Below, in pieces: positions 1 through 52,087 of a DNA stretch of 52,087 bases (position 1 is the first letter of the stretch; every line of letters starts with the position of its first letter). The notes beneath the pieces are model-generated. The model did no database searches. It had not been told where the DNA came from and saw nothing but the letters and a program-made list of their open reading frames with translations. The position numbers were made by a program, and so were the translations under genes. The DNA comes from Candidatus Borkfalkia faecavium (GTDB taxonomy: Bacteria > Bacillota > Clostridia > Christensenellales > Borkfalkiaceae), in contig DXEW01000008.1 of NCBI GenBank assembly GCA_019114755.1, positions 1 through 52,087 on the forward strand. Reading direction: 5' to 3'.

Positions 1-41
1 ATGAATTCTTGCAACAAAGCCACATTTTTTACTGCAACCGC

Positions 42-70
42 TTGAAAACACACCTCGCCTATGTTACAAT
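42..70 (+). promoter_or_regulatory. Sigma-A type promoter of the element-end ORF
   Basis: TTGAAA at 42-47 and TACAAT at 65-70 are separated by 17 bp. The promoter points at the 45-codon ORF starting at 117. Confidence 0.65.
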
Positions 71-116
71 GAGTTTATGAAAATCTTTCCTCGAAGAGTG
101 GCCGGAGAAAGTTACC

Positions 117-254
117 ATGAACAAACAAAAACATTTTGAAGAATCGCTTCCGGAAGAGTATGTGCTCGTAAAACATGTCGATGCAAAAAATATCAATCGG
201 CAGGCCGTTGTTTATGAAAAATGCTGGTATAAAATTGGTATAAACTCTGTATAA
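117..254 (+). CDS. Small hypothetical protein at the end of an integrated element (45 aa)
   Basis: The ORF has an ATG at 117, a good ribosome binding site (GGAGAAAG, 104-111) and its own promoter, so it is probably translated. The product is 45 residues, charged at the N-terminus (MNKQKHFEESLPEEY), with no membrane segment and no motif I recognise. It lies in AT-rich DNA unlike the GC-rich chromosome that follows, and ends about 130 bp before the tRNA 3'-half that marks the element boundary. Its last codons overlap three helically phased direct repeats. A small gene beside an attachment site could be a recombination directionality factor, but nothing in the residues shows that, and it could equally be the remnant of a longer gene. 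Confidence 0.5.
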   Translation: MNKQKHFEESLPEEYVLVKHVDAKNINRQAVVYEKCWYKIGINSV

Positions 255-256
255 AA
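226..256 (+). repeat. Three direct repeats with 11-bp period near the attachment site
   Basis: GGTATAAAA (226-234), GGTATAAAC (237-245) and TGTATAAAA (248-256) follow one another with an 11-bp period, one helical turn, placing the motif on one DNA face. Phased direct repeats 130 bp from an att site resemble integrase arm-type or excisionase sites; that role is inferred. Confidence 0.55.
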
Positions 257-388
257 GGTATTTGATGATGATTTTTAAGCCGAAAATCAGTCATCAAAAA
301 CCCATAAAACCACCGCTAAAAGCCGATTTTAATGCCTATTTTACAAAAAAACGGATGATATTTACCCCGATTTACAAAATATGTGCAA

Positions 389-432
389 CTCCTAAGGGGC
401 CGTTGTGGGTTCGATTCCCGCCGGGAGTACCA
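389..432 (+). tRNA. 3' half of a tRNA-Arg(CCU)-like gene (attachment-site remnant)
   Basis: Starting at the anticodon loop CTCCTAA (389-395, anticodon CCT), the sequence runs through the 3' anticodon strand GGGGC, a short variable region, a T arm (GTGGG, loop TTCGATT, CCCGC, 405-421), the acceptor strand CGGGAGT and ACCA (429-432). Upstream bases cannot form the partner anticodon strand, D arm or 5' acceptor strand, so only the 3' half exists. That is the usual footprint of an integrase that uses a tRNA 3' end as attB. An intact tRNA-Arg(CCU) gene is expected at the other end of the element. Confidence 0.65.
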
Positions 433-439
433 TTTTCGC

Positions 440-468
440 CGGGTATGCTGACGCATACCCGATTTTTT
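440..468 (+). terminator. Intrinsic terminator after the tRNA 3' half
   Basis: A perfect 9-bp stem (CGGGTATGC, loop TGAC, GCATACCCG, 440-461) is followed by ATTTTTTG. It sits eight bases after the CCA end, as expected for the original tRNA transcription unit. Confidence 0.85.
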
Positions 469-470
469 GT

Positions 471-503
471 GTAAACGCCCCACGATATTCGAGGGGCGTT
501 TAC
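471..503. repeat. Inverted repeat, 11-bp perfect stem
   Basis: GTAAACGCCCC (471-481) pairs perfectly with GGGGCGTTTAC (493-503); the 11-nt loop can add three pairs (CGA/TCG). No T-run follows, so it is not an obvious terminator. Confidence 0.7.
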
Positions 504-506
504 ACG

Positions 507-541
507 ATACATATCCACCGGCTATGCCGGTGGATATGTAT
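507..541. repeat. Large palindrome, 16-bp perfect stem with 3-nt loop
   Basis: The arm 507-522 (ATACATATCCACCGGC) is the exact reverse complement of 526-541, with only TAT between. It lies 3 bp after another perfect inverted repeat. The pair resembles REP/BIME-type or transposase-recognised hairpins. No open reading frame overlaps it convincingly. The rest of the gap to 701 holds only a weak hairpin (610-630) followed by TTTT. Confidence 0.75.
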
Positions 542-701
542 TTATCGCGCAATATTCAGGAAAAACAGTATCAAAATCGGGGCTGCAAAAAGCTGCCTCT
601 TATTGCAGAGAGACCCTCTTCCAGGGGCTCTTTTCATCGGCAAGTTATACGCCGTTTTTATACAAAAATTCGCACGCAGGCTACAAGGCCGCCCGATACG
701 G

Positions 702-729
702 AAAAACACCTCCGCGCACGGAGGTGTTT
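702..729 (-). terminator. Terminator of the ABC exporter-mrp unit
   Basis: AAACACCTCCG (704-714), loop CGCA, CGGAGGTGTTT (719-729). Read on the minus strand the stem is followed by TTTTT, 8 bp after the mrp stop codon. Confidence 0.85.
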
Positions 730-736
730 GCCTTTG

Positions 737-1573
737 TTATGCCTGTTTTTTATCTTTGACCGCCTCTTCGACGGCGAGGAAGAGCTTGTCTAAATACTCC
801 CCTTCAAACAATTCGATAAGGCCGCGGTCGGCGCAGTTGGTAAGTTCCGGATCGAAGGGAACGCGCGCCACGTTGGCGATGCCGAACTGCTGCGCCAGTT
901 CTTCGGCGCGGCTCTTGCCGAACAGCTCGATCTTGCTGCCGCAGTCGGGGCAGACGGCGTAACTCATGTTTTCGACGATGCCGAGGATGGGGATATTCAT
1001 CTTTTCCGCCATGTGCGCCGCCTTCTGCACGATCATGGAGACGAGCTCCTGCGGGGTGGAGACGATGATGATGCCGTCCAGCGGGAGCGACTGATAGATG
1101 CTCAGCGGCACGTCGCCCGTTCCCGGGGGCATATCGACGAACATGAAGTCGACGTCGTTCCAGATGACGTCCGTCCAGAATTGCAGCACCGTGCCGGCGA
1201 TGACGGGCCCGCGCCAGATGACGGGTTCGGTATCTTCTTCCAGCAGCACGTTCATCGACATGATCTCGATGCCCGTCTTGCTCATGACGGGCAGGATGCC
1301 CATATCCGAGCCCAGCGCCTTTTCGGTGATGCCGAACATTTTAGGGATGGAAGGGCCTGTGACGTCTGCGTCCATGATGGCCGTATTCAGGCCGTTGCGG
1401 CGGGCGATGACGGAGAGCATCGCCGTCGTCATCGATTTGCCGACGCCGCCCTTGCCGCTGACGATGCCGATCACATGTTTGATATTGCTCAGCTCGTGCG
1501 GCTTTTTATGCATATCGCGCTGCGAACAGTCCTGATTGCAGCTGCCGCAGTCGTGCGAACATTCTTCTGCCAT
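737..1573 (-). CDS. mrp: Mrp/NBP35-family iron-sulfur cluster carrier ATPase
   Basis: The 278-residue cytosolic protein is a deviant-Walker P-loop ATPase of the Mrp/ApbC/NBP35 family, which bind and transfer [4Fe-4S] clusters to apoproteins. GKGGVGKS at about 40-47 is the signature P-loop; DADVTGPS and FVDMPPGTGD follow, and a CPDCG motif near residue 210 is the bridging cluster ligand pair. The N-terminus carries extra cysteines (CSHDCGSCNQDC), as in NBP35-type members. It is the last gene of a minus-strand set after a tautomerase gene, with an AGGAGG site before the ATG. The family assignment is firm; its client proteins are unknown. Confidence 0.93.
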   Translation of the reverse strand: MAEECSHDCGSCNQDCSQRDMHKKPHELSNIKHVIGIVSGKGGVGKSMTTAMLSVIARRNGLNTAIMDADVTGPSIPKMFGITEKALGSDMGILPVMSKTGIEIMSMNVLLEEDTEPVIWRGPVIAGTVLQFWTDVIWNDVDFMFVDMPPGTGDVPLSIYQSLPLDGIIIVSTPQELVSMIVQKAAHMAEKMNIPILGIVENMSYAVCPDCGSKIELFGKSRAEELAQQFGIANVARVPFDPELTNCADRGLIELFEGEYLDKLFLAVEEAVKDKKQA

Positions 1574-1641
1574 AATTACCTCCTACCGATGGTCGTATTT
1601 CGCGGCAAAGCCGCAGCTCTTGCATTGGATGGCCGTCAAAC

Positions 1642-1881
1642 TCAGAGCAGATCTTTCGGGTCGTATTCCGCCTTTTTGTAGACGACGGACTGCGGCTTGT
1701 CGGTTATCTCCGTCTTGAACACATCCTGCCAGGCGCGCGCGTCGTAATCTTCGATCGTGCACGTCACATAATGATCGGAACAATGCAGCTCCTGCGTGAG
1801 CGCCTTGACGAGCGCCGCGGCGAGCTTCTTTTTCTGTTCCTCCGTCCTGCCTGCGAGCATCTTTACTTCGATATGCGGCAT
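1642..1881 (-). CDS. 4-oxalocrotonate tautomerase-family protein
   Basis: This 79-residue protein begins MPHIEVKML, giving the N-terminal catalytic proline after Met removal that defines the tautomerase superfamily. The length matches the small 4-OT-like subunits, which work as oligomers on enol-keto substrates. The physiological substrate in this family is usually unknown and cannot be inferred here. The start is fixed by AGGAGG seven bases before the ATG. It lies 9 bp after the ABC exporter gene and 68 bp before mrp, probably on the same transcript. The 4-OT active-site arginines cannot be placed with certainty. Confidence 0.85.
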   Translation of the reverse strand: MPHIEVKMLAGRTEEQKKKLAAALVKALTQELHCSDHYVTCTIEDYDARAWQDVFKTEITDKPQSVVYKKAEYDPKDLL

Positions 1882-1890
1882 ACAAACCTC

Positions 1891-3693
1891 CTATTGCTTC
1901 ATGCTGTTATATAGATTATAATACAAACCGCGGCGTTTTAGCAACTGTTCGTGCGTACCTTCTTCGGCAATTCCTTTATTGGAAATGAACAAAATGCGGT
2001 CGCAGCCGCGGATGGTGGAGAGCCTGTGCGCGACGATGAACGAAGTTCTGCCCTTGAGCAGCACCTGCAGCGCCTCCTGGATGAGCTTTTCCACGTCGGA
2101 AGAGATGGAACTGGTCGCCTCGTCGAGGATGACCACGGCAGGGTCTTTGACCACGATGCGGGCAAAGCTGATCAGCTGTTTTTCGCCGGAAGAGAGCCCT
2201 TCGCCCCGCTCGGCGAGCTGTTCATAGTAGCCGCCCGGCAGCCGCTCGATGCACTTGTCCGCGAAGATCGCCTTTGCCGCGGCGATGCACTCTTCGTCCG
2301 TCGCGTCCGGCCTGCCGTAGCGGATATTGTCGATCACCGTTCCCTTGAAGATGAACGGATCCTGCATGAGCACGCCCACCTTGCCGCGCAGCGATTTGAG
2401 GTGGATATCGCGCACGTCGGTGCCGTCGATGCAAACGCTCCCCTCTTTGACGTCGTAAAAGCGGGTCAGAAGGTTGATGACCGTCGTCTTGCCCGCGCCC
2501 GTCGGCCCGACCAGGGCGATGCTCTCGCCCGGCTTTACATGCAGGTCGAAGTGTTCGAGGATGTTCACCCCCTCTTCGTACGAGAAGGTCACGTCGTTGA
2601 AGTCGATCTCGCCGCGCACGTCGCCGAGGTCGATATTCCCCTCTTTATCGGCGATGCCCGCGGGGGCGTCGATGGTCTCGAAGATGCGTTCGAGGTTTGC
2701 CGAAACCTGCGCCAGGTTCTGGATGATCTGCGAAAGCTGCGTCAGCGGGGTGGAGAACAGCCCCATATAGCTGAGGAAGGCGATGACCACGCCCGTGGTG
2801 ACGCCCATGGCGCCCGTCTGCATGAGCAGGAAGGCGACGGCGTAGAGCATGACCGTGCCGTAGTTCCAGAACAGGCCTACGACGGGCGAGTTCAGCTCGT
2901 TGCGGCGGACGATGCTCATCCACGTTTTGGCGCTGCTCTGCTGCAGGTCGTGGTACACCTTTTCGTTATAGACGGTGCGGTTGTAATTTTGGATGACCTT
3001 TTCACCCATGATCGATTCGACGATGAAGGCGGTGCGGTTGGAGACCTTGGCGCGGTGGGTGCGGAACAGCTTGCGGATGGCGCGGCGGATGAGGAACACA
3101 CCCGCCGTCAAGGGAACGACCGCAGAATAGACGACCGCCGTCAGCACGGGGCTGAGCACCAGCATGAACACCGTGACGACGACGATCTTGGCGATGTTCA
3201 TGATAAAATTCATCAGGTAGTTGGTGAAAAAGTCGGCAAGTTCGGTGATATACTGGGTGACGCGCACGGAGATCTTGCCGGCGGGGCGGTTGTCGAAATA
3301 ATCGAACGACAGCTCCTGCAGACGGTAAAAGATATCGTGGCGGATGTCGGCGATGATGCCGTGCCCCGCCCTTCCCATGCTGCGCTGCTGGTAGAAGGTG
3401 ATGACGATCTCCGCCACGCCGCAGAGGACGAACCCGCACACCACGGCGATGAATTTGGTATATTTTCCGTCTATCTCGAACTGCGGCACCACGGTATCGA
3501 CGATGTATTGCAGTAAGAGCGGGGTCACCATCGAGGAGACGACCGCCACCAGCATGAGCACGCATACGAAGATGAACAGCTTTTTGTGCGGCACCGCGTA
3601 CCGCATCAGCCGCCGCAGATTTTTGACGTCGATCTTTTCCTTCTGCGCGACCGCTTCGTCCTGGAAATATGTATTGCGCTGTGCCATGGTCAT
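1891..3693 (-). CDS. ABC exporter half-transporter, canonical catalytic subunit
   Basis: This 600-residue membrane protein has an N-terminal six-helix exporter domain (about 30-320) and a C-terminal ATPase domain. Walker A reads GPTGAGKTT, Walker B VVILDEAT with the catalytic glutamate, and the switch is AHRLST. The signature is LSSGE rather than LSGGQ. Its ATG overlaps the stop of the upstream half-transporter by 4 bp, so the two almost certainly pair. The partner carries LSGGQ but has Asp for the catalytic Glu, so the heterodimer would have one competent and one degenerate ATP site, as in TM287/288- or BmrCD-type exporters. Substrate unknown, possibly a drug, lipid or peptide. Confidence 0.93.
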   Translation of the reverse strand: MTMAQRNTYFQDEAVAQKEKIDVKNLRRLMRYAVPHKKLFIFVCVLMLVAVVSSMVTPLLLQYIVDTVVPQFEIDGKYTKFIAVVCGFVLCGVAEIVITFYQQRSMGRAGHGIIADIRHDIFYRLQELSFDYFDNRPAGKISVRVTQYITELADFFTNYLMNFIMNIAKIVVVTVFMLVLSPVLTAVVYSAVVPLTAGVFLIRRAIRKLFRTHRAKVSNRTAFIVESIMGEKVIQNYNRTVYNEKVYHDLQQSSAKTWMSIVRRNELNSPVVGLFWNYGTVMLYAVAFLLMQTGAMGVTTGVVIAFLSYMGLFSTPLTQLSQIIQNLAQVSANLERIFETIDAPAGIADKEGNIDLGDVRGEIDFNDVTFSYEEGVNILEHFDLHVKPGESIALVGPTGAGKTTVINLLTRFYDVKEGSVCIDGTDVRDIHLKSLRGKVGVLMQDPFIFKGTVIDNIRYGRPDATDEECIAAAKAIFADKCIERLPGGYYEQLAERGEGLSSGEKQLISFARIVVKDPAVVILDEATSSISSDVEKLIQEALQVLLKGRTSFIVAHRLSTIRGCDRILFISNKGIAEEGTHEQLLKRRGLYYNLYNSMKQ

Positions 3694-5519
3694 ACCTCCC
3701 CGCAGGCGACGGCGCCCGCGGCGTCGGCAAAGTCGTCCGGCTCGTCCGATTCCGCCGTCTGCATGCGGTAGATCTCGGCGAACACGCCGTTCTTTGCCAA
3801 AAGCTCTTGCAGCGTGCCGCGTTCGACGATCTCGCCGTCCTGCATGTACAAGATCTCGTCGCAGTCGGCGATGCTGGAAACGCGGTGGGCGGCGATGAGC
3901 AGCGTATGCTCGGGATGGCTCTCTTTGATGCTCGCCATCAGCTTGCGCTCGGTGGTCACGTCGAGGGCGCTGGAGGCGTCGTCCAGCACGAGCACGGGGG
4001 CGTTTTTGAGGAGCGCCCGCGCGATGGAGACGCGCTGCTTCTGCCCGCCCGAAAGCCCGAGCCCCTGCTCGCCGACGATGGTGCCGTACCCTTCGGGCAG
4101 CCCTTCGATAAAGCGGCTGGCCTGCGCCTGCCGCGCCGCGCGGCGGATGGTCTCCCTGTCGGCATCCGGCGCATAGAAGGCGATGTTGGCGTCGATGGTG
4201 TCGGAAAAGAGGAACACGTCCTGGAAGACGTAGGCAAATTTGTCGCGCAGATCGTCCAAGTCGTAAGAGCGGATGTCTTTGCCGTTGATCTCGATGCTGC
4301 CCGCCGTCACGTCGTAGATGCGCACCAGCGACTTCAAGAGCACGCTCTTGCCAGAACCCGTGCCGCCCATGATGCCGATCTTTTTGCCGTACGGGATGCT
4401 GAGGGAGACGTTTTTAAGAAGCGGCTTGCCCTCTTCGGTGACGGAGACGCCCCTCACTTCAATATTGGGCACCGATCCGACGTGTTCGGGGTGCTCCGGT
4501 TCGGGGATCTTGGTCTTCTTCTCCAAAAACTGACGGATGCGCTCGCCCGATACGAGGCCGTATTGCAGGCGGTAGAGCGAGTTGCTCAGCTGCGTCAGAT
4601 AATCCATGATGCGCAGCACATAGGTGACGCACGCCGTCATGATACCCACCTGAAACTGCCCCATAAACACCATCAGCGTGCCGACGACGATGGTGGTGAT
4701 GTACGCGACCTGGCGGATGACGTTGAAGATCATGCCGTATTTGGCGGAAACGTCTACCTGGCGGCAGTATGCCTGCCGCAGATCGGCGTTGGCGCGGTCG
4801 AACTTGTTCTCTTCCAGCGGTTCGTTGGCAAAGGAACGGATGAGACGCACGGCGTTGATGTTTTCCTGCACGGTCAGGTTCATCTCCGCGTCGCGCGTGC
4901 GGATCTCGCCCGAAACGCGCCGCGCCGCCGAGGCATACTTGACGAGCGAGACGACGAGGATGGGCGCCACCAGCGCCGGCATGATGAGCATGAAGGCGCT
5001 CTCCCGCGCCAAAAACACGCTGGTGATGATGAGGACGAAGAAACCGTCGCCGATGTTCAAAAGCACCGTGCTGAACATCTCTTTGAAGGTGATGATGTCG
5101 GAAGAGAGCGTAGTCAGAAGTTCGCCCGTGTTGTAGGAGGAGACGGTGGAACTGTCGAGATCGACGAGCTTTTTATAGGTAACGTCGCGCAGTTCGTTTT
5201 CCAGGCAAAGCCCGTTGTACTGGTACAGGACGTTGCGGAAATAGATGATCGCCTCGCGCGCCACCGCAAGGGACGCAAAGGCGGCGAGAATGGCAAAAAA
5301 CAGATCCCACGTTTGGGGATCGCCGAAGGCCAGCAGCCACGAAAAGGCGCCCGCAGGCGCCGTTCCGGGCTGATAGTTGAGGATGTAGTCGACGAACATC
5401 GCCCCCAACAAGGGCAGAAAGACGTCGATGGTCAGGCCGACAAAGCCGATGATCTGGCAGAATACGGCGCACGGTACATGCTTTTTCCAATAGCGCATGC
5501 CGTACAAAAAGGTACTCAT
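3690..5519 (-). CDS. ABC exporter half-transporter, degenerate-site subunit
   Basis: The 609-residue protein has a six-helix transmembrane region (about 15-310) and a nucleotide-binding domain with GGTGSGKS (Walker A), LSGGQKQR (signature) and VLVLDDAS (Walker B). The residue after Walker B is Asp where the catalytic Glu normally sits; the H-loop (AAHRVSS) is kept. It is the first gene of the unit, read from the promoter at 5558-5585, and shares ATGA with the second half-transporter. The ribosome binding site upstream of 5519 is weak; a second in-frame ATG lies at 5498. Exporter identity is clear, substrate is not. Confidence 0.93.
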   Translation of the reverse strand: MSTFLYGMRYWKKHVPCAVFCQIIGFVGLTIDVFLPLLGAMFVDYILNYQPGTAPAGAFSWLLAFGDPQTWDLFFAILAAFASLAVAREAIIYFRNVLYQYNGLCLENELRDVTYKKLVDLDSSTVSSYNTGELLTTLSSDIITFKEMFSTVLLNIGDGFFVLIITSVFLARESAFMLIMPALVAPILVVSLVKYASAARRVSGEIRTRDAEMNLTVQENINAVRLIRSFANEPLEENKFDRANADLRQAYCRQVDVSAKYGMIFNVIRQVAYITTIVVGTLMVFMGQFQVGIMTACVTYVLRIMDYLTQLSNSLYRLQYGLVSGERIRQFLEKKTKIPEPEHPEHVGSVPNIEVRGVSVTEEGKPLLKNVSLSIPYGKKIGIMGGTGSGKSVLLKSLVRIYDVTAGSIEINGKDIRSYDLDDLRDKFAYVFQDVFLFSDTIDANIAFYAPDADRETIRRAARQAQASRFIEGLPEGYGTIVGEQGLGLSGGQKQRVSIARALLKNAPVLVLDDASSALDVTTERKLMASIKESHPEHTLLIAAHRVSSIADCDEILYMQDGEIVERGTLQELLAKNGVFAEIYRMQTAESDEPDDFADAAGAVACGEV

Positions 5520-5557
5520 GGCGGTGATCTCACATGAAACTGAAATTTTTCGTATTT

Positions 5558-5585
5558 ATTGTAGCGGAAATAGAATTTTTGTCAA
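5558..5585 (-). promoter_or_regulatory. Promoter of the ABC exporter-tautomerase-mrp unit
   Basis: On the minus strand, TTGACA (5580-5585) and TACAAT (5558-5563) are 16 bp apart, about 40 bp upstream of the first start codon. Confidence 0.75.
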
Positions 5586-5640
5586 CGCTTTTTCACACAA
5601 ATATGACAAATATTTCTCGCGATATTTTTGAAAAATCAGT

Positions 5641-5669
5641 TGCCAAACGCGGCGATTTCGGCTATAATG
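5641..5669 (+). promoter_or_regulatory. Promoter of the SRP RNA gene
   Basis: TTGCCA (5641-5646), 17-bp spacer, TATAAT (5664-5669). The predicted start is at about 5676, exactly the 5' end of the SRP RNA. Confidence 0.88.
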
Positions 5670-5675
5670 ATAGAG

Positions 5676-5945
5676 CTGTGCTAGGTGGGGAGTTAGCGGT
5701 GCCCTGTATCTGCAATCCGCTATAGCAGAACCGAACGCCTCTTTCGGCTATGTGCGTGGAAGGTCTGCGCTCCGTAAGGGATGTCGAGCGCAAGGTCTTA
5801 TGCAACGGGCTGCCGTGAACCGTGTCAGGATAGGGATATAGCAGCACTAAGCGGATGTGTCCGTGTGCCATAAGGAAGCTTTGCAGGAGTTACCTGCGGT
5901 TTTCACGCTTCGGCGTTCATTTCCAACGGAGGATGCACAGTTTTT
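5676..5945 (+). ncRNA. ffs: Signal recognition particle RNA, large Bacillus type (scRNA)
   Basis: The 5' part (GCTGTGCTAG then GGGGAGTTAGCGGTGCCC) closely matches the Alu domain of Bacillus scRNA. The S domain contains CCGTGTCAGG and AGCAGCACTAAG at about 5818-5855, the Ffh-binding region. Long-range pairing is visible: GAACGCC near 5733 with GGCGTTC at 5912-5918, GCGTG with CACGC near 5904, and the closing helix CTGTGC (5677-5682) with GCACAG (5935-5940). A run of seven T follows immediately and acts as terminator. The length, about 270 nt, equals the Bacillus form. It works with Ffh and FtsY in cotranslational membrane targeting. Confidence 0.93.
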
Positions 5946-5955
5946 TTGCACAAAA

Positions 5956-5983
5956 ACAGCCCTCGGCGAAAGCCGGGGGCTGT
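5956..5983 (-). terminator. Terminator of the ZIP transporter gene
   Basis: ACAGCCCTCGGC (5956-5967), loop GAAA, GCCGGGGGCTGT (5972-5983), 12 bp with one wobble. On the minus strand TTTTTG follows. A weaker T-run on the plus side could give read-through protection behind the SRP RNA. Confidence 0.85.
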
Positions 5984-5997
5984 CGTTTTACCCAAAC

Positions 5998-6022
5998 TAT
6001 GCGCCGCGCAGTACTGTGCAAA
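5998..6022 (+). repeat. AGTACT double-dyad repeat, copy 1 (diverged)
   Basis: 17 of 25 bases match the perfect copy at 51396-51420. The left arm is changed to TATGCG...CGCGCA, keeping most of the dyad symmetry, and the right dyad is GCGCAGTACTGTGC. It lies 60 bp beyond the stop codon of the ZIP gene. Confidence 0.6.
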
Positions 6023-6081
6023 GGCGCATTTTTTGCGTTCAATTCCCTGTTTTAAGCAGAAACAGCTAATTTTCAGCCGAT

Positions 6082-6885
6082 TCAGCCGAGAAACACGTCT
6101 AAGAACATCATCAGGGCAAAGCCGCCCGCGATGCCCAAAAGCGCCCCGCTCTTCCCCTCCTGCATACAGGCGGGGACCAGCTCCGCGCACGAGACGGCGA
6201 TCATCGCCCCCGCCGAAAAGGCCAGCGCCCACGGCAGCAGCGACGAGATCAGCCCCACCGCCAGCGCCCCGAGCACGCCCGCGAACACCTCGACGATGCC
6301 CGAAAGCTGCCCCCAAAAGAAGGCTTTGCCCGCCGAGAACCCCTGCCCGCGCAACGGCACCGCCACGCACAGCCCTTCGGGGAAGTTCTGGATACCGATG
6401 CCGACGGCGAGCATGACGGCGGAGACCAGCGCCCCCGCCTCACCGCAGGCGGAGCCGAAGGCGACGCCGACGGCAAACCCCTCGGGGATGTTGTGCAGCG
6501 TCATCGCAAAACAGGTAAGTGCGCCCCGCCGTTTATTTTCTTCCGCGTACGCCTCGCGCCCTTCCAAAAACCTGCCCGAAAGGAAGATGAACAGCGCCCC
6601 CGCCAAAAAGCCCGCCGCGAGCACGGCGCCCTCTTTCCAGGCAGGGCTGCCTTCCAGCCATTCGGCAGCGGGCAAAAGGAGCGAGAAAAAGCTCGCCGCC
6701 ACCATGATCCCCGCGGCGCCGCCTTGCATGGCGTTGAGCACCTTGGGGCTGCACCGCCCGCTCACCAGCGAAAACGCCGCCCCTGCCGCCGTCATGCCGT
6801 ATGTAAACAGAGTCGCCAACAGCGCCTGCCTCCACGCGGGCAGGCTCATCAACCAAGCCAAACCGTTTTTCCTCCGTGCATTCAC
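6082..6885 (-). CDS. ZIP-family divalent metal transporter
   Basis: This 267-residue integral membrane protein has about eight hydrophobic segments. The two ZIP metal-site motifs are present: HNIPEGFAVG in the fourth helix region (about 130-140) and QNFPEGL in the fifth (about 165-171); the second has Gln where many ZupT proteins have His. ZIP proteins import Zn, Fe or Mn into the cytosol; which metal cannot be told. A charged loop (EGREAYAEENKRR) precedes the first motif. The start at 6885 has GGGAG three bases upstream. It stands alone between the SRP RNA terminator and the zinc-ribbon gene, with its own terminator at 5956-5983. Confidence 0.9.
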   Translation of the reverse strand: MNARRKNGLAWLMSLPAWRQALLATLFTYGMTAAGAAFSLVSGRCSPKVLNAMQGGAAGIMVAASFFSLLLPAAEWLEGSPAWKEGAVLAAGFLAGALFIFLSGRFLEGREAYAEENKRRGALTCFAMTLHNIPEGFAVGVAFGSACGEAGALVSAVMLAVGIGIQNFPEGLCVAVPLRGQGFSAGKAFFWGQLSGIVEVFAGVLGALAVGLISSLLPWALAFSAGAMIAVSCAELVPACMQEGKSGALLGIAGGFALMMFLDVFLG

Positions 6886-6974
6886 TCCCTATCATCATAT
6901 GCACAGGCCGCCGCCCCTGTGCGGGGCGGGATACAGCCAAAAGCCGCCGCCCACAAGGCGCCGGGAATCAAGGA

Positions 6975-7038
6975 CAAAAGAAAAGGCGGGCCGCAAAGGC
7001 CCGCCGCGCAGAGACGGCAGGCCGCAAAGCCTGCCGTC
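6975..7038 (-). terminator. Double hairpin terminator of the rpoD-trmK-nif3 unit
   Basis: On the minus strand a first hairpin (7013-7038, GACGGCAGG with CCTGCCGTC) is followed by a second (6985-7005, GGCGGGCC with GGCCCGCC) and then TTTTCTTTT (6975-6984). The second is a strong intrinsic terminator. Confidence 0.82.
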
Positions 7039-7045
7039 TATATGT

Positions 7046-7747
7046 TTATTTCCGTTTGAAGAGGATGCGGCGGCAGCTGTCACATTCGATGAAGGTGCCG
7101 TCCGAAAGTTTTGCCTGTTCGGCGATGGAAAGCTCCATGCCGCACTGCGGGCAGCGGTTGGAAGAGACCTCGCACACGACGGGGAACAGCTTTTCCTTCC
7201 GCTTGGCGGTGTACTTGGCGAGCGTGTCTTTGGGCACGTCTTTGGCGAGCACAGCCAGCTCGTCTTCCAGCTTTTTGATCTCGTCCGCGTGCGCTTCCTT
7301 GATCTCGGCATAGCGCACCTTGTACTCCTTGTACTGCTTCTGCATGGCGATGGTCTGCTTTTTCGCCGCCTGGTATTCGGCAGACGCGCTCTCGATCTGC
7401 GAGACGAGGCGGTTGATCTCCGCCTTCAGGGCGCGCAGGCTGTCGGAGATCTGCGAGGCGCTCTTTTTATAGAAGGAGATCTCGCCCCCCTGCTCGTCCA
7501 CCATTTCGTCCAAATTTTCGTAATCTTTGATGGTATCGGCGATCTCGGCGTATTTCTTTTCCAGCCGCTCGAAGGCGCGCTTGAACTCCGCCGCACGCGC
7601 GTCCAGCGCGTCCAGCTTTTCGGGCGCCTTTTCCAAAAATTTGCGGGCGGTGACATACTTTTTCCGCTCCTCCGTGGAAGCGATCCCCTGTTCCACCGCG
7701 CGCAGGCGTCCGTCCGCCTCCTGATACCGCAACAATTCGTCTATCAT
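7046..7747 (-). CDS. Coiled-coil protein with C4 zinc ribbon (zf-RING_7 / DUF164 type)
   Basis: The 233-residue protein starts at MIDELLRYQEADG, chosen because GGAGG lies seven bases upstream; a longer reading frame has no such site. Residues about 10-175 are heptad-rich, Glu/Lys-rich coiled coil, and the C-terminus holds CPQC (about 205) and CDSC (about 226), a four-cysteine zinc ribbon. This architecture is common beside nif3 in Firmicutes and Actinobacteria and is proposed to bind nucleic acid, but its role is not established. It lies 17 bp after nif3. Confidence 0.88.
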   Translation of the reverse strand: MIDELLRYQEADGRLRAVEQGIASTEERKKYVTARKFLEKAPEKLDALDARAAEFKRAFERLEKKYAEIADTIKDYENLDEMVDEQGGEISFYKKSASQISDSLRALKAEINRLVSQIESASAEYQAAKKQTIAMQKQYKEYKVRYAEIKEAHADEIKKLEDELAVLAKDVPKDTLAKYTAKRKEKLFPVVCEVSSNRCPQCGMELSIAEQAKLSDGTFIECDSCRRILFKRK

Positions 7748-7764
7748 GATAAAACCTCCGCCCC

Positions 7765-8547
7765 TCAGAGCATGCACGCATCCGTGTGGTATGCGCTCGG
7801 CACGCCGAGTTCATCCCTGAGGGTTTGATATATTTTCCAAAAACCGTAGTTTTCGCTGGCATAATGGGTCAGCTGTACGACGGCGATGCCCGATTCGAGG
7901 GCGTCGCAGATAAAATTATGCTTGATGTCTGCCGACACGATGACCTGCGCCCCGCAGCGCTTTGCCGCGGCGATGGCGCCCGCGTCGACGCCCGCCCCGC
8001 AAAAAGAGGCGGCTGTTTCGATCGTTTTATTCTCATCCCCATATATTAAGGCGCGCTTTGCGCCCAACTTTTCCTGCAAGGACGAAGCGAAGGCGGAGAG
8101 CTTTTTGGCGGGAACTTGGAACACGCGGCCGTAGCCGCCGCCCTGCAGCCGCTCGACGATCTGCGTCTCCTTCGCGCCCGCAGCTTCGGCGAGGCTCTCG
8201 TCGATGCCGCCCGCGGCGCAGTCCATGTTCAGGTGCATGGAGATGACGCCGATGCCGCCCCGCACCGCCCGCAACAACCGCGCGCCGAGCGCGTCGCCCT
8301 GCCGCAGCGAAGAGACGGGGAAAAAGATGGCGGGATGATGGGTGACGAGCAGGTTATATCCCGCTTTCTCCGCCGCCTCGATGGCGGCCATGGAAAAATC
8401 GAGCGAGAACACTGCCCCCGTGACCTCGCCTGCGCAGTCGATGAGGATACCGCTGTTGTCGTGCCCGCCGTACGCGGCGATGTAGTCGTCGCTCAATTTT
8501 TTGGGATAGCGGGCGTCTATCTTTTCATAAAGTTCCGAAAGCTGCAT
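7765..8547 (-). CDS. Nif3-like dinuclear metal-centre protein (YqfO family)
   Basis: The 260-residue protein has the Nif3 metal-binding pattern: THHPAIF (about 68-74), HLNMDC (about 104-109) and a late histidine-acidic cluster (THYASE). The fold binds two metals and forms hexameric rings; some relatives have GTP cyclohydrolase-like activity, but the cellular function is unsettled. The start at 8547 (MQLSELYEKID) lies inside the 3' end of trmK, a 23-bp overlap pointing to coupled translation, as in other Firmicutes where trmK-nif3 form a pair. Confidence 0.9.
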   Translation of the reverse strand: MQLSELYEKIDARYPKKLSDDYIAAYGGHDNSGILIDCAGEVTGAVFSLDFSMAAIEAAEKAGYNLLVTHHPAIFFPVSSLRQGDALGARLLRAVRGGIGVISMHLNMDCAAGGIDESLAEAAGAKETQIVERLQGGGYGRVFQVPAKKLSAFASSLQEKLGAKRALIYGDENKTIETAASFCGAGVDAGAIAAAKRCGAQVIVSADIKHNFICDALESGIAVVQLTHYASENYGFWKIYQTLRDELGVPSAYHTDACML

Positions 8548-9190
8548 GCAATGCCTCCTCCAGCCGCCGCAGGCGTTCCTGCAAGGCGGCGCGGCTTGCG
8601 TCCGCCTTTTCAAGCCTGCCGCGGGCGTTTTCTATCTCCCCCCGCAAAAACCGATCGAAATCGGGCAAAGGGGCGTGGATATTGTCGTAGCCGAATTCCA
8701 GTTCCAAACTGCCGTAAGCGCGCGGCGGCGCGCCGCGCTCTGCCCGCAGCAGGTCGTAGTGCTTCGGCCCGTCGTAAAACAGGAAGTCGCGCACGAGGCA
8801 ATAGCCCTTTTCCAACAGGAATGCGCGCACCTTCTCCGTATTTTTCATCGGCTGCAATACGAGGGCCTGCGGCAGAAAGCTGCCTTCCAGGATCTTGACG
8901 ATCTCTTCCCCGCCCATCCCCGCGATCAGCACCTGGTCGCAGTTACAGGGAACCTGCGACAGCCCCGCGCAGCACACGCTCTCCACCCTGCCTTCGGCTA
9001 TGTAGGAAGAAAGAAGTTCTTCCGCCTTGTGCAGGCTGCTCCGGCTGATGTCGGAAATGACCGCCCGGCGGCACAGCCCGCGCTCGAGCGCGTACAGGGT
9101 GCAGTATCCGTGGTCGCAGCCGACGTCGGCAAGCGTATCGCAGGGGGAAAGTTGGCCGCAGACCGTCTGCAGCCGCTTGGTGCGCTTCAT
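8525..9190 (-). CDS. trmK: tRNA (adenine(22)-N1)-methyltransferase
   Basis: This 221-residue protein is a class I SAM-dependent methyltransferase. LADVGCDHGY (about 20-29) is motif I and VLIAGMGGEEI (about 87-97) the TrmK hallmark loop. The family methylates N1 of A22 in tRNA. A C-terminal helical segment (about 165-221) matches the TrmK coiled-coil domain. It follows rpoD by 3 bp and overlaps nif3, the standard arrangement. Length is normal for the family. Confidence 0.92.
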   Translation of the reverse strand: MKRTKRLQTVCGQLSPCDTLADVGCDHGYCTLYALERGLCRRAVISDISRSSLHKAEELLSSYIAEGRVESVCCAGLSQVPCNCDQVLIAGMGGEEIVKILEGSFLPQALVLQPMKNTEKVRAFLLEKGYCLVRDFLFYDGPKHYDLLRAERGAPPRAYGSLELEFGYDNIHAPLPDFDRFLRGEIENARGRLEKADASRAALQERLRRLEEALHAAFGTL

Positions 9191-9193
9191 GGC

Positions 9194-10249
9194 TCAGTCG
9201 AGAAAGTCTTTCAGCTTTTTGCTGCGCGAAGGGTGGCGCAGTTTGCGCAGCGCCTTCGCCTCGATCTGGCGGATGCGCTCACGGGTGACGTTGAATTCCC
9301 TGCCCACCTCTTCCAAGGTGCGCGGTTTGCCGTCGTCGATGCCGTAACGCAGGCGCAGCACCTTCTCTTCGCGCGGGGTCAGCGTATCCAGCACGCCCAA
9401 AAGCTGTTCTTTGAGCATGGTAAAGGCGACGGAATCGGAGGGCGTGGTGGCGCGGTCGTCTTCGATGAAATCGCCCAGGTGCGAGTCTTCCTCTTCGCCG
9501 ATGGGCGTCTCCAAAGAGACGGGATCCTGGGCGATCTTCTGGATCTCGCGCACCCGCTCGACGGGCATGTTCAGCTCTCTGGCGATCTCGTCGGGCGTGG
9601 GCTCCCTGCCCAGCTGCTGCAGCAGCACGCGCGAGGCGCGGGTGAGGCGGTTGATGGTCTCTACCATGTGCACGGGGATGCGGATGGTGCGCGCCTGGTC
9701 GGCGATGGCGCGGGTGATCGCCTGGCGGATCCACCACGTGGCGTAGGTGGAAAATTTGAAGCCCTTCTGATAATCGAACTTTTCCACAGCCTTCATCAGG
9801 CCCAGGTTGCCCTCCTGGATGAGGTCCAAAAACAGCATGCCGCGGCCCACATAGCGCTTGGCGATGGAGACGACCAGGCGCAGGTTGGCCTCGGAAAGGC
9901 GCTTTTTGGCTGCCTCGTCTCCTTCCTGCATGCGGCGCGCCAGCTCGACCTCTTCGTCTACTGACAAGAGGGGCACGCGGCCGATGTCTTTGAGGTACAT
10001 TTTGACGGGGTCGTCGAGGCCGATATCTTTGAGCGCCTGTTCGAACAGCTCGCGGTCGCGCTCGTCTTCATCGACGATCTGGATGCCCGCCTCGCCGATC
10101 GATTTATAGATATAGTCGATCTGGTCGGGGCTGGTATCGATCTTTTCGAGGATATCGCACAGCACGTTGGTGGAGATGCTGCCCTTCTGGCGGTATTCGC
10201 TGATGATCTGCTTCAAAATTTCGTTGAGTTTTTGTTCGGAAACACCCAT
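9194..10249 (-). CDS. rpoD: Primary RNA polymerase sigma factor (sigma-A / RpoD)
   Basis: The 351-residue protein contains region 1.1 (about 1-60), region 1.2 ([17 protein letters not shown]), region 2 with [13 protein letters not shown] (2.3-2.4) and region 4 with [22 protein letters not shown] at the C-terminus. It directs transcription of housekeeping promoters; those found in this window fit its TTGACA/TATAAT preference with 16-17 bp spacing. It lies 26 bp behind dnaG. GGAGG stands 14 bases before the ATG. Confidence 0.97.
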
Positions 10250-10275
10250 AAATGGCTTTATGTCCTCCGCTTATG

Positions 10276-12054
10276 TTAAAAATTTTTCAGTTGAACGGTC
10301 AATTCGCCGATGCGGCGCACGATTTCGCGCTTTTTTGCGATGTCAGGCTCGGCGTCGCAGCGGGCGCTGAGCTCTTTCAGCTCCGCTTCGGCGTCTGCGC
10401 GGCGGATGGTGCGCAGGCAGTCTTCAAAATAGCGCGCGCCCCCTTCGCCCAAAAGGCTCTCGCCGATGCTCAGGTTGAGTATCTCGTCCAGTTCGGGCGT
10501 GTTTTCTTCAAAAATATCGAAAAGCGCGCTGGCACGGACGGGTTCTCCCTTCTCTTTTTGTCCGAGAATATAGCCGGCGATGGTATTATGCACGGGATCG
10601 CTGAATCTGACACCCGAAAGGTCGAAGTTTTTCGCATATTTGGCGCCGAACAGCACCGAGGCGAGGATAAAGCGCTTGGCCTTGACCAGCCTGTCCGCGC
10701 CGTCTTCGTGCAGCAGCGGCTCTGCCGCCCGCTCGGCGCGCGGGCGCTCCGGCTCGTTTTCGAGGTCGCGCCGCAGCGACTCGTAGGTCATGCCCGTCTG
10801 GTCGTGCAGCTTTTTCAACAGATCCTCTTTGACGCTCTCGCTCTCCGCTTCCGCGATCACTTTCAGCGCCGCGGCGATGTAGCCCCGCCGCTCTTCTGTC
10901 TTGGAAAGATCGAATTCACGCCGCGCCACTTCCATCTTGAAGTCGATAAGAGGCATCGCCGCGTCCAGGCAGCTTTGGTAGCCCGCATGGCCGCTTCTTT
11001 TGATGACGTCGTCCGGGTCCAGCCCTTCGGGCAGCGGCACCACGCGCACGTTGACCTGCTCGTCGCGCAGGATCTCCAATCCGCGGATGGCGCCCTTCTG
11101 CCCCGCGAAGTCGCCGTCGTAACTGATATATACGTTGTCGGTATAGCGCTTGCACAGGCGCGCCTGGTCTTTGGTGAGCGCCGTGCCCATGCTGGCGCAT
11201 ACGTTTTCAAACCCCGCCTGATAGAGGGAGATGGTGTCCATATATCCCTCGACGATGATGAGGTCTTTCAGCCCCGACGCCGTCTTCAGCTTTTTGACGA
11301 GGTTGATGTTATATAAGTTTTTGCTCTTGTTGAACACCATCGTCTCGCGCGTGTTCTTGTATTTGGCAAAGTCCGTCTTTTCCAGCACCCTGCCGCCGAA
11401 GGCGACCACGTCGCCGAGAGCGTTGATGACGGGAAAGATCAGCCTGCCGCCCTGCGCGTCGATCAGCCGCCCGCTGCCGCTCGCCTCCACCACGGCGCCG
11501 CTGTCGAGGATGTCGTCGCGGCGGAAGCCCTTGTCCAGCAAAAACTGCGGCAGGCTCTTAAAGTCGAGCGAAGCGCCCAGGCCGAACTTGCGCACCACGC
11601 GGGCGTCGATCTTCCTGTCCAATATATATTGGACGTGCGCGTCGGCGCGGCCGGAATTGAGGTTGTCCAGATAAAAGCGGGCGGAGGTGCGGAGGATGTT
11701 CAGGACGGCGTCTCGCTTGCGCTTTTGTTCTGCCGTCTTTTCGGTATCGAAGTTCATTTCGGGAACGGGGATCTTTGCCCGTTCGGCGAGGATGCGCACG
11801 GCGTCCATGAAGTCGACCGACTCGATCTCCTGCACGAATTTGATCACGTCGCCGGAGGCGTGGCAACCGAAGCAGTAATAAAACTGCGCGTCCGCGTTGA
11901 CGGTGAAGGAAGGCGTCTTTTCATGATGAAAGGGACAGCACCCCCACCAGCGGTCGCCCTTGCGCTCGAGCGGCACATACGCGCCCGCAACTTCGACGAG
12001 GTCGTTTTTGTTTTTCAAAAGCTGCAAAAAAGCAGGATCCAAACCCTTTGCCAT
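10276..12054 (-). CDS. dnaG: DNA primase
   Basis: 592 residues. An N-terminal CHC2 zinc ribbon (CCPFHHEKTPSF, then CFGC, about 38-65) is followed by the DnaG catalytic core (RLIFPVINALGDVVAFGGR) and the TOPRIM domain (IVEGYMD about 258, YDGDFAGQKG). The C-terminal 150 residues would contact DnaB. It makes RNA primers at the replication fork. The start at 12054 (MAKGLDPAF) is preferred because GGAG lies five bases upstream; a GTG two codons earlier is less likely. An intrinsic terminator separates it from the dGTPase gene, so it may have its own unseen promoter. Confidence 0.96.
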   Translation of the reverse strand: MAKGLDPAFLQLLKNKNDLVEVAGAYVPLERKGDRWWGCCPFHHEKTPSFTVNADAQFYYCFGCHASGDVIKFVQEIESVDFMDAVRILAERAKIPVPEMNFDTEKTAEQKRKRDAVLNILRTSARFYLDNLNSGRADAHVQYILDRKIDARVVRKFGLGASLDFKSLPQFLLDKGFRRDDILDSGAVVEASGSGRLIDAQGGRLIFPVINALGDVVAFGGRVLEKTDFAKYKNTRETMVFNKSKNLYNINLVKKLKTASGLKDLIIVEGYMDTISLYQAGFENVCASMGTALTKDQARLCKRYTDNVYISYDGDFAGQKGAIRGLEILRDEQVNVRVVPLPEGLDPDDVIKRSGHAGYQSCLDAAMPLIDFKMEVARREFDLSKTEERRGYIAAALKVIAEAESESVKEDLLKKLHDQTGMTYESLRRDLENEPERPRAERAAEPLLHEDGADRLVKAKRFILASVLFGAKYAKNFDLSGVRFSDPVHNTIAGYILGQKEKGEPVRASALFDIFEENTPELDEILNLSIGESLLGEGGARYFEDCLRTIRRADAEAELKELSARCDAEPDIAKKREIVRRIGELTVQLKNF

Positions 12055-12072
12055 CGGCACTCCTCAAAGGGC

Positions 12073-12099
12073 AAAAAAACCGCGGCGCGACCGGCCGCG
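12073..12099 (-). terminator. Terminator between dgt and dnaG
   Basis: Minus strand: CGCGGC (12094-12099), 7-nt loop, GCCGCG (12081-12086), then GTTTTTTT (12073-12080). It lies in the 78-bp gap and should partly uncouple dnaG from dgt. Confidence 0.8.
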
Positions 12100-12132
12100 A
12101 ATTTTTGCCATGTGCACCATCCGCGCCCGCCC

Positions 12133-13167
12133 TTAGATGTCTTCGACGTCTTTCTGCGTCAAAGCCCAGCTGCGCGGAATAAAAATGTTGTTGAATACGG
12201 CGATCGCGTACTTATCCGTCATCGACGAGAGGTAATCGCACAGCACCTGTTCGACGGGATAGCGCTCACAAAGCCCGCGGTAGAAGGCAGGAAGCTTATC
12301 GCGGTGATCGAAAAAGTACTCGTACATCGCCGAAAGCATGCGCTTGGCGCGCTCTTCTTCTTTCATCGACAGCGGGGTTATGTACACCTTGCCGAACATG
12401 AAGGCGCGCAGATTTTCCAGCGAACGCGCCTCACGCTCGCCCATCGCCACGATGTCTTTGCCGGCGCTGTTTTCGTAGATGGAAGAGATCATCGTATTGA
12501 TGCGGTCGCGCGAGCTGCCGCCCAATACGCGCACGTCTTCCTGCGGCAGGTCCTCCTCGCGCAGAAGCCCTGCGCGGATGGAATCTTCGATATCGTGATT
12601 GACGTAGGCGATGCGGTCGGCAAGCGAAACAGCCCTGCCTTCCAGCGTGGCGGGATGCCCGCTCTTTTTGTGGTTGAGGATGCCGTCGCGCACCTCAAAG
12701 GTCAGATTGAGGCCGCGCCCTTCCTTTTCGAGCACGTCGACGACGCGCAGCGACTGCACGTTGTGCGAAAACCCGCCCGGAGCCAAGCTGTTCAACACCC
12801 GCTCGCCCGCATGGCCGAAGGGCGTGTGGCCCAAGTCGTGCCCGAGGGCGATCGCCTCGGCAAGGTCTTCGTTCAAAGCCAGGCTGCGGGCGATGGAACG
12901 GGCGATCTGCGACACGTCGATGGTGTGCGTCATGCGGGTGCGGAAGTGATCGCCTTCCGGCGAAAAAAAGACCTGCGTCTTGTTTTTCAGCCGCAGAAAC
13001 GCCTTGCTGTAGATGATGCGGTCGCGGTCGCGCTGAAAATCGGTGCGCATGCTGCAGGGCTCTTCCTGCCGCTGCCTGCCCTTGGAATCTTCGGAACGGC
13101 AGGCGTAAGGCGAAAGAAAGGTCTCTTCGATGCGGTATGTGCGCTGTTTGACGGAATATTCGAGCAT
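12133..13167 (-). CDS. dgt: Deoxyguanosinetriphosphate triphosphohydrolase-like HD protein
   Basis: 344 residues. The N-terminus contains the dGTPase motif RTDFQRDRDRI, then an HD domain with RMTHTIDVSQIARSIAR, ALGHDLGHTPFGHAGE and DRIAYVNHDIEDS. The family hydrolyses dNTPs to nucleoside and tripolyphosphate and helps control dNTP pools. A YfbR/Dgt-type protein upstream of dnaG-rpoD is the standard Clostridia and Bacilli order. At 344 residues it is the short dGTPase-like type, without the long insert of the E. coli enzyme. Confidence 0.9.
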   Translation of the reverse strand: MLEYSVKQRTYRIEETFLSPYACRSEDSKGRQRQEEPCSMRTDFQRDRDRIIYSKAFLRLKNKTQVFFSPEGDHFRTRMTHTIDVSQIARSIARSLALNEDLAEAIALGHDLGHTPFGHAGERVLNSLAPGGFSHNVQSLRVVDVLEKEGRGLNLTFEVRDGILNHKKSGHPATLEGRAVSLADRIAYVNHDIEDSIRAGLLREEDLPQEDVRVLGGSSRDRINTMISSIYENSAGKDIVAMGEREARSLENLRAFMFGKVYITPLSMKEEERAKRMLSAMYEYFFDHRDKLPAFYRGLCERYPVEQVLCDYLSSMTDKYAIAVFNNIFIPRSWALTQKDVEDI

Positions 13168-13198
13168 GGCTGCCCCCGAACGCCGCCCAAGCGGCGAT

Positions 13199-13226
13199 AT
13201 TTTACTCCAAATTCACCTACATACAA
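13199..13226 (-). promoter_or_regulatory. Possible promoter of dgt
   Basis: Minus strand TTGTAT (13221-13226) and TAAAAT (13199-13204) with 16-bp spacing, about 32 bp from the start codon. The match to the -35 box is modest. Confidence 0.45.
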
Positions 13227-13302
13227 TAAGTTCGCCGCGCAAACCGCTTTCCCTTTCTTTCGTCAAAAAAAATTCAAAAATCGGGCGGGAATACTTGACA
13301 AA

Positions 13303-13331
13303 CGGGCGCAAAACGCATAGCTTTGCGCCCG
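13303..13331 (-). terminator. Terminator at the end of the shikimate gene train
   Basis: CGGGCGCAAA (13303-13312) pairs with TTTGCGCCCG (13322-13331), loop ACGCATAGC. On the minus strand TTTGTC follows, a short T-tract, ten bases after the SDR stop. Confidence 0.6.
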
Positions 13332-13340
13332 ATTTTGCCT

Positions 13341-14054
13341 TTAGATCAAGCATCCGCCGTTGACGCGAAGTACTTCGCCTGTCATAAACCGCTGCTTCGC
13401 CAAAAACAGCACCGCCTCCGCCACCTCCGCGGGCGTGCCCGCGCGCGCCGGCGGCAGCGCGGAACAAAACTCCGCCTTGGCCTCCGCCGAAAGGCATGCC
13501 GTCATGTCGGTATCCACCATGCCGGGAGAGACGCAGTTGACGCGGATATCGGAAGGGCCGAGCTCCTTCGCCGCGGCCTTGGTAAGCCCGATCAGCGCCG
13601 CTTTAGAGGCGGAATAGCCGACCTCGCACGAGCCGCCCGTCTCGCCCCACACGGAGGCGACGTTGACGATGCTCCCCTCGCCCCTTGCCAAAAATTTGCC
13701 GATCGCCTCGCGCATGCAGTAAAAGGCGCCCTCGACATTGACGGCGAATAAACGGCGAAGTATGTCAGGCGTAGTACTCTGCATATCGCCGTAAAACGCG
13801 ATACCGGCGTTGTTTACGAGCACGGAAAGGCCGAAGATCTGCCCGAACATGGCGCGGACGGCGGCGGCGTCGGAGACGTCGCAGCGGAAGGCGAGCGCCC
13901 CTGCCCCCGCCTCTTGGATGCGGCGCACGGTTTCACGTGCACCCGCCTCGTCTTTTGTATAGGTGAAGGCGACGTCGTACCCTGCGCGCGCAAAGGCGGC
14001 GCAGATCTCCCTGCCGATGCCGCGCGAGCCGCCCGTGATCAGCGCCGTGCTCAT
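13341..14054 (-). CDS. SDR-family oxidoreductase (FabG-like)
   Basis: The 237-residue Rossmann-fold protein has TGGSRGIG (about 7-14), NNAG (about 84-87), a catalytic Ser in VASVWG, YSASK (about 148-152) and the SDR end motif TGEVLRVNGG. It reduces or oxidises a carbonyl with NAD(P)H. FabG (3-oxoacyl-ACP reductase) is the closest familiar family, but position matters: it overlaps the 3' end of aroK by 4 bp and is the last gene of the shikimate operon, with no other fatty-acid gene nearby. Two stretches of its coding sequence match the dispersed AGTACT repeat (13362-13386 and 13761-13785). Confidence 0.88.
   Translation of the reverse strand: MSTALITGGSRGIGREICAAFARAGYDVAFTYTKDEAGARETVRRIQEAGAGALAFRCDVSDAAAVRAMFGQIFGLSVLVNNAGIAFYGDMQSTTPDILRRLFAVNVEGAFYCMREAIGKFLARGEGSIVNVASVWGETGGSCEVGYSASKAALIGLTKAAAKELGPSDIRVNCVSPGMVDTDMTACLSAEAKAEFCSALPPARAGTPAEVAEAVLFLAKQRFMTGEVLRVNGGCLI
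13362..13386 (-). repeat. AGTACT repeat-like sequence inside the SDR gene (weak)
   Basis: 17 of 25 matches, with a perfect 14-bp palindrome GCGAAGTACTTCGC (13365-13378). It encodes the conserved SDR motif TGEVLR, so the resemblance could be chance. Confidence 0.3.
13761..13785 (+). repeat. AGTACT double-dyad repeat inside the SDR gene
   Basis: 21 of 25 bases match the perfect copy, antisense to the SDR reading frame. It encodes the MQSTTPDI stretch, a surface region between strand and helix in SDR proteins. Confidence 0.6.
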
Positions 14055-14569
14055 CGCCCGACGGTCGGCAGTTCAAACACGCGGACGATCTCGCGCGCGA
14101 CCTCGTCGATCGACTTGCCGTTGGTATCCACCGTGTAATCGGCGCAGCTTTCGTAGATGGGGGTGCGGTAATCGAGGAGATTTCGCATCTTTTCGAAGGT
14201 GATCTCGCGCAGCAGCGGCCGCTCGTCGCCGGTATGCCCGGTGCGCTCGAACAGCACCTCGATATCCACCTTCAAAAACACGATCCTGCCGCCCCCTTCT
14301 TTGAAGGCGGCGCTGTTTTCGGGGCGGAGCACGCAGCCGCCGCCGGTAGAGATGACGCAGCCGTCGCTCCCCGCCACCTGATGCACGATCTCCGTTTCCA
14401 GCTGGCGGAAGCGCTCTTCGCCGTAAAATTCAAAGATGTCGGCGATGCGCCCGTACTTCTGCGTGATCAGATCGTCGGTATCGTACCAACGCATGCCCGT
14501 CAATTCCGCCAGGCGGATGCCGATGGTCGTCTTGCCCGACCCCATCATGCCGCATAAAACGATGTTCAT
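14051..14569 (-). CDS. aroK: Shikimate kinase
   Basis: 172 residues, the usual length. Walker A GMMGSGKTT (about 7-15), the DTDD substrate motif (about 32-35), FRQLETEIV with the shikimate-contacting region, and STGGGCV (about 78-84). It phosphorylates shikimate at the 3-hydroxyl with ATP. It shares 4 bp with both neighbours (aroQ and SDR), so translation is probably coupled. Confidence 0.95.
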   Translation of the reverse strand: MNIVLCGMMGSGKTTIGIRLAELTGMRWYDTDDLITQKYGRIADIFEFYGEERFRQLETEIVHQVAGSDGCVISTGGGCVLRPENSAAFKEGGGRIVFLKVDIEVLFERTGHTGDERPLLREITFEKMRNLLDYRTPIYESCADYTVDTNGKSIDEVAREIVRVFELPTVGR

Positions 14570-14982
14570 AATAAAAAGCTCTCCACTGCCAAAAGATAAC
14601 TGATCTTACCGAACCCGAGCACGGTGCCGCGGCACACTTCCGAGATGACGGAATGATGCCGGAACTCTTCGCGCGCGTGTACGTTGGACATGTGCACCTC
14701 CACCACGGGCGTCTGTACGGAGGCGATGGCGTCGCGCAGCGCATAGCTGTAATGGGTGAACGCGCCCGCGTTGAGCACGATGCCGTCCGCATCCGCCTCC
14801 TGGATCTTGGTGCACAGCTCTCCTTCGATATTGCTCTGGAAGAACTCGCACGAGGCGCCGCGCTCCTTGCAGAAGCGCTCGATCTGCGCGTTGATGTCCT
14901 CCAGCGTTTCGGTGCCGTATACGCCCTTTTCGCGCCGCCCCGTCATGTTCAGGTTGACGCCGTTCAAGATCAATAACTTCAT
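14566..14982 (-). CDS. aroQ: 3-dehydroquinate dehydratase, type II
   Basis: The 138-residue protein is a dodecameric type II dehydroquinase. The N-terminal loop NGVNLNMTGRREKGVYG carries the flexible Arg and catalytic Tyr; NAGAFTHYSYALRDAI (about 72-87) and VEVHMSNVHAREEFRHHS (about 95-112) supply the His and substrate contacts. It dehydrates 3-dehydroquinate to 3-dehydroshikimate. It stands between aroE and aroK in the operon. NAGA replaces the more common NPGA. Confidence 0.95.
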   Translation of the reverse strand: MKLLILNGVNLNMTGRREKGVYGTETLEDINAQIERFCKERGASCEFFQSNIEGELCTKIQEADADGIVLNAGAFTHYSYALRDAIASVQTPVVEVHMSNVHAREEFRHHSVISEVCRGTVLGFGKISYLLAVESFLL

Positions 14983-15004
14983 ATCCGCCTCCGTTATTTC
15001 GAAC

Positions 15005-15029
15005 TATGCCTGGCATAGTACTTTGCTAA
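15005..15029 (+). repeat. AGTACT double-dyad repeat overlapping the aroE stop codon
   Basis: 21 of 25 matches. The left half TATGCCTGGCATA is a perfect dyad although two arm positions differ from the TATGTCAGACATA form, a compensated change. The aroE stop codon (15026-15028, minus) lies inside it. Confidence 0.8.
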
Positions 15030-15823
15030 TCTCTGTAAACTTGCTTATATTCTTCAAAAAGCCTCTTCGCTTCCGCCGCTTGCGGCTGCTTGCCGAGGAC
15101 GATGCAGTCGCCGTAATACGCCTGGTAGAAGAGCATCCCCTCGCCGTTGATGACGGGCTTACCGAGAGACTCGGCAATGCGCAGGAACTCGCTCTTGCGC
15201 GGCATATAGATGAGGTCGCAGGCGATCTTGGTGCGGGAAAGAAACTCTTCCCCCACGGGCGAAACCCCTTCCGTCTTGTGCATGCCGACGCCCGTCACGT
15301 TGATGATCATGTCGTAATCGGCAGGTTCGAGGGAATGCAGCGGGGTAAAGCCGCCGAATTCGCTGTACACCTCGTCCAGATTTTCCGTTCTGAGGTCGTA
15401 GGCGTATACGTCGGCGCCCGCATCCGTCAGCTTTTTGATCACGCTTCTGCCCGCGCCGCCCGCGCCGAGAACGAGGATCTTTTTGCCCGCGGGGGCAAAG
15501 CCGTTGTTTTCGAGCAGCAGCATGAAGCCGACGCCGTCCGTATTGTAGCCGACGCGGTCTTTGACCACGTTGACGGCGCCGAAGGTGCGGGCATCCCCTT
15601 CGATGCGCGTAAGGTACGGGATGACGTCCAGCTTATACGGAATGGTGACGTTGAAGGCGTCATACTCGGCGATCAACTTTTTCACCGCCCCGTCGAAGTG
15701 CTCTTTGCCGACGGAGAGCAATTCGTATTCGCAGGCGCTGCCCAGCTTCTGCATGTCGAAGGTGTGCATTTTGCCGCTGTCAGATTTGGAAACATCTTTG
15801 CCGATCACGGCCATTTTCAACAT
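15026..15823 (-). CDS. aroE: Shikimate dehydrogenase
   Basis: 265 residues. NVTIPYK holds the catalytic lysine (about residue 62), YNTDGVGF the catalytic Asp (about 97), and VLGAGGAGRSV (about 118-128) the NADP-binding glycine loop. It reduces 3-dehydroshikimate to shikimate. The N-terminal substrate loop reads SKSDSGKMHTF where most AroE proteins have S-H-S-L-S-P-x-M-H-N; the catalytic residues are intact, so activity is expected but shikimate contacts may differ. It is 13 bp after aroA. Its stop codon lies in a dispersed repeat. Confidence 0.92.
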   Translation of the reverse strand: MLKMAVIGKDVSKSDSGKMHTFDMQKLGSACEYELLSVGKEHFDGAVKKLIAEYDAFNVTIPYKLDVIPYLTRIEGDARTFGAVNVVKDRVGYNTDGVGFMLLLENNGFAPAGKKILVLGAGGAGRSVIKKLTDAGADVYAYDLRTENLDEVYSEFGGFTPLHSLEPADYDMIINVTGVGMHKTEGVSPVGEEFLSRTKIACDLIYMPRKSEFLRIAESLGKPVINGEGMLFYQAYYGDCIVLGKQPQAAEAKRLFEEYKQVYRD

Positions 15824-15836
15824 AAAAATTTCTCCT

Positions 15837-17075
15837 CTAATTCAACATGGAAAAGAACTGCGGGAAGGAGATGGCGACGCACTCTTCCCCTTCGATCTGA
15901 CCGCCGTTTGTACTGGCTGCCAGCGCCACGGCGCCGCTCATGGCGATGCGGTGATCGCCGCACGAGCGCACGGTGCCGCCCGCAAGCGAGCGCTTGCCGC
16001 GGATGACAAAGCCGTCCGGCCGCTCTTCGATCTCGCCGCCGACGGCGCGGATCATCTCCGCCGTGGTGCGGATGCGGTCGCTCTCTTTGACGCGCAGCTC
16101 TTCCGCGCCCGCAATGACGCTTTCACCCTCTGCCAAGGCGCACAGCACGGCGATGACGGGGAGCTCGTCGATGAGCGACGGGATATCTTCCCGCCCCACC
16201 GTCAAAGCGCGCAGGGGCGAGCGGAACGTGCGGATATCCGCCACCGGCTCGCCGCACACCTGCCGCTCGTTCTCTAAGCGGTAGCGCACACCCATGCGGT
16301 CGAACACGCGCAGGATGCCCGTCCGCGTGGGATTGACGCCCACGCCGAGGCAAAGCGTTTCGCCGCGCAGCGCGCCCAGCGCCATGAAGTAAGCGGCGCT
16401 GGAAATGTCGGCGGGAACGGCGATATCCGCCGCATGCAGAGTACTATGTCTGACATAGATCGCGCCATCTTCCCTGCGGATGTCCGCGCCCATGGCCGCA
16501 AGCATGCGCTCTGTATGGTCGCGCGAGAGCAGCGGTTCGCGGACGGCGGTCTCCCCTTCCGCAAACAGCGCCGCCAACAACAGGGCGCTTTTGACCTGCG
16601 CGCTGGCGACTTTGGTATCCACTTCGCAGCCGATAAGGCGGGACGCCGTAACGCGCACGGGCGCATGGCCTTCACAGGTCTCGATCTTTGCGCCAAGCCT
16701 CCGCAGCGGCTGCGCCACGCGCTCCATCGGGCGCCCGGAGAGGGACTCGTCGCCTCGCAGGGTGACGTCTGCCCCGCAGCCGGCCGCCAGCCCCATCAAC
16801 AGGCGCATGGTGGTGCCGCTGTTGCCGCAGTAACAGTCGGCGCCGTGCGGCCGCGAAGTTCCGCGCACGCAGATCTCTCCCTCGCCGACGGTGACGTCGG
16901 CGCCCAGGGCGCGCATACAGGCGGCCGTGGAGAGACAGTCTTCGCCGAGCAGGGCGTTGGTGATGCGCGCCTCGCCCTCGGCGATGCCGTTGAACATGAT
17001 GGCGCGGTGGGTGATCGATTTATCGCCGGGGATAGCAAAGCTGCCCTCAAACGAGCAGCGGGGACGTATTTTCAT
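15837..17075 (-). CDS. aroA: 3-phosphoshikimate 1-carboxyvinyltransferase (EPSP synthase)
   Basis: 412 residues in two inside-out alpha/beta domains. IPGDKSITHRA near residue 17 is the phosphate-binding loop; GNSGTTMRLLMG (about 85-96) the phosphoenolpyruvate site; LRVKESDRI (about 335) and CGDHRIAMS (about 375) complete it. It joins PEP to shikimate-3-phosphate. The ATG at 17075 shares ATGA with the aroB stop; a TTG two codons upstream is less likely. A close copy of the dispersed AGTACT repeat lies in frame at 16433-16457 and encodes YVRHSTLHA. Confidence 0.95.
   Translation of the reverse strand: MKIRPRCSFEGSFAIPGDKSITHRAIMFNGIAEGEARITNALLGEDCLSTAACMRALGADVTVGEGEICVRGTSRPHGADCYCGNSGTTMRLLMGLAAGCGADVTLRGDESLSGRPMERVAQPLRRLGAKIETCEGHAPVRVTASRLIGCEVDTKVASAQVKSALLLAALFAEGETAVREPLLSRDHTERMLAAMGADIRREDGAIYVRHSTLHAADIAVPADISSAAYFMALGALRGETLCLGVGVNPTRTGILRVFDRMGVRYRLENERQVCGEPVADIRTFRSPLRALTVGREDIPSLIDELPVIAVLCALAEGESVIAGAEELRVKESDRIRTTAEMIRAVGGEIEERPDGFVIRGKRSLAGGTVRSCGDHRIAMSGAVALAASTNGGQIEGEECVAISFPQFFSMLN
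16433..16457 (-). repeat. AGTACT double-dyad repeat inside aroA
   Basis: 22 of 25 matches in the sense direction of aroA, with the perfect left dyad TATGTCAGACATA. It is read through in frame as part of EPSP synthase. Confidence 0.7.
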
Positions 17076-18127
17076 CGGCAAGGATCCTCCAACAAAGCGA
17101 GATAGGCGGCGTATCGATCCGCGGGAAGCGCCAGTTCGGCATAGGCGCCGCGCTCTTTGGGCAAGATCATCGACACGGTCCCCTGCCCTTCATTCTTTTT
17201 ATCGAGCAGCGCATAGCGCAGCGCCCCCGCAGCCCCCGGGAAAGCGGGGATGCGCGGCAGCGCCAAGGCGATCATCGAGCGCACCTCTCGCGCATATGCG
17301 GGCGTGCATACCCCCTCCCGCTCGGCGATATGGCTTTCCAGCCACATGCCGATGAGCACATATTCCCCATGCGAGCGCCTGCCGTACATAAGCTCCAGCG
17401 CGTGGCCGGTGGTGTGCCCGAGGTTGAGGCATTTGCGGAGGCCGGAGCGCTCCGTTTCGTCCTCTTCCACTACGCGGGCCTTGAAGCGTACGCACGCCGC
17501 CGCCAGCTGCTGCAAAAAGGAAAGGTCGCGCAGACTGCCCTTGTTTTCTTTGATCATATCCCCCACGGCGGGGTCGAGAACGCCCGTCTTGACGATCTCG
17601 CCCAGCCCGCAGCGGATCTCGCGCGGGGGCAACGTGCGGAAAAAGAGCGGGTCGCAGAACACGCGCTCGGGCTGGTAAAAGGCGCCGATGACGTTTTTGA
17701 CCCCGCGGTAGTCGACGGCCGTCTTGCCGCCGACGGAACTGTCTACCTGCGCCAGCAGCGTCGTCGGCACCTGTACGAGGCGGGTGCCGCGCATGTACAG
17801 CGCCGCGGCGAGGCCGGCCATGTCGCCGACCACGCCCCCGCCCAGCGCCACGACGACGGAAGAGCGGTGCAGGCGCGCATCCAGCATGGCGTCGAGGATG
17901 GCAAACAGGGAACAGCGGTTTTTATGCCGCTCGCCCGCGGGCACCGCGCACACGCTCGCACCGGGAAATGTTTGGGATATGGTGTCCGCGTACAGGCGCA
18001 GGACGTTGGAATCGGTGACCACGAAGCACTCTTTGCCCTGCAAAAAGCTCTTCGCTTCGGATAAAGCGCCCGCACCGCAGAGCACGGTGCTGGGGCGCGA
18101 TTTTGTATGCAGCTGAATGGTTTCCAT
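17072..18127 (-). CDS. aroB: 3-dehydroquinate synthase
   Basis: 351 residues. The NAD-binding pattern ALGGGVVGDMAGLAAA (about 94-109), the TTLLAQVDSSVGGKTAVD stretch (about 120-137) and the metal ligands in NLGHTTGHALE and SHGEYV match AroB. It converts DAHP to 3-dehydroquinate. It follows aroC by 8 bp and overlaps aroA by 4 bp. DAHP synthase, the preceding enzyme, is not in this window. Confidence 0.95.
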   Translation of the reverse strand: METIQLHTKSRPSTVLCGAGALSEAKSFLQGKECFVVTDSNVLRLYADTISQTFPGASVCAVPAGERHKNRCSLFAILDAMLDARLHRSSVVVALGGGVVGDMAGLAAALYMRGTRLVQVPTTLLAQVDSSVGGKTAVDYRGVKNVIGAFYQPERVFCDPLFFRTLPPREIRCGLGEIVKTGVLDPAVGDMIKENKGSLRDLSFLQQLAAACVRFKARVVEEDETERSGLRKCLNLGHTTGHALELMYGRRSHGEYVLIGMWLESHIAEREGVCTPAYAREVRSMIALALPRIPAFPGAAGALRYALLDKKNEGQGTVSMILPKERGAYAELALPADRYAAYLALLEDPCR

Positions 18128-18135
18128 AGTTGACC

Positions 18136-19266
18136 TCAGGGCAGCAGCTCGTAGCGTTCTTTGACTTCGCGCATGTTATCGCCGCCCAGGCGTTCCAATA
18201 CCTTTTGCGCCAGGGCGAAGCAGACGGTGCTTTCGACCACGACCTCGCAGGCGCAGATGGCGCAGACGTCGCTGCGCTCGGTGGCGGCGCGGCAGGCCTC
18301 ACCGGTGACGAAATCGACGGTGTCCAGCCCGCGCATCAGCGTGGGGATGGGCTTCATCGCCGCGCGCAGCACGATCTCTTCTCCGTTGGACATGCCGCCC
18401 TCGATGCCGCCGGCGTTGTTGGTCTTGCGGACGTACTTGCCATTTTCCAAATAGATCTCGTCGTGCACGCGGCTGCCGCGGCGCATCGCCGCCGCAAAGC
18501 CGAGGCCGAACTCGACCCCCTTGATCGCCTGGATGCCCATCACGGCGCCCGCCAGGTGCCCGTCCAGCTTGCCGCCGTAGCTCATGCAGCTGCCGAAGCC
18601 GCTCTTCAGACCGCGCACGCGCACCTCGACGATGCCGCCGGCGGTATCTTTGTCCTCTTTGATGGCGTCGATGGCGTCCATCGCCCGCTTGCATAGTACT
18701 TCGTCAGGCATAAACAGCGGCGACTGTTTGACGTTTTGCAGCTGTTCGGCCGTATATTCTTTCTCGTCTGCAACGCCCGCCACGGCGCGCACATATCCGT
18801 ACACTTCCACGCCCAGCTCGCGCAAAAACATCCGCGCCAGCGTCCCTGCCGCCACGCGCACCGCCGTCTCGCGTGCGGAAGCGCGCTCCAAAATGTTGCG
18901 CGCGTCCGTCTGGTCGTATTTGAGGATGCCGGAGAGGTCGGCATGCCCCGGGCGCACGCGCGTCAGGCGACGCGCCGAAACGTCTGCCCCGTAGGGCGAC
19001 ATGTACGCCTCCCAGTTGGCGTAGTCTTTATTTTCCACCAGCAGACAGACGGGGCTGCCCAGCGTCTTTTGGTCGCGGACGCCCGCCAAGATCTGCACTT
19101 TGTCCGTCTCGATCTTCTGGCGCGCGCCCCTGCCGTACCCGCCCTGGCGCAGGGCGAGATAGTTATCTATCTCTTGCGTATCGACGTGCAGGTTCGCAGG
19201 CAGGCCTTCAACGATGGCCGTGAGCGCCCTGCCGTGCGATTCTCCGCTCGTGCTCCATTGCAGCAT
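18136..19266 (-). CDS. aroC: Chorismate synthase
   Basis: 376 residues. TSGESHGRALTAIVEG (about 5-20), GRGARQKIETDKV and RPGHADLSGILKYDQTDARNILERASARETA (about 105-135) are the FMN/EPSP-binding signatures, and GVEFGLGFAAA follows. It forms chorismate from EPSP using reduced flavin. It is the first aro gene of the series, 5 bp after a ComEC-like gene, so the aro genes are probably transcribed from upstream. A diverged dispersed repeat (18688-18712) encodes MPDEVLC in a variable segment. Confidence 0.95.
   Translation of the reverse strand: MLQWSTSGESHGRALTAIVEGLPANLHVDTQEIDNYLALRQGGYGRGARQKIETDKVQILAGVRDQKTLGSPVCLLVENKDYANWEAYMSPYGADVSARRLTRVRPGHADLSGILKYDQTDARNILERASARETAVRVAAGTLARMFLRELGVEVYGYVRAVAGVADEKEYTAEQLQNVKQSPLFMPDEVLCKRAMDAIDAIKEDKDTAGGIVEVRVRGLKSGFGSCMSYGGKLDGHLAGAVMGIQAIKGVEFGLGFAAAMRRGSRVHDEIYLENGKYVRKTNNAGGIEGGMSNGEEIVLRAAMKPIPTLMRGLDTVDFVTGEACRAATERSDVCAICACEVVVESTVCFALAQKVLERLGGDNMREVKERYELLP
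18688..18712 (-). repeat. AGTACT double-dyad repeat inside aroC
   Basis: 19 of 25 matches in the sense direction of aroC. It falls in a variable loop of chorismate synthase, upstream of the conserved KEDKDTAGGIVEV stretch. Confidence 0.5.
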
Positions 19267-19271
19267 AAAAT

Positions 19272-20363
19272 TCAGTCTCCGTGATATAAATTGACGCCGC
19301 GCCCGGTCATGACCGTCACGCCGCCGTCCGCAGCGATGCTAAGGCAGATGCTGCCCAGCTCGTCGGTGCGGAAAAATTCCGCCTCCGGCACCGCCGCGCG
19401 TATGCGCGCCAAGGTATCGGAAGAGGGATGAAAGTATCCGTTTCCCCTGCCGCAGCTGATAAAATACAGCCGCGGTCGGCAGAGCGACAGGAGAGCTTCG
19501 CCCGTCGAACCCGCGCCGCCGTGGTGCGGCACTTTCAGAAAATCGATATCGGCAAGACCCGGCGAAAGTTCTTCTGTTCCCCACGCCGTTTCCGCTTCAA
19601 AGGAAAATATTTCGCCGCCCGTCTGCGTATAGTCTGTCACCAGCGCGTTCTCGACGGCCGTGGACGCATCGCCGGACAGCAAAAGCTTCCTGCCCGCGTA
19701 TTCGAGGTAGAGCACGGCGGAGGAATCGTTGACGTCCTGCGAGGAAGCGCCCTCGGCGTTCGCCTGCGTATAATAGCTCCCCTCGATCGAAGGCGAGAGG
19801 GGCGAAAGGATCATCGCATAATAGAAGTTTTCGCGGCTGTCGGAGAGAATATGCTCGTACAGCTGCGAGATGCGGACGTTCGCGCCGCATGCGGCGGCCT
19901 CGCCGAGGAAACTGCCGAACGCCTCGTTGTAAGAGGCGGGAAAATACGGCGCCCAGACGGTATCCGCCCCGAAGGTGCGCAGCACAGAGGAGAGCCCCGC
20001 CGCGTGGTCGTCGTCGGGATGGGTGAGGAGGACGCAGTCGAACTTTTGGACGCCGACCGCCCGGCAATACTCGCCGATATAGGCGTCGGCACTGCCGTCG
20101 CCGCCGTCGACCATCATCGCCTTGCCGTCGGGGAACTGGATGAGCGTGCAGTCGCCCTGGCCGACGTCGAGAAAGTGCACGCGCAGCTCCCCTGCTTCCA
20201 TGGCTGGAAGAGAGGGAGCCTTCTGCGAGGCAAACAGCGTATCCAGCGGACGCCAATAGAGGTCAAGAAAAAAGAGAAGGAGGAGCAGCGCCGCGAGGGC
20301 GACTGCGGCCGATGCGCGGATGATGTTCCTGCGCCTCCGTTCCCGCTGCCGCCACGTGAGCAT
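19272..20363 (-). CDS. Membrane-anchored ComEC/Rec2-like metallo-beta-lactamase protein
   Basis: 363 residues. One N-terminal transmembrane segment (about 17-37) anchors an extracytoplasmic metallo-beta-lactamase domain with FLDVGQGDCTLI, THPDDDHAAG (the HxDxDH metal site), LLLSGDAS and VPHHGGAGST. This corresponds to the C-terminal domain of the DNA-uptake channel ComEC without its channel helices; free-standing versions are common in Clostridia and may act as nucleases or have other hydrolase roles. It sits between a ROK kinase gene (106 bp upstream) and aroC (5 bp downstream). Confidence 0.85.
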   Translation of the reverse strand: MLTWRQRERRRRNIIRASAAVALAALLLLLFFLDLYWRPLDTLFASQKAPSLPAMEAGELRVHFLDVGQGDCTLIQFPDGKAMMVDGGDGSADAYIGEYCRAVGVQKFDCVLLTHPDDDHAAGLSSVLRTFGADTVWAPYFPASYNEAFGSFLGEAAACGANVRISQLYEHILSDSRENFYYAMILSPLSPSIEGSYYTQANAEGASSQDVNDSSAVLYLEYAGRKLLLSGDASTAVENALVTDYTQTGGEIFSFEAETAWGTEELSPGLADIDFLKVPHHGGAGSTGEALLSLCRPRLYFISCGRGNGYFHPSSDTLARIRAAVPEAEFFRTDELGSICLSIAADGGVTVMTGRGVNLYHGD

Positions 20364-20469
20364 TCCTCTTCCCCCTCCGCTTCAATACAATCAGACCCGC
20401 TCCGAACCCGCCGCGAAAGGCGCATTTTACGCGCCGCGGCGGCCCCGACAATACCGCTGCGGATGTTTT

Positions 20470-21420
20470 TTACTGTTCCGCCGCCAATGCGTAGGCGCCG
20501 TAGATGCCCGCGTCGTTGCCCAACGTGGCGCGGACGATGGCCAGCGGCACCCGCTCGCAATCCACATACAGCCGTTCGCTGACGTATTGGCGCAGCGGGC
20601 GCATGAGCGTTTCGCCCTGATTGGAGACGCCGCCGCCGAGAAGGATCGCCTGCGGGCGCAGCACGCCGACAAGGTTCAAGATCCCCTCGCCCAGGTACAT
20701 GACGTAGTTTTTGATGACTTCCTGCGCGGCGGCATCGCCCGCCTTGGCGGCTTCGAACGCCGTCCTGCCGTCCACCTTTTCCACGTCGCCGACCTTCCAC
20801 ATGGCGCTGTCTTTATGCTCGAACATGGCGCGCTTGGTGTCGCGCATGAGCGCCGTGGCGGAAGCGTACTGCTCGAAGCAGCCGCGCCTGCCGCAGCCGC
20901 AGGGGATGCCGCCCACCTGGATGACCATGTGCCCCGCTTCGCCGCCCGCACCGTGGAAGCCTTCAAAGATCTTGCCGCCGATGATGATGCCGCTGCCCAC
21001 GCCCGTGCCGAGCGTCAGCAGGATGCTGTCCTGATACATCTTCCCGGCGCCGTATTTCGCCTCGCCGAGCGCCGCCGCGTTGGCGTCATTGGCGACGAAT
21101 ACGGGCTTGCCCAGCATTTCGCAGAGGTCGGGCCCCAGCGGCTTGTCGCGCCAGTCGTAGTTGCTCCAGCGCACCACCACGCCCGCGGCGCCGTCGATGA
21201 CGCCGGGCGAGCCGACGCCCACCGCCGCGACGTTCTTCATCCCGCCGCATTTTTCCGCCAGCGAGCGCGTCAGCTGCGCCATCTTGGTGACCGTCGTCAC
21301 ATAACCTTCTTCGCGCGAGGTCTTGACCGTTTCTTTGGCGATCATCGCCCCCTTGTCGTCGAACAGGCCCGCTTTTGCGCTCATGCCTCCGAAATCGATA
21401 CCGACATAGTACTTCTTCAT
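20470..21420 (-). CDS. ROK-family sugar kinase, probable glucokinase
   Basis: 316 residues. The N-terminal ATP site DFGGMSAKAGLF, the sugar-binding NDANAAALGE (about 101-110), GTGVGSGII, and the ROK zinc motif CGCGRRGCFEQYASA (about 170-184) are all present. The pattern fits glucokinase or a related hexose kinase; the exact sugar is inferred. The ATG at 21420 (MKKYYVGID) is chosen because GGGAG stands ten bases upstream. It follows the Rho-like gene by 15 bp. Confidence 0.9.
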   Translation of the reverse strand: MKKYYVGIDFGGMSAKAGLFDDKGAMIAKETVKTSREEGYVTTVTKMAQLTRSLAEKCGGMKNVAAVGVGSPGVIDGAAGVVVRWSNYDWRDKPLGPDLCEMLGKPVFVANDANAAALGEAKYGAGKMYQDSILLTLGTGVGSGIIIGGKIFEGFHGAGGEAGHMVIQVGGIPCGCGRRGCFEQYASATALMRDTKRAMFEHKDSAMWKVGDVEKVDGRTAFEAAKAGDAAAQEVIKNYVMYLGEGILNLVGVLRPQAILLGGGVSNQGETLMRPLRQYVSERLYVDCERVPLAIVRATLGNDAGIYGAYALAAEQ

Positions 21421-21435
21421 AAAATACAATCTCCC

Positions 21436-22725
21436 CTATGATTTTATCGATGGATCATCGATGATTTTTTTGAATCGTGCCAGCGCGGCGCGCGTACCTC
21501 CTTCCTCGGCCGCACGGCGCAACTCCTCTGCCGCGGCGCGTTCCCGCTCGGAAAGCAGCCTCTCTGCCCGCACGGTATGGCAGCGTTCCGCCGCCAGCAG
21601 CTCCCCGTCCGCCGAAGGGCCTTCCCACACCGCGTTCGCCGCCGCATACAGCGCCTCGGGGCCGCCCTGGGCGGCGCCGACGACGGTGAGCGTCCCCGCC
21701 CCCCGGAGCCTCCGCGCGGACGCGAACAGCTGCCTGACGAGCAGGTCGTCTTCCCCCGCCGCCGCACAGGCGCCGGCAAGCGAAGTCAGCGAATCGAGCA
21801 GCAGCAGCGCGTCCTCTCCCTTTTCGGCCAGGCGCTTGCAGCGCTCTAAGGCGACGCGCGCGGTACTCAGCTGCTCGCGGGAAGACATATCGAAGGAAGC
21901 GCTGAACACTTCCGCCCTGCCGAAGGCGGCGCGGACGTCGGTCAGGTCTTCCGGGCGCTGCTCGATGAGGGCGACGCAGACGTGCACGCTCTCCGCCGCG
22001 CAAGACGCAAGGCGGGCAAACACCTCTCTCGCTCCGCCCGCGGGCAGGGCGAGCAGCAGGCGCTGCCCCTTGCCGACGGGGGCGATATAGTCGAGCAGGC
22101 GCAAGATCTCCGCCTCCGAACTGCCGAGCGGGATGCGCTCGGCGGGGTATTCCGCCGAAAATGCATCAAAACACGGCCGCGCCGCAAACACGGGCGCGCC
22201 GCCGTTCAGCTCCACCACTTGCAAAAGTTCCTGCCTGTCGCCGCAGCGTTCCATATAGCCGTATATGCCGTCCCCTTCACGCAGGCAGAAGCGCTCGATA
22301 CAGGCGGGCGACACGAATACCTCGCCCGGCACCCTGTCGCTGCAGCGCAGCCTGCCGCCCTCTTCCGTCAATTCGAGGACGCCGCGGCAGACGTCTTCCA
22401 CCCGCCGCTCGCTCTTGGCGCTGTCTGCAAACACGATCTTCCCCGAAGGGATGCGCTTGCATTGTTCGATCAGCCGCTGTATATGGGCGAGCTGGTCGGG
22501 CGGGGCGTCGCTCGCCTTGACGCGCGCGCCGCGCCGCGTATGCGGTTCGGGCGGTGAGATGCCACCCGCCACGCCGATGGTGCGCATGATCAGGTCGTGC
22601 TTTTTGGCGGATGTGGGTGCATTGATGCCGAATGCGCGGGCGATGCTGCGCACTTCGTATATGTTCTTTTCATCGAGAAAGCGATATACCGGCTCAAAAT
22701 TCCTGCGCAGTTCCTCTTCAAACAT
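21436..22725 (-). CDS. Degenerate transcription termination factor Rho homologue (probably ATPase-dead)
   Basis: The 429-residue protein aligns with Rho from end to end: a Rho_N SAP-like helical domain (about 20-50, NIYEVRSIARAFGI), an OB/cold-shock domain (about 110-200, VFVSP and PAERIPL) and a RecA-like domain (YIAPVGKGQRLLLALP, LLLLDSLTSLA). Key residues are lost. Walker A GKT reads GAR (about 231-233). The DER catalytic glutamate reads EQR (about 255-257). The R-loop between DSxTxL and the next helix is deleted and the arginine-finger SGTR is absent. The aromatic RNP1 of the OB fold is also missing. The frame is intact, overlaps the upstream gene by 8 bp and has normal codon use, so it is a maintained pseudo-enzyme rather than a pseudogene. 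Confidence 0.88.
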   Translation of the reverse strand: MFEEELRRNFEPVYRFLDEKNIYEVRSIARAFGINAPTSAKKHDLIMRTIGVAGGISPPEPHTRRGARVKASDAPPDQLAHIQRLIEQCKRIPSGKIVFADSAKSERRVEDVCRGVLELTEEGGRLRCSDRVPGEVFVSPACIERFCLREGDGIYGYMERCGDRQELLQVVELNGGAPVFAARPCFDAFSAEYPAERIPLGSSEAEILRLLDYIAPVGKGQRLLLALPAGGAREVFARLASCAAESVHVCVALIEQRPEDLTDVRAAFGRAEVFSASFDMSSREQLSTARVALERCKRLAEKGEDALLLLDSLTSLAGACAAAGEDDLLVRQLFASARRLRGAGTLTVVGAAQGGPEALYAAANAVWEGPSADGELLAAERCHTVRAERLLSERERAAAEELRRAAEEGGTRAALARFKKIIDDPSIKS

Positions 22726-23365
22726 GTTTCGCCCTCTGCGGGATGACGACCTTGCCCGCCCAGGCGGGAACTTCGGACGCATCGAAAGAGGCGGAAGGCA
22801 AGAAGACGCAGCGCGCCTCCCCCGCCGCCTGTACGAACGCGCGCAGAGGCGCGATGTCGAGGGAACAGTCTTCACAGCAATAATGCATGGGAACGGTGAC
22901 GAGCGGGCGCAGCGCTTCCGCCCAAGCGAGCGCGCCCTCGGCATCGACGGTGTAGGTGCCCCCGACGGGTACGAGCAGTACATCCACCCTGCCGATGGCC
23001 GCGATGAGGTCGCGGCGGGGCAGTTCGCCGATGTCGCCCATGTGACAGACGCGGACCCCGCCTTCTTCCAGGATGAAAACGACGTTTTTGCCGCGCTTGG
23101 CGCCGCGCACATCGTCGTGGAAACAGTCCACGGCGCATATGCTGACGCCGCCGCGTTCGTATGAACCCGACTTCTCGATCACTTCGCGCACGCCGCGCAC
23201 CCCCGCCAGATTGTGATGGTCGAAGTGCCCGTGCGTGCACAATACGCATTCAGCGTCCGCACGCGGCATGGGATAGCCGATGCCATCGTACGGATCCGTC
23301 AAAAAGCGTGCCCCGCTCTTTGCCTGCAGCAAAAAACAGGAATGCCCCAGATATTCAATTTTCAT
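22718..23365 (-). CDS. Metal-dependent hydrolase, UPF0173 (YtkL) metallo-beta-lactamase family
   Basis: 215 residues. The short MBL fold starts MKIEYLGHSCFLL; CTHGHFDHHN (about 50-59) is the metal motif, MGDIGE and MHYCCED follow. UPF0173 proteins are cytosolic; one relative is reported as an RNA- or lactone-related hydrolase, but the function is not settled. The start at 23365 has GGAGGG six bases upstream. It is 10 bp after the DUF1934 gene and overlaps the Rho-like gene by 8 bp. Confidence 0.88.
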   Translation of the reverse strand: MKIEYLGHSCFLLQAKSGARFLTDPYDGIGYPMPRADAECVLCTHGHFDHHNLAGVRGVREVIEKSGSYERGGVSICAVDCFHDDVRGAKRGKNVVFILEEGGVRVCHMGDIGELPRRDLIAAIGRVDVLLVPVGGTYTVDAEGALAWAEALRPLVTVPMHYCCEDCSLDIAPLRAFVQAAGEARCVFLPSASFDASEVPAWAGKVVIPQRAKHV

Positions 23366-23375
23366 AGCTTCCCTC

Positions 23376-23762
23376 CTACCTTTCCTGTCCATGTTTTGCG
23401 GAAAAGGTCAGGCGATGTTTCCGGATCGTTCCGGAAAAATTTAATTCGTATGCGCAGCAGAGCCTGCTTCCCTCTGCGCCCTGCGCCGCCTCTAAAAACG
23501 CGGTGTGTACGGAGACGAAGATGTCGCCATACGCCGAACGGATGCACGCGCGCGTATCCCTGTGCGGGTCCAGGGAAAGCTCGTACGAGAGTTCCCCTTC
23601 CCGGGCGATATACGCGCAGCTGCCCGTGCGGATGCGGAAACGCGAACCGTCCTTGGCAAAGCTGTATTCAAAACAGCCTTCCCGTTCGGCGGCTTCCGCC
23701 TCGGCAAAGACGCGCTCCGTGCCGTCGTCGCCCTTTGTGATCAGAAAAACTGACGCGCGCAT
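23376..23762 (-). CDS. DUF1934 protein (YwiB-like beta-barrel)
   Basis: 128 residues with alternating beta-strand pattern (FRIRTGSCAYIAREGELSYE and CCAYELNFSG), matching DUF1934, a calycin-like single-domain family in Firmicutes with no assigned reaction. It starts after GGAGG plus five bases and is the first gene after the promoter at 23804-23832, so it heads the long set running through the Rho-like, ROK, MBL and aro genes. Confidence 0.75.
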   Translation of the reverse strand: MRASVFLITKGDDGTERVFAEAEAAEREGCFEYSFAKDGSRFRIRTGSCAYIAREGELSYELSLDPHRDTRACIRSAYGDIFVSVHTAFLEAAQGAEGSRLCCAYELNFSGTIRKHRLTFSAKHGQER

Positions 23763-23803
23763 CCGTACCTCCGCGCCCTGCGGCGCAAAATCCTGCTGAC
23801 AGT

Positions 23804-23832
23804 ATTATAACATATCCGAACGATTTTGTAAA
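23804..23832 (-). promoter_or_regulatory. Promoter of the DUF1934-Rho-like-aro gene train
   Basis: Minus strand TTTACA (23827-23832), 17-bp spacer, TATAAT (23804-23809), about 42 bp before the DUF1934 ATG. No other strong promoter is visible before aroC, so it may drive the whole 10-kb set. Confidence 0.85.
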
Positions 23833-23953
23833 TACTTTTGCGGAATAAAGCTGTTTCTGTACAAATATCCGCACCCGGACGGCAAAGGGGCACCCCGCGA
23901 CGAGGCCGCAGACGCCCTTCCCCCACGCAGAAAGACAAAATGCGCAGAAAAAC

Positions 23954-24778
23954 TTATACGATCTTGCGCTCTGTATCCAGCCGCTCTTTGCGCTCCCGCC
24001 CTTCGCGCAGCAGCGCGTGCAGCCCCGCCTCGTCGCCCGCGTTCAGGGCGTCGAGATATTTTTGCATATTGGAGATCAGCCGCTCCAGTTCTTTGGCGGC
24101 CGCCGCGCGGTTGAGCATATACAGGCGGGTCCAGATGTCTTCGTCTACGCCTGCGATGCGGGTCATATCCTGGAAGCTGCCGCCCGTGAACCCGGGGAAG
24201 CCCTCCGCCGTATCGCTCTTGACATAGGCGTTGCTGACGATGTGCGCCAGCTGCGAGGTATAGGCGATCTTGGCGTCGTGATAGGCTGCGGAACAGTGCT
24301 TGCAGCCGCCAAAACCCATCTCCTTGTACAGCCCTTCCAAAAGGCGCACGGCGGACTCGTCCGTCCGCTCGCCATGGACGACGATCATGCTCGCGCCGTC
24401 GAAGAGGTCGGCGCAGGAATTTTGCAGCCCGGAGACCTCTTTGCCCGCCATCGGATGACAGCCGACGTAGCGGAAATTGCGCGGCCTGGCGTAGACGCAG
24501 CGCTCGATCGCCCCCTTCACGCCGCAAAAATCGGCGACGACGGCGCCGTCTTTGAAAGAAGAACCATCGATCCACCGCATGGCGGCATCGGGCGGCAGGG
24601 CGACAAAGACGACGTCGTAATCGGCGGTATTTTTCGCCTCGGCCACAACGACGCCCGCCTCGACGGCCGCATGCAGGACGGCGGGGCGGTCGTACCCGTC
24701 GGCGGCATACCCCGCGCGCGCAAGCGCCTTAGCGGCGGACCCGCCGATCAGCCCCAGCCCCGCGATCATGATCTTCAT
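23954..24778 (-). CDS. tyrA: Prephenate dehydrogenase
   Basis: 274 residues. An N-terminal Rossmann domain opens MIAGLGLIGGSAAKALA, and the TyrA landmark GCHPMAGKEVSG (about 123-134) carries the prephenate-site histidine; DIWTRLY and GGSFQDMTR lie in the helical dimerisation domain. It oxidatively decarboxylates prephenate to 4-hydroxyphenylpyruvate for tyrosine. No ACT domain is fused. The ATG at 24778 follows GAGGAGG. A long leader with two hairpins lies between its promoter and start codon. Confidence 0.93.
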   Translation of the reverse strand: MKIMIAGLGLIGGSAAKALARAGYAADGYDRPAVLHAAVEAGVVVAEAKNTADYDVVFVALPPDAAMRWIDGSSFKDGAVVADFCGVKGAIERCVYARPRNFRYVGCHPMAGKEVSGLQNSCADLFDGASMIVVHGERTDESAVRLLEGLYKEMGFGGCKHCSAAYHDAKIAYTSQLAHIVSNAYVKSDTAEGFPGFTGGSFQDMTRIAGVDEDIWTRLYMLNRAAAAKELERLISNMQKYLDALNAGDEAGLHALLREGRERKERLDTERKIV

Positions 24779-24892
24779 ACCAGCCTCCTCCGCCCGCTCA
24801 TGCACTGCGCAATTCTGCAATGCACAGAGGCGGCCACGCACGGCATGACCGCCCCTCAGGCGTTTTGAAAATTTATAAATGCGAATGAATTT
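24779..24892 (-). promoter_or_regulatory. Structured 5' leader of tyrA, no recognised riboswitch
   Basis: About 115 nt. A first stem pairs GAGGGGCGG with CCGCCTC (about 24827-24857), a second pairs TGCATTGC with GCAGTGCA (about 24800-24823). Neither has a following T-run; T-box, SAM or lysine motifs are not seen. Confidence 0.4.
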
Positions 24893-24898
24893 TTATAC

Positions 24899-24927
24899 AT
24901 TATAGCCCATGGCGGCGCAAATGTCAA
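24899..24927 (-). promoter_or_regulatory. Promoter of tyrA
   Basis: Minus strand TTGACA (24922-24927), 17-bp spacer, TATAAT (24899-24904), a near-perfect sigma-A promoter. Confidence 0.9.
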
Positions 24928-24988
24928 GGAGCCGCGGGCAATTTGTGCGCACGGGCACAGCCGCGACTTCCGCCGCACCCACCTTCCG

Positions 24989-26257
24989 CTACGGCCTGCG
25001 CAGGCCCTTGGGATAATGGTTTTTCATGCTCGCGGAACTCTTCCCCAATCCCAGAGGCCAGCCCTCATAGGCGACGGCGCACCAGCCGCGCAGCCCCGCC
25101 GCGGGCAGCTCTTCGCCGTGCAGATAGCGGGCGATGTCTTCCTGCGGATAATTGCAGAGGGCGGCGATATCCTGCCGCGGCACCCCCAGCGCCAGGGCGT
25201 GCGCGGGGACAAAGCGCCTCCCCTCCATCGTGCCCAGCTGCAGGCCGCAGCGCAGCACACGCAGGCCGCCGAGGGGGAACACCTCGCCCGGCAGCAGGCA
25301 GAGGGAGCTGCCGAAGCTCGCAAACGTGCCCTCCGGAGGGCGGCGCAAAAAATCGCCCGCAAAGGCGCGGTATGCCGCCACGGCGGCGCGGTCGGCGGGC
25401 AGCTTCGGGGCACGGAAAGCGGCGCGTTCCCCGTCTTCCTTGATAAAGCGGGCGGCGAAATGCCCTTCGCCCCGCTCGCGGTGCGGATAGATCTTTTTCT
25501 GTTCCGTGCACGTGAGTTCCGGGAAAGCCCGCGCCAGCCAATCGGCGGTTTCTTCGTCCTCTTCGGGGGCGAAGGTGCAGGTGGAATAGACGAGCGTGCC
25601 GCCCGGCGCCAGCATGGAAACGGCGCTTTCGAGGATCTTTTTCTGCCGTTCGGCGCACATGAAGACGTTTTCTTCGCTCCAGTTTTCGGCGGCGGCGGGC
25701 TCTTTGCGCAGCATCCCCTCGCCCGAACAGGGGGCGTCGACGAGGATCCTGTCAAAAAAGGCGGGCAGGCGGGCGGCGAGTTCGGAAGGCTCCGCGCAGG
25801 TGACCACGGCGTTGGCGACCCCCATCCGCTCGACGTTTTGCAGCAGCACCTTGGCGCGGTCGGGCATCTTTTCGTTGAGCACGAGCAGGCCCTTTCCCTC
25901 CATCGCCTGCGCGATCTGCGTGCCCTTGCCGCCGGGGGCGGCGCAAAGGTCGAGCACCCGCTCGCCGGGGCGGGCGCCCAAAAGCGGCACGGCGCACATG
26001 GCGCTCGGTTCCTGCACATAATACAGGCCGGCGTCGTGATAAAAATATTTGCCCGGCTTTTCTTCGGAAATCAAAAAGCCGTTCGGCTCCCACGCGGCGG
26101 GCGCGAGGGCAAACGGCGCGATCTCCCGAAAGGCGTCGGGCGAAATTTTCAGCGTGTTGACGCGGATGCCGCGATAGGGCGGCTGCGAAAGGCAGGCGCG
26201 GTAGGCTGCAAAGTCGGAAAGCTGTGCGCGCATCCGCTCGAAATAGCGTTCGTTCAT
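24989..26257 (-). CDS. RsmF-type 16S rRNA (cytosine-C5)-methyltransferase
   Basis: 422 residues. LDLCAAPGGKGTQIA (about 103-117) is SAM motif I, DAPCSGEGM (about 177-185) carries the releasing Cys and STCTFAPEEDE (about 230-240) the nucleophilic Cys of the two-cysteine m5C family. The C-terminal third matches the RsmF RRM/PUA-like domains that hold rRNA. The target is probably a 16S rRNA cytosine, but not certain from sequence. The ATG at 26257 shares ATGA with the exonuclease stop; a longer frame upstream lacks a ribosome binding site. Confidence 0.92.
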   Translation of the reverse strand: MNERYFERMRAQLSDFAAYRACLSQPPYRGIRVNTLKISPDAFREIAPFALAPAAWEPNGFLISEEKPGKYFYHDAGLYYVQEPSAMCAVPLLGARPGERVLDLCAAPGGKGTQIAQAMEGKGLLVLNEKMPDRAKVLLQNVERMGVANAVVTCAEPSELAARLPAFFDRILVDAPCSGEGMLRKEPAAAENWSEENVFMCAERQKKILESAVSMLAPGGTLVYSTCTFAPEEDEETADWLARAFPELTCTEQKKIYPHRERGEGHFAARFIKEDGERAAFRAPKLPADRAAVAAYRAFAGDFLRRPPEGTFASFGSSLCLLPGEVFPLGGLRVLRCGLQLGTMEGRRFVPAHALALGVPRQDIAALCNYPQEDIARYLHGEELPAAGLRGWCAVAYEGWPLGLGKSSASMKNHYPKGLRRP

Positions 26258-27228
26258 TCTTCTTTGGGCATATACTGCCGGCAAAACTCGGACAGGGTGA
26301 TGATCTCGCCGATCTTCCCCTCTTCCAGCAGCTTATGGGCGGCGCCGCTGCGGACGCTGTCGTCCCCTTCTTCCTCCACAAAGGCGTTGCAGCCGGAGAG
26401 CTTGAGGGAATATTTGCCGCCGCGGCGGACGATCTCTTTGACAAGGCTCTTGGCCAAAGAGAGCTCCTCTTCAATAGAGCGGGAAAAGCTGAAGCGCTTG
26501 CCCTTCCATTCGTTCGACTGCGGGCGGACGCGGTAGCCGTACACGAAGTCGTTGAACTTGGCGCGCTTTTCGCCCCGCTCGCGCTTGATGCGGCTCTTTT
26601 CGCGCAGGTATGCCGTGCGGCGGGCGGAGGTGCAGTTGCCGTACTGGTAGTTCTCCGTCTTGCCGAAGCGGATATTGAACTTTTCCAACAGTTCCGGCAG
26701 GGTGCAGTGCTCCTTTTCGCACATTTCGCGGGCAATGCACATGGTGGCGTAGGCGTCGTCTGCCGCGCGGTGCGGGGTATAATCGATCTCGAAGATCTGC
26801 GTCAGCGATTCCAGCCCCGCCTGCCTGTCGAAGGTCTCGGTCATCGCCATATAGATGACCTGCGTATCCGCAAAGCGGAAGCGGAAGGCGGGCAGTTTAT
26901 AGCGGCGGGTCTCTAAATTGAGATACTTGACGTCGTTGATGGCGGCGTGGCCGAACACCAGCTTGTCTTCCCCCTCCAAAAGCTGTTTGATGCGCGGGTA
27001 GAACTTTTTGAAGTCGGGATACTTTTTGAATTCGCCGTAATCGTACGGCAGTACGATCCCGTCGCCGCCGTGGTCTGTGAGGTGGAACTTGCCGTTGGGG
27101 TTGATGAGGATGTCTTCCTTTTCGAGGATATTGAAATTTTCGTCAGCGACACAATAGCCGAACACGCAGATCTTGGCGACGTTTTTGTACACGCAGGCGC
27201 ATTCGATATCAAAAAAAACGTAGTTCAT
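26254..27228 (-). CDS. DEDDh 3'-5' exonuclease with C-terminal BRCT-like domain
   Basis: 324 residues. FFDIEC (D and E of ExoI), FGHAAINDVKYL (ExoII) and HRAADDAYAT (ExoIII, HxxxxD) mark a DnaQ-like exonuclease in residues 1-180. After a basic linker (REKSRIKRERGEKR) the last 90 residues (KRFSFSRSI, GGKYSLKLSGCNAFVEEE, GEIITLSEFCRQY) look like a BRCT domain, as found on some DnaQ-like and ligase proteins. It probably trims DNA in repair or replication. It has its own promoter and is translationally coupled to the rRNA methyltransferase. Confidence 0.85.
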   Translation of the reverse strand: MNYVFFDIECACVYKNVAKICVFGYCVADENFNILEKEDILINPNGKFHLTDHGGDGIVLPYDYGEFKKYPDFKKFYPRIKQLLEGEDKLVFGHAAINDVKYLNLETRRYKLPAFRFRFADTQVIYMAMTETFDRQAGLESLTQIFEIDYTPHRAADDAYATMCIAREMCEKEHCTLPELLEKFNIRFGKTENYQYGNCTSARRTAYLREKSRIKRERGEKRAKFNDFVYGYRVRPQSNEWKGKRFSFSRSIEEELSLAKSLVKEIVRRGGKYSLKLSGCNAFVEEEGDDSVRSGAAHKLLEEGKIGEIITLSEFCRQYMPKEE

Positions 27229-27280
27229 GTGATCCGTCCGATTTTTCTTTCATCTGATCCGATTTTTTCTTGCATGATAA

Positions 27281-27309
27281 ATTATAACATACGGAGGCGG
27301 AGATGTAAA
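27281..27309 (-). promoter_or_regulatory. Promoter of the exonuclease-methyltransferase unit
   Basis: Minus strand TTTACA (27304-27309), 17-bp spacer, TATAAT (27281-27286), about 50 bp before the start codon. Confidence 0.88.
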
Positions 27310-27375
27310 GCCAAAAGACAATATTTTTGCCCGCAAAAAGGCGCGAACTTCCCCTTCCGCCGCCAAAAAATGTGC

Positions 27376-27405
27376 AAAAAATGCAGGGAACGCCCCTGCA
27401 TTTTT
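27376..27405 (-). terminator. Terminator of the GH13 gene
   Basis: AAAAATGCAGGG (27377-27388) pairs with CCCTGCATTTTT (27394-27405); T-runs flank it in both directions. It lies 6 bp after the GH13 stop codon. Confidence 0.88.
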
Positions 27406-27410
27406 CAAAT

Positions 27411-28727
27411 TTACCAATTCTTTTTGAACAGTTTGACCGCAAAGGGGGGCAGATAGATGTCGTTGAGGTTGCGCACTTCGCCGCTCAAAAGGTCGGTGCC
27501 TTCCGCCTCTTCCACGCGCACCGTCACGTCGCCGTCGGAGATATTGAAGGCGCAGTAGATGCGGTCCTGCCCTTTTTCGCGCTTGAAGCACATGTACTTG
27601 TTGTTGAGCACGCACTTATCGTAGCTGCCGTATTGCAGGGCGGGCTCCGCCTTGCGGACGGCGTTCAGCTTGGCGATCAGCTGCGTCAGCTCGCGGCACT
27701 TATTTTCGTCGATGTCGGAAACGGCGGGGCGCAGGCGGTAGTCGTTATCCGACTTGTCCCCTTCCGCGCCGCATTCCGAGCCGTAATAGACGCAGGGAAT
27801 GCCGGGCATGCTGTACAAGATGGCGTACATGGCGGGCAGTTTGCGCTTGTCTTTGAGGGCGGTATAGGCGCGGGGCACGTCGTGATTGTCGACGAAGTTG
27901 AACAGGTTTTTGCCCGTGTACAGGCACCAGGGCTGCGCGCCGAACAGCCGTTCGAGCGAATGCTCGATCTCGAACAGGTTATCGGAATTGAGGGCGGAAG
28001 TCAGCCCCTTGTAGCACTCGTAATTGGTGATGGAATCCAGCCTGTCGGGCGTCAGGTTTTCCTTGAAGTTCTGGTTGTGGATGACCTCGCCCATGAGGAA
28101 GAAGTCCTGCCTTCTGCCGCGCACGACGCGGCGCAGATATTCCATGAACCAGCCGGGGAGCAGGTACGCCACGTCCAGCCGCAGCCCGTCGATGCCGAAT
28201 TCGTCCATCCAGAATTCGACCGCGCGGCGGATATAGTCGAGCACGCCGTCGTTTTGCAGGTTGAGTTTGACCAGTTCCTGATGGCCCTCCCAGCCTTCGT
28301 ACCAAAAGCCGTCGTTATAGCCGGTGTTGCCGTGAAAGTCGATGCGGAACCAGTCTTTTTTGTCCGAGGCTTCGCGCTGCGCCTTCACCTCTTCAAAGGC
28401 GAAAAAGCGGCGGCCGACGTGGTTGAACACGCCGTCCAAGACGACGCGGATGCCCGCCTCGTGAAATTTTTCGACCAGGCGCTTGAAATCTTCATTGTCG
28501 CCCAACCGCCTGTCTACGCGGAAAAAGTCGACGGTGTCGTACCCGTGGCGCTCGCTTTCAAACAGCGGGTTGAACAGCACGGCATTGAAGCCGCATTCTT
28601 TGATGTACGGGATGCGCTCTTCGATGATATGAAAGCGATGGCGCACTTGCCCGAAGTCGTTTTCGCGTTCCGCCCCGCAATATCCGAGCGGATAGATCTG
28701 ATAAAAGACGCTTTCGTCAAACCACAT
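27411..28727 (-). CDS. GH13-family alpha-glucan hydrolase (cytosolic alpha-amylase type)
   Basis: 438 residues with no signal peptide. The four GH13 regions are visible: DGVFNHVG (about 95), GLRLDVAYL with the nucleophile Asp (about 175), LMGEVIH with the acid Glu (about 207) and FVDNHDVPR with the third Asp (about 265). It cleaves alpha-1,4 glucosidic bonds in maltodextrin-like substrates inside the cell. Start MWFDESVFYQIYPLG is a typical GH13 opening and is set 12 bases after AGGAGG. The gene has a strong promoter and an unusual hairpin-rich leader. Confidence 0.9.
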   Translation of the reverse strand: MWFDESVFYQIYPLGYCGAERENDFGQVRHRFHIIEERIPYIKECGFNAVLFNPLFESERHGYDTVDFFRVDRRLGDNEDFKRLVEKFHEAGIRVVLDGVFNHVGRRFFAFEEVKAQREASDKKDWFRIDFHGNTGYNDGFWYEGWEGHQELVKLNLQNDGVLDYIRRAVEFWMDEFGIDGLRLDVAYLLPGWFMEYLRRVVRGRRQDFFLMGEVIHNQNFKENLTPDRLDSITNYECYKGLTSALNSDNLFEIEHSLERLFGAQPWCLYTGKNLFNFVDNHDVPRAYTALKDKRKLPAMYAILYSMPGIPCVYYGSECGAEGDKSDNDYRLRPAVSDIDENKCRELTQLIAKLNAVRKAEPALQYGSYDKCVLNNKYMCFKREKGQDRIYCAFNISDGDVTVRVEEAEGTDLLSGEVRNLNDIYLPPFAVKLFKKNW

Positions 28728-28758
28728 GATGCAATCAAGCCTCCTTTGTAAGCCGCGC

Positions 28759-28866
28759 CTTTGGCGGCGCTTTTTTATGGAGCCACCCGAAAAGAAAAGG
28801 CGGCGCTTATTGCAGAGCCGCCGAAAGGCGGCACTTATTGCAGAGCCGCCGAAAGGCGGCGCGATT
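28759..28866 (-). repeat. Tandem hairpin array in the GH13 5' leader
   Basis: Two near-identical 28-bp units contain a GCCGCC/GGCGGC stem with a 4-nt loop (28817-28832 and 28845-28860) and a TCTGCAATAA linker; a third, diverged unit keeps GCGCCGCC, and a fourth hairpin (28751-28771) follows. All lie between the promoter and the start codon. Confidence 0.8.
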
Positions 28867-28872
28867 TTATCT

Positions 28873-28901
28873 ATTATACCACGCCGCGGGCATTCCGTCA
28901 A
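28873..28901 (-). promoter_or_regulatory. Promoter of the GH13 gene
   Basis: Minus strand TTGACG (28896-28901), 17-bp spacer, TATAAT (28873-28878). It implies a leader of about 140 nt that begins just before the hairpin array. Confidence 0.85.
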
Positions 28902-28966
28902 TAGCTAAACGAAAAAAAATCGAAACGGGCGCCAAACCTCGCTCGTCTGCCCGTTTAAGCGCGTTT

Positions 28967-28991
28967 TATGCCAGACATAGTACTTCGCAAA
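28967..28991 (+). repeat. AGTACT double-dyad repeat downstream of the ACT gene
   Basis: 23 of 25 matches. It lies 44 bp beyond the ACT-protein stop codon, next to the terminator of that gene. Confidence 0.82.
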
Positions 28992-28995
28992 CACG

Positions 28996-29023
28996 AAAAA
29001 AGAGGGGCAAAACGCCCCTCTTT
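28996..29023 (-). terminator. Terminator of the ACT-domain gene
   Basis: AAAGAGGGGC (28999-29008), loop AAAAC, GCCCCTCTTT (29014-29023). On the minus strand six T follow. Confidence 0.88.
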
Positions 29024-29034
29024 CACGTCGGTTT

Positions 29035-29457
29035 TTATAAGATCTTTTCCGAGAGCATCTTGATGCCCTTCTCTTCGAGCATCTTGACGGCGCGGTCGGT
29101 ATCTTCCACGCGCATCAGGATCTTTGCCGAATTATGGTTGGTGAGCACGAAGGAATACAGGTATTCGATGTTCATGTTCGCCGCTTCCATCAGCGAGATG
29201 ACCTCGGCGAGGGCATTGGGCTTATCGTCCACTTCCACGCCGATCAGCTCCGTGATGCCCACGGTGAAGCCTTCGTTTTTGAGGATCTCGTAGGCGCGCT
29301 CGTTGTCGCGGGCGATGAAGCGCACGATGCCGAAGTCTTTGGTGTCGGCGATGGAGAGGGTGACGAAGTCGATCCCCTCTTTACCCAGCGCGTGGGTGAG
29401 CTTGTACAGGCGGCCGGGACGGTTTTCCATAAAGACGGAGAGCTGCTTGACTAACAT
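29035..29457 (-). CDS. ACT-domain regulatory protein
   Basis: 140 residues made of two ACT repeats: about 1-68 (VKQLSVFMENRPGRLYKLTHALG) and about 69-140 (LIGVEVDDKPNALAEVISLM). ACT domains bind amino acids. Small ACT-only proteins of this kind are regularly found next to phenylacetate-CoA ligase and indolepyruvate oxidoreductase genes and may sense an aromatic amino acid, but no mechanism is established. It is 74 bp after paaK and closes that unit. Confidence 0.88.
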   Translation of the reverse strand: MLVKQLSVFMENRPGRLYKLTHALGKEGIDFVTLSIADTKDFGIVRFIARDNERAYEILKNEGFTVGITELIGVEVDDKPNALAEVISLMEAANMNIEYLYSFVLTNHNSAKILMRVEDTDRAVKMLEEKGIKMLSEKIL

Positions 29458-29531
29458 AGTTCATTTTCCTCCTGGCGAAATTCGCCTCCCCCGCCGGGGC
29501 CGTGGAGCCTCCGGGCTTACGGGGCTGAATA

Positions 29532-30851
29532 TTATTCTCTGCGGTCGATGACGCGGACGGCTTTGCCCTCGCTGCGGCGGATGGAACCGCTCTCGCACAA
29601 TTTGATCTTGGCGCTGAGGCCGATGTAGGAGTTGATCTCCGTCTCCACCTTGCGCTTGATCGACTCGACGTCGGACACCTTGTCGGGCGTGAGGTTGCCG
29701 GCAAGCTCGATGTCGATCTCGATGACGTCAAGCCCGTTGATGCGGTCGACGTAGATCATGTAGTGCGGCGAGACGCCTGCCACGTTCATGATCGCCGCCT
29801 CGATCTGCGACGGGAACACGTTGACGCCGCGGATGATCAGCATATCGTCCGAACGGCCCTTGACCTTGCTCATCTTGACCGTCGTGCGGCCGCAGGCGCA
29901 GGGCTCCGCCGTCAGAGTGCACAAATCGCGCGTGCGGTAGCGGATCAGCGGCTGGCCCGTCTTAGTGATCGTCGTGAACACGAGTTCGCCTTCGCTTCCG
30001 TACGGCAGCGGTTCCAGCGTAACGGGATCGATGATCTCGGGGATAAAGTGGTCCTCCTGCACGTGGCTGCCGTGCTTCTGCATACATTCCATCGCGACAC
30101 CGGGGCCGCTGATCTCGGAAAGCCCGTAAATATCGAGCGCATCGATATGAAGCAGGCGCTCCAATTCATCGCGCATCGGATAGGTCCACGGCTCCGCGCC
30201 GAACGCCCCGCCGACCAGCGAGAAATCATCGATGCTCATGCCGGCTTTCTCGATCTCCGTGCCGAGAAAAATGGCGTACGAAGGCGTGCAGCACAGGTGC
30301 GTCGCGCCGAAATCGCGCAGCAGCGTCAGCTGGCGGATGGTGTTGCCCGCGCTGGCGGGAACGGTGCTCGCCCCGATCTTCTGCGCGCCGTAATGTGCGC
30401 CCAAGCCGCCCGTGAACAGGCCGTATCCGTAAGCGACATGCACGAGCGAATCTTTGGAAACGCCCGCCATCGCCAAAGAGCGCGCGGCGACTTCCGCCCA
30501 TACGTCGATATCGTTCTGCGTATATCCGACGACCGTCAGTTTGCCCGTCGTGCCGGAAGAGGCATGGACTTCGACGATATCGCTCGCCGGCGAGGAATAG
30601 AACCCGAACGGGTACGCCTCGCGCAGGTCGTGCTTGACCGTAAACGGCAGCTTTTGCAGATCGGCGACCGATTTGATATCGGACGGCTTCAATTTGCACG
30701 CATCCATCTTCGCCCGATACGGCTTGCAGTTGTTATAGACGAGCTCGACCGTCTTGCGCAGCCGCTCGCTCTGCAAATTCTCAAATTCCGAGCGCGAGAG
30801 GCACTCGATCTCGGGCCTGTAAATATAATCTTTGACTTTGGATTTGGACAT
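29532..30851 (-). CDS. paaK: Phenylacetate-CoA ligase, copy 1
   Basis: 439 residues of the adenylate-forming family. ASSGTTGKLT (about 90-99) is the phosphate loop, YGLSEISGPG and YRTRDLC are later core motifs, and the C-terminal domain contains GVNVFPSQIE. It makes arylacetyl-CoA, AMP and PPi from an arylacetate (phenyl-, hydroxyphenyl- or indoleacetate). In this setting the CoA thioesters are the products or substrates of IorAB, encoded just upstream. A homologue lies on the other side of iorA. Confidence 0.92.
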   Translation of the reverse strand: MSKSKVKDYIYRPEIECLSRSEFENLQSERLRKTVELVYNNCKPYRAKMDACKLKPSDIKSVADLQKLPFTVKHDLREAYPFGFYSSPASDIVEVHASSGTTGKLTVVGYTQNDIDVWAEVAARSLAMAGVSKDSLVHVAYGYGLFTGGLGAHYGAQKIGASTVPASAGNTIRQLTLLRDFGATHLCCTPSYAIFLGTEIEKAGMSIDDFSLVGGAFGAEPWTYPMRDELERLLHIDALDIYGLSEISGPGVAMECMQKHGSHVQEDHFIPEIIDPVTLEPLPYGSEGELVFTTITKTGQPLIRYRTRDLCTLTAEPCACGRTTVKMSKVKGRSDDMLIIRGVNVFPSQIEAAIMNVAGVSPHYMIYVDRINGLDVIEIDIELAGNLTPDKVSDVESIKRKVETEINSYIGLSAKIKLCESGSIRRSEGKAVRVIDRRE

Positions 30852-30894
30852 TCGTTTTCCCCTTGCTGTTTATGATAGATTGAACGGCGATCCG

Positions 30895-31455
30895 TTACGC
30901 GGCATCATAGCCGAGCGCGAACGCCTTGCGGTTCATTTCGATGGTCTTTTGCGGGATGCTCGACAGCAGCGCCTCTTCAAACCGATCGCGATCGAGGCCC
31001 AGCTTCTTGCAGAGCGCGCCCAGCATGACCGAATTCGCCGATTTGGAATTTCCCGCTTCGAGCGCCAGTTGCAGCGCGTCGATCCCCGTCCCTTTCAACT
31101 GCGCTTCGATCCCCTGCGGATATTCCGCGGCGCCCGTCACGACGGGCATGGGCATGATCTCCTGCGTCGAATACAGCACTTCGCCGCCCGGCTTCAGATA
31201 ATGCGCATAGCGGAGCGCTTCCAGCTTCTCGAACGCGAGGATGAGGTCGGCGCCGCCCTCGTCGATGATGGGCGACGCGATCTTCTCGCCGAGGCGCACA
31301 TACGTCATGACGCTGCCGCCGCGCTGCGCCATGCCGTGTACCTCGCTCAATTTAACGTCATAGCCACGTTCCAGCGCATATTTTCCCAGCACGCGGCTGG
31401 CAAGCAGCGTCCCCTGCCCGCCGACGCCGACGATCAAAATATCCAGACTTTTCAT
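30895..31455 (-). CDS. iorB: Indolepyruvate:ferredoxin oxidoreductase, beta subunit
   Basis: 186 residues, the gamma-type domain of 2-oxoacid:ferredoxin oxidoreductases (IVGVGGQGTLLASRVLG at about 7-23). With IorA it decarboxylates arylpyruvates to arylacetyl-CoA with ferredoxin, or runs in reverse as a carboxylation. It starts 1 bp after the iorA stop. GGGGAGG lies upstream. The Pfam-style segment VHGMAQRGGSV is typical. Confidence 0.93.
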   Translation of the reverse strand: MKSLDILIVGVGGQGTLLASRVLGKYALERGYDVKLSEVHGMAQRGGSVMTYVRLGEKIASPIIDEGGADLILAFEKLEALRYAHYLKPGGEVLYSTQEIMPMPVVTGAAEYPQGIEAQLKGTGIDALQLALEAGNSKSANSVMLGALCKKLGLDRDRFEEALLSSIPQKTIEMNRKAFALGYDAA

Positions 31456-31456
31456 T

Positions 31457-33178
31457 TTATCGCACCTCCCCTTCGATCGCGCCGAATTTGCAGACGCCCT
31501 TGCACAGACCGCATTCGGTACACAAGGAGACGTCGATGGTGATGCCGTCCTTGCCGTTGACGATCGCGGGGCAGCCCAATTTCAAGCACGCCTTGCACTT
31601 TTTGCACTTCCCCTCGTCGACGCGGAATCCGTTGTAGAGCTTTTTGGTGAGCAGCGCACAGGGCTTCTTCGCGATGATGACGGACACTTCGTCCTTGGCG
31701 AGCTCCTCTTTTACGGCGCGCTCGAGCTCCGCGAGGTCGCCCGGGTCGACCGTGCGCACATTCGGCACACCGACGGCGCGGCAGACCTCCGCAAGGTCGA
31801 GCTCGTACGTCGGCTCGTTCTTGATCGTCTTGCCCGTCGCGGGGTGGTTCTGATGCCCCGTCATGCCCGTCGTGCGGTTGTCGAGGATGATGACGGTCAC
31901 GGGCGCCTTGTTATACACGGCGTCGATCAGCCCGGTGATGCCGCTGTGGATGAATGTAGAATCGCCGATGACGGCGACCGAATTTTTATGTGCTTCGGGA
32001 TCCGCCTTGTCAAAGCCGATCGACATCCCGATGCTCGCGCCCATGCAGACGACGGCGTCCATCGAGCCGAGCGGCGGGACCGCCCCGAGCGTATAGCAGC
32101 CGATATCGCCCAAAACATGGAGTTTGAGTTTGGACAGCACATAGAACACGCCGCGGTGCGGGCAGCCCGCGCAGAGCACGGGCGGGCGAGCCGGGACCTG
32201 CGCCGCAGCCACGGTATCCGCTTTGCCCAAAATGCAGCGGCGGATCAGGTTTGCAGAAAACTCTCCGCAGCGGGGGAAGATATTTTTCCCCTCCACCTCG
32301 ATGCCGTGCGCTTTGACCAGCGTCTCGATGTGCGGAGCGAGTTCCTCCGCCACGATGCAGCGATCGACAGACGCCGCAAATTTTTCGATCATTTCGTACG
32401 GCAGAGGATAGACCATGCCGAGTTTGAGGACGCTCGCTTCGGGGAGCGCTTCTTTGACATATTCATACACGCCGCCGGAGCAGATGATGCCGAGCTTCGC
32501 GTCCCCCATTTCGATGCGATTGATGGCAAACCGGTTCGCGTCGGCGGACATTTTCGCCATGCGCTCCTCCACGACCGTATGTTTGACGCGCGCGTTGGCG
32601 GGCATCATGACATACTTCGCGATGTCCTTCGTATAAGCGCGGAGCGGCAGCTCCTGCCGTTCGCCCAGCTCGACGAGGCTCTGCGAGTGCGCGACGCGCG
32701 TCGTCAGACGCAGGATGACGGGGGTATCGTACTGTTCGGAAAGCTCGAAGGCGAGCTTTGCAAATTCCTTTGCCTCCATGCTGTCCGAAGGTTCGAGCAC
32801 GGGGATCTGCGCGCTGACCGCGGTCAGGCGGGTGTCCTGCTCGTTCTGCGAACTGAATACGGACGGATCGTCCGCCACGGCGACGACGAGGCCGCCGTTG
32901 ACGCCCGTATAGGACGCCGTAAAGAGCGGATCGCAGGCGACGTTCAGACCGACGTGCTTCATCGAAACGATCGTGCGCGCGCCGCGGATGGACGCGCCGA
33001 TGCCGACCTCCAGCGCCACTTTTTCATTCGGGGACCATTCGCTGTACACGTCGTCATATCGGGCCAACTCTTCCGTGATCTCCGTGGACGGCGTTCCGGG
33101 ATACGCGGCCGCAACTTTCACGCCCGCTTCCCAGGCGCCTCGCGCGACGGCGAAATCCCCCAACAACAATTTTTTCAT
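31457..33178 (-). CDS. iorA: Indolepyruvate:ferredoxin oxidoreductase, alpha subunit
   Basis: 573 residues. The N-terminal domain (YPGTPSTEITEEL) and the thiamine-diphosphate domain (GDSTFIHSGI, ILDNRTTGMTGHQ) precede two [4Fe-4S] ferredoxin motifs at the C-terminus (CKKCKACLKLGCP and CTECGLCKGVCKFG). The second gene product needed is IorB. The complex works on aryl pyruvates from Trp, Phe or Tyr. The enzyme is oxygen-sensitive, which supports an anaerobic host. The gene is placed between two paaK genes. Confidence 0.94.
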   Translation of the reverse strand: MKKLLLGDFAVARGAWEAGVKVAAAYPGTPSTEITEELARYDDVYSEWSPNEKVALEVGIGASIRGARTIVSMKHVGLNVACDPLFTASYTGVNGGLVVAVADDPSVFSSQNEQDTRLTAVSAQIPVLEPSDSMEAKEFAKLAFELSEQYDTPVILRLTTRVAHSQSLVELGERQELPLRAYTKDIAKYVMMPANARVKHTVVEERMAKMSADANRFAINRIEMGDAKLGIICSGGVYEYVKEALPEASVLKLGMVYPLPYEMIEKFAASVDRCIVAEELAPHIETLVKAHGIEVEGKNIFPRCGEFSANLIRRCILGKADTVAAAQVPARPPVLCAGCPHRGVFYVLSKLKLHVLGDIGCYTLGAVPPLGSMDAVVCMGASIGMSIGFDKADPEAHKNSVAVIGDSTFIHSGITGLIDAVYNKAPVTVIILDNRTTGMTGHQNHPATGKTIKNEPTYELDLAEVCRAVGVPNVRTVDPGDLAELERAVKEELAKDEVSVIIAKKPCALLTKKLYNGFRVDEGKCKKCKACLKLGCPAIVNGKDGITIDVSLCTECGLCKGVCKFGAIEGEVR

Positions 33179-33254
33179 AATATCTTTAACCTCAGTGGAT
33201 GATTTGCTTGCATTTGGCGGGCAATGCCGCGTTTTTTATCGCCGCCGGCGCCCC

Positions 33255-34547
33255 TTATTTTTGACGCAGGTCGGTCACGCGCTTGACCTTCCCTTCCGTG
33301 CGCTTTAACGAGAATGGTTCGACCAGCTTGACCTTGACGTCTAGCTGCAGCACGGTGCGCAGGTTGTGCTTGATCTTGGCGGCGAGCGCCTCGAGCTTGG
33401 AATAATCGGTCAGCAAAGACGCATCGTCGACCTCGACGCGGACTTCGATCGTATCCAGATAGTTGACGCGGTCGACGACGATCTCGTACATCTTGCCGAG
33501 CTCGTCCATGCTCATCAGCACGCTCTCGATCTGCGACGGGAATACGTTGACGCCGCGGATGATCAGCATATCGTCCGTGCGCCCGACCACGCGCGACATA
33601 CGCGCGAGCGTCCGGCCGCAGCGGCACGGTTCATAGGTGATGGACGTGATGTCCTTCGTACGGTAGCGCAGGACGGGCATCCCTTCCTTCGTGAGCGTCG
33701 TGATGACCATCTCGCCGAGTTCGCCCTCGCCGAGCACGCGGTTGTGGTCCATGTCGACGATCTCGGGGTAGAACATATCTTCGTTGATGTGCATCCCCGC
33801 CTTTTCGCGGCATTCGCCGGACACGCCCGGGCCGCCGACTTCGGTCAAACCGTAATTTTCAGTCGGGAACGCGCCGAACAGCTTTTGCAGCGATTCGTGC
33901 ATCTCCGCCGTAGAGGCCTCGGCGCCCATGCAGACGAGGCGGATCTTCAGATCGGACAGGATCCCCTTCTTCTTCGCCGTCTCCGCGAGATACATCGCAT
34001 AGCTCGGCGTCGCGATCAGGGCCGTCGCACCGAAATCCTTCATCAGCATCAGCTGCCGCTCCGTGTTGCCGGAAGAGACGGGCACGACGGTCGCTCCGAT
34101 CTTTTCGACGCCGTAATGCAGCCCGAACCCGCCCGTAAATAGGCCGTACCCGAACGCGACGTGGAAGATATCCTCGTCCGTCGCCCCCGCCATCGTCAGG
34201 ATGCGGGCGATGCAGGTCGACCAGTTGTCGAGGTCGCGGCGCGTATATCCGCCCACGACCGGTTTGCCCGTCGTGCCGGACGAAGCGTGCAGGCGGACGA
34301 TCTGTTTCATCGGCACGGCGAACATCCCGAAGGGATAATTCTCGCGCAGGTCGTCCTTCGTCGTGTACGGGATCCGCTCGATGTCCTTCAACGTGCGGAT
34401 GTGCTCCGGCCGCAGGCCGATCTCGTCAAACCGACGGCGATACATGGGCACATTCTCATACGCATAGCGCACGATATGCTTCAAACGCTCCAGCTGCATT
34501 TCGCGCAGCGCTTTGCGGTCGATGGTCTCGATCTCGGGGCTGAACAT
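33255..34547 (-). CDS. paaK: Phenylacetate-CoA ligase, copy 2
   Basis: 430 residues, same family as the copy at 29532-30851 but clearly diverged. ASSGTTGKPVVGGYT holds the phosphate loop, YGLTEVGGPG and YRTKDITS the core motifs, and GVNVFPSQIESV the C-terminal domain. It is the first gene behind the promoter at 34604-34632. Two ligases around one IorAB suggest different arylacetates, for example phenylacetate and indoleacetate; this is inference. The ATG at 34547 is chosen over a TTG one codon upstream. Confidence 0.9.
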   Translation of the reverse strand: MFSPEIETIDRKALREMQLERLKHIVRYAYENVPMYRRRFDEIGLRPEHIRTLKDIERIPYTTKDDLRENYPFGMFAVPMKQIVRLHASSGTTGKPVVGGYTRRDLDNWSTCIARILTMAGATDEDIFHVAFGYGLFTGGFGLHYGVEKIGATVVPVSSGNTERQLMLMKDFGATALIATPSYAMYLAETAKKKGILSDLKIRLVCMGAEASTAEMHESLQKLFGAFPTENYGLTEVGGPGVSGECREKAGMHINEDMFYPEIVDMDHNRVLGEGELGEMVITTLTKEGMPVLRYRTKDITSITYEPCRCGRTLARMSRVVGRTDDMLIIRGVNVFPSQIESVLMSMDELGKMYEIVVDRVNYLDTIEVRVEVDDASLLTDYSKLEALAAKIKHNLRTVLQLDVKVKLVEPFSLKRTEGKVKRVTDLRQK

Positions 34548-34603
34548 CAATTTCTCATTTCCTCCGTCTCACAATGATTTCAAAATTAAATTTGTCACCA
34601 ATC

Positions 34604-34632
34604 ATTTTACCACATTTACGGCGGCGTTGCAA
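34604..34632 (-). promoter_or_regulatory. Promoter of the paaK-iorAB-paaK-ACT unit
   Basis: Minus strand TTGCAA (34627-34632), 17-bp spacer, TAAAAT (34604-34609). Confidence 0.75.
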
Positions 34633-34663
34633 TCCTTTCGCCAAAGTTCCCGAAATTTCATAC

Positions 34664-34692
34664 AAAAAAGAGGGCGGATCTGCAGACCCGCC
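34664..34692 (-). terminator. Terminator of the phosphodiesterase gene
   Basis: On the minus strand GGCGG, one mismatch, then the TCTGCAGA palindrome and CCGCC (34673-34692), followed by CTCTTTTTTG. It lies about 80 bp past the stop codon. Confidence 0.75.
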
Positions 34693-34772
34693 GCTGGGTA
34701 GAATTCTTGACATCCGCTGCAGCCGCCGCAAAGGCGCGGCGTCCCCTCGCGTTTGCAAGGAGATCGCGCCGA

Positions 34773-35309
34773 TCAGATATCCGCTTCCGCCAAAAGATTC
34801 CGGTCGAGATCTTTGAGCGCGAGGTGCGCCCCGTCCAACAGCAGGTAGCTGCGCAGAGTGCCGTTTTTCGGCAGCGATACCGACCCGCAGTTGGCGACGA
34901 GCACGCCGCCGCGGCGCTCGATAAACCCCGTATGATAATGCCCGTACAAAAAGGCGTCCCCACAGTTTTTCGGCAGCGCGTCGATGCTGAACTTGTCTCC
35001 GTGCTGCAAAAATATCTTCTTGCCGCCGACAAACAACACGCCCTCCGATACAAACTCAAAATCGGAGATGAGCGTGTCGACGTCGCTGTCGCAATTGCCT
35101 TTGATGACGGTCAAGCGCCCGACCTGCGCGTTCAGGATCGCGGCGACGCCCATCGGGTCGTATCCGTCCGGAAGCGGATTGCGCGGGCCGTGGTTGTAAA
35201 TATCGCCGAGCAGCACGAGCTGCGCCGCGCCCTCTTCGGCCATCAGGTCGACGACGCGCTGCGCATAAATGCGGGAACCGTGGATATCGGAAGCGATCAG
35301 GATCTTCAT
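34773..35309 (-). CDS. YfcE/MJ0936-type metallophosphodiesterase
   Basis: 178 residues. The calcineurin-like metal motifs are SDIHGS (about 7-12), GDIYNHG (about 36-42), GNCD (about 73-76) and YGHYHTG (about 124-130). Relatives are manganese-dependent phosphodiesterases; the natural substrate is unknown. The start at 35309 (MKILIASDIHGS) has AGGAG 13 bases upstream. It is separate from galM, whose terminator lies upstream. Confidence 0.9.
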   Translation of the reverse strand: MKILIASDIHGSRIYAQRVVDLMAEEGAAQLVLLGDIYNHGPRNPLPDGYDPMGVAAILNAQVGRLTVIKGNCDSDVDTLISDFEFVSEGVLFVGGKKIFLQHGDKFSIDALPKNCGDAFLYGHYHTGFIERRGGVLVANCGSVSLPKNGTLRSYLLLDGAHLALKDLDRNLLAEADI

Positions 35310-35341
35310 GATTTCAAAAACTCCTATGGCATGAAAATGAG

Positions 35342-35369
35342 CAAAAACGGCGCGAAAAGCACCGTTTTG
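35342..35369 (-). terminator. Terminator of galM
   Basis: Minus strand CAAAACGGTGC pairs with GCGCCGTTTTTG (one wobble), loop TTTTC; the T-run is part of the 3' arm. It is about 55 bp after the galM stop. Confidence 0.75.
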
Positions 35370-35385
35370 CAGCAATTTATCGTGT

Positions 35386-35410
35386 TTTGCAAAGTACTTT
35401 GTCAGGCATA
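35386..35410 (-). repeat. AGTACT double-dyad repeat downstream of galM
   Basis: 22 of 25 matches, sense to galM. The right dyad is extended to a perfect 12-bp palindrome CAAAGTACTTTG. It is 12 bp after the galM stop and precedes the terminator. Confidence 0.8.
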
Positions 35411-35422
35411 GATCGCATCAAA

Positions 35423-36472
35423 TCACTTATGCGAGAACTTATACGTCGTCGCGAAGTGATAGATCTTATTCTTGTCGTACACGGGGTCGCCGTGCATCGC
35501 GTAGGACGGGCAGTTGACCGCGTTCGGGATAAACTGCGTTTCCAGGCACAGGCCGGCGTGCGCGCCGTAGTGGCCGGACTTGCCCATCGCGTCCATCCGG
35601 TTGTACGTGTACAGCTGCAACGCGGGCTTGTTGGTGAGCACTTCCATCGTGATACCCGACTGCTCGCCGGAGACCTCCGCCGCCTTCACGAACTCGTTCG
35701 GGCGCTTGTTCAGGAGGTAGTTGACGTCATAGCCGCCCTGGCGGGCGATGTCGGGATCGGACGTCTCGCCGATGCGCTCGCCGACTTTATGCGGCGTACG
35801 GAAATCGAAGGGCGTACCGCTGACGTTGCGGAAAGAGCCGTGCGGGATCAGGGCGTCGTCCGTCGGCGTGATCTTATCCGCATTGATGGTCAGCATATGG
35901 TCGAGGACATCCCCTTCCGCTTCGCCGTTGAGGTTGAAGCTGATCTGGTTGGTCATATTGATGACCGTCTTGCGATCGGCCATCGCCGCATATTCGATGC
36001 GCAGTTCGCCGTCGACCAGCGAATAGCGGATCTGTACGTTCAGGTTGCCGGGATAATTTTCATCCCCGTCCGGGCTGGTCATGCTCAGCGCCAGCGTGTT
36101 GCCGTCGCTGCCCTCAAAGACGTAATTCCAAAGTTTTTTGTCAAACCCGCAATTGCCGCCGTGCAGATGATGCCCCCCGTCGTTTTTATAGAGGTCATAA
36201 TCGACGCCGTCGATGCACATATGGCCGTTTTCGATGCGGTTGGCGCAGCGGCCGACGATCCCGCCGATGCACTGCGGGCTGCGCTCGTAGCTGGCGATGT
36301 CGTTGTAGCCGAGGACCACGTCGACGGGATAGCCGCGCTTGTCCGCGACGCGCAGCGACTGTACGATCCCTCCCATGCTCAAGATCACCGCCTCATTGAC
36401 GCCGTCCTTGATCCGAAACGCCATGACGTTGCTGCCGTCTGCCGTCTTTCCGAAGATGCTCGAATGTATCAT
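35423..36472 (-). CDS. galM: Aldose 1-epimerase (mutarotase)
   Basis: 349 residues of beta-sandwich type. GRCANRIENG (about 75-84), NDGGHHLHGG with the substrate-binding His (about 96-105), the central His region (TNQISFNLNG) and the C-terminal YGAHAGLCLETQ with the catalytic Glu (about 300-311) match GalM. It interconverts alpha and beta anomers of aldoses such as galactose or glucose. No galK/galT lies nearby. AAGGAG precedes the ATG by 8 bases. Confidence 0.92.
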   Translation of the reverse strand: MIHSSIFGKTADGSNVMAFRIKDGVNEAVILSMGGIVQSLRVADKRGYPVDVVLGYNDIASYERSPQCIGGIVGRCANRIENGHMCIDGVDYDLYKNDGGHHLHGGNCGFDKKLWNYVFEGSDGNTLALSMTSPDGDENYPGNLNVQIRYSLVDGELRIEYAAMADRKTVINMTNQISFNLNGEAEGDVLDHMLTINADKITPTDDALIPHGSFRNVSGTPFDFRTPHKVGERIGETSDPDIARQGGYDVNYLLNKRPNEFVKAAEVSGEQSGITMEVLTNKPALQLYTYNRMDAMGKSGHYGAHAGLCLETQFIPNAVNCPSYAMHGDPVYDKNKIYHFATTYKFSHK

Positions 36473-36641
36473 TTCACCTGACTCCTTGCGAGAAAATTTC
36501 TATGATGCACGCCCCGATGCGGAGCGATCACGCGAAGCGATCGGACGCGCCGCCCCGATCACAAAGAAAAATCGTGCGCCGCGATCGGTTTTAAGGGCCC
36601 TATACCACAAGATATAGAGGGAGAAACCGTTTTTCTCCCTC
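36473..36641 (-). promoter_or_regulatory. 5' leader of galM with a terminal stem-loop
   Basis: The transcript from the 36643-36671 promoter would begin almost at a perfect hairpin (AGAGGGAGAAA with TTTCTCCCTCT, 36616-36641). The remaining ~140 nt contain several GATCG-rich potential stems; no known riboswitch is recognised. The hairpin also sits just after the trpB2 stop region side, and could stabilise the 5' end. Confidence 0.5.
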
Positions 36642-36642
36642 T

Positions 36643-36671
36643 ATTATACCATTAAATGAGTCCTTTGTAAA
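36643..36671 (-). promoter_or_regulatory. Promoter of galM
   Basis: Minus strand TTTACA (36666-36671), 17-bp spacer, TATAAT (36643-36648), in the gap after trpB2. Confidence 0.87.
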
Positions 36672-36694
36672 TGATTTTACCGAATTTTATCGGG

Positions 36695-38077
36695 TTATTT
36701 ATTCTGCGGGATATCCGGAATGGAGGCGAACCCTTTCGCAAGCTCCGCGTCGGTCGGGATCGTATCCGTCATGGCGCCGTCGTTGTACTGTTTGTAGGCG
36801 GCCATATCGAAATAACCGGTGCCGGTCAGGCCGAACAGAATGGTCTTGGCCTCGCCCGTCTCCTTGCATTTGAGCGCTTCGTCGATCGCGGCGCGGATCG
36901 CGTGACTGGATTCGGGCGCGGGGAGAATGCCTTCCGTGCGGGCAAACTGCTCCGCCGCTTCAAAGACCTTCGTCTGCTCGACGGCGACCGCGCGCATCAG
37001 ACCCTCGTGATACAATTCGGATACGATCGGGCTCATGCCGTGATAGCGCAGCCCGCCCGCATGGCTCGCCGAGGGCATAAAGCCGCAGCCGAGCGTATAC
37101 ATTTTGGCGAGCGGCGTGATCTTGGCGCTGTCGCAGAAGTCATACACAAATTTGCCGCGCGTCAGCGAAGGGCAGCTTGCGGGCTCGACGCCGATAAATT
37201 CGATGTCGTTTTTGCCTTTGATCTTGTCACCCATGAACGGAGCGATCAGGCCGCCGAAGTTGGAACCGCCGCCGACGCAGCCGATGACGATGTCCGGCTG
37301 TACGCCGTACTTGTCCATCGCCGCCTTGCTTTCCAAGCCGATGACCGATTGATGCAGCACGACGTGGTCGAGCACGCTTCCGAGCACATAGCGGCAAGAA
37401 GGCGTCGAGACCGCCTTTTCGACCGCCTCGCTGATGGCGCATCCGAGCGAACCGCCCGTGCCGGGGAACTCCTTCAGGATCTTGCGGCCCGCTTCCGTCG
37501 TGTCCGAGGGAGAAGGAATGACGTTCGCCCCGTATGTGCGCATGACTTCCTTGCGGTAAGGCTTCTGCTCGCTGGACACTTTGACCATATACACGGAAAG
37601 ATCCAAACCGTAGAAAGCGCACGCCATTGAAAGCGCGGTCCCCCACTGCCCGGCGCCCGTTTCCGTCGTGACGGATTTGAGCCCCTGCTTCTTCGCATAA
37701 TAAGCCTGCGCGACCGCCGAATTGAGCTTGTGCGAGCCGGAGGTGTTGTTTCCCTCAAACTTATAGTAGATGTGCGCGGGCGTGCCGAGCGCCCTTTCCA
37801 GAACATAGGCGCGCACCAGCGGGGACGGGCGGTACATCTTATAAAAGCTGCGGATGTCTTCGGGGATGTCGATGTATTCGTCCGTGTAATTGAGCTCCTG
37901 CTCCACGCATTCGTCGCAGAACACCGCCTTCAGTTCCTCGGGCTTGCAGGGCTGCAGCGTCGCCGGGTTCAGGAAAGGCTCGTGTTTATGGCTCATAACG
38001 GCATTCAGGTTATACCACTGTTTCGGAATCTCGTCTTCGGAAAGATAGATCTTGTACGGGACAGGTTTGTTTGCCAT
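36695..38077 (-). CDS. trpB: TrpB2-type tryptophan synthase beta-like enzyme
   Basis: 460 residues, longer than TrpB1 (about 400), as expected for the TrpB2 group. EGNNTSGSHKLNSA (about 110-123) contains the PLP lysine, ETGAGQWG the catalytic loop and GCVGGGSNFGG (about 250-260) the phosphate-binding glycines. TrpB2 enzymes use indole and serine to make tryptophan and often act without TrpA, e.g. as indole salvage; no trpA is near. The T-box upstream with a Trp specifier agrees with the function. Confidence 0.92.
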   Translation of the reverse strand: MANKPVPYKIYLSEDEIPKQWYNLNAVMSHKHEPFLNPATLQPCKPEELKAVFCDECVEQELNYTDEYIDIPEDIRSFYKMYRPSPLVRAYVLERALGTPAHIYYKFEGNNTSGSHKLNSAVAQAYYAKKQGLKSVTTETGAGQWGTALSMACAFYGLDLSVYMVKVSSEQKPYRKEVMRTYGANVIPSPSDTTEAGRKILKEFPGTGGSLGCAISEAVEKAVSTPSCRYVLGSVLDHVVLHQSVIGLESKAAMDKYGVQPDIVIGCVGGGSNFGGLIAPFMGDKIKGKNDIEFIGVEPASCPSLTRGKFVYDFCDSAKITPLAKMYTLGCGFMPSASHAGGLRYHGMSPIVSELYHEGLMRAVAVEQTKVFEAAEQFARTEGILPAPESSHAIRAAIDEALKCKETGEAKTILFGLTGTGYFDMAAYKQYNDGAMTDTIPTDAELAKGFASIPDIPQNK

Positions 38078-38107
38078 TTTTGTGACCTCCTAAAAAATAA
38101 TTTTGAC

Positions 38108-38364
38108 AAAAAAAGCACGACCGACTCGTTTTGGGACGAATCGATCGTGTTGCCACCCAAGTTCGCTGCGTCAAAAAGACGCCGCCTCATTACGGATACA
38201 GTCATATCCTCTTCCTGTAACGTGAAAGCCACGTCGAACGCTACTCGTCGCCTTTCGCGCCCGCCCTCGGTGATCCATTCGCGCTGCGCCGAACCGTCTC
38301 CATCCCACCGCCGGAAACTCTCTGTGCGTTCGTACACGCAGGTTACTACTTCACCTCATCGGTT
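38108..38364 (-). promoter_or_regulatory. Tryptophan T-box leader of trpB2
   Basis: Stem I opens with GATGAGGTGAAGTAGTAA, contains the distal motif AGAGAG and GGCGGTGGGATGG (about 38299-38321), and a GAA-TGG-A specifier loop with the Trp codon at 38275-38277. The antiterminator T-box GGGTGGCAACAC (about 38148-38159) overlaps a 14-bp terminator stem (38116-38129 with 38136-38149) and seven T. Uncharged tRNA-Trp would favour read-through into trpB2. Confidence 0.92.
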
Positions 38365-38370
38365 TTTATC

Positions 38371-38399
38371 ATCATAACATATGCCTTGCGTTTTGTCAA
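38371..38399 (-). promoter_or_regulatory. Promoter of the T-box-trpB2 transcript
   Basis: Minus strand TTGACA (38394-38399), 17-bp spacer, TATGAT (38371-38376). Confidence 0.9.
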
Positions 38400-38479
38400 T
38401 GATTTGAAAGCAAATTTTTTGAAAAATTTTTTCAGGCGTTTCCCGAACGGAACGGAACAAAACGGCGCACACTATCCAT

Positions 38480-39130
38480 ATGAAGTGTTTTGCCCTGCTC
38501 CTGTCCGTACTCGCCCTGTTCTATCCCCTTTGCCCGGCCGCGGCAAGCGCGACCGCGGAACCGCCCGCCGTCTATCTGACGTTTGACGACGGCCCCACCG
38601 ATTCGACGACGCCGAAAGTACTCGACATCCTGCACGAAAAAGGCGTGCGTGCGACCTTCTTCGTGATCGGGCGGCAGATCGCGGGGCGGGAAAAGACGCT
38701 GCGGCGCACCGCGTGCGAGGGTCATGCGATCGGCATCCACTCCTACTCGCACCGCTACGAGGAGATCTATCGGAGCGAAGGGGCGCTGCTGCGCGACATC
38801 GAGCAATGCAGGCGCGCCATCCTCGCCGTTCTGCCGCGCTACGACCGCAAGATCTATCGCTTTCCGGGCGGATCTTTTCTCTGCCCCGCCCTGCGCGACG
38901 CCGTGACCGGGGCCGGGTACCGCTATTACGACTGGAACGCCGCGGCGGGCGATGCCGAGGGAAAGTTTACGGCGAATGAATTGCTGCACAACGCGATCGA
39001 GACAAGCCGAGGGAAGGAACCGGTCGTCCTGCTCCTGCACGACGGCGTGGGATATCGGGAAACGATCGCCGCGCTGCCGCGCATCATCGACTATTTTCGC
39101 GGCCGCGGCTACCGCTTCCGCACGCTTTGA
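38480..39130 (+). CDS. Secreted polysaccharide deacetylase (NodB domain)
   Basis: 216 residues with a hydrophobic signal sequence (about 3-24, ending PAAASA). The NodB motifs are TFDDGPTD (about 34-41), HSYSHR (about 90-95), RFPGGS (about 128-133) and LLLHDGV near 188. It removes N-acetyl groups from peptidoglycan or another glycan outside the membrane; the substrate is inferred. It is the only plus-strand gene between 6 and 47 kb, divergent from trpB2. The ribosome binding site is poor and no clear promoter is visible. Confidence 0.92.
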   Translation: MKCFALLLSVLALFYPLCPAAASATAEPPAVYLTFDDGPTDSTTPKVLDILHEKGVRATFFVIGRQIAGREKTLRRTACEGHAIGIHSYSHRYEEIYRSEGALLRDIEQCRRAILAVLPRYDRKIYRFPGGSFLCPALRDAVTGAGYRYYDWNAAAGDAEGKFTANELLHNAIETSRGKEPVVLLLHDGVGYRETIAALPRIIDYFRGRGYRFRTL

Positions 39131-39156
39131 GGGCGGGAAACGATCTTCCCGCCCTC
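39129..39156. terminator. Hairpin between the convergent deacetylase and pyrD genes
   Basis: GAGGGCGGGAA (39129-39139) pairs with TTCCCGCCCTC (39146-39156). It begins in the deacetylase stop codon. No good T-run follows on either strand, so termination is uncertain. Confidence 0.5.
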
Positions 39157-39223
39157 GTCGAAAATTTGGTCAATATCGGGTACTACGGTCGACCGATCCG
39201 CACGACCGATCGCGGCCTGCCGC

Positions 39224-40132
39224 TCACAGGCGAAGGGCGCCGCGGATCTCGTTGACGTCGGCGACGCCGTGCGCGTCCAGCCAACGGTCCAGCCCTTCGA
39301 TGATCTTCGGCATCGCGAGCGTATCCGTAAAGTTTGCCGTGCCGACCTGTACGGCGACGGCGCCCGCCATCATGAACTGGAGCGCGTCCTCCGCGCAGGT
39401 GATCCCGCCCATCCCGACGACGGGGATATCGACCGCACTGCAGGCCTCCCAGACCATGCGCACGGCGATCGGACGGATGCCGGCGCCCGAGACGCCGCCC
39501 GTCACGTTGGCGAGCAGCGGCCTGCGCCGTTCAATGTCGATGACCATGCCTGTCAGGGTATTGATCAGCGATACGGCGTCCGCGCCGCCTCGCTGGGCCG
39601 CCTGCGCGTTGGCGGCGATGCTCTCCACGTTCGGGGAAAGCTTGACCATCAGCGGCGTGCGCGCCAGCGCGCTTTTCGAGACCCTCGTCACCTCCTCCAC
39701 GCTCTCCGGGCGGATGCCGAACGCCATCCCGCCGCACTTGACGTTGGGGCAGGAGATGTTGAGCTCGATCATATCGACCAGCCCGTCCAGTCGGGCGCAG
39801 ATGCCGGCATAGTCGTCGAGCGTCCGCCCCGCCACGTTGGCGACGATCGCGACCTTTTTTTCACGCAGGAAGGCGAGATCGTCGCGCAGGAAAACGTCGA
39901 CGCCCGGATTTTGCAGACCGACCGCGTTCAGGATGACGCTGTCTCCTTCGGCGATGCGCGGCGTCGGGTTGCCGGCGCGCGGCTCCAGCGTCAGGCCTTT
40001 GGTACTGATCCCGCCCAGGCAGGAAATATCGTAGATCTCGTTGAACTCTTTGCCGAACCCGAACGTGCCGCTCGCCGCGATGACGGGATTCTTCAGCTCG
40101 ACGCCGCAGATATTGACTTTCAGGTCAGCCAT
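39224..40132 (-). CDS. pyrD: Dihydroorotate dehydrogenase, class 1B catalytic subunit
   Basis: 302 residues, TIM barrel binding FMN. NPVIAASGTFGFG (about 15-27), ELNISCPNVKCGG with the catalytic Cys region (about 124-136), and the FMN-phosphate loop GMGGITCAEDALQFMMAGA (about 247-265). It oxidises dihydroorotate to orotate, with electrons passed through PyrK to NAD. It shares one base with pyrK and ends the pyr operon. Confidence 0.95.
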   Translation of the reverse strand: MADLKVNICGVELKNPVIAASGTFGFGKEFNEIYDISCLGGISTKGLTLEPRAGNPTPRIAEGDSVILNAVGLQNPGVDVFLRDDLAFLREKKVAIVANVAGRTLDDYAGICARLDGLVDMIELNISCPNVKCGGMAFGIRPESVEEVTRVSKSALARTPLMVKLSPNVESIAANAQAAQRGGADAVSLINTLTGMVIDIERRRPLLANVTGGVSGAGIRPIAVRMVWEACSAVDIPVVGMGGITCAEDALQFMMAGAVAVQVGTANFTDTLAMPKIIEGLDRWLDAHGVADVNEIRGALRL

Positions 40133-40908
40133 TACAGTTCCACCTCCGCGATATCAAAGACGGGGCCGTCTTTACAGACGCGCACGTTTTCGTCCGCGCC
40201 CGCCTTTTTGCAGACGCAGACGAGGCAGGCGCCGATGCCGCACCCCATCCGCTCTTCCAGCGATACATAACAGGGTACGGCGATGCCGCGTTCCTGCAGC
40301 CCCGACTTCAGGGCGCGCAGCATCGGCGTGGGGCCGCACGCGAGGATCACGTCCGGATTTGCGTTTTCGAAATCGTTAAAAAACTCCGCGACGGAAGTGC
40401 CTTTGCTTCCCGCGCTGCCGTCGTCCGTCGCGAGGAACACCGCGTCCGAACGAGTGTCGTACGCCGTGAAGGTACCGACGAACTCCGCGCTGCGAAATCC
40501 CATATAAGCGCGAAAATGTTTGTCGCTTTCACGATATTCGCGCAAGACGGAGAGAAGCGGGAAAACCCCGACGCCGCCGCCGATCAGCGCGACGCGCTTT
40601 TGATCTTCGCGGATCGTGAACCCGTTGCCGAGAGGCAGGACGCAGGTCAGAGCGTCCCCCTCTTTTTTGGCGGCGAGCAGCCGCGTCCCCTCGCCCTTGA
40701 CCTGATAACAGACGCATACCGTGCGCAGCTCTTTGTTATAGGCGAGAATGGCGAACGGGCGGCGCAAAAGATGCGCTCCGTCCCCGACCGAAAGATTTAC
40801 AAATTGCCCGCAGCGAAAATCGATCTCTTCCGGGATCTCCAGATCCATTTCAAAGATCCCGGGAGCGATTTCCTTGTTGAGGCAGACTTTCACGGTCAAT
40901 TCCTTCAT
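40132..40908 (-). CDS. pyrK: Dihydroorotate dehydrogenase, electron-transfer subunit
   Basis: 258 residues. The FAD-binding RRPFAI motif and NAD-binding GGGVGVFPL precede a C-terminal [2Fe-2S] cluster with Cys in the stretch MGCGIGACLVCVC and a fourth Cys at VCKDGP. It transfers electrons from the PyrD flavin to NAD. It overlaps pyrD by one base. The gap upstream to pyrF holds one dispersed repeat. Confidence 0.94.
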   Translation of the reverse strand: MKELTVKVCLNKEIAPGIFEMDLEIPEEIDFRCGQFVNLSVGDGAHLLRRPFAILAYNKELRTVCVCYQVKGEGTRLLAAKKEGDALTCVLPLGNGFTIREDQKRVALIGGGVGVFPLLSVLREYRESDKHFRAYMGFRSAEFVGTFTAYDTRSDAVFLATDDGSAGSKGTSVAEFFNDFENANPDVILACGPTPMLRALKSGLQERGIAVPCYVSLEERMGCGIGACLVCVCKKAGADENVRVCKDGPVFDIAEVEL

Positions 40909-40930
40909 GATCCCTCCAAAAACGTCGATT

Positions 40931-40955
40931 TATGTGTGACACAGTACTCTGCTTA
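40931..40955 (+). repeat. AGTACT double-dyad repeat overlapping the pyrF stop codon
   Basis: 19 of 25 matches. The pyrF stop codon (40953-40955, minus) is its last three bases. The left dyad arms read TATGTG/GACACA, still mostly complementary. Confidence 0.7.
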
Positions 40956-41861
40956 ACCGCCGATCGCCCCGTTCAGATCCTCTTTCATGTCCAAACAGGC
41001 CTTGCGCGCCGCTTCGTCGAAGCGGAGGCCGGCATACGCTTCCTTGCGGTATGCGCACAGGATCCCGCGCGAAGAGTTGACGACGCCGCCCCGTCCGTCC
41101 TTGTCGAAGCAGACTTTCAAGTCCTCCGCCGTCCCGCCCTGCGCGCCGTAGCCGGGGATCAGGAAAAAGGTGTGCGGCATCTCGCGGCGCAGGATCTCCG
41201 CCTGCACGGGATGCGTCGCGCCGACGACGGCGCCGACGGCGGAATAACCGTATTTGCCGATGCTGTCCTTGCCCCATTCTTCGACGAGGGAGCCCATGTA
41301 TTCATAGACGGTCTTGCCGTTTTCCAGTTTGAGATCCTGCAATTCGCCGCTGGAGCGGTTGGAGGTCTTGACGAGCGCAAAAATGCCCTTGTCGCGCTTT
41401 TCCATCCACCCGAGGAAGGGCTTGATCCCGTCCGAGCCGAGATAGGCGTTGACGGTCAAAAAGTCCGAATCAAACGCGTGGAACTTGGCGTCGCCGACAG
41501 CCGTTTCCCCCAAAAAAGTCTTGGCGTAGCATTCGGCCGTCGCGCCGATGTCGTTGCGCTTGGCGTCCGCGATCACGATCAGGCCCTTCTCCTTCGCGTA
41601 TTTCACCGTTTCGGCAAACGCCCGCAATCCGTCGACGCCGTACATCTCATAATAGGCGATCTGCACTTTGACGCAGGGGACGATGTCCGCCACCCGATCG
41701 ACGATCGCTTTATTGAAGGCGACGATCGCGTCCGCCGCACCGCGAAGGTCGCAGACCCCCGCGCGCATCTCGTCCGGCAAGTAGTCAAAGGACGTGTCCA
41801 GCCCGACCGCGGTCGGGTTCTTCATCTGTTCGATCTTTTCGATCAGCCGATCAACGATCAT
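40953..41861 (-). CDS. pyrF: Orotidine 5'-phosphate decarboxylase, type 2
   Basis: 302 residues, the long type 2 form. VGLDTSFDYLP, the catalytic VIADAKRNDIG (about 90-100) and PGYGAQGG near the phosphate site are visible. It decarboxylates OMP to UMP, the last step encoded here. The start at 41861 shares ATGA with the pyrE stop; longer frames upstream run over pyrE. Its 3' end falls in a dispersed repeat. Confidence 0.95.
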   Translation of the reverse strand: MIVDRLIEKIEQMKNPTAVGLDTSFDYLPDEMRAGVCDLRGAADAIVAFNKAIVDRVADIVPCVKVQIAYYEMYGVDGLRAFAETVKYAKEKGLIVIADAKRNDIGATAECYAKTFLGETAVGDAKFHAFDSDFLTVNAYLGSDGIKPFLGWMEKRDKGIFALVKTSNRSSGELQDLKLENGKTVYEYMGSLVEEWGKDSIGKYGYSAVGAVVGATHPVQAEILRREMPHTFFLIPGYGAQGGTAEDLKVCFDKDGRGGVVNSSRGILCAYRKEAYAGLRFDEAARKACLDMKEDLNGAIGG

Positions 41862-42529
41862 ATGCAACCTCCGTAATTGGCGCCGTATTCCTGTAAATAG
41901 GCGCGGATCGCGGGAACGTGTTCTTTCCCTTCGATGATGCCTTCCTCGAGCGCGTCGATGATGTCGCGGATGGTGACGATGGAACAGACGCGCACGCCCT
42001 CCTCGTCCCATGCCTGCTGCACGGCGGATTTCTCGCTGCCGAGCGCCTTCTCCATGCGGTCGACGGTGATGACCATGCCGGTTATATTCACGTTCGCGGC
42101 GCCGCGCAGCTTGGGCAGCACTTCTTTGAGCGCCTTTCCGCTCGTCATGACGTCCTCGATGATGACGATCTTTTCGCCGTCCTGCGGCTGCTTGCCGACG
42201 AACATGCCGCCCTCGCCGTGGTCTTTCACTTCCTTGCGGTCAAAACAGAAGGAGACGTCGCGCCCGTACTTTTCATACATCGCAACGGCCGCCGAGATCG
42301 CGAGCGGAACGCCCTTATAGGCGGGCCCGAACAGCGTCTGCACATCCAGATCGTTTTCCCGGATGCACGCCGCGTAAAACTCGCCGAGGCGCTTGATCTG
42401 CGCACCCGTCTTGTATTCGCCCGCGTTCAGGAAATAAGGAGCGATCCTGCCGCTCTTCAATCGGAACGTCCCGAATTTCAGCACACCGCAATCCGCCAAA
42501 AAGCGGATAAATTCCTGTTTATACGTCAT
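41858..42529 (-). CDS. pyrE: Orotate phosphoribosyltransferase
   Basis: 223 residues. The PRPP motif VIIEDVMTSGKAL (about 125-137) and FGPAYKGVPLA (about 70-80) define OPRTase. It adds phosphoribose to orotate. The ATG at 42529 follows AGGAGG by 6 bases; a longer frame begins inside the dispersed repeat and is rejected. It lies 42 bp after pyrC. Confidence 0.94.
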   Translation of the reverse strand: MTYKQEFIRFLADCGVLKFGTFRLKSGRIAPYFLNAGEYKTGAQIKRLGEFYAACIRENDLDVQTLFGPAYKGVPLAISAAVAMYEKYGRDVSFCFDRKEVKDHGEGGMFVGKQPQDGEKIVIIEDVMTSGKALKEVLPKLRGAANVNITGMVITVDRMEKALGSEKSAVQQAWDEEGVRVCSIVTIRDIIDALEEGIIEGKEHVPAIRAYLQEYGANYGGCI

Positions 42530-42541
42530 TTGAACCTCCTT

Positions 42542-42566
42542 TCTGTCTGACATAGTACTTTGCAAA
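42542..42566 (+). repeat. AGTACT double-dyad repeat between pyrC and pyrE
   Basis: 23 of 25 matches. It ends 5 bp before the pyrC stop codon and lies 12 bp upstream of the pyrE start, filling the gap. Confidence 0.85.
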
Positions 42567-42571
42567 ATCGA

Positions 42572-43846
42572 TTATTCCGCCCGATATTTGATGTTCCCGT
42601 CCACGATCGTGTATTTGACGCGGCCGTACACTTCCTTCCCCGCAAACGGGGTATTCTTCCCTTTAGAGAGGAAATCCTTCGGGTCGATCACATATTTTTC
42701 TTCGAGATCGGCGAGCATGAGATCCGCCGCCCCGCCCTCGCGCAGAGAGCCGCCTTCCAACCCGAGGATCTGCGCGGGCGCCCCGCTCATGCGCCGGGCG
42801 AGCTGTTCGAGCGTGAGGACGCCGCCGCGCACGAGCGCCGTATAGGAAAGCGAGAAAGACGTCTCGATCCCGCTGATCCCGAAAGCGGCCAGGTTATACT
42901 CGCAGTTTTTCTCGTCTCGGTGGTGCGGCGCGTGATCGGTCACGATGCAGTCGAGCGTTCCGTCGCGCAGCCCCTCCTTGATCGCCGCGACGTCCTCCGC
43001 CTCGCGGATGGGAGGATTGACCTTCGTGTTGGCGTCATAGTTCACGATCACGTCGTCCGTCAGCGTAAAATAATGCGGGCAGGTCTCTGCCGTGACACGC
43101 ACGCCGCGCGCCTTTGCCTCGCGCAGGAGCTGCACGCCGCCCTTCGTCGAAACGTGGCAGATATGCACGCGTTTGTGCAGCGTTTCCGCCAAGATGATCT
43201 CGCGCGCCAGCATGATCTCTTCCGCCGCCCGCGGGATCCCTTTCAGACCCGCCAGCGTGCTGTTGTACCCCTCGTTGACGACGCCGCCGTCGACGAGAGA
43301 CTTGTCCTCGCAGTGCGAAAGGCAGACGAGGCCGAAATCAGACGCATATTCCATCGCCAGCCGCATCATGCGCGCGTCGGAAACGGGCCGCCCGTCGTCG
43401 CTGACGGCGACCGCCCCCGCGGCCTTCATCTTGCCCATCTCCGCAAGGTTTTCGCCCTGCTCGCCGTTGGTGATCGCGCCGATCGGGCGGACTTTGCAGA
43501 GCCCGACCTCTTTGGCGCGCGCCACGATATAGCCGACGATCGCCGCGTTGTCGCAGACGGGCTGCGTGTTCGGCATACAGCAGATCTGCGTGAAGCCGCC
43601 GCGCACGGCCGCCGCGCTGCCGCTTGCGATGTCCTCCTTGTATTCGAATCCCGGTTCGCGCAGATGAACGTGCATATCGATCAGCCCGGGGAAAATATGC
43701 AGACCGCGCGCGTCGACGACTTCGGCATCCGCGTCCTCCAAATGTTCGCCCATCTTTGCGATCGTATCCCCTTCGACGAGAATATCCCGCGCGAAGACTC
43801 CGCTTTCCAAAACGGCCATTCCGCCTTTGATCAGAAGTTTACGCAT
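42572..43846 (-). CDS. pyrC: Dihydroorotase
   Basis: 424 residues, amidohydrolase of the class I bacterial type. DMHVHLREPG (about 56-65) holds two zinc-binding His; HICHVSTKGG (about 228), TAETCPHYF and the late VTDHAPHHRDEK Asp complete the site. It cyclises carbamoyl aspartate. The ATG at 43846 (MRKLLIKGG) is set nine bases after GGAGG; the upstream GTG overlaps the site itself. It overlaps the pyrB stop by 8 bp. Confidence 0.95.
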   Translation of the reverse strand: MRKLLIKGGMAVLESGVFARDILVEGDTIAKMGEHLEDADAEVVDARGLHIFPGLIDMHVHLREPGFEYKEDIASGSAAAVRGGFTQICCMPNTQPVCDNAAIVGYIVARAKEVGLCKVRPIGAITNGEQGENLAEMGKMKAAGAVAVSDDGRPVSDARMMRLAMEYASDFGLVCLSHCEDKSLVDGGVVNEGYNSTLAGLKGIPRAAEEIMLAREIILAETLHKRVHICHVSTKGGVQLLREAKARGVRVTAETCPHYFTLTDDVIVNYDANTKVNPPIREAEDVAAIKEGLRDGTLDCIVTDHAPHHRDEKNCEYNLAAFGISGIETSFSLSYTALVRGGVLTLEQLARRMSGAPAQILGLEGGSLREGGAADLMLADLEEKYVIDPKDFLSKGKNTPFAGKEVYGRVKYTIVDGNIKYRAE

Positions 43847-44774
43847 TTTTTTCACCCTCCTGCCTGTTTTTTACGAGGAGGAACAGGAGCGCCATGCGGA
43901 CGGCGACGCCGTTGAGCACCTGTTCCGTGATCTTGCTGTTCGGCGCGTCGATGACGTCCGAAGTAAATTCGACGCCGCGGTTGACCGGCCCCGGGTGCAT
44001 GACGATGCAGTCCGGATCCGCATAGCGCAGGTGCTCTTCGCTCAGACCGTAATAGCGGTTGTATTCGGAGAGGGACGGGAACAGGCCGCCGTGCATGCGC
44101 TCCAGCTGGATGCGCAGCCCCATGACGACGTTGGCGCCCGCCAGCGCCTCCTCGCGCGAGGACGCCACTTTGGCGCCGAGCTGCCCGATCCCCTGCGGCA
44201 TCAGCGTCGCCGGCGCATACATGGAGACTTCCGCGCCCAACTTCGTCAGGCCGAACAGGTTGCTCTTGGCCACGCGCGAATGCTTGATATCGCCCAGGAT
44301 CGCCACCTTCAGCCCCTTGAATCCGCCGAATTTTTCGCGCATCGTGTAGAAGTCGAGCAGCGCCTGCGTCGGGTGCTCGTTCATGCCGTCGCCGCCGTTC
44401 ACGACCGAGGCGCGGACGTGTTTGGCCAGGATGTGCGGCGCACCGCCCATCGGGTGGCGCATGACGATGACGTCGTTCTTCATCGCGTCCAGCGTGTATC
44501 CCGTGTCGATGAGCGTCTCGCCCTTCTGCACGGAGCTGGACGAGGCAGAGATATTGACCGTGCCCGCCCCGAGGTATTTGGCGGCGAGCTCGAACGAACA
44601 GCGGGTACGGGTGCTGTTTTCATAAAAGAGCGTCGTCACCGTCCGCCCCTGCAGATGCGGCAGCTTTTTCAGGTTCTGCGTCAGCAGCTTTTTCATGCCG
44701 ACGGCGGTATCGAGTATCGCGACGATATCCTCGGCCGACGTATCGTACAGCCCGAGCAGATCTTTTCCCAACAT
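43839..44774 (-). CDS. pyrB: Aspartate carbamoyltransferase catalytic subunit
   Basis: 311 residues. FYENSTRTRCSFELAAKYLGA (split across about 49-69) contains the carbamoyl-phosphate site, and HPTQALLDFYTM (about 130) and HPGPVNRGVE the aspartate side. It is the committed step. No regulatory pyrI follows, consistent with PyrR control. The start at 44774 follows GGAGGG by 8 bases. Confidence 0.95.
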   Translation of the reverse strand: MLGKDLLGLYDTSAEDIVAILDTAVGMKKLLTQNLKKLPHLQGRTVTTLFYENSTRTRCSFELAAKYLGAGTVNISASSSSVQKGETLIDTGYTLDAMKNDVIVMRHPMGGAPHILAKHVRASVVNGGDGMNEHPTQALLDFYTMREKFGGFKGLKVAILGDIKHSRVAKSNLFGLTKLGAEVSMYAPATLMPQGIGQLGAKVASSREEALAGANVVMGLRIQLERMHGGLFPSLSEYNRYYGLSEEHLRYADPDCIVMHPGPVNRGVEFTSDVIDAPNSKITEQVLNGVAVRMALLFLLVKNRQEGEKNA

Positions 44775-44797
44775 AGACGGTCCCTCCAAAATGTGTA

Positions 44798-45334
44798 TCA
44801 GTGTTCGCTGCGGATCCCGAGCGAGTCTGCCCCCTCGATCTCACGCAGCCGCAGATCCAGCCATTCGCGATGAGAGGTCGGGATGTTTTTGCCGACCAGA
44901 TCGGGGCTGACCGGCAGTTCCCTGCCGCCGCGGTCGCACAGCACGAGCAGCTCGATGCGGGCAGGCCGCCCGAGGTCAAAGATCGCCTCGATCGCCGCGC
45001 GCACGCTCCGCCCCGTGTGCAGGACGTCGTCGCAGAGCACGACGCGCTTCCCGTCCACCGAAAAGCCGAGGTCGTTGACACTCGCGTCCGGGACGAAGAA
45101 ACCGCTCACGAGATCGTCGCGGTACATCCCGATATCGATCCCGGCACAGGGAAGGTCTGCCCCGTACAGTTTTTTGACGAGCGCCGCGATCCTGCGCGCG
45201 ACGAACTCGCCGCGGCGGCGGATCCCGATCACACACAGATCCTCCGTCCCCTTGTTGTGTTCCACCAACTCGTGCGCGAGGCGCGTCAGCATACGCGCGA
45301 TCGCCCATTCATCCATCAGGATCCGTTCAGACAT
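44798..45334 (-). CDS. pyrR: PyrR attenuator protein / uracil phosphoribosyltransferase
   Basis: 178 residues, the usual length. VVLCDDVLHTGRSVRAAIEAI (in two parts, about 93-113) is the PRPP-binding motif, and IGIRRRGEFVARRI binds nucleotide and RNA. It binds pyr leader RNA when UMP is high and promotes termination; it also has weak UPRTase activity. It is the first gene behind the attenuator. The start MSERILMDE is at 45334. Confidence 0.94.
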   Translation of the reverse strand: MSERILMDEWAIARMLTRLAHELVEHNKGTEDLCVIGIRRRGEFVARRIAALVKKLYGADLPCAGIDIGMYRDDLVSGFFVPDASVNDLGFSVDGKRVVLCDDVLHTGRSVRAAIEAIFDLGRPARIELLVLCDRGGRELPVSPDLVGKNIPTSHREWLDLRLREIEGADSLGIRSEH

Positions 45335-45353
45335 ATCTTTCGCCTCCGGACAT

Positions 45354-45488
45354 AAAAAAGCCCCGCACCTGCGTACGGGGAAACAAAAACTTGGTTCGCG
45401 AAACCGGGCGTCGGCCGCGCGGCCGCACGCCTCTTCCGTTCCCGACTTTCCGGCATCTCCGTACCGCAGCATTAAAGTCGTTTTTACG
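45354..45488 (-). promoter_or_regulatory. PyrR-dependent attenuator of the pyr operon
   Basis: The PyrR-binding hairpin lies at 45444-45479: GACTTT pairs with AAAGTC, and between them GTACGGAGATGCCGGAAAG matches the PyrR loop (GAGA, C, GG, AAG). Downstream is a terminator, CCCCGTAC/GTGCGGGG (45361-45380), then CTTTTTT (45354-45360). Binding of PyrR-UMP should favour the terminator. Confidence 0.85.
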
Positions 45489-45494
45489 GCTTTT

Positions 45495-45523
45495 ATTGTA
45501 CCACACAGCGCGCCCGTTGTAAA
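45495..45523 (-). promoter_or_regulatory. Promoter of the pyr operon
   Basis: Minus strand TTTACA (45518-45523), 17-bp spacer, TACAAT (45495-45500), directly upstream of the attenuator leader. Confidence 0.87.
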
Positions 45524-45552
45524 GCGAACGGCTCATTTTTTTGAATAAATTG

Positions 45553-46254
45553 TCAGCATTCGATCTTTGCCAGCCGAAAGCCGAGCAGGTCGCAGGAGGT
45601 CAGGTAGTATTTCGTCTTGCCGCGCTCGCACACGAACGGGTACGCCCCCGCCGCCTGGTGCAAATGCCCGTAGACGACGCCGTCGACCTCGTTTTCTTCA
45701 AAGAGCTGCGTAAACAGCGAATCCTCGCGCTTGACGTTGAAGGGCGGGTAATGGATCATGCAGAGCAGCTTGTCCCCCGGCTGCCGCACCTTCTGCACGC
45801 TCGCGAACGCGAGGCGGAAGCGCTCCGCTTCGCGGCGGTAGATCTTCTCGTCCGATTCGCCAAAATCCGCGCTGCCCGGGCAGGTCCAGCCGCGCGAGCC
45901 GCAGATGACGAGCCCGTCCAAACGCACGCAATCGTTCTGCAAAAAGATATAGCTTTCGTCCGGAGCGCTGCGCCGCAGCGCCGTGATGCCCGACCACCAA
46001 TAATCGTGGTTGCCGCGGATAAAGACCTTCCGCCCCGGCAGCCCGCGCAGGGCGGCGAGGTCGGGCAGCGCCTCGTCCAGCGTCATCGCCCAACTGATGT
46101 CGCCGGCGATCAGCACGACGTCCTCTGCGCGGACGCGCCCGCCCCAGTCCCGGCGGATCTTATCCAGATGCCCCGTCCAGTTCCCGCCGAAGATATCCAT
46201 CGGCTTGTCCTTTCCGCCGGGCAGATGCAGGTCGCTTACCGCAAAAACATTCAT
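45553..46254 (-). CDS. Metallophosphoesterase
   Basis: 233 residues. Calcineurin-like metal motifs: SDLHLPGG (about 7-14), AGDISWAM (about 46-53), RGNHDYWW (about 80-87), and VYGHLHQAAG near 195. Similar cytosolic phosphoesterases occur across Clostridia, with unknown substrate. The ATG at 46254 is preceded by AAGGAAGG. The long open frame upstream of this ATG is out of the promoter and rejected. Confidence 0.88.
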   Translation of the reverse strand: MNVFAVSDLHLPGGKDKPMDIFGGNWTGHLDKIRRDWGGRVRAEDVVLIAGDISWAMTLDEALPDLAALRGLPGRKVFIRGNHDYWWSGITALRRSAPDESYIFLQNDCVRLDGLVICGSRGWTCPGSADFGESDEKIYRREAERFRLAFASVQKVRQPGDKLLCMIHYPPFNVKREDSLFTQLFEENEVDGVVYGHLHQAAGAYPFVCERGKTKYYLTSCDLLGFRLAKIEC

Positions 46255-46288
46255 GGAGCCTTCCTTTCGATTTGTTTTCTGAACTAAG

Positions 46289-46317
46289 ATTGTATCATAA
46301 ATCGTCCGCGTTGGGAA
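46289..46317 (-). promoter_or_regulatory. Possible promoter of the metallophosphoesterase gene
   Basis: Minus strand TTCCCA (46312-46317), 17-bp spacer, TACAAT (46289-46294). The -10 is good, the -35 weak. It overlaps the 3' end of the small Cys-rich gene. Confidence 0.5.
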
Positions 46318-46486
46318 GCGTTTGCGCCGCCGTGCGCGCATTTTTTGCCCGTATTTTTCGCCGCGCATAGTTCTCCGCGTCGCACAGATGCAGGCTCTCG
46401 CGGCAGCGTTCGCACAGCCCCGCCGCCCCCGCGCGTTCCCCGCACACGACGCAGCGGCTTTCGCGTTCATCTTCCCCTTTTTGCAT
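46295..46486 (-). CDS. Small four-to-five-cysteine zinc-finger-like protein
   Basis: 63 residues. CVVC (about 12-15) and CERC (about 25-28) form a likely zinc ribbon or knuckle, with a fifth Cys near 35. The rest is charged and basic. CAGGGGGTG lies upstream of the ATG with normal spacing, which supports translation. I do not recognise the family. It is between the phosphoesterase and a Cys-rich protein gene with its own terminator. Confidence 0.6.
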   Translation of the reverse strand: MQKGEDERESRCVVCGERAGAAGLCERCRESLHLCDAENYARRKIRAKNARTAAQTLPNADDL

Positions 46487-46513
46487 CGTTCACCCCCTGT
46501 TTTCGGGCAGATC

Positions 46514-46548
46514 AAAAAGCCGATACGCTCGGCGGCATACCGGCTTTT
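46514..46548 (-). terminator. Terminator of the Cys-rich protein gene
   Basis: AAAAAGCCG...CGGCTTTT (46514-46548) forms a long imperfect stem; on the minus strand TTTTTGAT follows. It is 16 bp after the stop codon. Confidence 0.7.
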
Positions 46549-46564
46549 CCCTGCGATGAGCGCA

Positions 46565-47236
46565 CTATTTGCCGCAGCCGTTCCCGCAGCCGCCCGTATT
46601 CCCCTGCGGATACAGAGGCAGCTCAAAAAATCCGGCGCATACTTCCTGCGTATATTCCTGCGCGGGCGGGATGACGCAATAACCGTACGAGGGCACGAGC
46701 AGGTCGACGTTGATGACGATCTTCAAAATGACGGTGAAGCAAAGATCGACCGTGAACGTATTGTCCTGCGCGTTGAACGTGCCCTCCGGCGCGACGGCGC
46801 TCACGACGCACTGCACCTCATACGGCATGATGGAGGGCTGGGGCACGAACAGGATGACGTCCTCGCCGATCGATACGACCGCGCTCGCCTTCCCCTCCAC
46901 GCCGTTTGCATCGGTATAGACGACCTCGACAGGGATATCGACGGATGCCTGCACGCGTGCGCAGTTGGCGCGGTCGGGCAGGCGGTCGACCTGGAACGCC
47001 GTCACGGTGCCCGCCGACGTCGTGCTGCGGGCGCTGATAAAGGTCAACGGATATGTAGGGTTGGCGGGGACGGGGTCGACGATGCCGAGCACCACGCCGC
47101 TGCGCTGGCCCTGACGGATGCAGGCGTCAAATACCCGCTGCGCCTGCAGGCAGACTTTTTCGTTCAGCCCGCTGCTCGGATTGCCGCAGATGGGTCCGGG
47201 ACACTTATCCGTCTGGAAATTCGAATAAAAGGACAT
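46565..47236 (-). CDS. Uncharacterised Cys-rich protein with NEKVC motif
   Basis: 223 residues, about ten cysteines. It opens with KCPGPICGNPSSGLNEKVC, has several beta-rich stretches (VDIPVEVVYTDANG, DVILFVPQPSIMPYEVQ, VILKIVINVDLLVPSYGY) and ends GGCGNGCGK. No signal peptide or membrane segment is evident. Related NEKxC proteins occur in spore-forming Clostridia and I suspect a coat or envelope role, which the adjacent LysM and SpoVB-like genes also suggest. This is not established. It starts 5 bases after GGAGG. Confidence 0.75.
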   Translation of the reverse strand: MSFYSNFQTDKCPGPICGNPSSGLNEKVCLQAQRVFDACIRQGQRSGVVLGIVDPVPANPTYPLTFISARSTTSAGTVTAFQVDRLPDRANCARVQASVDIPVEVVYTDANGVEGKASAVVSIGEDVILFVPQPSIMPYEVQCVVSAVAPEGTFNAQDNTFTVDLCFTVILKIVINVDLLVPSYGYCVIPPAQEYTQEVCAGFFELPLYPQGNTGGCGNGCGK

Positions 47237-47392
47237 GATTGACCTCCGGATGGTAGAATTGCGGACGAGCGCAGGGGTTGCCCTGTACGCTCTCCATGTT
47301 CCAATATATGATTTTTACACCCGCGGTTGCTACACGCCGCCGCCTCGCCAATCGTTTCGCCGTCCGCCTTGCCAATACCTTGCCGCCCGCGG

Positions 47393-47737
47393 CTACACGC
47401 GCTCCGTCCCGCCGCTCGCTTCGCCCTCCGCCCCGCCGAGGCAAACGCGCTGCGTCGGGTACAGAACGGGACCGTTCCGCCGAAGAAATTCGGCGCGGTC
47501 CGCGGAAAAACGGGCGCAGATGCTCTCCGCCGTATCGCCCGGGCGGACGGTATAGACGCGCTCGCGCGGCGGCAGGCACAGCAGGCTGCCGGGCGGCGGA
47601 AATTTTTGCAGGCGATTGACCGCGATCAGCGAAGCGTACGCCGCCCCCTGCGCCGCGCATACGGACGCGAGCGTATCGCCGTCGCGGACGACGTACCAAC
47701 CGAACGGACCGGGAACGCAGTCTTGCAAAAGGAACAT
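47393..47737 (-). CDS. Protein with two LysM domains
   Basis: 114 residues made of two LysM repeats: YVVRDGDTLASVCAAQGAAY (about 14-33 onward) and YTVRPGDTAESICARFSADR (about 62-81 onward). LysM binds peptidoglycan or related N-acetylglucosamine polymers. There is no signal sequence, so it may act in spore coat/cortex assembly from the mother cell, like SafA-type proteins. GGGGGTGAGCAC lies before the ATG at 47737. It is divergent from the SpoVB-like gene. Confidence 0.82.
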   Translation of the reverse strand: MFLLQDCVPGPFGWYVVRDGDTLASVCAAQGAAYASLIAVNRLQKFPPPGSLLCLPPRERVYTVRPGDTAESICARFSADRAEFLRRNGPVLYPTQRVCLGGAEGEASGGTERV

Positions 47738-47798
47738 GTGCTCACCCCCTTTTCGTTCATGATATGCGCCGCGCCGCAAAATATGCGGGACGGGCCGC

Positions 47799-47827
47799 TC
47801 ATATTCCGCACGGCAAGGCGATATATA
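47799..47827 (+). promoter_or_regulatory. Possible sigma-E type sporulation promoter of the SpoVB-like gene
   Basis: TCATATT (47799-47805), 14-bp spacer, GATATATA (47820-47827) resembles the Bacillus sigma-E consensus (KMATATT, N14-15, CATACANT). A good sigma-A pair is not seen in this gap. Confidence 0.45.
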
Positions 47828-47871
47828 TAGGGAAGGACCGGGCGGCCGCAGGCCGCCCACGCGAGGGTACT

Positions 47872-49371
47872 TTGAGCAAGAGCAATCTCTATCAGACGGC
47901 CGCCTATGTGACGGCATTTTCCGTCGCCGAGAAGTTTTTCGGCTTCCTCTATCGCATCATCCTCTCCCGCACGCTCGGCGCCGAAGGCATGGGCATCTAT
48001 CAGGTCGCCCTGTCCGTCTTTGCCGTCCTCGCGACGGCGGCGGCTTCCGGGATCCCGCTGACCGTCTCGCGGCTGATCACCAAATACCGCGCGCAGAAAA
48101 ACAGCCGCGCACAGCACTCCGTCGTCACGGCGGCGCTTCTGTCCGCGCTCTGCTTTTCCGTCCCCGTGTTCTGCATCCTGTTTTTCGGGCACAAGGCGTT
48201 TGATTTTTTATTTTCCGACCCGCGCTGCATGACCGTCCTGCTCATCCTGCTCCCGAGCCTAACGTTCAATTCCGTCTACTCCGTCCTCCGCGGCGAACTT
48301 TGGGGGAACAAGCGCTTTGTCCCGTACTGCGTCATCGACCTCATCGAAGAGCTGTGCATGATCGGCGCGGGCGTTCTGCTCGTGACGCACATGAGCGACC
48401 TGTTCGACGGCGCCAGGCGCGTCGCGCTGGCCGTCGTCTTTTCCTATCTCGTATCCTTCACCCTTTCGGTCGCCTACTTCTTTATCAAGGGCGGAAAGCT
48501 GCGCGACCCGCGCGGCCAGCTGCGCCCCCTCCTCGCGTCCGCGCTGCCGATCACGGGGATGCGGACTTCCGGTTCGCTCATCAACTCCGCGATCTCCCTG
48601 CTCCTCCCGGCGCGCCTGATCGCGGCGGGATTTACGTCCGAACAGGCCATGAGCGAGATCGGCATCGCGATGGGGATGAGCATGCCCATCCTGTCCATCC
48701 CCTCCACGCTGATCGGCTCGCTCGCCCTCGTCATGATCCCCGAACTTGCCGAAAATTTTTTCCGCGGCGACCATACAAAATTGCGTGAAAATATTGAAAA
48801 GGCGCTCAAAGTCACCTCGCTCATCGCCTGCCTGCTGATCCCACCGCTGTTCGCTTTGGGGAAAGATATCGGCATCCTGCTCTTTTCCAGCGAACACGGC
48901 GGCGAGATCATCCGCAACTGCTGCTTCATGCTTTTCCCCATGAGTTTGGGCATGATCTCCAACAGCATCCTCCATTCGCTCGGCTGCGAAAAACAGACGT
49001 GCGCCTATTTCTTTGTCGGCGCGGCGGCGACCCTCGTATGCGTCTGGTTCCTGCCCGGACTGGTCGGGATCTATGCGCTGATGATCGGGCTCGCCGCAAG
49101 CCAAGTCATCACGACCCTGCTCAACCTTCGCCTCATCGCCAAAAAGAGCAAAGAAAAAGTGCGCTTTTGCAAGCACACTCTCCTCTCCGCCGTCAGTATC
49201 CCTCCGGCGATCGTATTCGGTTGTCTGTTGCGCAACGTGCTTTCCGCCCTTCTGCCGCCGCTCGCGGCGATCGCCCTCTGCGGCGGGATCCTCGTTATCG
49301 CGCAGGGGCTGCTCCTCGCCGTCATCGGCCTCGCGCAGCCGCGCTGGGTGCGCGTCCTCGTGCGGCGATGA
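47872..49371 (+). CDS. SpoVB/MurJ-like polysaccharide flippase
   Basis: 499 residues with about 12-14 hydrophobic helices of the MVF/MATE-like lipid flippase family. SNLYQTAAYVTAFSV and RIILSRTLGAEGMGIYQ near the N-terminus are typical of SpoVB-type proteins, which flip lipid-linked precursors for spore cortex. The start is a TTG at 47872 with GAGGG just upstream; earlier in-frame codons encode atypical residues. Its stop abuts the folT stop with no gap. A sigma-E-like promoter lies upstream. Confidence 0.87.
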   Translation: MSKSNLYQTAAYVTAFSVAEKFFGFLYRIILSRTLGAEGMGIYQVALSVFAVLATAAASGIPLTVSRLITKYRAQKNSRAQHSVVTAALLSALCFSVPVFCILFFGHKAFDFLFSDPRCMTVLLILLPSLTFNSVYSVLRGELWGNKRFVPYCVIDLIEELCMIGAGVLLVTHMSDLFDGARRVALAVVFSYLVSFTLSVAYFFIKGGKLRDPRGQLRPLLASALPITGMRTSGSLINSAISLLLPARLIAAGFTSEQAMSEIGIAMGMSMPILSIPSTLIGSLALVMIPELAENFFRGDHTKLRENIEKALKVTSLIACLLIPPLFALGKDIGILLFSSEHGGEIIRNCCFMLFPMSLGMISNSILHSLGCEKQTCAYFFVGAAATLVCVWFLPGLVGIYALMIGLAASQVITTLLNLRLIAKKSKEKVRFCKHTLLSAVSIPPAIVFGCLLRNVLSALLPPLAAIALCGGILVIAQGLLLAVIGLAQPRWVRVLVRR

Positions 49372-49935
49372 TCAGTATTTTCGCTTGAACTTTGCGCAGA
49401 AAGGCAGCGCGGCGAGGCAGAGGGCGACATTGACGACATAGACGATCGACTGGATGGACAGCCGCCCGGCGAGGTAGACCCAAAAAGTCTTTTGCGCCGT
49501 TCCGCCCCAAAGAAAGATATACGCGTACGAATACTGCACCAGCGTGTTCAAGAAACAGGTGATGACGATAAAGCCGACCGCAAAGGCGAGGATCGCCTTG
49601 CCGAACAGCCACCCCGCATCTTCGCGCTTGATCCCGTTCATGATCCAGCCCGTCAAAAAGCCGAACAGGCCGAGCGTCAGCCCGTACAGCCAATAGACGT
49701 CGACCGGGCTGATGAGAAAGCCGATCGCGTCGCCGATAAATCCGACCAGAAAGGCCGGGACGGGGCCGAGCAGATATCCCGCCAAAAAGCTGACGGTATA
49801 GGTGAACGCGATCTTGTTCGACGCGGAAAGCTCGACGCCGAGCACGGAGTTCGCCGCGACGCTCAGAGCGATGAAGATCGCGAGATAGGCGATCTGCTTG
49901 CTCATGGAAAAGGAACGAAAAGCCTTCGAGAACAT
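49372..49935 (-). CDS. folT: Folate-specific ECF transporter S component
   Basis: 187 residues with six hydrophobic helices. The N-terminal region (IAYLAIFIALSVAANSVLG) has the small-residue pattern used to dock the EcfT coupling protein, and VGFIGDAIGFLI is typical of FolT. The THF riboswitch upstream supports folate as substrate. The shared energising module (EcfA, A', T) is not in the window. The start at 49935 follows GGGAGG by 8 bases. It is convergent with and directly abutting the SpoVB-like gene. Confidence 0.9.
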   Translation of the reverse strand: MFSKAFRSFSMSKQIAYLAIFIALSVAANSVLGVELSASNKIAFTYTVSFLAGYLLGPVPAFLVGFIGDAIGFLISPVDVYWLYGLTLGLFGFLTGWIMNGIKREDAGWLFGKAILAFAVGFIVITCFLNTLVQYSYAYIFLWGGTAQKTFWVYLAGRLSIQSIVYVVNVALCLAALPFCAKFKRKY

Positions 49936-49969
49936 GGAAAAAACCTCCCTGATCCGGAGAGGTCCGTGA

Positions 49970-50098
49970 AAAAACAGTGCGCCGAGCGCTCGGCGGCTAT
50001 CCTTGCAACGGACGCGCTTCGGCACCGCAGGGAAACCCCTTTCGTTTGCGAACAACGTCCCGTTTCGCAACACTTAACGCGCCTCAGCTACTCTGCAT
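49970..50098 (-). promoter_or_regulatory. Tetrahydrofolate (THF) riboswitch with expression platform
   Basis: On the minus strand GCAGAGTAG (50090-50096 region) and GCGTTAAGTG (about 50074-50083) match the conserved THF aptamer core, followed by GGGACGTTGT, GGTGCCGAAGCGC and the closing GTTGC (about 50003-50007), which pairs with the 5' strand. A GC palindrome (CGCCGAGC/GCTCGGCG, 49980-49995) then CACTGTTTTTT is a probable terminator. Folate binding should reduce folT expression. Confidence 0.9.
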
Positions 50099-50111
50099 TT
50101 AATATGAGACC

Positions 50112-50140
50112 ATTATACACTTTCTTTTTGCGTTTGGCAA
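50112..50140 (-). promoter_or_regulatory. Promoter of the THF riboswitch-folT transcript
   Basis: Minus strand TTGCCA (50135-50140), 17-bp spacer, TATAAT (50112-50117). Confidence 0.9.
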
Positions 50141-50307
50141 GCGTACGGGCGGGGAAAAAGGATAAACGCAAAAGTTTTTCAAAGCCCGCGCGGACCGCCC
50201 TCCTTTTGCCCGCCCTCCCGGCAGGCAGATCGGATACATGCAGCGATTTTTGAAAGGCGCCGCCGCCCGGACGGCATACTTTTGCCGCTTTGCCGCATAC
50301 TGACGGC

Positions 50308-51000
50308 ATGGGCCTCATCTTTTTGCGGACGACGATCATCTTCATCGCGCTGCTTGCCGTGATGCGGCTGATGGGCAAGCGGCAGATCGGGGAGATGCAG
50401 CCGTTCGAATTTGTCATCACGCTGCTGATCGCCGAGCTCGCCTGCATCCCGATGGCGGATATTTCGATCCCGCTGCTGTACGGCGTCGCATCCGTCGTGA
50501 CCATCTTTTTCCTGCACCAGCTCCTCCTTTTGTTCGACCTGCAATGCAAGCCGTTCAAGGCGGTCGTGGGAGGCAAACCCTCCGTCGTCATCAACAAAAA
50601 CGGGATCGATATCTCGCAGTTAAAGCGCAACCATCTCGATTTGTCCGACCTGATCGAATCCATGCGTTCCGCCGGATATTTTTCGCTCGACGAAGTCGCC
50701 TACGCGCTGTATGAATCGAGCGGGCAGTTCACCGCCATGCCGCGCGAGGACGCCCCGCGCGAAGAAAAGGTCTCCCTGCCCGTCGTCATCATCGACGACG
50801 GAAAATACGACCAGAAAAACCTCGCGCTGACAAAGACGGGGCGGGCGTATTTTGAACGCATCCTGCGCGAGCAGCACATACGGAGCGCGCGCAGCGTCTT
50901 TGTCCTGACGCTGGACGGGACGGGCAAGATCTATCTGCAATGTCGGGGCGAGCGTTACCGCGCCTTCCGCGTCTGTCTGCCGGAGGGAAGCGAATGGTAA
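50308..51000 (+). CDS. DUF421 membrane protein (YetF/YkjA-like)
   Basis: 230 residues. Three N-terminal hydrophobic segments (about 2-85) include RLMGKRQIGEMQPFEFVITLLIAEL (about 20-44, given in part), the DUF421 hallmark; the soluble rest has the GGKPSVVINKNGID and DLIESMRSAGYFSL motifs of the YetF domain. Relatives are linked to spore membrane structure and germination proteins (SpoVA 2Duf group); function is not settled. It couples with the next gene by a 7-bp overlap. A preceding TTG at 50290 is a possible alternative start; no strong ribosome binding site is seen. Confidence 0.88.
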   Translation: MGLIFLRTTIIFIALLAVMRLMGKRQIGEMQPFEFVITLLIAELACIPMADISIPLLYGVASVVTIFFLHQLLLLFDLQCKPFKAVVGGKPSVVINKNGIDISQLKRNHLDLSDLIESMRSAGYFSLDEVAYALYESSGQFTAMPREDAPREEKVSLPVVIIDDGKYDQKNLALTKTGRAYFERILREQHIRSARSVFVLTLDGTGKIYLQCRGERYRAFRVCLPEGSEW

Positions 51001-51371
51001 AGACCTTCGTATCCATGCTGCTCAGCCTCGCCCTCCTTGTGTCGGCGGCGCTGTTCGAGCACTTTTATATCGGCGGAACTTTCGAAAAATTTGACGCCGC
51101 GCTCGTCGCCCTCGAATGCAAGGTGCGCGAGGAGGTCGCTTCGCGCGAGGACGCCGAAGCCGTGCGCGCTTTATGGCTGGCCGATAAAAAGGACCTGCAC
51201 GCCGTGATCCCGCACAACGACATCGCGCAGGTCGACTATTGGCTGGGCGAGGCGGTCAGCTGTATTGAAACGCGCGCCTATACCGACGCTTTGGCAAAAC
51301 TCGAAGTCTTGCAGACGATCTGCCGCCAGATCCCGATGACTTACAAGATCACGTTTGAAAACGTGTTTTGA
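50994..51371 (+). CDS. DUF4363 family protein
   Basis: 125 residues. One N-terminal membrane anchor (about 4-22, FVSMLLSLALLVSAALF) precedes a helical outer region (DAALVALECKVREEV, DYWLGEAVSCIE). DUF4363 genes almost always follow a DUF421 gene in Clostridia; the role of the pair is unknown. GGAGGG stands six bases before the ATG at 50994, inside the end of the DUF421 gene. Confidence 0.85.
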   Translation: MVKTFVSMLLSLALLVSAALFEHFYIGGTFEKFDAALVALECKVREEVASREDAEAVRALWLADKKDLHAVIPHNDIAQVDYWLGEAVSCIETRAYTDALAKLEVLQTICRQIPMTYKITFENVF

Positions 51372-51395
51372 CGAATACTACAATTTTTATCGTTT

Positions 51396-51420
51396 TATGT
51401 CAGACATAGTACTTTGCAAA
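51396..51420 (+). repeat. AGTACT double-dyad repeat, reference copy
   Basis: The left half TATGTCAGACATA is a perfect 6-1-6 dyad and the right half reads CATAGTACTTTGCAAA; all other copies are scored against it. It is 24 bp after the DUF4363 stop and next to the shared terminator. Confidence 0.85.
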
Positions 51421-51424
51421 ATGC

Positions 51425-51463
51425 AAAAAACAGCTTTTCGACGCCCGTCGGAAAGCTGTTTTT
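51425..51463. terminator. Bidirectional terminator between DUF4363 and uvrA
   Basis: AACAGCTTTTCGAC (51429-51442) pairs with GTCGGAAAGCTGTT (51447-51460) with one wobble. T-runs flank both sides, serving both convergent genes. Confidence 0.88.
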
Positions 51464-51467
51464 ACAT

Positions 51468-52087
51468 TTACAGGACTTTTTTCAAAAATTGCCCGGTATA
51501 GCTGGCGGCGCATGCGGCGACTTCTTCCGGCGTACCGCTCGCGACGATCGTCCCGCCGCCGTCGCCCCCTTCCGGACCGAGATCGACGATCCAGTCGGCG
51601 ATCTTGATGACGTCGAGATTGTGTTCGATGACGATGACGGTATTCCCCGCGCTGCGCAGCCGCTGCAAGATCTTGATCAGCTTATCCACATCGTAGCTGT
51701 GCAGGCCGGTCGTCGGCTCGTCGAGGATGTAGCACGTCTTGCCCGTCGACCGCTTGGAAAGCTCCGTCGCCAGCTTGACGCGCTGCGCCTCGCCGCCGGA
51801 CAGCGTCGTCGCGGACTGCCCGAGCTTGATATAGCCGAGACCGACGTCGACGATGGTCTTGAGCTTATTGTAGACGCTCGGCACGGCGGAGAAAAATTCG
51901 CACGCCTCCTCGATCGTCATGTCCAGCACTTCCGCGATGTTTTTCCCCTTATAGCGGACCTCGAGCGTCTCGCGGTTATAGCGCTTTCCGCCGCACACCT
52001 CGCACGGCACAAAAATATCCGGTAAAAAGTGCATCTCGATCTTGATGATGCCGTCGCCGTAGCAATGCTCGCAGCGCCCGCCCGACA
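51468..52087 (-). CDS. uvrA: Excinuclease ABC subunit A, C-terminal part (runs off the window)
   Basis: Only the last ~206 residues are present; the reading frame remains open at the window end. [19 protein letters not shown] and [14 protein letters not shown] belong to the second zinc-finger insert, [15 protein letters not shown] is the ABC signature, [11 protein letters not shown] Walker B, and [10 protein letters not shown] the H-loop. UvrA scans DNA for lesions with UvrB in nucleotide excision repair. It shares a terminator with the DUF4363 gene. Confidence 0.96.

Follow-up and report, generated by a model that had tools for sequence, protein, structure and literature searches.

A dispersed, A/T-phased repeat of Candidatus Borkfalkia faecavium and its candidate binder, a predicted membrane-anchored PadR-family protein

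The 25-bp repeat and its copies

The window, i.e. the whole 52,087-nucleotide stretch of Candidatus Borkfalkia faecavium DNA that was analysed, holds among others genes for a short-chain dehydrogenase, several shikimate pathway enzymes, an aldose epimerase, OMP decarboxylase and a phosphoribosyltransferase, and copies of a 25-bp repeat lie within and between these genes (Table 1). All eleven copies listed in a preliminary description of this DNA were recovered at the same coordinates, with scores of 18.7–38.7 against a 25-bp weight matrix (PWM). Two further matches in the window score above 11, at 38416 (11.9) and 46357 (14.4), and are probably due to chance. In the 25-bp core, a 13-bp dyad, TATGYSNSRCATA, is joined to a second dyad, AGTACT. 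The window has 14 occurrences of AGTACT, compared with a mean of 1.91 and a maximum of 5 in 100 dinucleotide shuffles, and our recount agrees with the earlier one in placing 11 of the 14 in the context of the repeat. In the source genome, TATGYSNSRCATAGTACT is found with at most one mismatch at 88 sites (53 forward and 35 reverse), whereas the reversed-pattern control yields none, which bears out at the genome scale what had been described from the window. The dispersed repeat is real. Some copies form tandem pairs, about 65 bp apart, and eight viral contigs contain an exact match to the core. A reading of the repeat as a promoter, with TACTAT as the −10 element, was rejected, as the right flank has no conserved −35 element when judged by eye.

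Table 1. Copies of the repeat in the window and the gene that holds two of them
Feature	Position	Strand	Context	PWM score
Diverged copy	5998–6022	+	Separates two minus-strand genes	21.6
Short-chain dehydrogenase gene	13341–14054	minus	Pfam adh_short_C2	
Weak copy	13362–13386	−	Within short-chain dehydrogenase gene	18.7
Strong copy	13761–13785	+	Within short-chain dehydrogenase gene	33.8
Strong copy	15005–15029	+	Shikimate dehydrogenase/dehydroquinase II gap	36.1
Strong copy	16433–16457	−	Within EPSP synthase gene (15837–17075)	34.2
Copy	18688–18712	−	Within chorismate synthase gene (18136–19266)	27.1
Strong copy	28967–28991	+	Intergenic, adjoins terminator-like inverted repeat	36.8
Strong copy	35386–35410	−	12 bp from 3' end of aldose epimerase gene	34.9
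Copy	40931–40955	+	3' end of OMP decarboxylase gene	29.4
Strong copy	42542–42566	+	Dihydroorotase-like/phosphoribosyltransferase gap, 12 bp 5' of phosphoribosyltransferase gene	33.2
Top-scoring copy	51396–51420	+	Convergent gap	38.7

It had also been proposed that changes in the arms preserve the symmetry of the repeat. Among 238 sites with intact TATG/CATA, pooled over species, this holds weakly for positions 4 and 8, which covary (Fisher p = 0.009), but not for positions 5 and 7 (p = 0.26). The half-sites of these 238 sites behave as near-independent draws from TC, CC, CG and TG.

Phasing, placement and orientation

The conserved unit extends beyond 25 bp: A/T content peaks at 10.5-bp intervals between about −58 and +96 around the core, i.e. 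over some 150 bp, with amplitudes of 0.127/0.184, whereas none of 200 control sets exceeds 0.031. With A/T phased in this way over ~150 bp, the DNA should curve around the bound complex or along it. The span exceeds what a single PadR dimer would need.

Sites are enriched in intergenic DNA, and most copies occupy gaps between co-directional genes, convergent gaps or genes. Beside OMP decarboxylase genes, a site recurs in four loci, including that of the source genome. Among 148 sites in the named loci, only 2 lie in divergent gaps, compared with 24 in convergent gaps and 30 in genes; avoidance is weaker in the stretches of the source genome and genome G015, where 60 divergent gaps hold 6 sites and 60 convergent gaps hold 14. 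The sites tend to be oriented against the leading strand of their region (48 of 54 in G015 and 93 of 112 in the named loci), and those in convergent gaps do so at ratios of 8:0 and 16:1. Polarity is weak in the source genome, where 27 of 45 sites have this orientation and 18 do not, and where sites in coding DNA are split 4:8, the reverse of the general trend. When region and local gene disagree, the orientation follows the region in all six discordant cases from the source genome and G015 stretches, yet in neither of the two cases from short named loci. On contig C7 of G015, the orientation of the sites flips together with the gene strand near 60 kb, and the dnaA contig C4 (162 kb) yielded no sites in a sample of 100 kb.

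A candidate binder

PadR proteins are known as small drug-sensing repressors. The likely binder of the repeat is a larger protein, modeled as an N-terminal PadR winged helix, a variable stalk predicted at ~200–600 residues, and about four C-terminal membrane helices. The PadR domain (PF03551) was detected in all four proteins searched, with 68.5–70.9 bits against a cut-off of 27 (E ~1e-19), and the nearest solved structures are PadR proteins (1xma, phmmer 1e-25). Four C-terminal hydrophobic segments are present in 33 of 35 uncut sequences, L280 having three and L345 five, and the AF2 model displays a helical bundle at residues 553–687 (pLDDT ~85) preceded by a low-confidence stalk. In a sample of 121 genomes, with a homologue cut-off of E ≤ 1e-52 that was set after the fact and with counts that ignore phylogeny, at least three core sites were found in 40 of the 42 family genomes with a close homologue, compared with 5 of the 79 others. 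G000 and G015 stand apart with 88 and 105 strict sites, respectively, and the remaining 43 genomes with at least three strict sites have 3–33 each. Exceptions occur in both directions: G056 (9 sites) and G142 (5 sites) lack a clear homologue, G142 presumably having no match, while G063 and G087 each combine a homologue with one site. For the G063 homologue, no site was found within the surrounding 1.1 kb, a stretch that perhaps excludes the start of the gene.

A site lies just 5' of the padR-membrane gene promoter (TTGAC-TANNNT) in all 36 distinct loci that cover this region, from four genera, as would be expected of a PadR operator; in the source genome, it is a double site. Most spacings between the site and the promoter group at 1–3, 11–13 and 32–35 bp, about one helical turn apart, with further values of 26, 43 and 56 bp. 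Equal conservation would be expected if some other factor bound there. The canonical PadR operator spacing, ATGT-N8/10-ACAT, is not found; the repeat has ATGT-N3-ACAT, and among 271 sites 193 carry ATGT and 173 carry ACAT. Of the PadR1-type operator, TACT-N11/12-AGTA, the AGTA half is present in 247, the TACT half in 25 and both in 16 of the 271 sites, TACT at positions −3 to 0 being expected in 3.9 and found in 25. According to the excerpted text of PMC5050560, the element bound by C. difficile PadR1 in its own promoter reads GTACTAT(N2)ATTATA(N)AGTA, with AGAGTACTATGTATTATTATAGTAAAT as one of the boxes, and about half of the 200 predicted genomic matches are in ORFs or convergent gaps. The repeat thus shares with PadR1, a protein with PadR-s2 operators, the AGTACTATG word, the own-promoter site and the dispersed matches, but its core is longer, phased and replication-polar; moreover, the PadR1 construct comprises residues 1–109 and this excerpt mentions no membrane part, whereas the candidate here has a predicted stalk and membrane helices (PMC5050560). 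The earlier view that the repeat matches no described element consequently needs qualification with regard to the AGTACTATG word in the PadR1 box, although neither the repeat nor the PadR-membrane protein is described in the titles and abstracts of the open-access literature searched. We infer, with good support from these sequences, that the candidate PadR-membrane protein binds the sites. It would occupy the copy that precedes its own promoter, and autoregulation is probable.

Alternative functions and chromosome docking

Two roles proposed in the preliminary description fared poorly. A mobile hairpin family of the REP/MITE type would account for copies that are palindromic, dispersed, mostly intergenic and in part tandemly paired, but it is contradicted at the testable places, namely, two sites that lie within genes and one gap. 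In the chorismate synthase gene, AGTACT is present in 5 of 30 aligned loci, the source included, and none of the 30 has an indel; at the EPSP synthase site, it is present in 1 of 29 loci, the source genome's own, and 28 align without indel, L212 having one extra residue. The aroE–aroQ gap (shikimate dehydrogenase/dehydroquinase II) has a site in 7 of 27 loci with both genes, the source included, and spans 43–61 bp in these seven, while the other 20 range from −4 to 185 bp, with no footprint of insertion. Insertion into empty sites, which marks REP/MITE elements, was thus not seen at these three places, and the half-sites assort almost freely. Because the copies in the two aro genes arose by substitution, the repeat is seen to behave like a protein site, and a mobile hairpin is hardly credible. 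A DNA uptake sequence could likewise be dispersed and substitution-born, with A/T tracts beside the core as in the Haemophilus USS, and ComEC is encoded in 6 of 6 genomes; however, ComEC is common, being present also in motif-less G025 and encoded by 10 of 14 control genomes, and uptake explains neither the polarity with respect to replication nor the site at the padR promoter. It gained no specific support and is highly improbable. Strong DNA gyrase sites are very unlikely, despite some resemblance: gyrase sites have phased A/T arms, and the enzyme wraps ~130–156 bp and is active behind transcription units, and the 10.5-bp phasing over ~150 bp and the sites in convergent gaps recall the E. 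coli gyrase motif and the Mu strong site, which also have ~10.5-bp phased A/T arms over 130–150 bp (PMC6379681, as excerpted), while the span recalls the 156-bp gyrase loop (PMC11626157, as excerpted). Nevertheless, the E. coli motif is degenerate and, as far as the excerpt describes it and the Mu site, they have no specific core like that of the repeat, which is not degenerate (PMC6379681). A phase comparison with the annotated Mu cut site gave at best r ~0.24, away from the core; GyrA C-terminal repeats are found in 7 of 7 genomes tested, two of them without sites, and the padR promoter site is left unexplained. A polar replication or translocation signal, i.e. a fork trap of the RTP/Ter type or KOPS, would fit the replication polarity, the flip on contig C7 and the empty part of the dnaA contig, and PadR proteins closely match RTP in structure (PMC3506622, as excerpted). 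Orientations opposite to the trend are, however, often tolerated, as in the source genome, and the best match to a dif consensus in the stretches searched (19 of 28 positions) is not convincing. KOPS and other architecture-imparting sequences display replication-strand bias, and KOPS are short octamers that FtsK recognizes. The core does not have this form, and the KOPS-like word here, GGGNAGGG, is already skewed separately from the repeat (86:20, counted without gene-strand correction), with an FtsK gamma domain in 4 of 4 genomes. This signal is, on balance, quite unlikely.

The main rival is an ordinary one-component membrane-bound regulator in the style of CadC/ToxR, with the copies forming a large regulon that includes the gene-end sites. 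CadC has one membrane helix and few target sites, in which it differs from the candidate. A regulator would explain the clear site at its own promoter and the recurrent sites 12–48 bp 5' of start codons in some gene families, one of which, presumably thrS-like, has nine such loci, while the phosphoribosyltransferase family has six, including that of the window, with the site at 12–13 bp. CadC/ToxR proteins carry a DNA-binding domain on a membrane protein, as the candidate is predicted to do (PMC6320335, as excerpted). Against this reading stand the near absence of sites from divergent gaps in the named loci, where convergent gaps and genes hold many more, and an orientation that follows the region in the discordant cases of the longer stretches, yet not in those of the short loci. 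We consider it a serious if unlikely alternative.

The copies look like sites of a membrane-anchored protein and therefore may hold the chromosome at the membrane. We hypothesize that dispersed, replication-polar sites of a membrane-anchored PadR protein dock the chromosome in this way, a reading to which we give an even chance. Each copy would be a binding site for this protein; apart from the copy at its own gene, the sites would mainly serve not promoter control but docking of the chromosome to the membrane via the stalk, and they would tend to share one orientation relative to the replication fork. More tentatively, as many as a few hundred curved, phased sites, mostly facing the oncoming fork in the same way, might fix the origin-distal chromosome to the membrane during replication and segregation. 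The dimeric DNA-binding protein and the nucleoid or segregation site suggested earlier are supported, and a candidate protein can now be named. Noc sites are also dispersed on the chromosome, and Noc itself likewise contacts the membrane, although the Noc family and its site are unrelated to those described here and Noc sites are not known to be polar or phased.

Chromosome anchoring at the membrane is little understood beyond a few model species. Here, a defined site, a candidate transmembrane DNA-binding protein, replication polarity and 150 bp of phased A/T all coincide. If docking is true, PadR proteins can play a structural role.

Distribution and origin of the sites

All eleven copies of the AGTACT-centred repeat listed in the preliminary description were found in the window, in which AGTACT is strongly overrepresented (14 occurrences versus 1.91 expected). 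The proposed search of the own genome, G000 (1.73 Mb, 38 contigs, C37 being the window), yielded 88 matches to TATGYSNSRCATAGTACT when a single mismatch was allowed; the reversed pattern had none. The genomes used are fragmented assemblies. The 24 genomes sampled from the same genus hold 4–105 copies each and the 16 from other families of the same order 0 or 1. Within the family, at least three copies occur in 45 of 121 genomes, from genera g1, g21, g24, g26, g27 and, twice, g19. A pattern scan of named contigs returned at least 119 stretches; among the 80 listed, record titles are mostly uncultured Clostridia, a single title names Candidatus Borkfalkia and another Candidatus Gallimonas, and the few matches titled Bacteroidales, Lentisphaeria or Saccharibacteria are probably due to chance. 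Copies also occur in tandem, about 65 bp apart (see the table). On the 134-kb contig C12 of G000, three 20-kb stretches are devoid of sites scoring at least 24, one of them with a GC content of 0.45.

Placement was assessed for sites with a weight-matrix score of at least 24, using a simple gene caller written for this analysis; gene names in the window have a Pfam basis for ten proteins. Sites are intergenic in 33 of 45 cases in the own-genome stretches and 43 of 55 in the first set from another sampled genome, G015, against an intergenic share of about 12.5% of the scored DNA (binomial p about 1e-20 and 2e-29, respectively). In these two sets, 60 convergent gaps contain 14 sites and 60 divergent gaps six; of 148 sites in the named loci listed, 24 lie in convergent and two in divergent gaps. 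One gene family carries an internal site in ten loci (L026 and nine others), always oriented opposite to the gene; it resembles miaA, a tentative name, as is thrS.

Sites can arise by substitution. Within the chorismate synthase gene, codon changes without indels created the site: length there is equal in 30/30 aligned loci, of which five, including our own, have AGTACT and two more a near-match. In the EPSP synthase gene, AGTACT is present in one of 29 loci, our own, and the alignment is free of indels in 28, L212 having one additional residue. The aroE–aroQ gap contains a site in seven of the 27 loci having both genes, and measures 43–61 bp with the site and −4 to 185 bp without it.

Anatomy and orientation of the sites

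The core of the site is TATGYSNSRCATAGTACTNYGCAAA. The two half-sites of its 13-bp dyad combine almost independently of each other, a pattern that fits a dimeric protein better than a hairpin. Around the core, the A/T fraction has maxima at 10.5-bp intervals between about −58 and +96; over 271 sites, the phasing amplitude is 0.127 on the left and 0.184 on the right. Across 200 control sets, each of 220 random intergenic positions, it averaged 0.010 and reached at most 0.031, and at 431 intergenic TATGY words lacking AGTACT it was 0.012/0.010. Sites within genes (n = 51) display similar peaks, weaker at +53.

In G015, 48 of 54 classified sites run opposite to the majority gene strand of their region, among them 8/8 in convergent and 3/3 in divergent gaps, and on contig C7 site orientation flips together with gene strand near 60 kb. 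The bias is weak in the own genome (27/45; the 12 coding sites split 4:8). Where local gene and region disagree in these two genomes, the site follows the region in 6/6 cases; in the named loci it does so in 0/2, about 8 kb defining a region poorly. Of the 148 sites in the 119 named loci listed, 36 were excluded because one strand carried less than 70% of the coding DNA around them, and 93 of the other 112 are opposite (16:1 in convergent gaps). Among sites listed for three further genomes (G099, G046 and G011), same-orientation runs account for 50/55 versus 36.7 expected, counting contigs with at least three such sites. Since GC skew is too weak for fixing replication direction, the leading strand was inferred from gene strand. 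The 162-kb dnaA contig of G015 has zero sites in the 100 kb sampled; ori-distal placement is suggestive only. In G015 stretches L262–L281, KOPS-like GGGNAGGG is distributed 86:20 on the inferred leading strand, uncorrected for gene strand; these stretches also have a CRISPR-like array, with words like TGAGGGGT and ATTTCAAT repeated about 80 times on a single strand.

A PadR-membrane protein as candidate binder

Clustering of site-adjacent genes revealed one family with a site 54–57 bp upstream in the same orientation in 7/7 loci. Its product comprises a PadR domain, a long variable stalk and, at the C terminus, hydrophobic segments. By eye, the stalk is coiled-coil-like in some members; in g1 it is acidic and probably disordered. 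Of 35 uncut sequences, 33 have four of the hydrophobic segments, L280 (from G015) has three and L345 five; three further sequences, including the own-genome one, are cut by the locus end. An AlphaFold2 model built from 21 homologues headed by the G015 protein has a mean pLDDT of 56 (about 85 in the bundle), and its best PDB matches are PadR proteins, Clostridioides difficile PadR1 (5dym) being at rank 33.

Coordinates of tandem sites and of modelled protein segments
Feature	Location	Coordinates
Tandem sites	G000, contig C28	44853-44984
Tandem sites	G000, contig C31	1394/1460
Tandem sites	G015, contig C1	3257/3321
Tandem sites	G015, contig C11	15088/15153
Winged helix	AlphaFold2 model	~21-122
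Low-confidence stalk	AlphaFold2 model	
Helical bundle	AlphaFold2 model	553-687

The promoter scan covered 39 loci, 37 of them distinct; apart from L352, cut at a contig edge, a site lies upstream of the TTGAC-TANNNT promoter of the padR-membrane gene in 36/36, those of L349 and L354 being assigned after correction of the start position. In L339, L344, L336 and L354, the near-palindromic dyad is preferred by the matrix in reverse orientation. In the 37-locus distance list, where L335 duplicates L081, site and promoter are 1–3 bp apart in 17 loci and mostly 11–13 or 32–35 bp in the rest, with 26, 43 and 56 also present; as 1–3, 11–13 and 32–35 dominate, the distances suggest one face of the helix.

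Homologues with E ≤ 1e-52 occur in 42/121 genomes, of which all except G063 and G087 have at least three sites, as do five of the other 79 (G056, G065, G073, G113 and G142), by a hand count with a post hoc threshold and phylogeny uncorrected. In g19, double sites resembling TATATCTGACA-AAGTATTACT-ATGTCAGACA were seen by eye between promoter and start in 4/6 stretches. The six homologue stretches of g18, g32 and g29 gave zero matrix matches, and those of g23 and g33 only weak ones; the recognition helix reads QGTFYSAMQRLV in g18 and QGTFYSCLQRIV in g32 versus QPSLYSALKRLE. Inverted repeats like TATGCGCAAAACACGGCTTTTACGCATA were noticed by eye about 200 bp upstream of homologues in g18, g23 and g32, less well in g29 (L371, L372, L374–L379 and L381).

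According to the C. difficile study (PMC5050560), PadR1 recognises a GTACTAT...AGTA motif in the promoter of its own gene, and its complexes grow larger when the DNA is longer; about half of the 200 predicted matches fall within ORFs or convergent gaps. The reverse strand of the commonest form of the window motif has the same AGTACTATG word as the PadR1 motif described there.

We consider it likely that the PadR-membrane protein binds the sites. Because this reader would be membrane-bound and the sites mostly avoid promoters, it would most simply be a tether, and the phased A/T would bend the DNA about the complex or bring the site to the apex of a supercoiled loop. That membrane docking is the function of the sites we regard as an evenly balanced proposition.
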